64,000 bases of DNA from Epinephelus fuscoguttatus (Eukaryota > Chordata > Actinopteri > Perciformes > Serranidae): contig NC_064770.1 in NCBI RefSeq assembly GCF_011397635.1, positions 6,507,826-6,571,825 on the forward strand. Reading direction: 5' to 3'. The position numbers and the translations under genes were made by a program. The notes beneath the pieces are model-generated. The model saw nothing but the letters and a program-made list of their open reading frames with translations, did not search any database and was not told where the DNA came from. Shown piece after piece: positions 1-64,000 of this stretch. How positions within the stretch are numbered: the stretch's first letter is position 1; each line of letters starts with the position of its first letter.

Positions 1-36
<36 letters not shown>

Positions 37-50
37 TATATGTATACATG
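1..50. repeat. (TA)n simple repeat at window edge
   Basis: The window opens inside an AT dinucleotide tract that becomes slightly impure (ACAC, TGTATAC) before position 50. Its true left end is outside the window. Confidence 0.9.
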
Positions 51-2955
51 AACAGAGAAAGTACCAGCTTTATACCAGCGGGATTCACAACTCTGCCAGT
101 TTCCAGTTAAGTGGATTATAGTTGATTTTCCAACTTACTTTAGTCTGTGGGAAACATGCTAGTGTTTCTAATGATATAGTATTTCCTGTGAGAGATTTCT
201 AACTTCTATTTCTGAAGTTTGATGAGTTCCACTTCCTGTTCAGTTAAGTTCCAAAGGCAAGAGATACAGATGGTGCAGGGCATTTCCTTTAGACAGAGAG
301 AAGCAGAGATAAAAGACAAACATACTCCATTTCCTTTTAAGAAATACCCTAATAATAATTTGTTAAAGAAAAATTCTTGAAAAGGTCACAGAGAGACTGG
401 GCTGCAAATTGTAGGAGTCGCAGTGGCAGTAGAAGCAATCGGTAATATTACTATTTATCATGTCAAAATCTGCTTGGTTGCATCCACAAGGTCTGCATTT
501 GAATCCCATCCAAAGCATCACATACCTGTATGTAGTCCAAATTCACCATGACTGGTTGTATTATCAGTATCAGATGCGCTCATAGAGCTGCAGTAAATGA
601 CTCCTGCTATCGCTGTATTTCTCTTTATAGTCACAAGTTGCACACAAATTATGTGGTTTTCTGTTTCCTGCAGCTTAGATATTCAAGACAGTGGCTAAAG
701 AGTGGAGTCACCTCTAGAATATCATCTTATTGTGGGGGTGGGCTACTGCACAGTGCATATCATGCTGTAGTTGGATATCTCAACATGTTAGGACAGGATA
801 GTGATCCAACAATAGATCCATGTCCCTCAACCTGACCATCACCCTGTTTCATCGGAGGCTAAAGGCAGCACTCTGAGTCATTATATTGCATGAGAAGCGA
901 CCCGCAGGGCTTCAATGTGCAGCTTTGATCAGGAACACATGGCTGAACTTCCTCTGCTGCTGCAATAGTCAGCTGCTGTCCGTTTGCTAGGAGAGGAGGA
1001 GAGAAGGAAAAGAAAAGACACTGGAGGAAAGGCAAGCAATGCTGAGTGTAATTCAGTGGAGACAAAATAGTGCAAATACAAAGAGCAGAGTAGGGCAGGC
1101 AGGAGAAAACAAGGAAATAAACAAGGAGAGGAAATGGATGACGAGACGAGAGATAGAGGGAAGAGCAATAAAGGATGGAGGGAGGACAGCCTCAGTTTCC
1201 TGGCTGCAGGTCTGAAGGCGCCATGTTGAGACAGCAACATTTCTGCAGCGCCACACTGTCTCCTGCCTCATCTCTGTCCTGTCTGCCTCCCTGTCCGTCT
1301 ACATGCCTCTTTCCTTTTTTCCCATCTGTCTCTCTCTCCCACCTTTACTTTTTACCACGGGGGTAATTGACAAACTCGTTTATTGGTGGTTGGAGGAAGT
1401 GGAGGAGGCAGTTGTGCCAGCGGTGGCTTTACGGCTGCCTTATTGCCCCTTATTGCCTATTGGTGGTCAACAAAAGACACTCCAAAGGGCGGTTTGGCCT
1501 CCTGGAAAGTCTGCCTTTTTTGTCGTGCTTCCTGTCCGTCTCATTCTCTTTTGATGGTCGGCTTTGTCTCTCAGATAAGCATGGCTGTTTTTCAGAGACT
1601 AAACAGATATCTTTGTCTTTTTTTCACAGGGATCCTGGTCTACGAAACATCCCCTGACATGATTCCTAAATGTAATACTTCTATCTACCAGCTGACCTCG
1701 ACCATCTCTGTTCACTCAGAGTTCATTGTGTATCACCATATCGCTGCTTCAGATGATCACACAGCAACTCAAGAGGTTTTCTAAACTTCTTTTCACACCA
1801 GGGTCACGCAGTTGGATATTCATTAAGCCAAGCAGGAACCTGGTGCTGAAGGGATTTTACTTGTTAGATATGATTTACTGCAGCAGTCTGACCTCCTGCT
1901 GCTGGATTCAGTCACATGCACTCTAATCATTTGATTATAACCAGAGGAAGGCAGTGCTGCAAGTCTGAGTTATTGGACTTGCGTGACGATTCAACTGTAA
2001 TTGAATTAACATGGATTTGCATTTTTCGATCTTTCAGATGACTCTTGGCATATATAAAACATAGTCTGGTTTCTTTACGTGTTTTGATTCTGTGCCACAA
2101 ATGGGAAAGAGATGCAAAGCAGGAGGTAAAATACAGACCAGCGTGGCTAGCTGTGGAAAATTATGTCGTGTAACAGTGAAACTGATAAAAGAATGTGATA
2201 CTACAGTAGAGTTTGTGTTAATGTGTTCTGTGAAGACATAAACACCACAAACAATAAAAAGCAACAAAATTCCTTCATTTCTCTGCCATGTTCTTTTATT
2301 CTACAGCCTGAAGACTGCACATGCTTACAAATATTTAAGCTGTGACCTGTTGCATTAATAAAAAAAACAAACAAAAAAAAAAAACAACAACTATTTGTCA
2401 TATTTACTGAAACTGTCACTATTCTTCCACACTAAATCATGCCTACTCTATTGAGAAAGTTTGTGAACTGGCTGCCATGTTGAAAACAGTCAAGCTGAAG
2501 CAAATGTTCTCATTTTACAGCTAAACAGTACACTAAAATATGTTTCTGAAAACGTGAGGTAATAAACAGGCATTGCACTAGCAGAATATTAATTCATATT
2601 TGATCAGCGATGCCCAGTTTGGCATTTTGACTGCAGTTTAGGAACTGTGATTGACATGACCGATAGATTTTAGCAATTGGTGTTGAAGGCAATAGGAGGA
2701 GGAGGGACATGATTTTTTTTCAAACTATCTTTCTCATATTCTTTGGGATGACAGTTCAGCAAATATTACAAGAAGTTATTTTCATACCAACTGCGACTTT
2801 AAAGGCAAACTGTAAGTTCAGCTTGGATCTTATTCTCATCAGTGCAGCCATCAGTTAGGTCTCACATTGTTTACATCACTCAAAGATTCCAGTGGGATAA
2901 GAAGCACTTGCAATCACATAATCAGGAAGGCTTGAAACAAATTGACAGTTTAGCC
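51..2955. other. Intergenic, no gene recognised
   Basis: Only short, overlapping open frames on both strands with low-complexity translations are present, with no splice-linked exons and no recognisable domain. The segment is AT-rich with occasional A and T runs. It lies 5' of mir-196 and far 5' of hoxb9a, where hoxb10a or hoxb13a would be expected in other fish. Nothing resembling a homeobox is visible here. Confidence 0.6.
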
Positions 2956-3603
2956 CAGGGGATGGCAACCTTTACTATTAAAAGAACCTTTATTGGCCAA
3001 AAACAGAAAAAGAAAAATTGTTTGGAGCGGCAAAGCATATTTGAATAAATGTAACAGCCAAGTAAGCCTAAATTAGCCCATTAACATTACGAAAAGGTCT
3101 CAGTGAGCATTGATTAATATGATTTACCACAAATTGGCAACCTTGGAGTGGAGTGGGCTATTTATAATTATTTAGTTCTTTAACGTTGCATATTGGTGAA
3201 AGCAAATAAATCTCTCCACACAGTTTTAAATCCTTTATTTTCTTCCAAGACTTTTCCTTTTTTGGATTTGGAATCCATAGCTAGCCTTGCTAAAGAGGCT
3301 CCAGGCTAGCCACCACTACTTACATTCAGCAAAATTTAGAGGTAAAACACCAGGTCGTAGACATATGAGGCACATTTTAGTTGATGAAACTTTAAAATAT
3401 TTTTAATTCATTTTTACAGTTGTAGAATGCAGTAATAACTATAAGCCTACAACAATGACAAATTAAATCAAATTTTTTTTTATTTTATTAAAAAAATAAC
3501 CATCATTCATTTCTACATAATTTTATGTCAGAGCCACAGGGAGTCAATGAAGAGAGTCTAAAGAGCTGCATGCAGCTCCAGAGGTACAGGTTGCCTACCC
3601 CTG
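2956..3603. mobile_element. hAT-like non-autonomous element (MITE), copy 1
   Basis: The element begins CAGGGGATGGCAACCT and ends AGGTTGCCTACCCCTG, which are near-perfect inverted termini. It is flanked by a perfect 8-bp duplication, GTTTAGCC, at 2948-2955 and 3604-3611. An 8-bp duplication with CAGGGG-type termini is the signature of the hAT superfamily. It is 648 bp long with no transposase frame, so it must have been mobilised in trans. A second copy lies at 19222-19839, and both share an internal stretch around the words CCAAGACTTTTCCTTT and GGATTTGGAATCCA. Confidence 0.88.
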
Positions 3604-3611
3604 GTTTAGCC

Positions 3612-4156
3612 AAATAATCTAAGACACTTTACTTTCAAGATAGTTTCAAGATAACCCATAATTGTCTCAACAAACTGGTATAAAATTTTCGGACTGCCTT
3701 TCTATACAATGTATCTTCATACAACAGTTTGTATTGCTTTAGGCAAGAAAAGTTACTGTGGTTAGGGTTAGGAGAAGAAACATGGTGACAGAGTAACTTA
3801 AAGTGACTCAGTGTTGACTCAGATTTCAAATGTTTCTGAACACCAGTCTCCTGGGGAAAGTCCTGTGTTTATGACTCACTCACCACCCCAACCTGCCTCC
3901 TTCTGTACTCCTGTCAGAGCATTGGTCATGTGATTACAGCCTTCCCAAATAAGTGGGTCATACACAAATTAGTGGCTCATCATTACATAGGATATGTATA
4001 CATTTTTGTGCATTATTTTAAACAGCCTATAATTTTGGGATAAAGCCATTTGATTTTATGACCTCAAAGCCTCTCGTTTTGTCATTGCACCATCATGTTC
4101 AACATAATTTAAAAAATTGCTAATGACAATGACGGTGAGACCTAAAAGAAACATTA
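3612..4156. other. Intergenic, nothing recognised
   Basis: AT-rich sequence between two transposable elements. I see no coding, RNA or repeat signature. Confidence 0.5.
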
Positions 4157-4756
4157 ACAACCCAATGGCAGAATAAATGTTGGCACTGTATGTGTCTGCA
4201 AACCACAGGTGTTCTACAATTGTGCATTTCAAATGTAGTGGACATGTTAAAACTTTCCATTTCTTTCCATTTCAGTTTTTGAATTCGTGTTGTGACAACA
4301 CTCTGGTTAACATGTGGTTAAGTACCAAAAAAATTTGGCCAGGGTTAGGAAAATATCATGTTTTGGCTTAACATACCCTGTTTGGTCACTGCATAAATGG
4401 CTGAACATGTCCTGGCGTGTCATTAAAAAACAATCACGTTTGTGACAACAAACACAGCTGGACATGTCCTGTTATTAAAAAACAATCTCTTTTGGCACAA
4501 CAAACATGGCTTGCTTACGATCTGTCATTTCAAAAACACCCACTTTTGTTGGTCTCGACCGGTGGTTTACCGCTTTGCTGCTTGGCAAACGTCTCACCAA
4601 GGTGTCACTTCATCCACCATCCCCTCCTCTTCCTAATGAGAAACTTAGCTCATATACATGATCTGAACTATGTCTAGGTAAAAAAAAGTAAAAATGTACA
4701 TATCCGTGGTTTGCAGAAACATACAATGGCAACATTTTCTTCTGGTGACTGGGCTG
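4157..4756 (+). mobile_element. Interspersed repeat with about 75-bp inverted termini, family A copy 1
   Basis: The left end (CAACCCAATGGCAGAA, then a stretch ending in CTGCAAACCAC) is the inverted counterpart of the right end (GTGGTTTGCAGAAACATA, then CTGGTGACTGGGCTGG). The interior has the words GGTTAGG and TCATGTTTTGGCTTAA and a block GGCAAACGTCTCACCAAG. The same order of blocks recurs at 17259-17904 on the + strand and, shortened, at 30887-31263 on the - strand. Three copies in one window make it an interspersed family. It looks like a non-autonomous DNA transposon, but I cannot assign the superfamily because no target duplication is convincing. Confidence 0.7.
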
Positions 4757-4959
4757 GCATTACTCACTTGTTTAAAAAACTTTTTCCTGTAATGCTTCCT
4801 CTTTTGATCATGTGAATGATAAAAGCAGTGGCACCACAAAACTTCAGTAGTTGGTTTATGCTGTTGGGTGTACGAAGGGAGATGTTCATTGTTTGTGTCC
4901 TGTTCCATATAAACTGTCAACATTAGTTTCTTTTACTGTGACTACGATTTTTCCCTAAA

Positions 4960-5492
4960 CTCAAAGAAATAGTTCAACATTTTGGAAATCATGCCGATTC
5001 ACTTTCTTGGTGAGGATTAGATCAGAAGATCAGTGTAACTTTCATATCTGTACAGTTAATTTGAAGCCACCACTAGCAGCAGGTTAGCTTAGCTTTGCAC
5101 AATGTCTGGAAACAGCTAGCCTGGCTCATACCATAAGTAACAAAACATGCCCTACGTCACCTCTAAAGCTCACTGATTAACATGTATTTCATTTGTTTAA
5201 TGTGTACAAAAACTCAAGCCTTAAAGCAACACGTTGTAGTTTTATGTAGGGCTATGTGCCAAAGTAGTTCTTGGCTGGGACCAGTAACCTCCTCGAGTCT
5301 CTGCTGGTTCACTAGCAACCCTTATGTTGGTGACCAGACTCCAGGAAGTTCCTATGTCAGGCCAACAAACAGTCCACAGAACACCTATATATTTAGTGAA
5401 CAGACATGTGTGCTATTTTTTTTTATCTTATCTAACTCTCTGCAAGAAAAGTAAATTGAGATTTTTTAACACGCTGAACAATTCCTGTCCTT
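4960..5492 (+). mobile_element. Fold-back repeat of a common percomorph family, family B copy 1
   Basis: The left end (AAATAGTTCAACATTTTGG, then CACTTTCTTGGTGAGGATTA) is inverted at the right end (TAACTCTCTGCAAGAAAA, then TGAACAATTCCTG). The interior includes GGTTAGCTTAGCTTTGCA, a block I remember as very abundant in percomorph genomes. More decayed copies are at about 9787-9930 (left part only) and about 29770-30070. No coding capacity is seen. Family membership is from memory; the inverted termini and internal copies are directly visible. Confidence 0.7.
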
Positions 5493-7322
5493 AAACAAAC
5501 CTTAACAAACCTTAGCCACTGGTGGTTTTGGAAGACACTGAGTGCAATTACATGGACATGAATAACCCATTTATGTAGCTTATCCTGGTTTTGATCACCA
5601 TATACATGATATAGTGTTTACATGAACACAGAGAAGTTGGGTTATCAGCATTCTCTTTTTACATTCTGGTTTTGGTCGGAGTACTCCAACTAGCATATTT
5701 AGGCTAGTCATAAACAAAATATGGTGTTTCCATGCTCAAACACATGTATGCAATTTTTATAGCTTCCTCTCGGATATATGCTGCTTAAGGTCTGGAACCC
5801 GACTGATACTTTTTTATAAAGTCCTAACCTCACCTGCATGCTGTGCCCACGTACATCCCAGGCACAACAAAATTAGGTCAAAATTTAAAAAAAAAATACA
5901 AGCAAAGGGCAGAATCAAAACAGATCAATACACCACCACACGAGTGAGGGTCATGAGTGATGATTGAGAGTGATTACTTTTGTTTGTTTTCTCAGAAAAT
6001 GCTGCATTGTATATATTTTTATCCTGTTCCACACGAGGATCCTGGCATAGCCAACGTTACTTTCTTGGGTAAAAAATGGTTTTTTTGGATATCCATGCTA
6101 GTCCAATGCATTTTTGGCAATACCATGCAATACAAATGTGTCATTTTTGCTTATTGTGTTTGAATACAGCCATCTCATCGTAGTAAGACCATTTTTTTCA
6201 AACTTGACCTCACCTCACTGTCCTCTAGGATTTCACAGCCACATGAAACTTTACAACCGAAAGCTAAAGACTTTGGGCATTCAGAGAATGGATGACTTAT
6301 GACATAGGTATATTGACTATTAGGGGGCTTCTTGGCAGTACAGAAGCGCTCACGATCCAGTCACTGAAAAACGCATTTTTTACAGAAATGTCCAAATGTC
6401 AAATTTTTTAATATAAAATTACAACATGAATTTTGCTACGGTTTTCTTCAGTGTCTTGGTGTCTTAATGTGGTGTTTTGGAGAATTTATTTTGCCATATT
6501 TGTCAGTTCTTGAGCAGTAAAAAAATGCTTAAATATAGCACCAAATCTGTGATACAAATGGTATCAACCCAATCAACCCCAATCTTACGAAGCATAATTG
6601 AGCATGGGACTGGCGATCAAATACTTCCATCATAATGTTCTAAGCCCACACACACTCCAAACTTTAAAAGTTTGAATAGGTGCTTAACCAAAACACAATG
6701 CTTATTACAGATTTATGAACATAAAAATTTGACACACAGTGCTGAACTGCCTCTCAAATTAATCTTCATGTTCCCACCTTTTAGATGATGTATAGGCTAC
6801 TACATCCATGTGGTGTGTACTGTTTATCTGCCCCCAAGGATCCCCTGTCTCCCCCTAGAAAGACAAAATTGGGTCTATGGGAGGGATGAAGTGGAAGAGG
6901 TTATTAAAAAGGAGAGCATAAATTGAAAGGAGGTAAACTTAAGTCTCCTGCATGAAGGTCAGATGTGTTACATGCACTTTGTAACCTCCTACATTGGCAC
7001 TGAATGTTGACATTGCATGTGATTCAAGAGGTTTGAAATCACCCAACAAGGATGTTATTCCTAGGGATACTGGGATGTGGTTGGAAGGCAATGACAAACA
7101 ATGTACTTTGAGGACACATTATTGGTTTCAGTGTGGAGTTTTAACACAACATGGAAATTCTATTTCAGATAAATTGCTACCTATTGTTGTCACAGAATCA
7201 GAAACTGTATTTCCTGTTGGTTTTGATGGAGTGTTGTCCAGTTCTCTGTTGTGTGAAATCACAGAACCAGCTGGAGTGGTTCCCTCTGCTGCCGCCATGG
7301 GCCAATCACTGGATTCATACAG
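5493..7322. other. Intergenic, nothing recognised up to mir-196
   Basis: AT-rich sequence with short random open frames and no recognisable repeat ends. The mir-196 primary transcript may begin in this stretch, but no promoter could be identified by eye. Confidence 0.45.
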
Positions 7323-7409
7323 GAGCTGTGTGATCTAGGTAGTTTCAAGTTGTTGGGCTGGATGCTTGAGATCACAGGAACCTGAAACTGCCTTAATCAC
7401 ACCAGTCTC
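7323..7409 (+). ncRNA. mir196: mir-196 precursor hairpin
   Basis: Positions 7336-7357 match a mature miR-196 sequence at all 22 positions as I remember the family. It begins TAGGTAGTTTCAAG and carries A rather than T at nucleotide 13, so it is closer to the fish miR-196b form than to miR-196a. The flanks fold back: GTGTGAT before the mature arm pairs with ATCACAC after the 3' arm, and the 3' arm contains CCTGAAACTGCC, pairing with the seed half of the mature arm. The loop is about 15-20 nt around TGGATGCTTGAGATCA. In vertebrates mir-196 genes lie between Hox9 and Hox10 paralogues, which is the position here, 18.3 kb 5' of hoxb9a and on the same strand. The mature RNA represses Hox mRNAs, best known for HOXB8, and a matching site is present in the hoxb8a 3' UTR at 57933-57954. 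The exact precursor ends are estimated. The a/b/c/d suffix is left off because assignment needs comparison with other fish loci. Confidence 0.96.
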
Positions 7410-8206
7410 AGCTGAACACAGCGGCATGCCAACAAACAGCAGAAGAGGACATCAAGCAGACTCAGCACTTAACCCAACACAACCTCTGTCATCTGTGTAC
7501 TATGTACTGTTAAGGAGACAAAATGCTTTGTTTAATGCTGCTAGATGGGCAGTCTGGTGAAGCCTATTTAGATTGGTTGCCTTTGCAAAAAGCCACAGGT
7601 AAATGCAAAACACATGTTCTTTGAATCTGAAATTGAAAATGGATACATGGTGGTTTGCCCATGTGTTGCTCCATCAGAAACCTCAGTAAACATTGCCTTT
7701 GTTTGAGTGAAGGTGCTTCCAAATGTTGATGTTTTCTCTCTAGAGTCTGTAGGAGCTCCTTTCACTGATCATATCTGACATGGATCTCATTTTACATTTT
7801 TATTTGTGTGTTCCCTCTTTGTGTTGTGTGTTGGAATGTGGAATAATCATTGTTTTTAAGGGGGGACAAGGAATAAAAATTCTCATTTCAATTTGACTTA
7901 AATGACAAGAGTGTCTGCAACTCCAGCATTAAGGCAAAGACTGTGCCTACCCACACAGGTGTTTTGGCCAATTAAACCTCTGCTCAGGTTAAAGTGAGCT
8001 ATGGCTCTGCTGAGGTCATCAAACTTTCTACTCTCTTAGCATTAACAGGCAACACAACTAAGTGAGTGAGGGGGATGTCAGTCAAGCACAGTCCTGAGCC
8101 AGAATAAGTGGAAACACCTGTGTGCATGTGCACAGCTGGGTCCGTGCAATTTGTTTATGAAATAGTAAAACCTAATAAAATGAGAGTCTGAACTGTGATA
8201 GTCACA
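7410..8206. other. Downstream of mir-196, nothing recognised
   Basis: No coding or repeat signature is visible. An AATAAA-type word occurs near 7870, which could belong to the pri-miRNA, but such words are frequent in AT-rich sequence. Confidence 0.4.
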
Positions 8207-8210
8207 TTAA

Positions 8211-8418
8211 AGGGATAGGTCAGAATTTTTGAGTTGTACGGAGTGCCTATCCATATGTATTACATACTGTAGATGTCAGTCAGCATGCCATCAGCTTTGA
8301 GAAAAGGCAGGATCACCGAAACGACAGTTAAACACTGCTGTGAATGGGGGGCGGCACACAGCGTAGACATATATCAGCCACCTAAAAATAAATCCCACAG
8401 GAAAAAGTCAGTAACAGC
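8211..8418 (+). mobile_element. TTAA-type repeat fragment, interrupted by the next element
   Basis: It starts directly after TTAA (8207-8210) with AGGGATAGGTCAGAATTTTT and runs through CAGCCACCTAAAAATAAAT. This resembles a repeat I know from many percomorph genomes that starts at TTAA. The left end is present; the right end is not found. The next element begins at a TTAA inside its expected interior, so it appears to be the older host of a nested insertion. Confidence 0.5.
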
Positions 8419-8422
8419 TTAA

Positions 8423-9046
8423 AGGGATAGTGCACCCAAAAATGAAAATTCAGCCATTATCTACTCACCCAAATGCCTGGTAGGGAGGCTCTGGTGAAGT
8501 TTTAGAGTCCTCACAACACTTATGGAAATCCGAGGGAGAAGTGGCTAGCAGCACAACTGCACACCTAATGGCTGACGGCGACCCAGATTAAAACGTCCAA
8601 GAACACAGAATTGAAACCATAAAATATCTGCATATCTCACGAGATCGTGAGACATCAGCACCGCCTTCATGTGTGTTCACGTGCTTTCGCTGGTCTCGTG
8701 CGCAAGCGCACAAACGTCAGTGCAGTGTACACAGAAGCAGTCAGAGCTACAGGCTACAATGAGGCTAAAAACAGAGTTCAAATGACGTTTTTCCAAGCAA
8801 CTTTTTATGTCGGGGCTTCAGGACACTTGGATCACTACGGGCGAGCAGTATGGAGATATTTTATGGTTTCAATTCTGTGTTCTTGGACGTTTTAATCTGG
8901 ATCGCCGTCAGCCATTAGGTGTGCAGTTGTGCTGCTAACCACTTCTCCCTCGGATTTCCTTAAGTGTTGTGAGGACTCTAAAACTTCACCAGAGCTTCCC
9001 TCGGCATATGGGTGAGTAGATAATGGCTGAATTTTGCACTATCCCT
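8423..9046. mobile_element. TTAA-flanked fold-back MITE (Kolobok/piggyBac-like)
   Basis: Both ends read AGGGATAGTGCA inward and are flanked by TTAA at 8419-8422 and 9047-9050. The inverted termini extend about 200 bp (8423 to about 8630, and about 8853 to 9046) with few differences, including the block TTTTAGAGTCCTCACAACAC and its complement. About 220 bp of unpaired sequence lies between them. TTAA target duplication is typical of piggyBac and Kolobok superfamilies. There is no transposase, only a short frame across the loop. The close match between arms suggests either recent insertion or arm homogenisation. Confidence 0.85.
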
Positions 9047-9178
9047 TTAAGTGAATGCCATATTAATTGTCACTGCTTTTCCTTCCCTTCAGATGTGGAA
9101 GCTTTTAAGTGCTTCAGTTGTCCATCTATGCTCTCGTCTAAGCCACTAGTCTACTGACAAAAACAGAAAGTTTGGCTT

Positions 9179-9361
9179 GTTGAACATGGGAGCTACTGGT
9201 CTACCACTGCCTTAATCAATTAGTTAGTTAGTGTTATTGTGTTATTGTGTATCTTTGGTGAATCTGAGGCAACACTTTCAAACACCAAAATCACACAATA
9301 ACACAAACATATAGGTAACTGTTCAAGGGAGCAGTAGACCAGCAGCTCCTGTGTTCAGTGA
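9179..9361. mobile_element. Short fold-back element
   Basis: TGAACATGGGAGCTACTGG near 9181 is inverted as CCAGCAGCTCCTGTGTTCA near 9340. The inner words GTTATTGTGTTATTGTG are inverted as CACAATAACACAAAC. The unit is about 180 bp without coding potential. The target duplication is not clear. Confidence 0.65.
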
Positions 9362-9786
9362 TATTATATCACTGTTTATCTCAATGGACTCTGGCTTTGA
9401 AGAAAGTGATAGAACGGTGTCAGTTCCCCGTCAGAAATCACTGTCTGACAGTAAGGTGAAGCTGTGAAAATATTCTTGTTATAGTGTACACTGCACAGCT
9501 GTACATTGTTTAGGTTCTGTGTCAGACTCCAGCCTACTTCACCAAACTGAAGGTGTGCCAACTGACATCTGCTGAAAAAAAAAGCCACTGACCATGGATA
9601 AGTACCCCATACAACCAAACTTCCAAAGATCCAAACTATCACTGTCACAAATATTTAAGCTTTTAATTCTGAAGTGTGAGGCGTGAATTCATTTTATATG
9701 TTTTCATTTTCTTTTCTTTTTTTTTTTTTTTTTTGCATGTGATAGTCCACTTACACATAAACGTCTATTGAAAAAAGGTGATGTTG

Positions 9787-9930
9787 AAGGAATATTTCTA
9801 CATTTTGGGATATGCACTTCTTGCTTGAGAGGAAGATCACTATCAGTCTCATGTCAGCATAAAGACTAAGTTTCTGTTTGTGTATGGTTTAGACAAAATA
9901 GATACAGTGTGTTAATTATTTAGCCTTAGA
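9787..9930 (+). repeat. Family B repeat, partial decayed copy
   Basis: AATATTTCTACATTTTGGGA, then CTTCTTGCTTGAGAGGAAGA and CAGCATAAAGACT, follow the left part of the element at 4960-5492. The rest is missing or unrecognisable. Confidence 0.5.
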
Positions 9931-10176
9931 CATGTTGGTAGTATTTTCACTTTAAACAAAACCAGAGTAGGCTCTGTGTTTAACAGTACAATTTCTGTGC
10001 ACTTCATCCACCACCGGTCTGCAAACAGTACAGCCCTTGTGAACCATTTGGCCTGTGTAAACACATTAAATTGTGTCTGGACTACACTGCCTTGCATAAA
10101 CTTAGCATTAAGTATGTTTAAACTATGTTTTCACTGATAAGGGATTTTTCTCTAAAATAAAACCATCACAAATTAT

Positions 10177-10178
<2 letters not shown>

Positions 10179-10229
<51 letters not shown>
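10179..10229. repeat. (TG)n microsatellite
   Basis: Uninterrupted TG dinucleotides for about 51 bp. Confidence 0.98.
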
Positions 10230-10230
<1 letters not shown>

Positions 10231-10946
10231 AGAGGGGGCAAGGAGTCAGATGGAATTGGCCTTCCTCCTCGTGCACCCTCTGCAGTACTGTGATGATAAA
10301 TGCTGGCCGTGTTCATTTTCAAACATAATATGTTTTATGAAGTTCAGCGTGCCGCCATGAGGCTGTAAATCTGTTCTCTCTCTTTCTCTCCTGTGTCAGT
10401 GGCAGAGGGTTTCTGTATAATTTGCAGTGCGTTTAATAGCACATTAACATTTAGCAGCCACAGTTCACTTTCTGGCTGTGCTCTGGCGCCGGTACAGCAG
10501 CCTGTACATGATCCTCATTCTCTCAACATTACATCAAACACAGGATGTAGATTGTTGTTGACATCCAGATTGTAAATGAAGCAGTTCACTGTAAAAACTC
10601 ATGGTGCATTTTATTGAAATCTAGTTATGTTTAATAATTACATCAGCTAAAAAGGTTATAGCTAAATCTAAGGGCATAGCGAATTTTCAACTCACAGACA
10701 TTGGATGGTAGTAAATATTGGGAATTATTGTTTGTTTTGATGTGCTGATTTTCAGCTTCAATTCAGGTACATCCATATATGATGATCCCCTTTTTGTGCA
10801 TAGTTTAAAACTTTAGGGGATAGAGAGTAGTCCGACATAAACTCACAAGGGAAGTCCACCAACCTTACACATTAAGTTCATTTAAGTCCACATATGGAGT
10901 CCCACTCAGCCTGTCAAAAGACTATAATGTGTATTGTCTCAGGACA

Positions 10947-11711
10947 ACGCAACACATTCTCACTCCCAAATGGTGAAATACCAACACTTGGTCTGCGGAA
11001 ATTCAGTAATGACGTGTCAATTTAAGCTTGTTACCTGCATTGTCTCTTTTCATAATAAAATTTCGTTTTCACAGGAAATGTACAGTTTCTGCTCATTAAA
11101 TGCATACATTCATCTTCTAACCACTTCATCCTCTTGAGGGTCGCAGGGGGGCTGGAGCCTATCCCAGCTGACATCGGGCGAGAGGCAGGGTACACCCTGG
11201 ACAGGTTGCCAGACTATCGCAGGGCTGACACATAGAGACAAACAACCATTCACGCACACATTCACACCTATGGACAATTTAGAATTATCAATTAACCTAG
11301 TCTGCATGTCTTTGGACTGTGGGAGGAAGCCGGAGTGCCCGGAGAGAACCCACGCTGACACGGGGAGAACATGCAAACTCCGCACAGAAGGGCTCCCATG
11401 CCCGGGATCGAACCGGCAACCCTCTTGCTGTGAGGCGAGAGTGCTAACCACCACACCACCGTGCTGCCCTTAAATGCATACAGTCTTTTTCAAAATATAT
11501 TTGGAAAGTAGGTACAAAAGGTGTTTTTTATGTTTACTTCCTTCGATTTAGGCAGCAAAAGCATGTGCTTATGTTTAGAAAAATAACATGGTTTGGTAAA
11601 AAAACAAGTGCTTGTTATTAATGTAATGCCATGTCACTTGGCATACGTCACTGATTTAGTGTGCCACAACAGCCTGTTCTCATTCCGAATTCATCAAATA
11701 CCAAATCTTTG
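10947..11711 (+). repeat. Old repeat with two direct copies of its end, split by the SINE
   Basis: The words CATTCTCACTCCCAAATGG, then GTGAAATACCAACACTTGG (10952-10996), recur in the same orientation at about 11674-11712 as GTTCTCATTCCGAATTCATC, then AAATACCAAATCTTTG. This terminal motif is one I recognise as common in fish repeats. The SINE at 11109-11469 sits inside this older sequence. The exact structure is uncertain. Confidence 0.4.
11109..11469 (-). mobile_element. tRNA-headed SINE-like retroelement with perfect 13-bp target duplication
   Basis: Read on the - strand it begins GGGCAGCACGGTGGTGTGG and contains a polymerase III box A-like TGGTGTGGTGG and a box B GGTTCGATCCC. It continues through CCGGCTTCCTCCCACAGTCC and ends near CTCAAGAGGATGAAGTGG. 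This is a ubiquitous fish repeat as I remember it. The flanks carry an identical duplication TTAAATGCATACA at 11096-11108 and 11470-11482, which defines both ends exactly and shows target-primed retroposition. The identical duplications point to a comparatively recent insertion. It has no coding role. Confidence 0.88.
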
Positions 11712-12189
11712 TCTGTGATGTTAAAAGCCACCTTATGCAGTGGTATGATATGCCACTGGGCGGTGTCAGTTTCTGATGTTCCTGGACGAAACCTTTCGTG
11801 ATGTTATGATTCACTGTTGGCCAGCTGGACAGCACGTATTGCGGCAGTATAAGTGTCATTTTAACTGAAAAGCTTTAATTTTAAAATAATTTTGCCTATG
11901 CAGTTACGCAGTTTTCTAACCCTTTGTTTTCTCTGGTGGAAACACATGGTCCAAGACTGAATGTAATATGTTAATTGATTAAAGTTGTGATTATGAATAT
12001 ATGATTTGCAGTAACGGGTAAGAGGATAAATTGGGTCTGTAGATAATAAAAATGTAAAATGTACAAATATTTTGTATTATTATTACATTGCTGTCAACAT
12101 CAGTAGTGTCACTAGTGTTGCTGGCAAGACTTGTTGAAAACTCAACATGAAAAAACTGGAGCCAGCATCCAAACTCAGTGCATCAAGGT

Positions 12190-12245
12190 AAGGAGTACTA
12201 GCCAATCACAGCACAGTAGGGTGGGACTTGTTGCAAAGTGGTTTT
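12190..12245 (+). repeat. Half copy of the fold-back repeat at 14252-14438
   Basis: TACTAGCCAATCACAGCACA, then GTAGGGTGGGACTTG, matches the right arm of the element at 14252-14438. Only one arm is present. Confidence 0.6.
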
Positions 12246-12649
12246 GGAGAAAACTGACACATCCAGCACCCAATCAATTTGGCCCCAATCCCAGTCTCTG
12301 CACTCACAGATTTGAGGTTTGGTTCTTATATGGGCTCATTTATGTTTAACATTAAGATATGGAGACAATGACAGATGGGGCCTTCTGTCCGTACTGCGTT
12401 CATTTCATCCGTATTTGTGCACTTTTCCTGAAAGCACTGGAATATTGATGAAATGGAGCAGTACCACTGGAGACTGTGGGGTCAGTGTTGTGTGGTTCAA
12501 GCGAGATACAACCGTAGCAGACGAAGAAGACAATTGAATATTGGCAGGACACAACGAATCGGTAAAATAATGAAAGGAATTCTCTGTCCACATGTTGGGA
12601 TGTATTTAATGGATGCACAGACCACTGCTGTCTAAAACACTGCCTCCAT

Positions 12650-12995
12650 TTAAAGGTACAACATTACAACCTCCACTGTCACCTCAGTTGTGTGAAACTT
12701 TTGACTCAGCCCTCTAGTGGCATCTATTGGCTGTATCTATATCATCGTGGAAGTATGAGGGCAGTGACGATGACAACATTTGAAGTCGGCAAATCTATTT
12801 TGGTAGGTAAAGGGAGTAAATGAGCCTTAAGTCTGAAAGAAGTTTGGGCTGTCCCACTGTTAAATCTTCAAGTGAGACTTTTTGAGAGTTTCGGAGCCAT
12901 TTCCATAAGTCCATAAGTAAACAAGGAGGACTCGCACACATGTGTTCAGCCTGGCGTGTTAGATGAGCTGGTACATCTAAATTTACACAGAAACA
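12650..12995. repeat. Interspersed repeat carrying a strong CTCF-like core
   Basis: Begins at TTAA with AGGTACAACATTACAACC and contains CAGCCCTCTAGTGGCATCTA, then TTTTGGTAGGTAAAGGGAG. I recognise these blocks as recurrent in percomorph genomes, but the family and the right boundary are uncertain. On the - strand 12709-12720 reads CCACTAGAGGGC, a full CTCF core. Confidence 0.45.
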
Positions 12996-13018
12996 TTGCA
13001 TTAGCATTAACAACTTAA

Positions 13019-13856
13019 AGGGGAACTAATGTTTTTTTCAACCTGGGCCCTATTTTCTGATTTACTTTTGTCTAAATGAGTAATAGGATGTTCAATATTT
13101 GACATTTCTCCAGTATGAAGCTAGGGCTGACCTGCCTGCAGCCCGAGAGCGCGCGCTATATTAAATAATAGGGCACTCAGACAGCGTCAAACAACGCCAA
13201 ATGCATCCACTAAAAGTGCATTTTTTTCACACAGATAGGCTCGGATTGTTGGTATAATTATCTGACAACATAACGGAAAGGAGAAATGAATGTCTGTGTT
13301 TAACCTCTAGCTGGATTCGGACATGTTCCTCTGCCTGTTGCTGCTCCCTCTCCTCGTCCGCTCTTCACTTTCAATGAGCTCTGCATCTGTGTACGTCCGT
13401 ATACTCTGTGTTCAAATAAATATGGGTGGTCATCAAATTTAAATGGCTCATCCAGATCCAGTTGGTCAAAACTGGGTAAAATTTCAGCCATGACTACTCC
13501 AAACAGAGTAACTCCTCGCATTTGTAAGGTCACTCCAGCGGTTACTTCCTGCAACAACTCAAATCTCGTGAGACGTGAGATTTCAGAGCCAGACTTATAA
13601 TACTAACAATAAAAATTATACTAACAATCCGAACCTATCTGTGAGAAAAAAATGCACTTTTAGTGGATGTATTTTGACGTTGTTTGACGCTGTCTGAGTG
13701 CCCTATTATTTAATATAGTGCGCGTTTACGGGCTGCAGGCAGGTCAGCCCTAGCTTCGTACTGGAGAAATGTCAAATATTGAACATCCTATCACTCATTT
13801 AGACAAAAGTAGATCGGAAAATAGGGCCTATGTTGAAAAAAAAAATTAGTTCCTCT
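13019..13856. mobile_element. TTAA-flanked fold-back element with about 240-bp inverted termini and a decayed frame
   Basis: TTAA flanks both ends (13015-13018 and 13857-13860). The arms (13019 to about 13260, and about 13612 to 13856) mirror each other through AGGGCTGACCTGCCTGCAG, the TGACATTTCTCCAGTA word and TAAAAGTGCATTTTTTTC. The loop contains a - strand frame (13557-13300, 85 codons) with the acidic segment LPSFDQLDLDEPFKFDDHPY. Further downstream the likely original reading continues in a different frame, so it looks like a broken fragment of a captured or transposon-encoded protein. I faintly associate the motif with fish repeat-encoded P2X7-intracellular-domain-like proteins, but do not rely on that. 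Confidence 0.8.
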
Positions 13857-14251
13857 TTAAGACGGTACGAAAAAAAAAATTAAATCAAAGGAATGCAAGC
13901 ATAGGCTATATAACACATCTTGTTTATTTATCAACCATGCCCTTACATGTTGCCTAATAATGCTTTTTATAAAACACAAACAAAAAACAACCAAAAAAAT
14001 TTAGTGATTATTTGATCTCTCATTCGGTCTATAAGGCAAGAGCCTGGAAGACGTTCGGATCAGGGACCAACCCCTTTGATGCCCTGATCATAAAGGAAGA
14101 AAAACATGAAATGAAAACTCACAAGTGTACATGGCACGTTTTGGAATCAAGGTAATGTGATGTGTTGCAAAATGCTGTCCCAGTCCTGATTATACCTTCC
14201 AACCTTGCTAGGTAAAATCACTACAGTTGGCGAGGGTTCAGGGCTGAATTT

Positions 14252-14438
14252 CTATGGACCCCATTGCTTTTCTTGGCAAGTGCCACCCTACTGTGCTGTG
14301 ATTGGCCAGTACTAGACCTAAGCATGACCCTTTTCCCTAACTCTAACTATCTCCATCCTCTGCACATTGATATGATGAACACTAGCCAATCACAGCACAG
14401 CAGGGTAGGATTTGCCAAGAAAAGCATGGAATCCATAA
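14252..14438. mobile_element. Short fold-back MITE
   Basis: CTATGGACCCCATTGCTTTT, then CTTGGCAAGTGCCACCCTAC and TGTGCTGTGATTGGCC, is mirrored by GGCTAATGTTC-side sequence CTAGCCAATCACAGCACAGC, then AGGGTAGGATTTGCCAAG and AAAAGCATGGAATCCAT. The arms are about 65 bp around a short loop. A single arm also lies at 12190-12245, so it is an interspersed family. Confidence 0.75.
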
Positions 14439-14674
14439 TAGAGCTTCAGGGTTTAGCTCTTAGGGGGAACACTGGGTTTAGACCGTCCTCTTCCACCTCC
14501 AGCTGTAACATGCAGCTTTTCTTGCTTTCTTTATCAACAGCAGCTTTCCCCTGCCTTTGCTATAGATTTCTCCACAACGCCCACTACAGTGTCGGACAGC
14601 AAAGACAACTTCCAATGCGGTTAGCTGTTGGAGTTGGAACTAATTTAAAGGTTTATTTCATGGGAATGGTTGTG

Positions 14675-15150
14675 CATTGAACACCTAGACTGTGTAAAAA
14701 AGATGGACAACACAACAGGTCCTCAGAAGTGAAGCCAAAATGTCTCGATTACCCCCTGGTTGTCAGCTGCATTATATGTCGTAAAGCCCACCCCCTCAAT
14801 GTTAGTGGATGGGACATGGGTCAAAACCTCACTTACACATGATGTAACTTTTTTTTCCCCAAATATGCTTTCTGTCATTTTAGGTTGTTTTTATCATGCT
14901 GATGTATGTTCAAGTGTTTGTTTGGTTTTAATTAGTTATTTAATAAAAATGGGATTCGGTGTCATTATTGACAGCTGTATGTACCAGTCAGTGTACCAAT
15001 CAGTGATGCTGCTTGTGATTAGGTTGGACAGGTGTTTGGGTGGGAACTTCGACGTTGTCACGTATGGACATTTGGTCATGGACAAAGTTTGGCTTAACAA
15101 TCTTACGGGAAGCAAACACTGGCCTCCCGGGTGAAAGCTGGTGGTTGTTG
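14675..15150. repeat. Probable fish interspersed repeat
   Basis: The stretch with GAAGCCAAAATGTCTCGATT, then ACCCCCTGGTTGTC and AATGTTAGTGGATGGGACAT, is one I recognise from many fish genomes. Recognition is from memory and the ends are not defined. Two open frames (14760-15134 + and 15232-14936 -) lie within it and have no recognisable domain. Confidence 0.45.
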
Positions 15151-17258
15151 GACCCATCCACCATCCGTCCTGCCCGGGTGCCCTACTAACTTTCATTATT
15201 GTCCCAGGCATTGCATTTCCTCCTGATATCATGCCAATATGAAATAATGTCTTTTTTTGTCAGTGTCTAATGCTGAAAGTCACTGACCAAGCAGCACTGA
15301 CCATTTTGGCGAATTTGGAGTGAGACCGGGTTGATACCACAGATTTTCCTACTGCACACACTGTGGCTCACCACCGTAAGATGACAAAGTCAGGGATATG
15401 TTGGCTTTAATTTTGTATAGGGGTGGGGGAAATGGAGATGTGCATGTTTATATACAGTCTAGGGTTGAAAACCTTGTTGTGTTATGCAAGCACACTGCCT
15501 TTTAATACAGATGGGTTTAATTCACTTCAATTTAAAGGGGCTTTACTGGCATGGGAAACATGTTAACATGCCAAAGCAAGTATCAAAGAAAACCAAAAAT
15601 TGCAGTCGATGAATTTGGGTTGAGGTCAGATAACTAACTTGGCGAGTAAAGACCATTCTACTGTTTGGCCATAAAAACTCATTGCTCACTTGGTCAGCTG
15701 TTCCAAAACTAGGTGACTGTACTGTATATAAAATGGGCTACAAATCCCCCTGTGGATGTAAACACCCTCAAACCTCCCTAAAGCTTCAAGTCAGTACTCA
15801 AACCTCCTCGGCATTGGTTTTCTTTTTATATCAGCTATTGTTGAAAAATGCGATAAAAACTTTCTGACTTGCACCTGAAATTGCTCTTGATCTGCCAGGA
15901 AGCTTATTATTCTGATACCCTTTTCAAAAAATAAAAATCTTTCTTGAATCATACTGGCCTCCTGGCAATCATCAAAGCTTTGTTCGCCAGTGCAGATGAG
16001 TGCATACATGGCACACTGAGTTATCCCTGACATCTTTAGTATGCAGCAATGACAACAGTATTTCTTCATATTAACCACATGAATGGAATGGAGAATTATT
16101 CAGATTCTTAAAGTAGGTATGGTTAAATGATGAAATGCAATGCCACCCACCTCTCTTTCCTGTCCACTATTTGTCACTGTATCTTCCTCTGCTGTAACTA
16201 TTTCATGTCTTTTGCTCTCGTTCAATTGGTTGCTTGTAAAATTGGAGTTCTTAGAAATTAACCTACTCCACTTCACTTACATTCATCACCCCTGAAAAAA
16301 GCATCTCGTAAAAGCCCAGTCTTTGAAAGACTTGCATGGCTGTGGCCTAACTGTTCCTTCCCCCTAGTTGCATTGTAATTGGCTGTTCTCTCAGTCAGTC
16401 AGTGGTCCCTCTGACTGACAGAAACCCAGCATGCACCCCTGAATCTGCAGACTCCCACCTCCAGCATATCCTGATTGGCCATTTCAAATCTGTGATGTGG
16501 GAAATTTGCAGAGCTCATCTTTTACATGAAAGGGGGTTAAGGACAGACCCATATTAAAGGTTCTTACTGCCTGAGATATGTATTTTTTTAATTAAATACA
16601 TAAATACATTTTTGATGTATTTGCCAACATGTCTGTGCACAAATTTGTATAAACTACATTTGTAAATGTGTAAACATGGCTTTGTTAAATATTTTTTCAT
16701 CAGTAGTTTTATGTGATATCCCAAATATATGTAAAAGTGATTTATTGTGTGTGAAAACCATACTGCATTTTTGGGCCTTTAAGATAATTGGATGAATAGA
16801 GATTGATTAAAAAGTTGCTTGTAGTATGTAAGTTGCACTTTGTGAAATTTTAGGGCTTCTTCGAAATACAAAACCTTCCTTAATGCTTTCATCACAAAAA
16901 TCAGAGTTTCATTGCATGTCAGTGGGTTTTGGTAATTCAATTAATTGTATATTTGTTAGGCCTATATGAATCAGTGGTCTTGCACCACAAAATAATCTTG
17001 TTGATCTATTATTTCAATTTATATTGTGCTCACGTGGTGCATATTCCTAAATTAAGTTTATTAATTTATTTTAAAATCAAATTATTACAAACTAAATGAG
17101 AAACAGAAACCGTGACACTTTATAATATTTTTTTTTATCATGAGAATAATGTTTGGTTTCTGCATCTCTCTCCACAGATAAAACTGCCATGTACAGTCTG
17201 CTCTGTGCCCTCTACTTCACAGGTACTCAGAGACAACGAGGTACACAGACAACGCACA
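15151..17258. other. Intergenic, nothing recognised
   Basis: AT-rich, with short non-descript open frames and no clear repeat ends. Confidence 0.4.
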
Positions 17259-17904
17259 GCAACCCAATTACCAGAAAAAAATGTCTGCATTGTACGTTTC
17301 CACAAATAATGGATACATTTCATTTGTACATTATTTTGTAGCAGATACAATAAAACGTTATGTTTATCAACCTTGCTTTGGTGAAGGTGTGGTTAGATTT
17401 ACACACAAAAACCACTTGCTTACTGTTAGGAAAAGATCATGTTTTGACTTAAAAAAAACAACATTTGGCTGCACAAAAGTCACTGGAAAAGTATGGATGC
17501 GTCAGTGAAAAAAATCCAGGTTGTCAAACATTCCAAACACAGGTTGGAAACATTGCAGTGTATTGATAAAAACACTCAGGCAGTATAATACAAAATAAAA
17601 CAAACTGGTATGGTGCCACAAATGCCGCTGGGAAATATCGTGATCTGCTGCTAAAAACACCTAGGTTCAGTGCCTCAAACACCGGCGGACACATTTGTTT
17701 GTCTGCAGCGGTCTCCAGCTTGGCAGACATCTCACCTAGGTGGCACACCATCCACTATCCCCTCCACCTTCCAATGACAAAATCAGCCCATATACCAGGC
17801 CACTTTAGAAACATTTGTATGATATGTATGAAATGTGCAAATGTAATGTATTCATGGTTTGCAGAGAGCTACAATGTCAGAATTGTCTTCTGGTAACTGG
17901 GCTG
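17259..17904 (+). mobile_element. Family A interspersed repeat, copy 2
   Basis: Left end AACCCAATTACCAGAAAAAA followed by ATGTCTGCATTGTACG is the inverse of the right end GAATTGTCTTCTGGTAACTG, then GGCT. Interior blocks GAAGGTGTGGTTAGATTTAC, AAAGATCATGTTTTGACTT and CCAGCTTGGCAGACATCTC occur in the same order as in the copy at 4157-4756. It is the most complete of the three copies. Confidence 0.72.
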
Positions 17905-19213
17905 TGCACATTCCATGGAGATGGACCAACAGTTAAGTTTTGCCCGGGGCTGTCTAACTGACTCATCTAGCCATGGCTTTGATAAATTTGCCTTACTGTG
18001 AGGTGTATGAACCAGAGACTGAAGAGACAGTAGACACAATTGCCATACTCTCCTTTACTAGCTTAAAGTTCAAGTTACAGACACTGATTTTGCACTGTGT
18101 ATTTAAAAACAGTGAGAGATAAATATGTTAAATATACACTCACTGATATGTTACAAGTTTGAGAGCCAGCATAAAGCATTCCATCCATACGCACACCACC
18201 TAATATAAACCACACACTACTTATATGACCGAATTTAGTTCCTCAATTTCTCTAAGAAAATGGTCCATATAAAAATATTTCTCGATCAATAATGTAAAAG
18301 TAAACTGAAGAACAGATAACAAAGTATCGTACTGAGATGGACATACAGATATGTGAGGTCAGTGAATGAAGTTCTGGATTTTAAGTAGTCTAATTTTTCA
18401 TTTGCTGAAGACTGAGCATGGAAGTTAATTTCAAAACATTTAAACCAGACAACCTGCTATTTAGCCTCTGCTTTAATGGCTTGAAATGAACCCAAACTGA
18501 ATAAGAAGAAAAAATACTACAAAACAACAAACATCAAGTCAGCAAAACTCTGTTAGTTTCTTGATTTATTTATTTTTTGCACAACTTAATCCAGGTTATC
18601 GTGTCAACAAATCTGAGGACACACACCCAACAAAAGCTTTTGGTGACATAAAGACAGGAAACATAGACATTAAACCACAAAACCAATTATTTCACATATC
18701 AGAGGGATTTGGTGTTGAATGGTAATAATATTAAAGTGAGGCTGCTGGTGGAAATATAGCCTAAGGACAACTGTACTTTGTGACAAATGTTAGCCATTAC
18801 CTATCAGATATGCTGGAGCTAAAGCTAAGTTCATATGAAACATTCAGCTGATGCAGAATACTGGATGACTCTAGTGGAAAAATGAAGCGCACTTCAGAGA
18901 GTAACCAAGTAGCCCCACATGTCCTGTATTGTATTTCTCAAAATGGCGATCTTGATTCTACTCTAAGGTAAAGTTTCCCCTGGGGAGGAGGAGGCAAGTC
19001 CCACCAATTTAGCCATGAAAATCATTCTGAATATGTTACTATTTGGTCAGTCATCAGATCCTAGCAGAGAATGTGAATTGAGCTGCGATTTTGCTCTGAT
19101 ATATTCCAAAAATATGCCTCAGAGGAGTAGCATGTTTAGCACATTAAGTGCTGCTGTGGCAGAATGTAGCAAGATGACCAACTTAATTATTTCCCAGATT
19201 TTGTTTTGGTTAC
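17905..19213. other. Intergenic, nothing recognised
   Basis: AT-rich sequence without coding, RNA or defined repeat signature. Confidence 0.4.
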
Positions 19214-19221
19214 CATAGTCC

Positions 19222-19839
19222 AAGGATCAGCAACCTTTACTACCAGAAGATCAATCTTTGGCCCAAAAAATTAATTAAATCTGTCTGGAACTGCAAAATA
19301 TATTTGAGCATTAAAGGTAACACAGCCTTATTAAGTCTAAATGTGCCTATCAACATTACTTACAGGTCTAATCATTAATATGTTTAACCATTAGGTGGCT
19401 ACTCTGCTGTAAGGTATTTCTGAATATTGGGCACCTTGCAGGAAAGTAAATCTGTCTATGCACTATCAAATTCAATATTTTCCTCCAAGACTTTTCCTTT
19501 CTGGATTTGGAATCCACAGCTAGCTTCACTAAGGAGACTCAAGGTAAGCTACCGCTCTTAATGTTTGGCAAAATTTAGAGAAAAGGCACCAGGCATAGCT
19601 ATGACTCACATTTTAGTTGATGAAATGTTAAACCATTTTTTTTTTTTAATTTGTCGTAGGCTTATAAGTTGCACATTTTTACAGCTGGATCATGTAAGAA
19701 TCACTTTAGGCCTACAACAACGATAACTGAAACTTGAAATGTTTGTGAACCATTTCCATGTTGTCTAATGTTTGGTCAGCCACAGGAAGCCATTGGAGAG
19801 GGGCTAAAGAGCTCCAAAGCTGCAGGTTGCCTACCCCTG
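19222..19839. mobile_element. hAT-like MITE, copy 2
   Basis: The right end CAGGTTGCCTACCCCTG is intact; the left end AAGGATCAGCAACCT is mutated. A perfect 8-bp duplication CATAGTCC is found at 19214-19221 and 19840-19847 (a one-base ambiguity at the left end). The interior matches the copy at 2956-3603, including the words CCAAGACTTTTCCTTT and GGATTTGGAATCCACAGC. Confidence 0.85.
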
Positions 19840-20334
19840 CATAGTCCCTAAATGAATGCAGGAAGTGGGAATGCCTGCCCCCACCCTCCACAAGTCTAAA
19901 ACCAAAGTTACGGCCTTGGTCCCACTGGCTATTTTGTGTGATTGTGATGTGGAGAACAAAGCCAGGGTTGACAGGGTTGTTCTCCCCTGCATGTATGACT
20001 ACATACACCTTTATGATCAATGTAACAAATTCATCGCTTCAAAAAAACAAAAAACAAACAAACATATCTTATAAGGTTAAGTCTGAAAATGAATAGAAAA
20101 AAAAGACTTACACTCCTCTCAGCAAAATAATATAATTTTACTACAGTCCCTAAATTTGGAATGATGATTCAACAGTGCTGTGTCACAAGACAGTGAGCAT
20201 CTTCTAAAAAAATAAAATCTAGGGGGTGTACTGGGAGTCACATGAGTTCATCTGAGCAAAATAAGACAATACTACTTTTGATGTTTCAACTTTATGTTGT
20301 CATGTATTGTTTGTGAAGCTCTCACAAGTAATTC

Positions 20335-20335
<1 letters not shown>

Positions 20336-20406
<71 letters not shown>
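20336..20406. repeat. Compound (CT)n(CA)n microsatellite
   Basis: About 37 bp of CT followed directly by about 35 bp of CA. Confidence 0.97.
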
Positions 20407-20409
<3 letters not shown>

Positions 20410-20728
20410 AAGTAGTTCCATGGCACATGGTGCACTCAACAGTTCTGTGTTATCTGAGGCATAAATAGATAGACAGTTTACTGAGATGAGGATGATTCAG
20501 TCTGTAAAGCACGCATGAGATTGGACTTTTGCATGTCGGTGTTTTGTGGGTTTACAGTCTTGGACCGCAGCAATAACATAACAGTCACACGTTACATATA
20601 AAGTCCACTGTATGTATTATCTTCATACTTTCTGGCATGTGCTTGACATCGTCAGTCAACATAATGACGATAATAAAGCAGGTGGGTTGGTCTTCATTGT
20701 AACAAGATGATGCAAAAGTATTGAGAGG

Positions 20729-20730
<2 letters not shown>

Positions 20731-20773
<43 letters not shown>
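20731..20773. repeat. (CA)n microsatellite
   Basis: Uninterrupted AC dinucleotides, about 43 bp. Confidence 0.98.
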
Positions 20774-20775
<2 letters not shown>

Positions 20776-21798
20776 CCACAGCAGCTGGACTTTTCTCTCC
20801 CCCTCAGACGTGTCTCAGGACATTTCTTGTCGCTGTTCCGAGGCCATCCCACATCATGATACATCTCTACTTTCCCCTGCTGTCGCGGATAGTCAGTTAA
20901 TAACTCTCTACAGACTTCATTTACAAAAGCAACTTTACCATCTGAGCTGTAAAGAGGCTCGGGGAGATGCCTGGAGCCTCCTCGAGCTTTTCAGCTGAGA
21001 AATATGACGCTGTGCATGATCTACGAGGCCCAGGCACGCGCTATTATTAAAATATATAGCTTGTATCAAACAGCTTATCATACTCAATAGCCGTTATTGT
21101 TACCTATCTACTGATGCTTTCTCATCAAAATGAAAAGCCTAAATCGTTCATTACACATCAAGTTGCTGGCTATTAAATGTGTAGGCTATCATCCAGGTTC
21201 CTTTTCTTTTAATTGTTATTAAAGAATAGTTAATGTTTTGGTTAATATGTGGCTACATTACACGTGAATGCATTCAATTCAATTTAGAGACCTGGGAATT
21301 GTTTCATGTATTAAATAACCAGTATTAACCACATGAATCCCAGTTTTTCAGATTCATTAATGAATCATGATCAGATAATACAAGTTTGTATTTTATTAGC
21401 TTATAATCTGACGCCCTGTATGCATGTACTTTACAGATCGATATGGCTGCATATATTTGTAGGCCTATGTATATAGGCTATACATATATATATAAAACGT
21501 GTTAAATTGTAGAAACAAACGTGTTTATTATTAATTACTCCAACTATTTGTCTCAACAGACCACACACTATTAGTGCAAACTTTTCTACTGCGTTGTGCA
21601 ATAAATATAGTTCTTATTTTATTGGCCAGGTGAGTTAGTGACCTGACCTCAGTGATATTGTATTAAATTAAATCTGCTACTGTAAAGTACTTTTCCTCCC
21701 AGCTTCGGAGCCTGTTCTTCTGCTATCGCTTGTTTTCTGTGTTTGCTTGTTAAAAGCTCCCAAACCACTTATTTTGCAAAATAAATGAATATATAATG

Positions 21799-21831
<33 letters not shown>

Positions 21832-24800
21832 TAGGCCTATATTAAAAAAAACTGTGGTGCATTTTTACAATTTACACTTTCTTTTAAAGTTTTACCTGCT
21901 ATAATGTAATATCTGAAAGCAGCAGCTTAATAAATTATTTTATTTTACCCCAGGCATAACCCACAGTCCTAACGCACTGCGACAATCGAAATTAAAAGCA
22001 ATACATGGCCAAAATGACCATTTCGGCTGTGTTCTTAAATTATTTGGTCGGTAGGCTAAGTTTTATGTTCGAAGGTAGCGTTTGAAATAAAAGATTTGTA
22101 CTAATGTATCGGCTACAAAACATTTTATACACTAGTCTGACTAGACTTTATGGTAGAATTAAAATATGATTAAATCACCTTCAACAACAATAAAGGGATC
22201 TCTGCTTATCAGTGACTGCATATTAAAATTTACAAAAATATATAAAATAAAAATACAAATATTCATATTTCACTTGACCCACTTTCGGAATTTAATTTAA
22301 AAAAGGAAAAAAATCGCTTAAGAGAATTTTGATCCAATAAAGTCTGTTTATTATCCTTCAGTTGTAGGTGCTGGAATATTTAGGGCGCATTTACGCATGT
22401 GTTATTTTTACCGTTATATAAAGGGGAAGTCTGCTTCAGACTTTTGTCTCCTGCAACAGCATAGTTTTACAATAACCTGCTAAAAGACATGACCTGAAAT
22501 CAGATTTCTAAATGATTGTGATTCTCACAGGCAAGCATCTGCATCCCGAGACTTCTCCCAGACAAAATTTCACTTTCAAAACAAAATACACCGGATGTGC
22601 GTAAGGTGTAATTAGAAATATAGTCTAAATTTAAGCCTTCTAAATCCAGATCTGTTGGTGGAAATGAAGGCTTTCGCTCCAGGAAAAGCAAATTACCGCC
22701 TGGACATCACATGTCAGTATTTCAAATCTGCAGAGATGATCGCGGCCTCAGTTCAACCCTTCTGACAGGGTTGCCTCGGTTATTTAAAATCTGTTGGGGA
22801 CGGGGGGGCTGTGCAGTCCTGAAATGTAGCTCTTCTCCGAGATGAGTTCAGTTGCGTTTCTTAAGTTTATTAAACTCAGATTTTAATGACTACGCCGGTT
22901 TTATGGTCGTTGAATGACTTGTTTAGGGGGGTGCTAGAAAAGGAATTGGGATGCTATAAAAGCAATTTGCTGTAAATACTTTTATTGGTAGCTTGTAAAC
23001 CTAAAATGTGCTCGAGTCGATGGATTTGGTCACAGCTTCAGTTAGGCTGAAAATCACTCAGGTTTAATGAAGTTACATGAGGATGTCTCAGTTTCATATC
23101 AGTTTGTTGTGAACTCCCAGTTGCTTTAACTGGTTCAGTGTTTATCAACTTGGCATTCTGATGAAATAGAAAACAGAGGTTATTTGTCCAAGTCACTCCT
23201 GACACAGCACTTAGGCAACGTGTAGAAAATGAAGGTGGTTTGCAGATAATGTCTTCAAGCTTTTTCCCCGCCGGTGTCTCCAATTAACACGCTGTCTGGT
23301 TCGCAGCCCGACTTGCAGGGCGGAGGCCCTCTGAAAATTAAAATTCCCACAGCCTGCGGTCTGAGGAGAGGCCATTTTGACTGAAAAATATCCCGAGCAT
23401 CTATGCACTGGAAAACAAAGTCGTTTTCTACTCAAAACCTGCCGGGAACACTGCGTAAAGTGCAGGGTTAGTATACTGAACAACAAAATACTTTACTACG
23501 ATTTGAACTGACACATGCAATGTATATTTGTGCTCCTCCATTAAAGTCAGGCTGCATACTTTTCCAGAAAAAAAAACACTACAATTACTTATTTCTTCAT
23601 TCTGTACTGTCTAAAACTCATTCAAGCCATATCATAAGATACCAGCTGAAACTTTGTGCAGACCTTTGCCTAATAATCAGAGGTCAGGCCTGCGCATTTA
23701 ACACATCAACCTTTAATAAAGATTATACTTTTCAGTCTGGTCCTTACTGGTCGCCGTCATCCAACGGAAGCTGTCCAGATGAGCTGGAAATTGGTCCTTC
23801 AAGACGGAAGGGCAGAGGAATGTGCTGAATTCAAGCTCAAAGGCCAAAGCTGGGCGCCAGAGTCGCGACTGATGTTTAAAGGATTCTTGGTTTGGGTTTT
23901 TGTTGCTGCTCCTGAAATGAAAGTGCACCAGTCGCTCAGTCTGTCTCCGGTCCAACTCATCATTTCTCCTCAGCAGATCTGAAAGCTGCGCTATAGGCTA
24001 CCTTTATCCTCGTAAATAACGGCGTTACCCCCATAAGCAATGCTTAGTTCATATTTAATCGTCGTAAATAACGGCGTTAGCTGTATATGAGACGCAGAGA
24101 TCGGATTTATAGCCCCGAGTAGCAGCCTGCCATCCCCAAAGAGTCCAAGACTCCACGTCTGTGATAATTATAAAGAAATATAAAGACTTACAATCCCGGT
24201 GACTTTGATAAAGGTCAGCAGGAAGTCAGATGTCTGGACTCACTGCCAGTCCAGTCTGCTGCTGCTTCTCGGTCTCCTCATTAGAAGCCCAGTGACGGAT
24301 TTCATCCCTCAAACGCAGCTGACTGAGAAGCTTTGAGCACAAGTGGACAACATCAGGAGCTCCAGCACAGAGCAACTGAGCCAGGTGACCTACTATTCCC
24401 TCACAGGAGAAAGCTGCGTCCAGTCTCAGTCCCCCATACCTCCACCGAGCTCCTGCCCGAGTTGTGTTTACTCATGGCAGCCTGACCGCTGAGTGAGAAG
24501 CGCCCTTTACCCGACCGGGAGGAAGGCTGCAGCAGCTTCAGTCGCGTTTACGGTCCGCACCACCACAGGCCATATATCAGCCCTATAAAACCAAAGCAGC
24601 CGCCCTGATGTAAGATTTTATTATGGTATTAAACGGACCCCAAAAAAGTAGTTGAAGTAGTTTGCGCTGTAAAGACAAGGGGCATAACCACGCAGGGCCC
24701 GATTTAATGGCGCTCGTTAACAAAAATGACTGTTAATCTGCCAATAAAACTGTGTCAGGCGGCTCCGCAGCTCACAGAAAATCCTTCCAAGTATACTCAG

Positions 24801-25068
24801 ACAGTGGGTAAATAATTAAACACACCTAGGTGTGAATTTTACTATCTATCTTGTCTTGGATAGAAAATATCTGCTGCTGACTGGCCTTAAGTGTGGGACT
24901 ATCGGCGCTTGTACTAATGGTGTTTTAAATGCAGACTCCCTGATGTTGAGATTGATTGAAGTGAGTGCTTGCGCACAATTCAGCAAGAGATGTGGATGGG
25001 CTGTCGGTAATGCTCCTCGTGCGCTTCACACTGAAATGCACGCGCGTCTGTTTTGATTAGGTGAAAAA

Positions 25069-25099
<31 letters not shown>

Positions 25100-25304
25100 A
25101 AATAATGGCGCCACTTATTTGTCAGCCATTGTCTCCACTCTGCATTTCATGCATACTGCCCAGACGGAGCATAATTTAACGGTCTGATATAATTCCAGCT
25201 TGACAGCAGCCATAGATACACAGACTAGATATACCGACGGACTGTTCATTTTGCATATTGCATATAAACAAGACAATTTATTTAGATGGGGTGCAATCTA
25301 TTAA
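20774..25304. other. 5' flank of hoxb9a, element-poor noncoding DNA
   Basis: No coding frame of note and no recognised transposon in 4.5 kb, in contrast to the preceding 20 kb. It contains an (AAT)n tract (21796-21832), an (AAAT)n tract (25065-25102), a TATATAAAGG box-like word near 22416 and scattered Caudal-type TTTATGG/TTTATTG words (for example near 22900 and 22980). Exclusion of elements suggests cis-regulatory content, which only alignment to other fish can confirm. Confidence 0.5.
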
Positions 25305-25322
25305 AGAGAGAGAGAGAGAGAG

Positions 25323-25361
<39 letters not shown>
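25305..25361. repeat. (GA)n tract 5' of hoxb9a
   Basis: Purine-only GA dinucleotides interrupted once by TC near 25324, about 340 bp upstream of the hoxb9a start codon. Confidence 0.95.
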
Positions 25362-25531
25362 CCCGCGTGCAGGATTGATTTACGCTCCATTGACGCTTTA
25401 TCAGGCTCGAAGAAAAAGTCCGGCCAATCAGTTTGCGCCTCGCGCACAGACCCGACAAACCCCCGTGCACAGTGCGAGGCTGTAGGCTGTAGCACTTTGT
25501 TTCGCCATAGTGAGCAAGTTGTTTGGAAGGA

Positions 25532-25533
<2 letters not shown>

Positions 25534-25571
<38 letters not shown>

Positions 25572-25622
25572 GGCGAGCGAGCAAAAGACAGAAGAGAGAA
25601 AGAGAAAGAGAGAGAGGGAAAC
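25534..25622. repeat. (GA)n / purine-rich tract in hoxb9a 5' UTR or promoter
   Basis: A pure GA run of about 33 bp followed by imperfect purine-rich sequence to about 25622, ending only about 75 bp before the hoxb9a start codon. No transcription start could be placed, so it may be in the promoter or the 5' UTR. Confidence 0.9.
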
Positions 25623-25687
25623 AGAAAAATCTCGTAATGTCTCTCTTCTTGTTCTCCATTTAGTGAACTCGCGGCGTTTCGCAGATA

Positions 25688-25762
25688 ATGTCCGAGAATG
25701 TCCATTTCTGGGACTTTGAGCAACTATTACGTGGACTCCATCATAAGTCACGAGAGCGATGA
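25688..25762 (+). other. Overlapping upstream ORF at the hoxb9a start (24 codons)
   Basis: An ATG at 25688, ten bases before the hoxb9a ATG, opens a different frame that runs 24 codons and stops with TGA at 25760-25762, inside the hoxb9a coding region. Both ATGs have A at -3. If transcripts start upstream of it, scanning ribosomes could initiate here and miss the Hox start, lowering translation. The frame is directly visible; the effect is inference. Confidence 0.5.
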
Positions 25763-26310
25763 ACTCTCAACCCCGGCTCGCTTTCCCAGCGTCCAGTATT
25801 CCGGCTCGAACTCCGCCGCAGCCGCTGGCGGAAGGCAGCCCGGCGGCTCGGCGCACGCGGAGCATCCCCATCCTGAGTCGTACCCATCCTGCAGCTTCCA
25901 ACCGAAGCCCCCGGTCTTCTCATCGTCATGGAGCCCGTTCAGTCCGCACCACGGTGCCAGTGGCCTCCCTACTGTCTACCACCCTTACATCCCAGCCCAG
26001 CACGTGCCCGCCGCAGACACACGGTACCTACGCTCATGGCTGGACTGCGCGCCGCGCGGCTCCGAGTCTGTCCCGGGGCAGGGCCAGACGGGGCAGGTTA
26101 AACTGGAGCCGCAGCTCGGCCATCTCGGCGGGGAGATCCCACCCAAAATCGGCGGACAGCACCAGCACGAAACCACCACGTACATCTTGGAGTCGGCTTC
26201 CACGGCGGCGCGCGAGCTAAGCCACCATCCGGCCGCTATCCCGGGAGCAGGGTTCGAGGAAAATAAGGACATTTGTGAAGGGAGTGAGGACAAAGACGGC
26301 CTGGATCAAA
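25698..26310 (+). CDS. hoxb9a: hoxb9a exon 1 (N-terminal part of Hox-B9a)
   Basis: This exon encodes residues 1-204 of a predicted 282-residue posterior-group Hox transcription factor that acts in the nucleus to pattern the posterior trunk. It opens MSISGTLSNYYVDSIISHES, the conserved Hoxb9 start, and continues with the Hox9 activation region: PSCSFQPKPPVFSSSWSPFS (about residues 62-81), VYHPYIPAQHVP, RYLRSWLD, and CEGSEDKD near the end. The donor is CAAA|GTAAGT at 26310/26311 (phase 1), which joins to exon 2 to give GLDQ-N-DPSANW, matching the family. The start is fixed by homology with Hoxb9. Human HOXB9 has 250 residues, so this one is longer, mainly through Ala/Gly/His-rich insertions in the N-terminal half. 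It is the most 5' Hox gene in the window; mir-196 lies 18 kb upstream and hoxb8a downstream. Exon 1 is GC-rich compared with its flanks. No frame damage is seen. Confidence 0.97.
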
Positions 26311-28951
26311 GTAAGTTATTAAAGCAGGAAATAGCGCGCGGGAGAAGGAGAGAGAGCGGAGAGTGAGAGAGGGAGAGAGAGAGAGAGATTGTAAATGCTT
26401 TTAATGCCGCCATAAAACAAGAACAAAGAGCCGGAGAGCCAAAGTGCCCCCACCTTCTGCTCTCTAAGTTTACTGTGATATTTAGCCCGTATCATCCCCG
26501 AGTAACCAGCCGGTCCCCACAGTAACGGAGTATATATGTAACAACATAGAAATGTAGTTTTTTTTTTGTTGTTTTTTTTTTTTAAACGTGGCACATCCTT
26601 CAAATAACCTGCAAAACATAGATGACATGAACAACTTGCAGTCTAAATAAAACTGTACAATAACAAAAATCGCCCTTAAAAGCATGTGGGATCAACACCT
26701 AGCACAGTCTTGACAAAAACTGCAGATGATATTGCATTAGATTAAGGTATGGCTGTTGTTGCATCTATATGACAGTTTGAGAATAACTTTAAGTACTTAG
26801 GATGGTCAGTTAGAGTTTCTCAGCAATCAAGGACACGTGTATCCTTATAGCTTTACATGCGTGAGCTGAAAAGAATATATATTTTAATTACAGTTGCTTG
26901 TGTACGAAAGGATGAATAGAGTGCCTCTGAATATTTAAGACGCTCTGAATGAGGAGACATTCAAAATACAAAGATGAGAAAAAAAACTCATAAACCATTA
27001 AGTCAGTTTTTTAAACTTTACTTCCCCCCAATCTGCTGCTCTTCTTCCTCGGATCTATTAATCTGGTAGTAATTGGAGAACGCTGCTGACTTTGGCTAAC
27101 CTCTACATTGTTTAACGTTAGTAATTACTCAGGGCATGCGCACTGCTGTCCTGTTTGACAAGAACAAAGTGGCTGATGCTTTAGATTTGTCTGTTTTTCT
27201 TTTACTGCAGGTGCATTGTAGGTCGTAGGGCTCTCTTCTGTCTCTCTGTCGTTGTTTCACACAAGGGCGCGCGCGCACATGGGCTTGTGTCTGCGCTCCA
27301 TTACGTTTTAAAGCTCCTGATGTCAGTCAGCTTGTAACAAGCCCAAGTCCTAACTGTAAAAACAGAGAAAACACATATGTATGTGGACCTACAGGCTTCC
27401 TGCTCCCACTGTGTAGAACTTGTATGCTCTAACCAAGGGTTAGTACCGATCTCCAGTATGGCAACATGAGCTCCAGAGCTTTACTGGTGCGTCACTGGAC
27501 ACGCTGGAGAATCTTTAATATGTTTAAGTATTTGAGAAAGTCACACTGCATTGTCAATATGTCATAGATACAATTCTAGGAAGCTATTTAGACACTGTTT
27601 TCTGCTTTGCTTTGACATTAATGTTGCAGTCATCTATTTTCATCATTTCCCGACATGTGTGTGACTTATATTGTCATATTTCTTTTCTAATATCCCCATG
27701 TATCGGCACTCCTCTGTGGCAGCGAGTTGTAAACATTATAGAAGATAAAGTATCGTTTCCGCCCCCCTAAACAAATGTTTATCAGTCTTCCTCTAAAAAT
27801 CCTGCAAAAAAATCCCAAATGGAGTCAATCTGTCCATCACTGACACGAGCCGAAGAGCAGGCTAGATTAGTTCTAAATAGAGCAGAGTCCTCATAACTCA
27901 GCCAGCAGCGTGGACTAGCTCTGCTGTACGGGATTCAAAACACCGCTCACATGAGGGGGGACAGTGAGGACAAGCTCTCTGGGTTCTTCCAGCATAAATC
28001 TACAAATTCACGTGAATCCCACAGCGGTTTGTGATGGTGTTTCAATCTGTAGTTGAGCGTGAACATGAGTGGAAGACAAAAGAACTAAACAAAACTGTGT
28101 TTTGCAAAGGAAATAGACTAATCACCTAAAATATATCAGTCTGTACCTGGAAAACTGTGGCGTTTCTTATTATTTCTATTAGGGCTATCAGCTTATTTAA
28201 AAAAAATGACACTCAAAGTTTGGATTCATGTATTAATGGATAAACGTATTGCAGCCTTCAAAGTTTAGATGTAAAAATGCACGACGTCATTTATTGATAT
28301 TAATATTTTAGACTTCAAAGCAATAATTGGTAATATTTCCCGCCAGGCACAACTGTTTTGATGTTATTATAGTCTGGGCTGCCGGTCATACAGTCGCATG
28401 TGAATTGCTGTTTAATTCATCTGCTCGCTCTGTAATAATAATAATATTTTACCTGTCAAGAAATCGCAATCATCTTGATATAAAGCCGTGGAGGGTTTGG
28501 CCAGTACAACACGGGTTTGTTCTGTTTTTCTATCATCATTCGCACTAACAACAACATTTAATCCATCATGTGCTGACGGCGTTGGCTCAGTTTGAAGCTT
28601 TCCAAAGCGACGTGACTTATTTTGGGCGGGACAGAAAAACGCTCCCTGGAAAGACATTCAGTCGTGTTTTTTTATATTATTTTATTTCTTATATATTTCT
28701 TAACTGGCTGATGTGAACGAGCTCTGTTTCCTCTCCTCTAATCCCGCCGGATAAATCTAGTTTCTGCCAGAGATGTCTGATCCATGCGTCTGAGTGCGTG
28801 GACGCTTGATACGAGTACTTGCGTTGTGTGTGTGATCGTGTGCATGAGAGAGAAAAAGGGAGGCCTTCCCCCCCGTATTGGCCTTTTCCGAGGAAGACAT
28901 ACAAATTCTAAATACTACACACTCACATATACATATTTTATTACTACACTG

Positions 28952-28981
28952 GCACACACACACACACACACACACACACAG
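28952..28981. repeat. (CA)n microsatellite
   Basis: About 30 bp of CA in the hoxb9a intron, with more imperfect CA sequence to 29039. Confidence 0.95.
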
Positions 28982-29769
28982 CTCTGCCCCTTTCTTTTTC
29001 TGTCTCTCACACACACTGATGCGCACACACACACACAGCCACCCTATTACAGCATCTGAGCATGCTATCCATCAGAGCAGTGAGCTGGTTAAGGGCTGGA
29101 TGGAGCCCAGCAGCCTCCACTCTGAGTTATTAGACTTTCCACCAGTAACACTGTGTGTCCCATGGCTTGGTGGTAGAGCAGGCTCCTCTGTAATGGATTC
29201 AAGTGTTCAAACAGTCAAAACTGACTGAGAGTCTTCCCACTTAGAGAAAGTTTCTCTCTGAGCTGTTACTGAGTGAGTTGTTTTTCTGGTGGTTTGGGTT
29301 TTTTTTTCTGATGTGCAGTGGGTCAGTGTGGCAGGTAGTGGGAGCTGCTCCAACCAGCAAGTGAAGGCTGTTTCTATTGTTCACATGGCAGCCATTTTAA
29401 ACGCTTTGATGGGGTATTTTTCTATGAAGGCAAAACAGAGCTATCCTTACTTTAATCCAACTTAGCTGTACTGATAAAGTGAGTGGTTTCTAACTTAGGA
29501 AGCAGGAATTGTCATGTTCAAGGGAATTTAACTAGAAATATCAACACATTATGCTTTCTTGCTAATGCTGACTTCAGCTGGCTACATTGGGGTGGGTAGC
29601 CTAATTTTGGGTTGCAACTGCAGAATAGAACCAGTCTTTTTCTGAAAAGTTAGCTGTTTTGATATTACAAGTGACACCATTATTTTCTCTAAACAAGTGA
29701 TCTTTGTAGAGTTTTCATTAATATACCGTCATAGCTGTCTGGTTGACTTTTGTGGCTGTTCTGTTGTAA

Positions 29770-30070
29770 TTAAAAGGTACAGCTGGAAATTTGGGGTGGT
29801 ACACTTGTTCATTTTCTTGCTGGGAATAAGTAAATGTGAAGCTCACCACCAGCAGCCTTTTAGCTGAGTTTAGCGCAAAGAGTGGGCAAGAAACAGCTGG
29901 GCTTACTGTCCAAAAGTTACAAGATTTACCTACCAGTACCTCTAGAGACCACTAATTAACACATTATATATTGTGTGTTTAATACTTGCAAAAACATAAG
30001 TATATATGCGGCATGTTGTGGTGTCTAGTGCTCAGCAAGAAAATGGAAGTTTTTACAAAAATGTCCAGCT
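29770..30070 (+). repeat. Family B repeat, decayed copy
   Basis: Blocks corresponding to the element at 4960-5492 occur in order: CATTTTCTTGCTGGGAATAA, AAGCTCACCACCAGCAGCC, GAAACAGCTGGGCTTACTG, CCAGTACCTCTAGAGACCAC and TAATTAACACATTATATA. It is much more diverged than the 5-kb copy. Confidence 0.55.
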
Positions 30071-30886
30071 ATTCTTTTAGGGTATGCTAGATACACTTAC
30101 TTATGGTTTCAATAAGGCTTTGGTCTTGGCTTTGTGTGGACAAAGTGGGTCTACAAGGTAATAATCTGAGTACCATATATCATGGTACAAACTTACTGTG
30201 ATGTCAGTCATGTGACTAATATATCTGTCATTTAAAAGCATGACAATATAAACTGAGATCAAGAACAGAAACACAGAACAACTCTTGTTTTGATATGGAA
30301 TGGCAAACAATAACTTCTAGTGTACTGAATATTTGAGATGTATCATGTTTCTTGTTTGGGTCATATATTGGCACACTCTCACAGTCATATTTTGTACCCT
30401 GTGTCCACTGGACATGTTCACATAAGCGGCCTGACAATGTAGTATTCAACAGTGGCCAAATTCCTTGGAGTACTTTGACTGTATGAGTAGCTAAATGTTA
30501 CAGGATGGCAGAATTCTTGGAAGTCCTTGTCGATACTGATTACAAGAAGGGATTTAGGACAGATGGTTGGAGTTTCAGAAGTTCTAAAGGCACATAAGTT
30601 GATACTTCTTATGTGTTGCCAAAACAGCAAAGATTCCTAACAGAAAGCAGTTTTTATTCATGATAAAATATATATATATAATGCTTCCTATAATACTTGA
30701 TGAATTCTATGATTCTAGGATGTGGATGTGTGTCTCCAAATCCAGTCGTTTCTGATGCACTTTTAGCTCAGTTGCCTGATGAAAATGTTTGCATTATTTG
30801 CTTCTGCAAACTACACTACTACTACACTACTTTACATGTTTCATACGTATCATATCAGTGTCTCGATATAAGCTGACTTTTGTCAC

Positions 30887-31263
30887 TGGGAGGTGGGGGA
30901 GGTGGTGGATGGCATGTCACCTAAGCTGCAAAGCTGCAGACCACTGTTTAATACCAACAACAGAGGCTGTTTTATGATGACCCTTTGCAGCATACCAACA
31001 GTGTTTGTAGTAGCGAACTTGGGTGTTTTTTACCGACACATCCTTGCATTTCCTAGCATCGCTGCTTTTCCATCAGTAACCAAATTTGGGTGTTTCAAGC
31101 CAAAACAAGATCTTTTGTGATTATCGTGCCTAAACCTAACCACACCTTCACCACATGAAACTTCAAATTTCAATGTAGTGGCCACAAAATAAGGCACAAA
31201 TGCAATGTATCCTTGGTTTGCAGAAATGTACAATACAAACATTTTTCTCATTGAATGGGTCGA
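30887..31263 (-). mobile_element. Family A interspersed repeat, shortened copy 3
   Basis: Read on the - strand from 31263 it gives AAAATGTTTGTATTGTACAT, then TTCTGCAAACCAAGG, GAAGGTGTGGTTAGGTTTAG, AGATCTTGTTTTGGCTTGAA and a final block ending near TGACATGCCATCCACCACC. This is the same block order as the copies at 4157 and 17259. It lacks the far inverted terminus, so it is truncated. Confidence 0.65.
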
Positions 31264-31840
31264 CATTTTTTAGAAGGGAGCCTGGGACGTGATTAGTGTC
31301 TGCATCTTGGCATATAACAGCAGGACAAATCCAGGCAGAGTTTCCCTTCCCAGGTATTCAAAATGGCCGCTGTGTGAATAACATCAGTGGAATCCTACCG
31401 TGCAAAACATCACATCCAGTCAAAGTCAGCACCCAGCTACAGATTCTCTTTGTGTTACTGGTGCTGGGCGGCCATCCAGAATAAACTACAAGATTACACT
31501 TCAGTCTTTGTGCTGCTGCTGCTGCTGCGGGGCAGTGCGAGAAAGTTATTACCCCCGAAGTTTATTAAGTTATAACGCCGGGTGAACAACCCCATTAATT
31601 GGCGTGTTGCTGTTGGTGGCTGGGTGAGACGGGGTGTAAGGGTTGGGGTGGGTGGGGGAATAAAATACGACTTCTGGAAATGTAATAACGTGCCTTTGGG
31701 ATATATGAGAGGTCAATTTCTGGAACTATTAGGGTGAAATTGCTAAGGGAGGGAGAAAGAGAGAGAGAAAGAGACGGGATGTGATATTAGTCTTCTAGCT
31801 GTTTCGGTCACTGTTTCCATGCAAGCAACATTTATCATGG

Positions 31841-31866
31841 TGGACACACACACACACACACACACA
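31841..31866. repeat. (CA)n microsatellite
   Basis: About 26 bp of CA in the hoxb9a intron. Confidence 0.9.
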
Positions 31867-34800
31867 TAGGCAAAGACACACATTGGCCTACAATTGAACA
31901 CATCGTGCTGCAGGGCCATAGTTTTACGGGAATATCAATCTTTTCATCCATGTGCCTGTCCAAGTGACATCCAAGCCATACATTGCTTCAGCGGATACAT
32001 GGATGTAGCCTAAAGAGAAAACTTCAAGTTGAGCTACACACACATATCCCCCCACCCATATTCTTTTTTTTTATCTGTCATCATCCTTACTGTTGTCCCA
32101 CCCTTTGGAGAAAAAAACTCTATATCGTCCCCCATCACCACCAGCACCCCAACGCACCACCCTCCTGCACCGCTGCACACCCACCCACCACTCAACCGGT
32201 TTGTCATCCTGGGTGACAGCCACGGTAGCGGCACAGCTCCGAGGGTAATGGATGGTCCTAGAGGTGATTATACACCCGGGGAATGCAAAGCACCCACTTT
32301 ACAGTGTGACAAAAGCGTGGCACACCCCCCTCACCCAACCCTCCACCCTCTCCTCACCTCTTTACCAGGCATTATTTTGCTCTGAGATGAAATCGATCCT
32401 CTACATGCTGGTCATGTTGGAGGAAATTGATTCCAGAGGGTACTAAGGACATATTTACTGATGATGGCTGCTAACTAACTTGGCTGGTGGGAATAATACA
32501 AGGAGGCTATGATGATGCCATGTACATCAATGGCGGCCATCTTGGCTTTGCAATCTTGCTCTGAACAAGACTCTAATTTGCTAAATTACACCTTATAAAA
32601 TGCTTGTGAATGAATTCCTGTACTCTCACGTTTACATACCCTGCAAAAAATACCTGATGGAAAGTCAAGGCCCTTTAACTCAGTACATTAGTACAATATT
32701 GTAGCATTAGCTAATAAGTACAACATATTGGTTTCGTGTCTTTATCTCCAATGTTTTGAGCAGGGAAGGCTTTTATCCTGGGTTTGTTCACATTTATGAA
32801 GAAAACCTCAGTGACTGAGTCCACACACTGTGCTTGTTTGTGTACATTTTAAATAACAAAGTCATATCTTTTGGAAATTGGAACAAGCTCATGTCCTTAT
32901 TGATCTTATCTGATTATTTCAAATGGGGCTTTTTGTCTGCAGTCTGTGACAAGCTCTCTGTTAGGAAAAATGAAAATTGTATGTGGAATTCAAGGAGACA
33001 TATGAGACTGCTGTGTTGGTTCAGACTTGGTGAACAGATAGCTCATTGATCAGTTGATTAGATTTTGGTGATGAATCAGATCTGGAAATTTCACAATAAA
33101 AACAGTATTTGTTGTGATCATGATGTGTTCACATGGTCAATCGGACTTGGAAGACATGTGATAGACTGACATGAATGATTGAGGAAGCTGATACTTTTAT
33201 GAATTGGTCAGGTCTGATGCTGGTCAAATGTATGATAGAAATTAAGGACATAGATTTCTATCCCCATCTGTTGTCCTTGTTGTACTGATTGTTGATGTGG
33301 ATGTGTCAATTTCTTTTGTGTGTCTTTGCTGTTAAGAAATTATGGAGGCCCTGCCAGGAAGTGGTTGAAGTGTTTAATAAATAAACTTGGATCATACCAA
33401 GTCAAAAATGTAACATAACAAGACAAGCATGTGTCTAATGAGTTTTCCATTCCAAATTATGACCAAAGTCAAAAAGATGAGAGGTGTGACTTACTTTTCA
33501 CTTACTATCTCAACAGTATGACTAACTTCTCTTAATAGACTTAAAACACGAAAAAATGATCTGTAGGTCAAAGATTTGACTTCCCATAGCGATCCCATAA
33601 TTTTAATTAATCACAAGTATTTTTAAATTATTTATTAACTTTATATGTCTTATTATTCCTAATTTTTCATATAATTTTCCTTTTAAAGATGTTGCTTGTC
33701 ACCCATTTAAATACAGATGTGACAAAGCTAACACTGTTCATGGTTCCACACAAAACAGCCTTTTGTTCACAACTGGGACTTAAAAGAATTATTGTTATGA
33801 ATGTCATATGCAGTTCTATGAATTGCCCTGGCATTATAGCAAGAAGGATTGTCACAGCAGTAAAATATCACCAGTGAAATTGACAGACGAAGCCTCCGCC
33901 CAACTTAAGTGAGGAAAAAGACTGGCTCCTCAGGGGGAGAGACACATATTTTAAATCTCCTCGCCTGACGGAAAAAAAAGGAAAACGCTGAAGCTCAGGC
34001 TTTCCCCATGACTTGTGAATGATAAGATCATCCCTTCTGCCATTTTAGGCCAGAGGACTCAGGCTACATTTTACTTAAGAATATAAAATCTCCTTCATAA
34101 CCCCTAGCCCTGCAGACCTGGTCTGCTCCTGGCTGTAAGGATAAATCTCATATTTTTTGCAGTTTGGCAGCAACAATGAGAAACCTTTTGGCCCTAATGT
34201 TGCCCAAACTGATTTAGATGGATCTACATTCCCACATTCAGCCTGATGGTCAGACTGCACGTGTGCTGTGTTTGATTACCGCCTCTGGAAGGCTATAGGA
34301 TAACAGAAACAGCCAGTGACGCGAAACAAAGCAAGTTTTTTAACAATAAATCCAGAGCGGAATCCCCTCTTTGAGTCACATTTGGTTTGTGCTCCAGACT
34401 TGGAATTGCACTGGAGACTGAGATGGCGTCACTGATAAAATGCAATGAAGAAAGGCAGTATCAAAGACATTAGTGCCAGTGTGTACTTGCTTCCTGCTTT
34501 GCATGTTGCCCTTCACTGCTGTTCATCATCACAGATGGTCTAATAGCTTTTATAACACATTTTATTTAGCTTTTAAGACAAAATTTAAAGAAATTTCTAC
34601 ACCTATAAGAAGACAGAAATCTTAAGCTTTATGTTTGCATTGATTTTCTTTTTGGTTTTACAGCCTCTAGCTACAGTGGAAGACTCTGTTGGTTGGTTTG
34701 ACTGTTGTGATTGAGTGGAGGAAGAGCCTGACCTAACCACAGGGAATGATTGCTCATGGTTAAAGGTTTTATTTAGAAGATGTAAAAGTGGAATTGAACC

Positions 34801-36727
34801 AGAACCAGCTCTAGCCTCTCACAATGCTCCTTAGTGTGTTTTGGGATAGTAATAGTTCTTTCAAAACAGAGATGTTTATCTTCTGGGATTGTGAGAAACT
34901 TTGCTAAAATTATTTAAACATATTAATATTCGCAGAGAAACAGTGCAAAATGGGGTCAAGAATGAAATCAGAAAAATATTTTTTGTTGTTGTTCTTATTG
35001 TCATGGTAGAGTTGTCTTTTCTACGAGCCTCTGTGCCGTGAGAGTCCCAGCAAGCTGCCTCATATTTGAGATGCCTTGGTGCTTTGCAGAGGGGAAGAGC
35101 AGATAGCTTTCAGCCCTAAACCAGACCCATGCGTCCTAAACAAGAAGTCTCTGCTAATTACATCGGTCTGAAAGCTATAAAGAGGGGTGTGGTGGCCTGG
35201 AGGGGTGTGGAGGAGTCAGGGTGGCCTGGCAAACAAGACGTATGGAAGAAAGAAAGAAATAGACGCAGAGAATAATAACATCAAGGCAATAATTCATAAC
35301 TTTCTCTCGGCCGAAAATGAAGAACATCCACAAGGAGCATTATGGGTTACAGCGTTGTTATTTACATCTCAAACACAGGTTTCAACAGTCTCAATTGCGT
35401 TGGAGCATGTCGCTGTTCTGATGTGGCAAAATGGAGCTGAGCGTCACAAATCCTTTGTTTTATCACATTTAATTTCACCGATGTTGAGTGCACAACACTA
35501 TAGAGAATATGTACTAATGTAAAGACAATCTGCTTTTTATTAGTTGATGTATATATTTAGTTCTGATAAAATGCTGTGCTAACGGGTTCAGTACAATCTG
35601 CTGTATGAAAACTGTATCGAACCTTTCTAAGCTTCATGAAAGGAGAAGGTCAGGGTGCACACAAGGAAGATTTGTCCTCTCCTCCCATCAGGGCCATAAA
35701 TTTCCTGCCGTTAATTAATTTAGGAGCAATCAGAAGTGACGCAGTGACAGTGCGCTGAGCTACAATATGATCATCATTGTCACGCAAACAAAACCAAACA
35801 TTATTAGGCCTGCAAAACATATTCCTGCTGTGTTTTTGTGTGTTTGCTGTGTTTGCTGTCATCGCGCAGAGGGAAACTTCGGCTCCTGTTTTTTTTTGTC
35901 ACAAACTGTGATTTAGACTCACACACAATGCTGCCTCGTGTTATCATTAGTTTTTTTTTTTTTTTTTTTTACCTCCACGATGAGAGCATCTTGTATTTAT
36001 CCGCTGAAGGTCACCTTCAAACAGGGGCCTCCAGAAACACGTCAGATATCTCCCTGTCTGTCATTACCATATATGTGTGTAATTAACTGCGGCACTGACT
36101 GTATCAGCTAACTCATTGGCTAATTTCTAATCATTGCCATTTAATGTTTTTGCTTTAAATGTAAATGAAATTGCTGCATTTTTTAAACTGATCCGCAAGC
36201 AGCTTAAATTTAGAAGAACGCACGGAATCACTCTCTTACAGAATAAAATAACACACCATTGAGCTATGTTGGGGTTGCACTGTTTCATTAACTTAGTCAC
36301 GCTACTTTTTTTTTTTGCTCTACTTTTAAAAAATGTGCATTGAAGGGTGCTGTTTATATTTGTCCGTCGTGCTTTCCTCCTCTTCAGAGGAAGCTGTTGG
36401 TTGGATGGAGCAGGCCGTCTGTCTTCCGTTTACGTGGTGTCAAATAAAACAGCCATGGATCTACTTGTGTCAAATGTGCGCCCCTGTTGACACCATAAAC
36501 CTACTTTACGCACCAAAGTGCCAATTGCAGAGTCAGGTGTTCTCGAGCAAAGCTTTTACGCACAAGATTCTGCAACTTTTACGCACGAAGTGTTTTGCTG
36601 CTTTTTTACTTGCAATGTTCTAAAACTCCTGTAAGACAGGGCTGGGGAGAGTACACAGGCATTTATTACTATTGGTTATTCTATTATTTTATCATTAACT
36701 GCATTCCCTTCTATTCTCTTTCTTCAG

Positions 36728-36963
36728 ATGACCCCTCGGCCAACTGGCTGCACGCACGCTCCTCCAGGAAGAAGCGATGCCCGTACACCAAATATCAGAC
36801 GCTCGAGCTGGAGAAGGAGTTCCTGTTCAACATGTACCTCACGCGGGACCGGCGGCATGAGGTGGCGCGCGCGCTCAACCTGACGGAGCGGCAAGTGAAG
36901 ATCTGGTTCCAGAACCGGAGGATGAAAATGAAGAAACAGAGCAAGGACCAACCCAAGGACTAG
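36728..36963 (+). CDS. hoxb9a: hoxb9a exon 2 (homeodomain)
   Basis: Encodes residues 205-282 and ends with TAG at 36961-36963. It starts with [12 protein letters not shown], which holds the Hox9 Trp motif (W211) that contacts PBX partners. The homeodomain follows at residues 217-276: [20 protein letters not shown] in helix 1, [15 protein letters not shown] in helix 2 and [14 protein letters not shown] in the recognition helix, with W264, F265, Q266 (homeodomain position 50) and N267 (position 51). The short tail is SKDQPKD. The only notable change from mammalian Hoxb9 is [10 protein letters not shown] for ARLLNLSERQ, a conservative pair. The acceptor CAG|ATGACC is preceded by a pyrimidine tract. 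The frame is intact through both exons (849 nt including stop). Confidence 0.98.
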
Positions 36964-37070
36964 CGGGACTCTCAGTCGCGCACGCACACACACACGTATT
37001 CAGACGCACGCTTACACCATGTATCCAACTTAAAGTCCCCTTAACACAAAATGGCCTTCCCAATAACTGC

Positions 37071-37071
<1 letters not shown>

Positions 37072-37119
<48 letters not shown>
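37072..37119. repeat. (CA)n microsatellite in the hoxb9a 3' UTR
   Basis: About 48 bp of uninterrupted CA about 110 bp after the hoxb9a stop codon, hence very likely transcribed. Confidence 0.97.
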
Positions 37120-37122
<3 letters not shown>

Positions 37123-37507
37123 TATTTCCAATTTGTTTTAACCTTCAGGCACTACCATCCTATACATCTGATCGATGGCTTTATTGATCGCTAACAGACG
37201 CTGAGGACGCCGCCACGTTAACACTGAAGTCTTAAGAAGCTCGGGAACGCCACGTCTGATGTTAGAAGGAGGCAACTTTTGAACTCTGGAATCATTTGAA
37301 CTTGCAGTCATGGAGGATGATGGGTCGAAAAAAACTCACAGACCAACAGCAATCCCACCTCGACCTGGCGGACTGGACTGTTTGATGAACTGATAGCTCT
37401 GGATGTTTGTCTTCATAGTTTTATATCACGCTACTATTTAGGCTTCAATATTAGACTACATTATGAAAGGGAAGAAAACAGCAAACCGCCTGGTGATGTT
37501 ACAACAA

Positions 37508-37529
37508 GGGGAGGGGGGGGGGGGGGGGG
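37508..37529. repeat. Poly(G) run
   Basis: GGGG, A, then 17 G residues, 550 bp after the hoxb9a stop codon and probably in its 3' UTR. Such a run can form G-quadruplexes in RNA or DNA, and its length may vary or be misassembled. Confidence 0.9.
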
Positions 37530-37653
37530 TATTTTTCTCAAGCACTACTCTTCCTTTATTAGTTATTTATTGTTCCGTCGCTGACACCAGAGGCGCGCGG
37601 AGGTGCTGAAACCAGGATTTCATATGGCCATTAATAAGTACGAGGAGCGGAGT

Positions 37654-37654
<1 letters not shown>

Positions 37655-37714
<60 letters not shown>
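37655..37714. repeat. (CA)n microsatellite
   Basis: About 60 bp of uninterrupted CA. Confidence 0.98.
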
Positions 37715-37715
<1 letters not shown>

Positions 37716-38782
37716 GGTGTTCATCCCTCTTCTTCTTATTCTCCCCTCTTCCCCCTGTTTCTCTCATTGCTGGCAGAATTTGATTAGAAACCGACTGATG
37801 CTCGGCGTTGATACAAGCACCAAGCCGCAGTTTGTTTCCCGGTTGTCGGCCTAAGTAATGAGCAGATACCGGAGGGGGAGGAGGTGAAGGGTGGGAAATG
37901 ATGGGGTGCCGGCGGTGTGTTAACCCGACTCAGCAACCGGGGATCCGATTAGGCTGCTGTCGATATCGTGGATCCCCTACCTTCAGCTTGCTCTCGGGAT
38001 GCTTTATGCGCTGCGGCGGCGGCGGCTCATCTAAGGCCTTTATCGGCTATCGATAGTCGTCCCCTTCTCTGTGCTTCACTTGAGCTTATCTGAGAGGAGA
38101 CACAGCACAAAGCACCAGATATTTTAATCATATCCATCCTCATTTAAATTAGGATCGGGGCTCAGTTTTGGGTAAATCAAAGTCAGATTTATCCGGGCGA
38201 AGTCTGATCACTCGCTGCTCTGACCTGAACTGACTTAAGACATTAAATGTCCTGGATAGTTTTGGTTACTTCCTCTCAAATCCTGATCCTTCATGCCTTC
38301 CCACCACACACTCTCAAACACAAACGCGTCTTGATTTGACTGGCCAGTACAAATAACCCACTGCTCCGAATAATTGTAGTTCATCAGCTATTTGCAGTGA
38401 AGATGTAAAAATCTTAATTTCAGAGTCTAATACGCACAAAACCCATGTGTGCATGAAGCACTGGTCAAAAATCGTCAATCTCTATCTCCTCGGCCACCGA
38501 TCTTTACTCAACGTGGCTTTTGCATTGCATTTTAGGAAATAATCTGCTCTATTTTTATACATACAGTAGGCTATATTGTGTATTATCTGCTATGCAAGGC
38601 GGGTCTCTCTCTCTCATTACAGGAAATATACGGATGTGTGCGCAATGGCGGCTTCCAAACGCAACCTGAGACTGACGAAAAAGGAAATACCCCGACGCGC
38701 TACGGACAATTTTTAAAGTCCTTTCCAGTTTTTATTTTCCTGGAAATATCATTCCTAGAGGTTCTATAACACAGTTACTGTT

Positions 38783-38788
38783 AATAAA
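38783..38788 (+). terminator. hoxb9a: Candidate hoxb9a polyadenylation signal
   Basis: The first canonical AATAAA after the hoxb9a stop codon, 1.8 kb downstream. No transcript evidence is available, and an ATTAAA near 38242 is a weaker alternative. Confidence 0.3.
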
Positions 38789-40002
38789 CAAGCATCACAG
38801 AACACTTAAAGATTTATTCCCGCGCGAAATGCTTTAGTAATAGTGTCTACATTTATTAGCTCGGGGTATTATCCGGTTAGACTTCAGATTATGCAGAATT
38901 TTATTGATCTGAAAGTTAAAATATGAAGAGGCCGTGTCGGAAGGCCGGCCTGACTATGGCGTTATTTGAAGTGTCGGCGTAGTTAAATGGCGTCCGATGG
39001 CAGTTTTATGGACGGCTCATAAACAACACATTGGCTTTACAACGTCGTATATGTGTGTGTGCGTGCCTGAGCGCGTGAGTGAGTGAGTGTGTGTGTATGT
39101 GTGGTGTTGGACGTTACGGCTTGCAGAGCACAAAGGCTGCTTGTGCACCACCACTGTAAAAAACAAACACACATATATATATGGTTTACACACACTTGCG
39201 TGGAAATCGCCTCCAGTTTATTTTTTTATCAGTAGTTCACATGCAGAAATGAACGGGTCTACAAGCAGCCTTTTTTTTTTTTTTTTTTTGCAAAGTCTTT
39301 AACAGAGACAGTTCCTCGATAAGCATCAAATCCTCTATTCACGAGTAAAAATGTTTACATGGTTTGCGCATGCCTCGAGTCACTCGTCATTTGAAGAAGT
39401 TATTTCGTCGTTTAGCTCTTTGTGTGTTATATCTGTCAGAGGGGAATGCTTACTGAAAAATTTAAACAAACTAAATAGAAGTTTCTCGATAGGAAATATT
39501 TCTAATTTATTGTATATAAGTGAGTAACCTCGTCTTTCTTATTGGAATGAGTTAAATATGCTGAATATTGTTTTGTCTTATTGGGACATGGCATCTGACT
39601 GTAATATAGATTTCTTTCTTTCATGTCCGTCATGTTCTTTAGATTCTGTTGGTTTTCCATGTTGTTGTGCCGACTGTCTGAATGATCTGTTCTGATGTCA
39701 GTCCGATGAGCTCTTTGTGTCTACGGTTTGTTTCATGGTGAACAGTAATAAGTTGCTGATGTAGCCTCAGTATTGGGACGGAGAGGGCGAAAGGGGGTTG
39801 ATTAGGGACTGTTCTCTACTTATCAGAGGAGGGGGGTTGCTGGATGTTTTTTTCTCAATCTTGACACCCCTGAATCATGTTTATTTTTAGCTATAATAAA
39901 ATATATGATTTTGGTGATTTTTAAAGACAACATTCCTCTCATACCCATCGGTGGGTATTGGGGTTCAGAGGGTATTTAAAGTTGTATCTCCCTGACCTTA
40001 GC

Positions 40003-40027
40003 CAAAAAAAAAAAAAAAAAAAAAAAA
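40003..40027. repeat. Poly(A) run
   Basis: About 25 A residues, without an adjacent recognised retroelement. Confidence 0.9.
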
Positions 40028-41883
40028 ACTCCCTAGGGCTTAAAAAGTATTTGACATGCCTCCCCCATTTTGCACTACCCCCTCCTCCTCTCATAAATAA
40101 TGAACAGTACCTTCAAATGAAGCAATGCATCTATATAAATAATGCTTTTGATTTTAATTATTGACTCTGTTACTTTAGCCCTTACTATGACTTTGTCCCA
40201 CTTCCTGTTCCAGTATTTACTCCCCTGATTGGAGGAACAAAGTTTCTGGAGTGGTTTTTTGCTGCTGATAAATATGGACAGCGCTCCACAAGTCATTTTA
40301 TTTTCCCTCCGCTTTTTTAAGTAAGGCAAATCTAAGCCATGTGGCCACAGTAAAGACATTATTAACGAGCGGGCAAACTCCAGTCACTCTGATCCTCTCC
40401 TCCCTGTGAAATGTTCAAGTCCCTTGTATGTTTTTCCTCTCTTCTGTGTGTTGTTGTCTTCTTTGTGCGATGGCACTGCTGATGCTGGATTCCTATTAAA
40501 GAAGAGACTTTACAGTACGACCATGCTTCATGTCATTGCATCGCTGCTTCTCACTGCTGATTAAATAGAAGGTTATCTGGGAGAAATGGTGGGGGATAAT
40601 CTGTGATTTACGCTCCACAGTTCCCCTTAGAAGAAGGTCTCCTCTTCTGCTGCTCTGTGGTGTGAATTAGGCTGCAGAGGGAAAGTTCAGAGAGGGCAGC
40701 CCAGCTTTCCTTTCGGTTTCTTCTTTTCGTCCTTCTCCAGATTGAATCTGGTGTCTGTGTGAAAGAGACAGAGGTGAGGGGGGGCTGGGAGAGAAACAGG
40801 CGGATGAGCCAGCATGTGTTTAAAATATGTGTCTCTTTCAGTTGTACACTGCAGTTTAAAGGAGAGGGGCGTCTGTTTGGCTGCAACACCAAAAGACTGT
40901 CATAAACCCATAAACACCCCCACCCCCACCCACACAGATGATGAGTGCATTCATTAGGAGCGTCGTCATCCGTCCATTAGGAGCTTGTGAAGCCGCTGCG
41001 GTTCCTGTGTTTGTCTCTGCACCAAACGACTGATAGACACAGAGTCTGATGAGGACTGCAGGATCTCTATTTCCTCCCTTGCTTCTCACGTGATGTAGAA
41101 ACAGCTATAATGAGGCTTGGAGTCGGAGTATAGTGCAAGTAGTAAAAGTTGACATTGTTTGCTGTTGATGCAAAACAAGCAGAGAAAATCTATGCCATAA
41201 AATAGCAACGCACAGACAAACCTTCAGCGTCTCTTTCAGCTGCATTTCTGTCAGCACTTGCACCAAAGTGGTGCTAGTAACACTGATAGGACAAATTCTG
41301 ATAAATGTGCCAATTGTGGTGGTATAATTTACGAAGCAGTGACAGTGTTAGTACCCTATTAACATAGGTGTGGATTTCGAAGGGATGAGGGACATGTCCC
41401 CCTCAGTAATTACAACATGTGCATTTGTCCCCCACCCCAGGAAAAACAGGAAATTAGCAGATAACTTTTATTTTGACAAAATTAAGGACATTTACACCAA
41501 ACAGATGCATAAAAGGCACAGACTGCAGCAAATTTAGTGTTTTACATCTCAGAATCATTTCTTGGAGAACCACCAAAAACTACCTTAAAGGTGGTCACAT
41601 TTTCAAGATTATGGAGTCTAGAAAATATGAGAATCATCCTAAAACACTAATGTGTAACTGTAGGAACCCTGCTGAGGGCATGACCCTGGCGTCCTCAGTG
41701 GTAGCTCCATGCCCTGGTTGCAGGACTATTATAGCATAATAGTAATGTGGCTTTCATGCATAGACCCACATTTTAAATTTTGCAAAGCCAGTGCAGCACT
41801 GACACTGTTAAAATCAAGAGAGCAATATAAATAGCAGGAGGGGTAGTGCTAATAATAGGGCAGCACTGGCATTAGCAGCTGCA

Positions 41884-42322
41884 TTGGTAACACTTAATTT
41901 TAAGCAAATATAAGCACTATATAAAGAGTAATGCACTGGTTTATAACTCACTTTTACACAGTTAAAACTCCCTTTTAAAGTATTTGTCAACAGTAATAAC
42001 TCCCCCAGTGAAGCATAGCACAGTTTAACAAACGGTTATGCACTTACAGCACTTATGGTGTGTTATTTGATGAATGAACTGTTTATACTCATGCACAAGT
42101 CATTCACAAGTGGATTTAGAGCTGAAGCAGTGTGTTTGACACATAAAGACAAATCATTACAGAGGATTATAACTGTTGAGTTATCAGGCATCTACTGTTT
42201 ATGAATGCGTGATAGGAACAGCTTCTTGACAAATTAATTCTACTACTAGAGAATAATGTTTTATTAACCATCTATTAATGTCCTTATCAATGCAAAATAC
42301 GATGTTGAAATAAAGTGTTCCA
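41884..42322. mobile_element. Possible decayed DNA-transposon derivative
   Basis: The left end TTGGTAACACTTAATTTTAA and right end AATAAAGTGTTCCA are inverted. GGTAACACTT termini are frequent in fish non-autonomous elements. No target duplication is visible, so the call is tentative. Confidence 0.4.
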
Positions 42323-43859
42323 TTTATCTATAGCAGTAACAAACAAACAATGCTGGCAGTGAAAGCAGTGTAAACAGCCCTGGTGTAAAGAGGTACAAAG
42401 TCTCAACACAGCTTCCCTGCTTCACCCTGCGCTGCTGGACCCAACCAATGAGGCCTCAGGATTTAAGCAGATTTAGGCTCGGGCCCCAACAAAGCCATCC
42501 CATAAACCATCTGTGGACTCGACGGCGGATGATTGTGATACTTCTCTGAGGTCTAGCGGGGTCGGAGCTTCATTAAATCCAGAAGCCCTGCGCTCCGCTG
42601 CTGCAGGCCTCCCTCCAGCCTCAGCCCGCTGTCCCAGGGAAGGACATCGAGCTGCTTCACCCAACTGTGTTTGTGTGTGTGTTTGTGCGCGAGAGAGGGG
42701 GTTTTGCTGTGACACATGGCACAGTAAATCTAAGAGAATGCAGCAAGCAGGAGCCCCACACAACAACACGCATTCAGTCCAGGCTAATACAAGGATGAGT
42801 TTCGGTTATGGAGGCAGAGAAACACTAGGGAGACATCACGGTCACATCTGAAGGGCAGAATCAGGAGCAGCAGTACAGTTATTATGTGTAAAGTGAGAAG
42901 ATGTCATGATTCTACAAACAGCAGGAGTGTGCTAATCAAAGAACTAGCCGTAGTTATAGTATGGAGGAAACATTTTGTACCAATACAACCATTTTCTTTT
43001 ATTAAGAATAAGTAACATTGGTGAAAATTGATCATAATCATGCATAGGCATAAGCCAATATGCCTTTACAACAGCAGGAAATCTACATATATAAAATAAT
43101 GTAATGTTACTGTCTGTGTAAGCACTGTAAGGCGGCGTGGTTGGACCTGGGCACCAGCAGTAACCTGGAGAGTCTGTTTCTAATAAAATTCCTGCAATGT
43201 CCATCTCACTGATCTGGAGTCAGCTGTTGGAGGTCGTTAATTGTCACCCATACACCAAAACAAAAACCCACCGGAGCCCCTATCCCCCAGCTCCCGTCTT
43301 CTTCTCTCTGTAACTAATCCAAACTGTGAGGCAATGGAAAAATCCAGATTGGCTCATTGCGCAGTGATTTAGCTGTGCGGCTAAAGTAGGTGCAGGCCTC
43401 ATCATTTTAGTGACATTTTCAGAAACTAAATGGGCTGCACAAGACAAACCACGTGCTGCTGCTGGCAAAATTCATATTTCAACCCAGGCGAACGTGGCCA
43501 ATCCAATATGTCTTCACTTTATCCTCTCATATTAAAACAGAGTCTACAGATAATAACCGGCTTCACTGACACACACACTGTGGGTGGATGTGAGAGCGCA
43601 GCAGCCCCCGAGCAGCTCTCCCCTGTCCCTCACACTGAATGAGCTGTTTTACACAGCACAGCTTCTATAATTCATCAAGCAGCAGAGAATATCATTCATA
43701 TTCATAAATTTCCTCAAAGAGAGTTATGGTCCCGCTGCTACAAACGGCTGTATGGATCAGATCACATCAGCCATTCTGGACTCATTAACAGTGAGATGGC
43801 AAGCCAAATGCTGCTGGCTGCTCCGCACATGTTACAGCTGCCTCTGACTGGGCAGAAAC

Positions 43860-43892
<33 letters not shown>
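43860..43892. repeat. (AAT)n trinucleotide repeat
   Basis: About 33 bp of AAT units. Confidence 0.95.
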
Positions 43893-44339
43893 TCAAAAAC
43901 AGAAATAATAACAGCATGTTCACGTGGTACAGGTGCCTCGGACCTGCGTGGAGATAAAAAAGTCACCTTGAACACAACATTAATAATCTTAACACAAAGT
44001 CCACTTACTAGCTTTTTATGGCACTTTCATCCCATTGTCCTCCCAGGCAAACAGCTTGAGGGAGACTGTTAGACGGGGTTGAAAGCTCTGGGAGATGCCC
44101 AAATAAAACAGGGAGGTATTTTTGTTATTTTATTTTATCAAATTTCAGTTACATTATTTAAAATATTGTTATATTCCGATAATTTTATAATTTTATGATA
44201 AAATATTTGCATATACATGCAATCATTTTATTACATAATACATTCAATAATAGGTTACGATTTTTCATAATACTGACAGATAAAAAGAAAAATGCAATCG
44301 ATTTTTCAACGCCTAATTGGATAAAAATACAATAAAAAA

Positions 44340-44404
44340 CGAAGAAGAAGAAGAAGAAGAAGAAGAAGAAGAAGAAAAAGAAGAAGAAGAAAAAGAAGAA
44401 GAAG
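44340..44404. repeat. (GAA)n trinucleotide repeat
   Basis: About 65 bp of GAA units with a few AAA interruptions, a purine-only tract able to form triplex DNA. Confidence 0.95.
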
Positions 44405-45663
44405 GCGTTTTCTTGCGCTGCAAATAATAATTAAAACAAACAGAGAGAACAAATCAAAGTAAACTAATAACTAACATTATTTCCCCACTAAAGTTTCAAA
44501 TTAAGAATTCAACTTGTAGCAGACAGCCTCATATTATTTGTTTGGCATGAAGTTCCCCCCTGTTGGCCCATTACTTTGAAAACGGTAAAGGCAGCGGCAC
44601 ATACACAGTCCATCGCTCCGTTTCTTCCAAATGATTCACATCCATCTGCATTCACAGTAGTTGTGTTTCAAAGCCACAAATCTCAGACCAGTTTGATTTC
44701 TTGCAGTGAATCGCCCGGTGGAGCATCACAGGAGAGATGAGGCTTCCTGCATCTATGTCTTGTAATTGTAAAACCACAAGTGGACTCCGCCGGTCAGAGC
44801 AGACCGTCAGGGTTTGTTTCATTTGTTTTATTTTACTTTGCTTAAAAAAAAAAAAAAAATCTGATAGTATTTCTCCCTTCGGGCCAATAAAGGGCAGCTT
44901 GCTCTCCTCCTCCTCCTGTTCGTCTTCTTCTTTCTCACGTCAGTTGCTTTGCACACTTCCTATTTTCAAACATGGAAACAAACAGCACGAGAGGAGCAGG
45001 ATGTGCTGCACGCACCGGGGGTCTCGAGCTCACGGGTAACAAAAAAAAAGGAGGAGGGGGTGGGTGGGTGATGAGGGATGCGGGAGCGGATGCTTGCGGG
45101 TTGGAAGAAGCCGCCGCCGACTGTCGTAAAAACAGCAAAGAGGAAGACGGAAAAGGAGAGGAGAGGAGAGAAAGAGGATTCAATGCGGTGCGGCGCAATA
45201 AAAGAATATGACGGCAATAAAAGTTTATAGCGTATAAATTTCTGAAGGTTAAGAACTAAACGGCTGTAAAGCAAACACGCCGAAAGAAAGAGAAGGGGGG
45301 CGAGGAAAGACACACAGAGAGGAAATATTAGAGGAAAAGTTTCAAATCCCCCTGCTTGATAATTTATTTGGTGGTTATGGTGGGATTGATAGGCGGCGAA
45401 GACAGAAGAAGAGAGCAAATATTAGTGATGGGCTGCCTCTGGATGGCAGACCTGCTAGACTTGAGAGAGGCAGTGGGCTGGTGGAGAGGCCTGGATATGC
45501 AGGAAGAATCCGTTTTCAGATACAGTGGGATCTCATTTGATTTCGTGCTACTGTTGTATTGCAGTAGCGTGGAAGAGTCTCCTTCCTCATCTCCTCCTCT
45601 TCTTTTCAGCTTTGGGAGTTTTATGGTTTTGTAGCCTTTTGGCTCTATGGGGGCATTTTTTGC

Positions 45664-45665
<2 letters not shown>

Positions 45666-45730
<65 letters not shown>

Positions 45731-45731
45731 T
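45666..45731. repeat. (GT)n microsatellite
   Basis: About 58 bp of pure GT, then GGTGTGTG. Confidence 0.97.
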
Positions 45732-46191
45732 AAGCGTTGTCTCCTGTCCGACCTCCCTTTGTCTCACTCAGATGCATCCTTAAAACGGCGGCTGTAAACC
45801 CCCTGAGAAAAAGACAACACAAAAACACAGCCAGACAGCCCGACACGCAGGGTGTGTTGTGGCCGGCTCCCATGCTTCTTTTCCGGCGTAGGGGGCACGG
45901 CGGGGCCGGGGCTGGGGCTGCACAGCGGGGGGGAGGCAGAGAAGTGTTTACGTGATGTTGAACCTTCTGTGGATTTTTACCTCCACAGCAGCTGTCTGCA
46001 GGGTTTTGGTGGATTGGCGCGGGTTATTATTATATTTTTAAAATGTCGCGTTATTTTTTATCTGTGTTTTCACCGTTATGAAAGAGTTCATATTTCCACA
46101 GGGGAGAAACTGAGGACCTGAGGCTGCAGTGTCTTCAGATAATGGTAACAACCACTTTTTACAGTCTGTTTACAGCCTGTAATTTAGCAAC

Positions 46192-46194
<3 letters not shown>

Positions 46195-46223
<29 letters not shown>
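46195..46223. repeat. (CA)n microsatellite
   Basis: About 29 bp of CA. Confidence 0.95.
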
Positions 46224-46225
<2 letters not shown>

Positions 46226-46734
46226 GTCCCACAAACATAAAGGCGATCATAATAAAGGTTGCTGGTTTGTCTGAGTTGTGCTGGAATCGTCAGATAACGC
46301 AGTCACACTGTGTCCACGTTCCAAAGCTCCAAAGCTCGACCTGTTCACGTGCTCTTTCTTTTCTTAATCGTTTTACAGATTATAACACCAGCGATGCATG
46401 TGTCAAATTTTCAGAAACGTCAGTGGGTTAGGGTACGGTTTCGTTTTGAAACAGCGTTTTAAAATGGAAACTATCTCCGTACACACGTGCGTTTAGGCAC
46501 CGTTTTAGTAACAATCTGAATTTACAAAAATAATAACAATAATGATGATAATCTGAATCATGACGTAACCAAAAAAAGAATCATAATTGCAATCAATAAA
46601 AAAGTCCGAATAAAACATTTACTTTGTTTTTTTAATTTTTAGCATTTTTTATTTCATTTTTATTTTATTTTTTTTTTACATTTCATTTTATTAGTATTTT
46701 GTATATTTTTTTTTAATTTATATGCGACATATGT

Positions 46735-46737
<3 letters not shown>

Positions 46738-46775
<38 letters not shown>
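46738..46775. repeat. (TA)n microsatellite
   Basis: About 38 bp of TA inside a strongly AT-rich stretch. Confidence 0.95.
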
Positions 46776-46780
<5 letters not shown>

Positions 46781-47489
46781 AACATAACCGCTACATATAT
46801 AGAAATATAGTTGAGTATTATATTTAAGTCAGTACATAAACGCCACTAACTGACCCACATAACCCCTGGATGAAATGCTAACATTTCTAATAATATATAA
46901 ATGTGGACAATCTAACTGATTTAGCTTAAAACAAAAACAGTACACTGTGTGTTTATGCTCATATGGCATATAAATTAATTTATTGTGTAGTATGATATAG
47001 TGTAGGCACTGATTTAAATAAAAAGCGAAAACTCGCGTTTTTACAACTACAGCCTACATTAAGATGATTTTCTGTTGTGTTAGTTTATTTGTGGCCCTGC
47101 TTGGGATAAAAATATTTAAAAAATAGTACAGAAGGGGAACAATTCTAATTTTTTTTTTAATTTCTTTTTTTTTTCTTTTTTTAAAAAAAATTCAATATCC
47201 GTGATCTAATGTTTAGGGCAGAGTTCGACTTTAGATGTTTAACAGCCAGAATGAAATATATAGGCCCAGTTAATTTACTGTCACGCCGGTGCGATATTGA
47301 TCCACACTGTGTCAGTTTTTTAGTGTCAGGTTTTTTTTGTGTTAAATCTAACATGTATGAGCAAGACTAAATTGTGTTTGCATTCTTTCCCTTTACCTTT
47401 CCTGTCAGACATCTCCATGAGTCAGGCATGTCTAAATTCCGGAAATCCCAAATCAACCCTCACTCCTGGCCTCCAATTACGACACGCAG

Positions 47490-47660
47490 TTTTATTTTAA
47501 AGCCGCTTATATAGCTTTATGTGCGGACTTACTAGAACTATAAAGCCGCATTAAAGGCAGACTTCCCCCCGTGGCTTTCCTGTAGTTGACCGCTTGATGG
47601 CGCTCTTGCTCCACCAATAACACAGACCCCGCCTGAGGCTTTGCTTGCCTTTATGGAAGA
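47490..47660. promoter_or_regulatory. Caudal (Cdx)-type motif cluster 1 upstream of hoxb8a
   Basis: Within 170 bp: TTTATTTTAA (47491), CTTTATGTG (47515), CTATAAAG (47538-47545, a CTTTATAG on the - strand) and CTTTATGG (47649-47656), plus an AATTAC homeodomain core near 47475. Cdx proteins bind TTTATG/TTTATA and are established direct regulators of Hoxb8 in mouse. The motif count is visible; regulatory function is inference. Confidence 0.35.
47590..47604 (+). promoter_or_regulatory. CTCF-like motif between hoxb9a and hoxb8a
   Basis: CCGCTTGATGGCGCT agrees with the CTCF core consensus at about 13 of 15 positions; the main deviation is T for A in the sixth position. CTCF sites between Hox genes are known domain boundaries in mammals. 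Occupancy cannot be judged from sequence. Confidence 0.3.
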
Positions 47661-49221
47661 CTCACACATGTATGGGCTCCTTTAAGGGGGTGAAACTTGC
47701 CGTATTCCTCTTCTTAATGCATTCTAAGAGGGGCATTTTTAAGAAGAAGTGAGGTGATTATGCCACTTTCTGACTTTGCTTTAGAGCATCCTGACATTTG
47801 AAGCAGTTTCGGGTCATTTTCACTCCGTACAGGGGATGAAGAGGAAGGGTTGAGGCCTTGGAAAATAATATCCCATAGGCGTGCAGGATACGTATGGGCT
47901 GCCAGGAAATGGTTATTTTTCCTGGTGCAAAATTCACATCAAGGACGATCGCACCTTACCCACTCACTGCTTATTATGCAGGCATAGGCGCAGGGATTGT
48001 GAAAGGGGTCAAAGTGTTTTGGTGCCAGAAAAATTTTCCTCAGGTAAAAATGGGAGCAATATTTACATCAGCGCATATGGGATACACAGAGGTCTTTATG
48101 TAGGCTACACTGCTGCTGTGGCCAAATCCATTCTCTCCAGTGTGAAGATGTTGTAGATAGTGTAGGTTTGACGCAGAGGACGTGACGCAATAAGACCTGA
48201 GGGGTGAAATCTAGTTTTTGATTACTCTTCCTTCATATTCATTGCAGTGAGTGTGGGCACGGCTCTGGTGCTCATTTGGCCTCTTATTGTTTTGTCCAAG
48301 TGTGTTTACTCTGCAGAAATGACCCGATAACAGGCTTTCACGGTCTGCCTCTGACAGCGTGGATGTGCGGACAGTTCTCAGGGCGCGTGAAAGCTGTTAA
48401 GAAAAACAACATCACATTCTCATATCACCATGCAGACAACAGATCTCATAAGAAAACACTTTATTGGAAGTGTAAAACACTGCGCAGTGACGGTGAAGTG
48501 AAGTTTCAATAAGATCATATTCCGGGTAATAAATTGGAAAAATACTGCGGCAATTACTCCTCGGAAAGTCGAGCGTGCAATCAGCTGATTTACCACAACT
48601 CAGTCTGTAATTCAGGCTGGCAACGTTTGGGCCTCTTGTGTCAGCGCTGTATAATCTAAACAAATTAAATTCGGGTTATGGTATTTTTTATTTGGCTGGT
48701 GTGGGCGCGCCATGGACGCAAAACAGTCGATATTGGAAATAAATTGATAGCGCCAAAACAAAATATTCAAAAGAGGAAATTCTGATAAAGGTCTCACATG
48801 CGACTGTGTCTGCAGGAACCTGGGTCACCGATTTATTATATTTGATTTTCAAACTTTCAGGCCTGTTGTAGACACAAACTGTAGGCAATTCAGTCTGCAT
48901 CTAAGTAGAAATAACTGCACAGTTGAGTTGTTTGGGCTGCACTTTAGGCCATCTTACTTTTTACGAGCGCTGGCTGTTCTACAAGGCCGAGCTTAACCTG
49001 TCCACAACTTATCCCTCGTTAGAAAAGCCCTCCTACAACCTCAGTTTACATTCCAACAGGAAAGACCACAACCGTATGGAAAACACGGGGAAAATGACAA
49101 TTAAATACCGGGCAAGGATGAGGCGTTTACGGCCCCCGGTCGCGCAAAGGGCGCGTCGTAAAAACCCTCCTTTTTGTTTCTCCGCCGCACGGATGTAAAC
49201 AAGTAAACACTGCCCCTCCGC

Positions 49222-49323
49222 TTTATGGAGCTTTATAGTTTGTTAAAGCGTTTACAGCCACTTTCTCCCAGCCTATAACCCTCCCCGGTCCTCCTTACAT
49301 GTTTATGGAGATCATATTTATAA
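49222..49323 (+). promoter_or_regulatory. Caudal (Cdx)-type motif cluster 2, 1.6 kb upstream of hoxb8a
   Basis: Four forward motifs in 102 bp: TTTATGG (49222-49228), TTTATAG (49232-49238), TTTATGG (49302-49308) and TTTATAA (49317-49323). All are in the same orientation and stand in moderately GC-rich sequence, so they are not explained by AT-richness alone. Position and motif type fit the Cdx-responsive control known for Hoxb8. Function is inference. Confidence 0.4.
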
Positions 49324-50202
49324 AAGTATACGATGATCAGAGAGCATGCGTCCAGGAGCTCGTCTGTTTTCTGACCAGCAAGCAGTCAGATTGGAATGGA
49401 AGACAAGAAGAGGCTCTGACAACTAATTTTAAAACCTCAATTACATTTATAGGCCAGTACTTGTTAAAACCAATACCAATTAGGAAGCGCCAGCCCGCTA
49501 CTCTCTCTCTCCTCGGTCTGTGTTAACCTCTCTCGCCCAGGCTCCCTGACATTTTCGGGCCTCATTCACTTCGCTCCCGTGCAGCCAGCCGCGCGCTCTC
49601 CTTTAAGGATTCAGGGGGAGAAATGAGAAAGAGCAATTAATGAGGGAGATGCTCTCAAAGATGCAATGCAATACATCCACCCCCAACCCACCACCACCAC
49701 CGCGAGCATCACCACCCAACCTCAATCTCAGCTTTAAAGTAAGAAAAAAAATCCATCTCTGCTTCCTTTGGTTGGTTAGATTGGTGTGTGCGTGCTTATG
49801 TGTGCGCACTTGATCAGATGCAAAGCGGCAGAATTCTCATTACCACCACCCCCCTCCCCCCAATCCCCCCACCCATTGCTTGATGCTGCACCTATTCTCT
49901 TTCACCCCCCCCCCTCCTCCCTCTTCTTCTTCTTCTTCTTTTTCTTCTTCTTCTTCTCCTTCTTCTCTCTTTCTTCATTCTCTCACTCCCTTTACATTAT
50001 CACAGGAGCGCGGAGCTCCTCGAGCCGACGCCGGGAGACTATCAAGGCTTACATGCGCGTGCGCGTACAGGCGCAAAAAAGAAAAAAAGTGTAATAGACC
50101 CTGTATGTGTGTGTTTGTGTGCACTCGTGCACGTTGGTCTGTGTGCGTGGAAAAGCCAATGGGATGAAGAGCTGATAATAGATGCAAATTATCCCTGAAA
50201 CC

Positions 50203-50253
<51 letters not shown>
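50203..50253. repeat. (CA)n microsatellite 5' of hoxb8a
   Basis: About 51 bp of CA about 620 bp upstream of the hoxb8a start codon. Confidence 0.98.
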
Positions 50254-50254
<1 letters not shown>

Positions 50255-50261
50255 GGGGCCA

Positions 50262-50306
50262 GGAGGAGAGAGAGAAAGAGAGGGAGAGAGCGCGCGCGCG
50301 AGAGAG

Positions 50307-50352
<46 letters not shown>
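50262..50352. repeat. (GA)n and (CG)n tracts 5' of hoxb8a
   Basis: A purine-rich GA stretch with a short (CG)5 insert at 50290-50300, then about 43 bp of pure GA, ending about 520 bp before the hoxb8a start codon. It parallels the GA tracts at hoxb9a. Confidence 0.95.
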
Positions 50353-50354
<2 letters not shown>

Positions 50355-50869
50355 TATGAAACAACTCATTTGCAGAGGAGTAAATCACGGAATACCCGTT
50401 TGAGAGCGCGACAGGGCTCCCGCTTACAGCGCTAACACCGGAATTGTGATGCGCACGAGCCCTTCCTCCTCCTCTACTTCTCCCTCTTCTTCTCCTTCCT
50501 CTTCTTTTTCTTCTTCTTCGCTGGAGATTTTATGGAATCGGTGTGATTGTTGTTGTTGTTGCGGTGGTTGTGGCTGTTACTGCTCTGGCTGGCTGTCGTT
50601 ACCGTTACTCACACCGCTCGTCTGTTGTGGCCGTGAAGGGAAACACCACAACAACGGTCACCGACACCGGCGGCAGACCTGCCTCACTCTCTCTCTCTCC
50701 CTCCCCTCCGTCTCTGTGTGTGTGTCGGTGTTTCTCTGCCTCAAAACGCACGACAGAAGCAGAAAAAAAGAAAAAAACAATTGAGAGCCGCGGGTCGCTT
50801 CCTTCAGTCCCACTCTGACTCTGCCGAGCCGAACACAAACTGAAACAACAATAAACACCAACACAAAAG

Positions 50870-51302
50870 ATGAGTTCATATTTCGTCAACTCGCTCTTCT
50901 CCAAATATAAAAGCGGGGACTCGTTACGTCCGAACTACTACGAGTGCGGTTTCGCGCAGGACCTGGCCGGCAGCCGGCCCACCGTGGTGTACGGCCCGGG
51001 CTCCGGCGCCACCTTCCAGCACGCTCCGCAGATCCAGGACTTCTACCACCACAGCGCCTCCACGCTGCCCAGCAACCCGTACCAGCAGAGCCCCTGTGCG
51101 GTCACATGCCACGGCGAGCCGGGCAACTTCTACGGATACGACGCCCTGCAGCGGCAGACGCTTTTCGGGGCCCAGGACGCGGATCTGGTCCAGTACAGCG
51201 ACTGTAAACTGGGAAGCGCGCCGGGGCTCGGCGGCGAGGACGCGGAGGGAACCGAGCAGAGCCCCTCACCGACGCAGCTGTTCCCCTGGATGAGGCCGCA
51301 AG
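50870..51302 (+). CDS. hoxb8a: hoxb8a exon 1 (N-terminal part of Hox-B8a)
   Basis: Encodes residues 1-144 of a predicted 279-residue Hox transcription factor of paralogue group 8, a nuclear regulator of trunk identity that binds DNA with PBX and MEIS cofactors. The start [20 protein letters not shown] is the invariant Hox8 N-terminus. [58 protein letters not shown] and [16 protein letters not shown] follow closely the mouse protein, with the PBX-binding hexapeptide FPWM at residues 138-141. The donor is CAAG|GTGAGG at 51302/51303 (phase 1). The start is fixed by homology and is preceded by a short A-rich leader. Residue differences from mammals are few, and the exon looks under strong constraint, unlike the hoxb7a first exon downstream. 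Confidence 0.98.
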
Positions 51303-54300
51303 GTGAGGAAATGGATAAACTGGCTACAGTGGTTGTTTCCGTCTTAGCTTTTTCCCTTGCTCAAAGCGAATCTTCTTTCCCGCAAGGTGAGTGTCCATGT
51401 TAGGAGCAAAGCTGCTATTCCTCCAGGAGAGGCAGACAGAGAATGTAGAGTCACAGTGAGGAGGAAAGAGTGGAAGAAAGTTGGAAAAGTGATTTTAAAA
51501 GTAACAATAGGAGCAGGGTAATTTGAGCTTCCTGCGTTCAAAGCGCGTTTATGGTTTTATTGGCAGCACCAAAACTTGTGAATGACTTTAGGGTTTAATT
51601 GCCCCGGCCATATACTGAGAGAATGGCCGGGAAGAGCCGGGATAGAAGCTCAGAGAGGGAGAAAAGCAGTCAAAAAATAGGCTAGAGATGGTGAGGAGGA
51701 GGGGGGACCTATTCGTGAGAACCCCCCCTCCAAAATCTGAGAAACCCCTGCTTAGAGCAGATGGGAAAGAGTTGTTGGAGGTAGTTGTTTCCAGCCGCAC
51801 AGACTCATTTTAGACATGCAGCTCTGACCCGGGTTAAACTTTTACTGCCTCTTTTTGCTTTTACGACTTGCCTGTGGTCTCCGGGATTATTTGGCTACAC
51901 GGTGGCCAGTTCCCCACAGGGTTAAAGCATGGGGAGGGCAGTGCATGTGTGAATGTGTGGGTAGAGAGGATAAGGGGAAAATAAGAGTATTCTTACTCTG
52001 ATGTAGCACCTTCGCAGCGTGTGTGATGTGGAAACTCGCAGGCCTGTCTGATCCATTGATTCAAATATCAAAATCATGCCTCAAGTATCGTCCGCGTGCG
52101 TCAGTGTGAACATAGCTTGCTTTTGTGTCCTGTGTGAACACTTAGTGGTCTTCGTGTGTTTGTGGCACGCAGTGTGTGAATATATGGATCAGGCCCGATT
52201 GGCTCAACACGATCAGATTATAAATCTTAAAGAAATCTAAAAATATTTGCATTATAGGAAAGGCGAGTTTATAATTGATGGCCTAAACCAACAGCACAAT
52301 AAGACTGATTATGCAAGACGGCATTTTTGTGTTAGAGAGACATAGACTTAAATGTAGAGAGAGAGAGAGCAGTGAATGGATTGACATGTATAGTAGCCTA
52401 TTTTGTTTGAGCCCATATTTCTTAGGCAGTGCTCTCTGTGTGTGCGCGCGCGCGCGTGCGTGCATGCGTGTGTGTGTGTGAGTGTGTGAGTTTATTGCTT
52501 ATGTTCTCGGTTGTATTTTTTAAAGTGGGACAGCAGACGGGTTATAGCCTGTACAGGACTTTTGTGGCTTCATGATTATGACCATAAAATAGAAAAATAA
52601 TAAATAAAAAACAGCCCAGGTCTGCATTCACCTCGAGCTGCTTTCTCTCCACCCATATACGACATACACCTGCTACAGATAACAGTAATAATAATAGCTA
52701 ATTCACATTTACGCACGTTTTATAAGACTATGAACACTTTTCCTCCCCAGTGCCTCCCAGCAGTGTTTGTGCTGCATCTCCTCGTGTATCTGCATTGAAG
52801 ATTTTCTGTTTGTGCGGCCTGTAAATTGTCATAATTTACATCTTTAAAGCCTCTGTTATATTTTCCCAAACACTTGTCCCCCCCCTTGCTCCCTCACGGC
52901 TTTCCAAATCATTCCCAGCTTTAAATACGAGCGGCCACACTCATGCGCGGGGCTGAAACGACTTCTTAAGAGGTTTTGCCCTTATTTACAAACGATGACA
53001 GTGATTAGTCTCATGATTAATAGTTTTCCAACAGTGTACTTGGGCTTAATGGCGTGCCGGTCCGGCTGCAGGCAGCTCCGATCATCCTGGTGGCCGAAAA
53101 GTCAAAACAGGAAACCAGCCGCTCAAGTCTGCGCCGCTGAAGTCCGAGAATGCTGCACTCACTTACAGCCCGTGCGCGATTTGATGGGATATTATCGTTG
53201 CTCAGCGTGAGGATTTATTAGTTATAATAGCAGAAAAAGGCGGACGGTGTTTCGTTGGTAAAACGGGAGGATGGAGCGCAGCGACGGAGGCGGTTATCAT
53301 CCCCGTTTACCTCGGAAACCCCCCTTTAACGAGGGGGTACATTTCATAATTTGTACTTTAAAGAGGGATATCGCCTCCTCCACACCTTTTATATTATAAC
53401 CCCAGCACCGGAGGAGGCTCCTACCCACAGAATATGTCTTGAAATACTCCTGAGCCCCCAAGCTGGAGGTTTAATATCCGAGGATTATTCTAAACTCGTG
53501 AATATGAGCCGTTTTACGACTGTTACCGCTGTGGATGGAAATCTTCATAAATCATCTCGACTTTAAAAATGAATATAGAATAAAATCTGATTAGGCCGAA
53601 GAATGAATGTAATGGTATTAGTGTCCTTTGCCTCGGATCTCATTGGCATCTGTTGTCGAGTGTAAACCTCGTTTCTCCTTTCTCCAAAATGTCAACTGCC
53701 AAGTGCCATGCATTTGTTTAGGGCTTATCTAATTGGCTTTGTAAAGGTTTCATATATAATAGGTCTTAAAAATGTTTCACTATCCCAAGGCTTGTAACAT
53801 TTTCTCCAACCGTAAAAGACCAAGTAATCCTTTAGCTGACGCTTTGCCAAATAAATGTATTCCTCCAAAAGCGCAGCGCACTGACGCAGCCAGGGTTGGG
53901 GGTTAAATTCCCCGTGCATGTTGTTCCGTCTAAAACCCTCCGGATCAAAGCGTCCGTGCTGTCATTTTATCCGGGAAAGTGTTTCACATTTCCCTTAATT
54001 CATGGCTGGTGACAGCAGTGAATGTGGCGCCCACTTCCCTTTAGTCCCTATAGCACGAAATCACGGCGCCAGCCCTGTGACAGATAACACATACAAGACA
54101 TTTACATCACTTACAAGTTCATGCATTTCCATAAAGACTCCCTTGTCTGCGTCTTGTGGCTGTTTTACCATAAAAAGCAGTCCTGTGCCCGTAGACGGGC
54201 GCAAGATGTGAAAATGCAATGAGAGCACGAGTCACAGCATCCTGGACTTAAGTTGGTAGTAGATATATAATGGATATTGAAGATATTTTTCACCCTGTAC

Positions 54301-54443
54301 CTGCAGGCTTTTATAATGTGATCAGTGGAGATAGACTATAAAAGACTTGTATGTGATTATAGCACTAAATGCGCTTCCATCGAAGTCATTACCCTGTCCC
54401 TTAATTTAATTCAGAAACTTTACTGTCCTGGGAGGAGTGTGTT

Positions 54444-54444
<1 letters not shown>

Positions 54445-54485
<41 letters not shown>

Positions 54486-54486
54486 C

Positions 54487-54520
<34 letters not shown>
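54445..54520. repeat. (GT)n microsatellite, interrupted
   Basis: About 76 bp of GT with GCGTGCGTGC in the middle. Confidence 0.97.
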
Positions 54521-54522
<2 letters not shown>

Positions 54523-55634
54523 GGGATCAGCTCAGACCAGAAAGCTCCCAAGAGACTGTTACTCTCCAAAGACAGTGTTTTCTTTAATTTCCTTGACATA
54601 TTTGAATTCCTACAGTTCTGCGCACGTGCGTTACCCTTAGCCTTTTCTTATTAACACTAAAGTCAAACCTGCCAATCGTGACAAATCTCATGTTCTTTTT
54701 CTTCTTCTTCTTTTTTTTTTTTGTTTTTTAATTTTTCTTATTTTACTTCACACCCTTATGATCACTGGCTTTTGCCACTGGACTCATTTTATGGTACAAT
54801 AATCAAAGAAGATAAACAGTTTTATGGAAATATAATCACAAATGTCCTGTATGTGTGAACTGTCGGGGGTTCGCTGCTCGCGGTTAAATGACTCAGTTTT
54901 ATTCGCTCCTATATACTGAACTAACGTCTAGTTTATTAGGAGCGTTGGAACATTTTAATGAGGAAGCAAGCATCGCGAGCATCTTTTCTTTCTTACAATT
55001 TATCTAAAATCTGTCTGTTATCATCCAAATGTAAGGTATAGGAGATATTTAAAACAAAATAGCTTGGAAGGACATCTTGTCTGTCTTCTCTTGCTTTATA
55101 AAATCCAGCTGAATGATAGAATTTCACATATTAATTATTCAAAGAAGTCATGCACCTATGCTTGTCCAGCCTGTGCGCAGAAAACACACAATATCTGACC
55201 TTGTGTGTTCATATTAAGTATTTATGAATTTTATATTGCGTCTGTACACTGGGTTCTCTGCCTGTGCTGTTTCCAGATTTCACTTCAGCAGAGTACTGAT
55301 GACCTGTTGATAATAATAATATGTCTTTATCTTCACTCGGCATCGTTTGCACCATTTCTAATTAAAAGTCTGTGTTTGTCATGAGAGGAGGCAGCTCTGT
55401 CTCTCTACTCTGATCCTTTCGGCGCGGGGTCTTTTTTTTCCCTTTGAAGTGTTTACGATGTATTTATAGCATTAAATATTCATGTGCACATTTGTAAGTG
55501 CTCAGTGCATTTGTCTGTAGGTTTTCTCTTTTTATGTTAATAACTGCAGTCACTGTGTGCTGTGGGCGAGTTCCTGACAGACTGAAAGAGTTCTTTGACT
55601 CACGTCTGAAGAGTAGTAGTAGGCTAGCTATCTT

Positions 55635-55636
<2 letters not shown>

Positions 55637-55715
<79 letters not shown>
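55637..55715. repeat. Compound (GT)n(GA)n microsatellite
   Basis: About 40 bp of GT passing directly into about 40 bp of GA. Confidence 0.97.
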
Positions 55716-55718
<3 letters not shown>

Positions 55719-56899
55719 TAAAGTCACATGAGTATCACATCATTTTTCGACACACGCACTGAACACTAAAAAAACTGGACTTGTTTTTAACATGTCGCAT
55801 TCCAACATTAACAGCATACTCGATCTGACTTGAGAAAATCCCTCTAATTTACCCTCCTACGTTTTGGGGATCGCAGTGGCAAACCACAGACAAAGATGAC
55901 CATGAAAGTCAGTGGGATTTGTTGGCATTATTCAATAAGAATATACTTCCTCCTAACACCGATGAAATTAACAAAAGATCATTGTAAATGCAACCCCACT
56001 TGTACCGTCACACAGTCAAACACAACCATGCTAAAAATCTTAACATTTTCAAATTTTCTGATTTTGGAAAACTATCATTACATCACAGGTCATAAAGTAA
56101 TGTGGACACGATTAGTCAGTAAACCCGCTGTTGACTGTCGTCAATCAGATCATTGATTTATTATCGATTGCTTATCATAAAAAAGCCAAACAATCTTTTT
56201 GCTTGTTTTTATTATTTTAAACCCAAGTATCTCTGGTTAAGACTCCTGGTTAGACAAAAAGTTGTATGATGACGTCACATTGAGTCTTTGGGACTATTTC
56301 TTCCCATGTCTTCACCTAAAGCATACACTATCAATCGATCATTTATTGTTTTATTATTTGATTTAGCCCACCATACCTGCATAAGCAAAAGTCGTGATTT
56401 TGCAGTGACCGCTGGTGTTGATTTGACATGTTTTTTTCCCTCCCCAGAACACAAGGGTGTAGGTTTTATTTCACTTCTGAGAAGGATACATACAAAGTGC
56501 GGCGGGGGGTTGCCAGAAAATTTTGAGCGTCAAAACACTTGATACCCCCCATGCTGGTGGAATTTTACGCACCGATTTCTGGCTTTCCTGCACACATTTC
56601 TGGTGTGGATGTCTTTAATTTTTCCAAAAGTCTTCTGTTACTTTCTGTTATTGAGAGTGGTTAATCCAAGCGTCCCCCCAACCCAGAACGTCAAAATGTA
56701 CGTTAAAAATTCAAGCCTTCTCGGAATTAACGGTTTGAATAGCCTTTTTTCATTAACGCAGCCTAATAGGCCTGAAGGTCTGTTTGGTTTTCATGCCATG
56801 ACCACCATGACATGTTAAGAGTGTAGTCTTGCCTCTAATAATGTCCCCTCCACTCTCCCGTGTCTCCCCTCTCTTCCCCTCACCCCCACCCCTCCCCAG

Positions 56900-57306
56900 T
56901 AGCTGCGGGTAGGAGGCGGGGCCGGCAGACCTACAGCCGCTACCAGACCCTGGAGCTGGAGAAGGAGTTCCTCTTCAACCCATACTTGACCCGGAAACGC
57001 CGCATCGAGGTGTCGCACGCGCTGGCTTTGACGGAGCGGCAGGTGAAAATCTGGTTCCAGAACCGGAGGATGAAGTGGAAGAAGGAGAACAACAAGGACA
57101 AGTTCCCCAGCAGCAAGAGCGAACAGGAGGCGGTGGAGAGGGAGAGGAGGGAGAAGGAGCTGCGTGATGGCAGCGGCAGCGGAGGCGGAGAGGGTGGTGG
57201 TGGAGGTGCTGAGGGAGGAGGAGGCCCCGTGGCGGTGGCGGGCACGGCGGGGCCACAGGCCACTGTAAATGAGGATTGTTGCGAGAAAACCCACAAGCAA
57301 ATGTAA
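56900..57306 (+). CDS. hoxb8a: hoxb8a exon 2 (homeodomain and Gly-rich tail)
   Basis: Encodes residues 145-279 with TAA at 57304-57306. After VAAG comes the homeodomain (149-208): [20 protein letters not shown], then [20 protein letters not shown], then [20 protein letters not shown], with W196, Q198 (position 50) and N199 (position 51). Next are [13 protein letters not shown], a shared Hox8 feature, and an unusual tail: a charged stretch ([12 protein letters not shown], about 223-234) and a Gly-rich block (about 235-253) broken by E and A, then a unique end. Mouse Hoxb8 has 243 residues and a short acidic/Lys end, so the tail is expanded by roughly 35 residues. The acceptor CCCCAG|TAGCTG joins in frame to give PQVAAG. 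Large - strand frames (for example 57586-56975) overlap it and are GC-rich shadows. Confidence 0.97.
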
Positions 57307-57649
57307 GGAGGCAAGCGGTGAAATTAAGGGGAAGAAGTGAAAGAGGTGGAGGGCGAGGAGGGTGTAAGAGTTGGACAAGAGGGGGTGAGGGGGGGTGGGG
57401 GTGGGCGAGGGGCTGTTGTTGTCTTAATCGAAGCCATTGGACTGCTCCGTTGTCTCCACAATTCAATTGATGGAAAGGAACTTGAGTCTCCAAAATGGCG
57501 ACTGGCGGGCCGGACGGACTGGAGGGGCCTCGCGCCTCTGTCTGCTGACTGTAAAAACCGCGGGAATTAAAAAAAAAAAGAAACAATGAAGCAAGAAAGT
57601 GAACTAAAAAAATACAATTGATGAGGGCGGGGGTGATCCATCCAAGTCA

Positions 57650-57655
57650 AATAAA
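57650..57655 (+). terminator. hoxb8a: Candidate proximal polyadenylation signal of hoxb8a
   Basis: AATAAA 344 nt after the stop codon, upstream of the miR-196 site. Its use would give a message lacking the site. Confidence 0.35.
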
Positions 57656-57932
57656 CATAGTCTACTCTAGTGTTTAAAACAAACAAAAAATGAAAGAAAA
57701 ATGATAGCTTCCTTTCTTTGTGGAACAATTATTGTGGAAACATTTCTATATTGTTAGAAGTTTATCATTAACAATTTTATCTTTGGCAGCTGTATAGTTT
57801 TTAAGTTAAAAAAATGATGATGGTGCACTTTTTACTGTACTTCTCACTTCTATGTTGTTGTTGTTGTTATGGCAATGATTGATTGATGATGATGATGATA
57901 ATGATGATGATGACGTAGCAATTAATGAAATT

Positions 57933-57954
57933 TCCAACAACATGAAACTGCCTA
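57933..57954 (+). promoter_or_regulatory. miR-196 target site in the hoxb8a 3' UTR
   Basis: The site ends ACATGAAACTGCCTA and pairs with nearly all 22 nt of miR-196. Against the miR-196 encoded at 7336-7357 there is one true mismatch (A:A at miRNA nucleotide 13), a G:U at nucleotide 5 and a G:U at nucleotide 22. Against the miR-196a form (T at nucleotide 13) only the two wobbles remain. This is the known vertebrate HOXB8 site, for which miR-196-directed mRNA cleavage was shown in mouse. Pairing at nucleotides 9-12, around the cleavage position, is intact here. Confidence 0.93.
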
Positions 57955-58147
57955 TTTATGCCGTTTTAGTAGGTCGGGTCTCTTTTTTACACACTCTAAT
58001 TGTCGTTTCTCGTTTTAGTTCGTTTTTTGATCGATGGTGTTTGTTTTATGTTGTCTTCCTTTTTCTCTTTTTTTGGGTAAAAAGCATGCGCACAGTGCAG
58101 ATTAAAAAAGAGAACATTCATAAAAATAAAAAGGAGGAAAAAAATGT

Positions 58148-58153
58148 AATAAA
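58148..58153 (+). terminator. hoxb8a: Candidate distal polyadenylation signal of hoxb8a
   Basis: AATAAA followed by a GT-rich stretch (ATGTTGCGTTCTGC), 194 nt downstream of the miR-196 site. Use of this signal would retain the site. Confidence 0.4.
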
Positions 58154-58320
58154 ATGTTGCGTTCTGCATTTAATGTGAAACAGAGCTCTGCTGGTGAAGG
58201 TTGATTTCCTGGATGTAATCTTTCACTCATGTTTCGCTCGATGATGATCAGTTGAGAGTTGGAAGTTCGAAGTCAGAGATAGAAAGAAACAAAGAAAGAA
58301 AGAAATGTCAGAGGAGTTGC

Positions 58321-61288
58321 TTCCCCCTTTCGTTTTACCCACACTTACTCCCCATCCTTTCCCTTATTCTCCCCCTTTTTCCTCACTCGCCTCTTCTCCT
58401 TTCACCTCTCTCCTTCCCTCCCCACTTCTCACTGTACACTCTGTCAGCACCCAGACTGATAAAACCGTTCAGTTCACGAGGCCAAACATTTAAGCCTCGA
58501 CTCGGAAATCTCCTCTTAAAACAACAGACGACCCCCGCCCCCCCCACCCCCCATCCTCCTCACACCCATAACCGTCCACCCACTCACACACACAGAACCC
58601 TCAGCCTATCCAAACATCACTTTATTTATTGCCTGGTTCTCCACCTCCACTTACATTATTACAGGCCTCTATATTCACTATTACGCTGCCTTCCATCATC
58701 ATCAGGATGACGACTTGAGGTCGGATTGTTTCCATATGGGGAGATCAAACACTGAGCATGCATATTTAGCAGCATCTATCTTAATACGCTGGACTATAGC
58801 TTGTTATTCAGACATTATGGAGCGGCATATCCCAGTGATATCAAAGCACCAAATATTTATCCGATCAGGTTTCCAGTTATTAATTGGAAAACAGACGCGG
58901 GATAAAGGAAGTCAAACACAACCGGTGGAGTAGTTTGCGTGTGAGCCTCATTCAGGCACAGACAAAGGCCGCAGACTTCACATACAACCGGAGCTGCGTC
59001 CACCAAATAATGATAATGACGTAAGAGTGCACACTAATGCAATTCGTTTTATGTTAACAGTTGCAGCTTTTCCCGTATTATTGTTGAGCAGACGTGAGTT
59101 TAAAAAAAATGTGTCTCTGTTGTTTTGTTTCCACATAGAACAAGTATCTTATACTATACAACAAGAAGGCTAGTTTACAAACATGTTGAGTAATAACCAT
59201 CAGATAATTCTGATAGAATAAGATAATTTTTAGGTGTGCCAACTCTGAAGATAAACATCCAAAGAAGGATTGTCAAACAGGCAAAGTGGACAACCAAGAA
59301 CTAAATCCCCAGGTTCATTTGTGTCAGCCGGCTTTTGCTCATCTGATTTAATGCATATTTGTGTGATTTTTTTTTTTTTTTTTTTTTTTACACTACAGCA
59401 CTGTATAAACAAAGGCAGGTTTTGTTTCATGTTGTAGCCTTGCCTTTCAGAATCTAGTTTGGTCTCGCTTATTATCATATTGTGCTCACATGGTGAAAGC
59501 TCAAATTGCATTTAATGAAATGAGTGCAGACGATCTGGGATTAGGTATGGCGGGAAGAGAAAATTGTCTTAGGGCTCCTTGTGAGACTTTATTCCAGCCA
59601 TGCGCACATTTGAAGTGTCATTGTCAGACATTTGATGGCTGTCTCCCTCTTGATAAAGATTGGTGGGCCGCAATGAGAAAACGCCTAGGACATTACATCG
59701 CAGACAAAATATGATACGTTGTATTATATATATTAGAATATTGTCAATTATCCAAACCATTAAGGACAATAGATAGAGGGATGATGATAATGATGCCATC
59801 GGGGTTATCGGTGGTAAGACTGCAGATCAGAATTCGAAGATATATTGGGATTTTTACTCAAACGCTATTTTTTAAATCAATGTGGTGAGTCTCTCAGCCC
59901 ATGACAGTACAGTTCTACATCGTTGCATTACTCCTTTAACTTGAGCGGCCTGCTCAGTGGGATGTGGACATGATGTTCCAACTGTTTGAGGTAACAACAA
60001 CAGGGACATGGCACTTGCCCTTTTGAAAAGGTAAATGACTTTGTGGCACCGTGTAAAAAACAAAACACACATCCTGAGGGCATGCATGAGCACAGCCGCA
60101 GAACACACACATTGGACAGGCTCACAGTGTTTTCTGGATCTGGCAAACAAATAGCCCCCTTTCTTTCTAATCCTTTAACTGCTCCACAACCTTCCCATTA
60201 AAAGCAAACATCACTGCATTTTTACGCACGCATAACGTCGGCCTGTTAAGCATTACACTCAGCGAAGAGATTGTATCCTGCTGAACTTGTGCTGCCTGGC
60301 GGGGAAAGGTCAACGTCACGGGTACGGATCTAAGCACCGAGCCGACCACCTGCACGCCAGGTGAGTCTCCTCTCCCTGCGGGCAGGATTCAGTGCCAAAT
60401 CAGACAGACAAAGGCGGAGGTGATTAATATCGAATGCCTTTGAGTGTGGAGACACATCTACACTTATACCACCAGTTCAGATAAAATGTGCTTCTTCTTG
60501 TTCTTCTCCTTCTTCTTTTCTTGCAGGATTATAAAATAGATTGTGTTTCTTCGTTTGTTACATCCAACATCAACAATGCTTGCTTCCAACACCTACTCAG
60601 GTTTCTAGTTTTGTGTGCCTAGCTTACAGCTCTAATATTTCAAGAACCATGACACAACGGTAAGAAATATTAACCTGCAATTCTTTATGTTTGGATTATT
60701 AGTTAAATTAAATTGGAGTGGGGCCTCTTGTAGCCACAACAGCTGCAATCTTTCATTGTGAGCGTTATTGCAGAATGATTTTCAAACTGACACGTCTGAC
60801 TGCTTCCCTAAACGTCCCTCTTTTCTTTATTGTTGTTTATACCGTTTTCATCTATTACTCTGCCTGCAGTCACCAGTCAGCAGCGGCACTCTGTAGGCAA
60901 CTCTGGAGCAAACAACAGCCTGTTTTGTTCTGCTGTGTGGGACCCTTTCTTCTGCATGTGTGGTCTCGAAAAAGTACGAGTTTGGGATAAGACGACGTTT
61001 GTGGAAAACAGAGGAAATCCATCTTCTCTTTTAGGCTCCTCAGCAACTTTACGCACGCGCCTAGAGCCATTCCATTCCGAGTCCAATCAATATCACATCT
61101 AGTGTTTTCCGCTTTTCGCTTCCAACCCAGCAAACACACAGTAAAGATTTAAATTTGAGTTGGATGTTTGTCAGCCTCAGCCGTTTTGTTTTCCAGCTCT
61201 ACATGCGCTTGGTGATTAGTGGACACGTTCCAAGCAGCTGCGTATTGATTGTTTAATATAGATCGTGTTGTTGTGCTGTACTGGCTGT

Positions 61289-61340
<52 letters not shown>

Positions 61341-61611
61341 TGTGTGTGGGGTCACTCCCTCTGTGTTGCAGCTAATTTCTACCATGATAATATTGCATCC
61401 CTGAGGGAAACCCCCGTCGGCCATTGGGCATCCTGACATCACATGGACCCGAGGTCACGTGGTCCGCGAAGCAGAGGGAGGGGAAGAGAAGAGTGGGGTG
61501 GGGTGAATTTTTGTGTAAATCTAGACAGTAATGCCCTGCCGATAATTCACGGTGCCTCGTAAAAAGTCGGCATTAAAGCGCCCCGGGCCTACAAATCACC
61601 GGCGCCAAATT
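58321..61611. other. hoxb8a-hoxb7a intergenic region
   Basis: No gene or transposon recognised. It contains a pyrimidine-rich stretch (58321-58720), a T run (59369-59390), a perfect splice-donor-like CAG|GTGAGT at 60358-60366 and a (GT)n tract at 61291-61348. Just before hoxb7a come TGACATCA (61433-61440) and an E-box CACGTG (61456-61461). The open frames are short and featureless. Confidence 0.5.
61291..61348. repeat. (GT)n microsatellite 5' of hoxb7a
   Basis: About 58 bp of GT with one TTT interruption near 61337, about 260 bp upstream of the hoxb7a start codon. Confidence 0.97.
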
Positions 61612-62170
61612 ATGAATACGCTGGACTTCACCAACGCGCTGTTTTCCAAATACCAACAAACCGCTGCGAGCCGCTCCGCTCTTATCTTCAGAGATTCTTC
61701 AACTTATTCCTTCCCGACTTCCTCTGCTGCTCCTGTCGTGTCTTCTTCGTGCGCCCTCGTGTCCAGCGGATATCACCTCCATGTCTCCAGTGAGAGAGGC
61801 GGTGAGGAGCTCCCTCGCCCTCCCTCCTCGGTTTCTTCATCTCCTTCTTCCTCCTCTTTTGCCCCCTCCTCTTCTTCCTCAGCGTTCTGTTTGTCTCTTT
61901 CGGGACTGAATCGCTGTAGCGGGAGAATTCAGCCCTGTTCTCAACCTTTCAACCCCGCCCAAGTTCGCGCAGGGGGGGCATGTAGCGTGCCGGGAGACGG
62001 GTCGCTAAGCTCCTCTCCGCAGGGATGCACCGTGGAGCGGTTCCCCGGTCGGCCTCAGCTGTGCTCACTGACCAGACTCCCTGAGCCGGCCTGCAGGAGG
62101 CAGAGTTGGCCAGAGCAGCAGCAGTTGGACGACAAGGAGCTAAGGATTTACCCCTGGATGAGAAGCTCAG
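61612..62170 (+). CDS. hoxb7a: hoxb7a exon 1 (partial gene, N-terminal part of Hox-B7a)
   Basis: Encodes residues 1-186 of a Hox group 7 protein. Identification rests on both ends: MNTLDFTNALFSKYQQ aligns with the Hox7 start MSSLYYANTLFSKY, and the exon ends DKELRIYPWMRSS with the PBX-binding hexapeptide YPWM at residues 180-183, followed by the donor TCAG|GTGAGG (62170/62171, phase 1) at the Hox7 position. An in-frame GTG further upstream (61552) extends the open frame but is not a credible start in a vertebrate, and the Hox7 N-terminus begins at the ATG. Between the ends the sequence is poorly conserved and rich in Ser and Pro (SSVSSSPSSSSFAPSSSSSA near residues 77-100). It is longer than the roughly 130-residue first exons usual for Hoxb7. 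No homeobox exon follows within the 1.8 kb left in the window, so whether the gene is intact cannot be told. Its place 3' of hoxb8a fits. Confidence 0.88.
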
Positions 62171-63282
62171 GTGAGGAGAGAGAAGAGGTGATGGGGATGG
62201 GGGTGGAAAAGATATGAGAGGTGATGTGATAATTTGCAGGGCTTCACAGGTGAGTTGGAAGGAGGAGCGGTAGGAGGACGTGACGACAGGGGGTGGTGGT
62301 GGTGTGTGTGTGTGTGTGGGGGGGGTGTTCGACCAAATAATTACGTTAAACGCTCTTTAAACTGTTGGCCCGGTTGCGCAGCGGCCACTGCCGGTGGCTG
62401 AACTATGCCTTTCTGTCTCTTTCTCTCTGTCACTTTTTTTTACAACCCCCCTCCCTCTCTTTGCAGATCTTTTATGGCTCTGCGACCTCCATAAAACCAT
62501 AATTTAAGACTTGGTGAATATTCATTAGTATTGTATTTAAGAAGGGGGTAGGAGAGAGCAAGAGTGCCTGGAGTCCCAAATATCCCAAATTGTTTGAAAG
62601 TGAAAAAACCTCCAAACAAACTCTTTTTCCTCTCCCGGTGCTCACTGTTATCGCTCATATTCAGTGCTTGGCTCAGCTCAGCTCAGCCTCTCCGCCCTGA
62701 TAGTCTTGTGTTTCTCTGTCAGTACTATCTGGCCCACTGAAAGCCTATTGTGCTATTGTACTGTCACCACAATCCGCTAATACTATAAACACTATAAATT
62801 AGCAGATGGGTTTGATCTTTGAATGCCTGCCCTTTCCCCCGATTGTAAAAGCGGCATTGTGAGACAGCAGCAGGCTGGATGCTGAATAGGTGCAGGGCCT
62901 CGGAGCCTCGAACAACAACAAACACACAGCACAAAGAGCATTTGTATGTTTGCGTTAAAATACTGAATGGTAGTGCGTAAAAACCGGGAAATATGGTGAG
63001 AGTATTTGTGCGTAAAACGTGCGTAAAAGTGAGGGAGATGTCCCCAGACACGGCAACGTGGAGACAAAAAGGAGACAAGTAAGCTTGTTAAAACTTGCGC
63101 GCGCTTTATAAGTAGCTTAGTGAGTGGAGCCCTTGTGGGCGCTCGTATTTTTAGTGGCACGTTGGACTTAAAGTATGTGCGTAAATATGGCTCTTGTGGA
63201 AATATGATCTATTCACTCAACTTTTACAGATAGTCAGGTAAAATATTTCAGTGTTACGATGTTCGTTGCTTTAACAGAACTA

Positions 63283-63343
<61 letters not shown>
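63283..63343. repeat. (CA)n microsatellite
   Basis: About 61 bp of uninterrupted CA. Confidence 0.98.
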
Positions 63344-63346
<3 letters not shown>

Positions 63347-63504
63347 TCCAGAGCTCAGCCAAGCTCACTCGGAAATTATGTTCAGAGAAATTTGGTCCCT
63401 GCTCATATAAGCCTCCTGGCTGCTGGATAGCTTTTCCTCGTCGCCACAGACTTCCTCATTTACATATTACCATCACCTTACTGTAACATCCTCCTCTCCC
63501 TCTG

Positions 63505-63506
<2 letters not shown>

Positions 63507-63587
<81 letters not shown>

Positions 63588-63614
63588 TGTGTGTGTCTGT
63601 GTGCGCGCGCGCGC
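63507..63614. repeat. (TG)n microsatellite with (CG)n end
   Basis: About 95 bp of TG, the longest in the window, with TCTG interruptions near its end and a final GCGCGCGCGC. It is a complement-type repeat to the CA tract 164 bp upstream. Confidence 0.98.
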
Positions 63615-64000
63615 AAAGCCATGTTTATGAGTTCTTTTCAATCTGAATACTGTGTGATAAGGAGAGTGAAAAAGGAAAGTGGCATCATGAAATTAAAAGT
63701 ATTTAATCTGCTTGCCTTTCAGACTCACAAAGTCAAACAAACTGGTTTTGGGTCTTTTTTTGTTTTGAAAGGCCAGAGTGGAGACGGCAACACCTAATAT
63801 GCAATATTATATAAATGCAATAAACGACAGTGAAAAAATATACATCTCTATGACCTGTGAGGAAAACCACTTCTGAGTTGAGGTTTAAAAAAAGAGAAAA
63901 CTATATTTGCAATATTCAGATTTATTCCTGGCATCACAATGAAATAGAAAGTTCAGGAGAACAAGTAGTACACGAAAACAGGAAATGCGAGACATAGCTC

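Follow-up and report, generated by a model that had tools for sequence, protein, structure and literature searches.

Epinephelus fuscoguttatus probably carries the ordinary vertebrate miR-196/Hoxb8 circuit in a teleost, with miR-196 from several Hox clusters acting on hoxb8a and the forms that have U at nucleotide (nt) 13 slicing it best. The stretch of DNA analysed here (the window; 64,000 nt) is filled by a teleost HoxBa segment with mir-196, hoxb9a, hoxb8a and exon 1 of hoxb7a (Table 1); exon 2 of hoxb7a lies beyond it, at ~68.6 kb. The names hoxb9a and hoxb8a were given by likeness to Hox9 and Hox8 proteins. Exon 2 of hoxb8a matched itself in the genome search at C19:6564742-6564945. The mir-196 hairpin (7.3 kb) lies 5′ of hoxb9a (from 25.7 kb) on the same strand, the family-typical position upstream of Hox9.

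Table 1. Features of the HoxBa window, in window coordinates.
Feature	Position	Strand	Basis or remark
mir-196 precursor hairpin, hoxba cluster (published fish name mir196b)	7327..7403	+	Rfam RF00256
Predicted mature miR-196 5p arm, TAGGTAGTTTCAAGTTGTTGGG	7336..7357	+	A at nt 13 = window 7348
Hairpin 3p arm	7373..7394	+	16 Watson-Crick pairs to 5p arm; fold
hoxb9a exon 1 reading frame, begins MSISGTLSNYYVD	25698..26366	+	ORF; splice end approximate
hoxb9a exon 2 including homeodomain	36724..36963, start approximate	+	ORF, homeodomain, stop
hoxb8a exon 1 reading frame	50870..51403	+	ORF; splice end approximate
hoxb8a exon 2, homeodomain and stop (57306)	56900..57306	+	Start judged by AG preceding 56900
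Poly(A)-signal-like motif stretch	57566..58153	+	Motif positions
Near full-length miR-196 site, hoxb8a 3′UTR, TCCAACAACATGAAACTGCCTA	57933..57954	+	Sequence, pairing, shuffles
hoxb7a exon 1 reading frame	61612..62217	+	ORF

The hairpin matches the mir-196 family (RF00256) with a score of 71.7 bits against a cut-off of 55.4; no other Rfam match in the window exceeds a cut-off. The segment 7323-7409, which a first-pass annotation of this DNA had proposed to encode miR-196, folds stably (-37.8 kcal/mol; z = -5.25), with 0 of 200 shuffles as good. We take the mature sequence of miR-196a to be TAGGTAGTTTCATGTTGTTGGG, with U at nt 13 (U13); the hoxba arm falls outside this definition, having A at that position (A13). 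In the hairpin, nt 13 is mismatched whether it is A, U or C, each of which folds at -37.8 kcal/mol, and only G improves the fold. Precursor folding is thus indifferent between A and U, and A13 as an improvement of the precursor was ruled out. The 3p arm and the hoxb8a site both have G facing miRNA nt 5.

The predicted site in hoxb8a begins 627 nt past the stop codon. Over its 22 nt the local A13 miRNA forms 19 Watson-Crick and 2 G:U pairs (nt 5 and nt 22), with A facing A at nt 13 and nts 9-12 paired; one of the G:U pairs (nt 5) is within the seed, a detail absent from the first-pass annotation, which had otherwise described the near full-length pairing, the A:A mismatch and the intact centre correctly. 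Such near-complete pairing in the hoxb8a 3′UTR, nts 9-12 included, is that expected of a putative sliceable site of the Hoxb8 type. The site exceeds chance within its UTR: among 1,000 dinucleotide shuffles of 57307-58160, none reached 19 (A13) or 20 (U13) Watson-Crick pairs, the maximum being 16 for both. Over the + strand of the whole window, the maximum among 100 shuffles was 17 for U13, and for A13 it was 19, which ties the real site. When 104 kb of the HoxBa + strand were scanned with U13, the 3p arm of the hairpin itself came second, with 16 Watson-Crick pairs.

Poly(A)-signal-like motifs stand on both sides of the site. Two lie upstream (ATTAAA at 57566, +260 from the stop; AATAAA at 57650, +344), so some hoxb8a transcripts could be without it, and were proximal poly(A) use often to remove the site from the mRNA, the details of pairing would be irrelevant. 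Three more motifs come after the site, however (ATTAAA at 58101, +795; AATAAA at 58125, +819; AATAAA at 58148, +842), and we regard frequent loss of the site in this way as very improbable.

The source genome yielded four mir-196 hairpins that score above the Rfam cut-off, located in hoxaa, hoxab, hoxba and hoxca. The genome search scored 59 of 198178 first-look candidates, and its counts are lower bounds for large families; the mir-196 total is the four found (at least four), and a pattern search agrees. Exact miR-196a (U13, TAGGTAGTTTCATGTTGTTGGG) is encoded in hoxaa (C17) and hoxca (C7), the hoxab copy is a C9 form and the hoxba copy the A13 form; nts 1-8 are identical in all four. On the same 22-nt hoxb8a site U13 pairs at every position (20 Watson-Crick and 2 G:U pairs), and its calculated duplex energy is -35.2 kcal/mol, 4.4 kcal/mol better than that of A13 (-30.8 kcal/mol), with the hoxab copy at -31.5 kcal/mol. 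miR-196a from two other clusters therefore fits hoxb8a better than the local miRNA does, as the first-pass annotation had guessed when it proposed that a miR-196a-type RNA encoded elsewhere would pair at nt 13.

Most likely, hoxb8a mRNA would be bound, and partly cut, by Argonaute carrying miR-196 of several clusters. Paired throughout, the U13 copies from hoxaa and hoxca should slice it best; for the local A13 copy, binding through nt 1-12 and 14-21 is still expected, with slower slicing and a role more like that of an ordinary repressor. The sequences, the four paralogues, the pairing and the calculated energies come directly from this analysis; we infer the loading of miR-196, the slicing rates and the effect on embryonic hoxb8a levels. 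The earlier suggestion that cleavage by the local miRNA is still possible is fair given the paired centre, although perhaps optimistic, as miR-196a with a mismatched 3′ region slices slowly: in the passages cited, guides with weak central pairing require extensive 3′ pairing for slicing, and slicing by miR-196a of a 16-bp target, or of one mismatched at nt 17, proceeded too slowly to plateau (PMC11100590).

A13 is already known and is not confined to this genome. In miRBase, zebrafish dre-miR-196b reportedly has A13 too. The letters of the predicted hoxba arm recur, with no difference seen, in a miR-196b primer published for mandarin fish, in a passage that is silent on the origin of the primer sequence (PMC6887715), and on the strength of this match A13 as a local oddity or assembly error was dismissed. 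In fishes mir196b is the hoxba gene (passage in PMC5168715), and the place of the hairpin is like the published one between hoxb13a and hoxb9a, hoxb13a being outside the genes identified here. Joining these two papers suggests a link between the name mir196b and the A13 sequence in other fishes, which neither passage states. According to the passages cited, mir196-Ba is present in all teleosts compared bar medaka (PMC2080641), and mir196b is missing from medaka and pipefish (PMC2080641, PMC5168715); it is thus dispensable in some lineages. A text search of the open-access literature for the A13 mature sequence in RNA letters gave no match, four shorter or DNA-letter forms gave one paper, and pattern scans of prokaryotic (genome_contigs) and viral (viral_contigs) collections gave 0 matches each.

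What A13 does among Hox targets was assessed at 16 Hox sites, from a scan that lay outside hoxda, hoxdb, most of hoxbb and hoxa2b and in which hoxaa, hoxba and hoxca were represented by parts of their length. A13 is better than U13 at 6 sites and does worse at 5, the two being within 1 kcal/mol of each other at the remaining 5; this lack of direction, together with the ordinary seed sites that the local miRNA keeps in hoxb6a and hoxb5a, counts against an adaptive reading of A13. There is about an even chance that the nt-13 difference is neutral in the animal, A13 having arisen by drift while the seed, the long 3′ pairing and the total miR-196 dose set hoxb8a repression. The absence of direction and the indifferent precursor fold both favour neutrality, against which it must be set that the largest single effect, 4.4 kcal/mol, falls at the longest-paired site (hoxb8a) and that the A13 letters recur in the mandarin fish primer. 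Neutrality at nt 13 is compatible with the explanation that we prefer, since that one is about the circuit and the probable ranking of slicing rates.

The first-pass annotation had gone further, to subfunctionalisation among miR-196 genes, with hoxb8a perhaps regulated better in trans by a paralogue from another cluster. In this genome, that would leave hoxb8a to the miR-196a of hoxaa and hoxca, mir196b having specialised in other roles. The two U13 paralogues that pair fully with the hoxb8a site would suit such a division, as would the ordinary seed sites that the local miRNA retains in its own cluster, two 8mers in hoxb6a and two 7mers in hoxb5a, where A13 and U13 differ by ≤1.3 kcal/mol. 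The identity of nts 1-8 across the four paralogues and the reported absence of mir196b from medaka and pipefish speak against it, and subfunctionalisation appears unlikely to us.

Two Hox8 genes were found in the genome, hoxb8a and hoxc8a. A third was ruled out: the match of third-highest identity (86%, C20) is hoxb6b, beside hoxb5b, and the other matches are at ≤82% identity among the 106 listed (150 of 184 candidates scored). Mouse cells without miR-196 have raised Hoxb8 and Hoxc8 levels (passage in PMC8752674). The present analysis adds that the long site in hoxc8a (L011:5951-5972) fits A13 slightly better than U13: with A13 it pairs at nt 13-22 and nt 1-10, at -28.0 versus -26.6 kcal/mol (a gain of 1.4 kcal/mol). 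With hoxb8a favouring U13 and hoxc8a favouring A13, the best match of each Hox8 gene is to a miR-196 form from another cluster. Reciprocal wiring, in which the two forms split the Hox8 genes crosswise (A13 to hoxc8a, U13 to hoxb8a), would account for this pattern, and no further Hox8 gene among the matches listed disturbs it; we nevertheless consider it improbable. The gain at hoxc8a is small, and the same trade is given by 2 of the 3 possible nt-13 changes and by 4 of 66 single changes overall. Human HOXC8, moreover, already has U facing nt 13 (passage in PMC3335871), with A13 and U13 equal at -31.6 kcal/mol on that site; the hoxc8a site was therefore not made for A13.

On hoxc8a, A13 pairs without a break from nt 13 to nt 22 and along its 5′ half, with a small loop at the centre, an architecture that resembles sites triggering degradation of the microRNA. 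Were the wiring crossed to the extent that U13 miR-196a of hoxaa and hoxca slices hoxb8a efficiently and A13 miR-196b instead fits hoxc8a—which we think very improbable—the Hox8 genes would be policed mainly by microRNAs from other clusters, and hoxc8a mRNA might even, by analogy, lower miR-196b. The main text of one paper on target-directed miRNA degradation (PMC13041716) contains 0 mentions of miR-196.

The several-cluster circuit that we favour has close known relatives. The vertebrate miR-196a/Hoxb8 cleavage circuit, reportedly described by Yekta et al. in 2004 (cited in PMC2148072 and PMC4191393), likewise has its miRNA gene 5′ of Hox9 and a site of almost full length in the 3′UTR of Hoxb8. 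The mammalian Hoxb8 site carries the seed G:U. The grouper differs in that the A13 of its same-cluster miRNA faces an A of the site. Mammalian miR-196b of HOXA has C at nt 12, giving one near-centre mismatch at the hoxb8a site and a calculated energy of -30.8 kcal/mol, equal to that of A13; its mismatch, however, falls inside the 9-12 region and the gene belongs to another cluster. The grouper mir-196 is also further from its target, ~43 kb from hoxb8a and 50 kb from the site compared with ~18 kb in mammals (passage in PMC2148072).

The slightly poorer fit of the local microRNA to hoxb8a appears to be a modest variation on a well-known circuit. If pairing at nt 13 truly sorts miR-196 paralogues between targets, the family would offer a clean natural case of one 3′-half base dividing the work of gene copies; otherwise, a target site that ranks among the longest-paired in animals would coexist with a family member that mismatches it beside the slicing centre.

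The window is a segment of the teleost HoxBa cluster, given that mir-196, hoxb9a, hoxb8a and hoxb7a exon 1 (Hox names that we assign from known Hox proteins) all lie on its + strand. The hoxb9a intron apparently spans ~10 kb, and long noncoding CA/GT dinucleotide repeats are scattered through the window. In one short interval, frames open on either strand include a peptide like GGVVVSTLASQQEGCRFDPGHG, which we take for one characteristic of fish repeats derived from tRNA; a scan of the window with ARAGORN gave no tRNA. The first-pass annotation had placed a miR-196 hairpin with A at nucleotide 13 of the miRNA (the A13 form) in this cluster, and a near full-length site with A opposite that nucleotide in the hoxb8a 3′ UTR. 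Both are present. The hairpin exceeds the cut-off of the Rfam mir-196 model (55.4 bits) and has a fold with z = -5.25, which none of 200 shuffles equalled. Its - strand also scores with the model (42.6 bits, below cut-off), making an antisense hairpin possible. The distance from mir-196 to hoxb8a is ~43 kb, far looser than the roughly 18 kb given for mammals (PMC2148072).

Coordinates of features (window positions unless a contig, C, or fetched stretch, L, is named)
Feature	Location	Details
mir-196 of hoxba	7327-7403 + (fold 7323-7409), C19	71.7 bits; A at nt 13
mir-196 of hoxca	C7	83.4 bits; exact miR-196a (U13)
mir-196 of hoxaa	C17	72.7 bits; exact miR-196a (U13)
mir-196 of hoxab	L003, C8:23072944-23073017	69.3 bits; C at nt 9
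hoxb8a site	57933-57954	22 nt
Long hoxc8a site	L011:5951-5972, C7	CCCCAACAACTAAAACTGCCTA; near full-length with central loop
hoxb9a intron	26366-36724	
Open frames, both strands	11110-11473	
CA/GT repeats	37655-37714, 45666-45731, 54437-54520, 63284-63343, 63507-63603	

Scanning the source genome (1.047 Gb, 26 contigs; 59 of 198178 candidates scored) with the mir-196 model gave six matches, four above cut-off and two on the reverse strands of two of these places. The four copies, assigned to clusters from nearby homeodomains, agree with the neoteleost set reported in PMC2080641 (mir196-Aa, -Ab, -Ba and -Ca; medaka without -Ab and -Ba; mir196-Cb not found); eel is reported to carry mir-196 in five clusters (PMC3286462). 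A mandarin fish miR-196b primer, TAGGTAGTTTCAAGTTGTTGGG (PMC6887715), is identical in its letters to the local mature miRNA, so A13 is a fish form already in print. In pipefish the hoxba gene, called mir196b in a Gulf pipefish paper, is reported to be lost (PMC5168715); that this name and the A13 sequence denote one gene across other fishes is a link we infer between separate papers.

On the hoxb8a site, A13 forms 19 Watson–Crick pairs, with A:A at nucleotide 13 and G:U at nucleotides 5 and 22—the former inside the seed and absent from the first-pass annotation—and U13 forms 20 with no mismatch. Shuffling the UTR stretch (57307-58160) reached neither count in 1000 trials (maximum, 16); when the + strand of the whole window was shuffled 100 times, U13 never exceeded 17, but A13 reached 19, as many as at the real site. 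Calculated duplex energies were -35.2 kcal/mol for U13, -30.8 for A13 and -31.5 for hoxab C9, whose C would break central pairing. Mammalian miR-196b (C12) also gave -30.8, so fish are not alone in having one paralogue mismatched close to the middle of the hoxb8a site. For the 8-nt seed match, the accessibility prediction is middling (0.07, at the 63rd percentile within its UTR), and poly(A)-like motifs lie upstream (+260, +344 from the stop codon) and downstream (+795, +819, +842) of the site (+627).

Guides whose central pairing is weak rely on extensive 3′ pairing to slice; with a target of 16 bp, or one mismatched at nt 17, miR-196a worked too slowly to reach plateau (PMC11100590). By analogy, a nucleotide-13 mismatch may therefore cost miR-196 more than it would other guides. 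A target-mismatch study reports 3- to 5-log losses at positions 10–11 (PMC5602524), and for binding, preferred 3′ pairing at least partly overlaps nucleotides 13–16 and differs among miRNAs (PMC8940178).

Among the matches listed, hoxb8a and hoxc8a are the only Hox8 genes of the genome; the third-highest match (86% identity) proved to be hoxb6b. The hoxc8a 3′ UTR holds one 7mer-A1, one 8mer and one long site (predicted seed-match accessibility 0.16, 86th percentile, also middling). On the long site A13 pairs nucleotides 1–10 and 13–22 around a small loop (-28.0 kcal/mol), and the 3′ helix of U13 begins at nucleotide 14 (-26.6). Since hoxb8a favours U13 and hoxc8a A13, each Hox8 gene has its best calculated fit with a miR-196 form that another cluster encodes; hoxca, home of hoxc8a, itself encodes U13. 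This crosswise fit resembles a by-product more than a tuned pair, because 4 of all 66 single changes to miR-196a (two at nucleotide 13) weaken hoxb8a and strengthen hoxc8a pairing by >0.5 kcal/mol, and the human HOXC8 site CCCAACAACTGAGACTGCCTA already has U opposite nucleotide 13 (PMC3335871) with A13 and U13 tied at -31.6. Compared with the human site, the long hoxc8a site has two bases changed near the centre, and miR-196 nucleotide 11 is now unpaired.

We scanned 1.6 kb past the stop codon—a fixed reach from which true 3′ UTR ends may differ—of 19 homeodomain exons (six hoxaa, three hoxab, five hoxca, hoxb9a, hoxb8a, hoxb7a, hoxb6a and hoxb5a), leaving out hoxda, hoxdb, hoxa2b and genes beyond the fetched stretches. 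Nine genes carried 16 sites of at least 7mer class, counting two G:U 8mers and excluding 6mers of hoxb5a and hoxb9a (hoxa9a 3, hoxa7a 2, hoxa5a 1, hoxa9b 1, hoxc8a 3, hoxc6a 1, hoxb8a 1, hoxb6a 2, hoxb5a 2). A13 was favoured by >1 kcal/mol at six (largest hoxa5a, 3.8), U13 at five (largest hoxb8a, 4.4), and five lay within 1 kcal/mol, giving no overall direction across the 16. The 4.5-kb hoxb6b–hoxb5b stretch held a single 6mer, in coding sequence.

The better fit of an other-cluster paralogue to hoxb8a thus stands as pairing with actual paralogues of the same genome; the subfunctionalisation read into it is at most a possibility, and several controls point to neutrality. The miR-196/hoxb8a circuit and the A13 form are already known. 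In mouse cells without any miR-196, Hoxb8 and Hoxc8 both rise (PMC8752674), a result in favour of the circuit, though not of a division between paralogues. Canonical seed sites are kept in hoxb6a and hoxb5a, and the local miRNA therefore has candidate targets within its own cluster.
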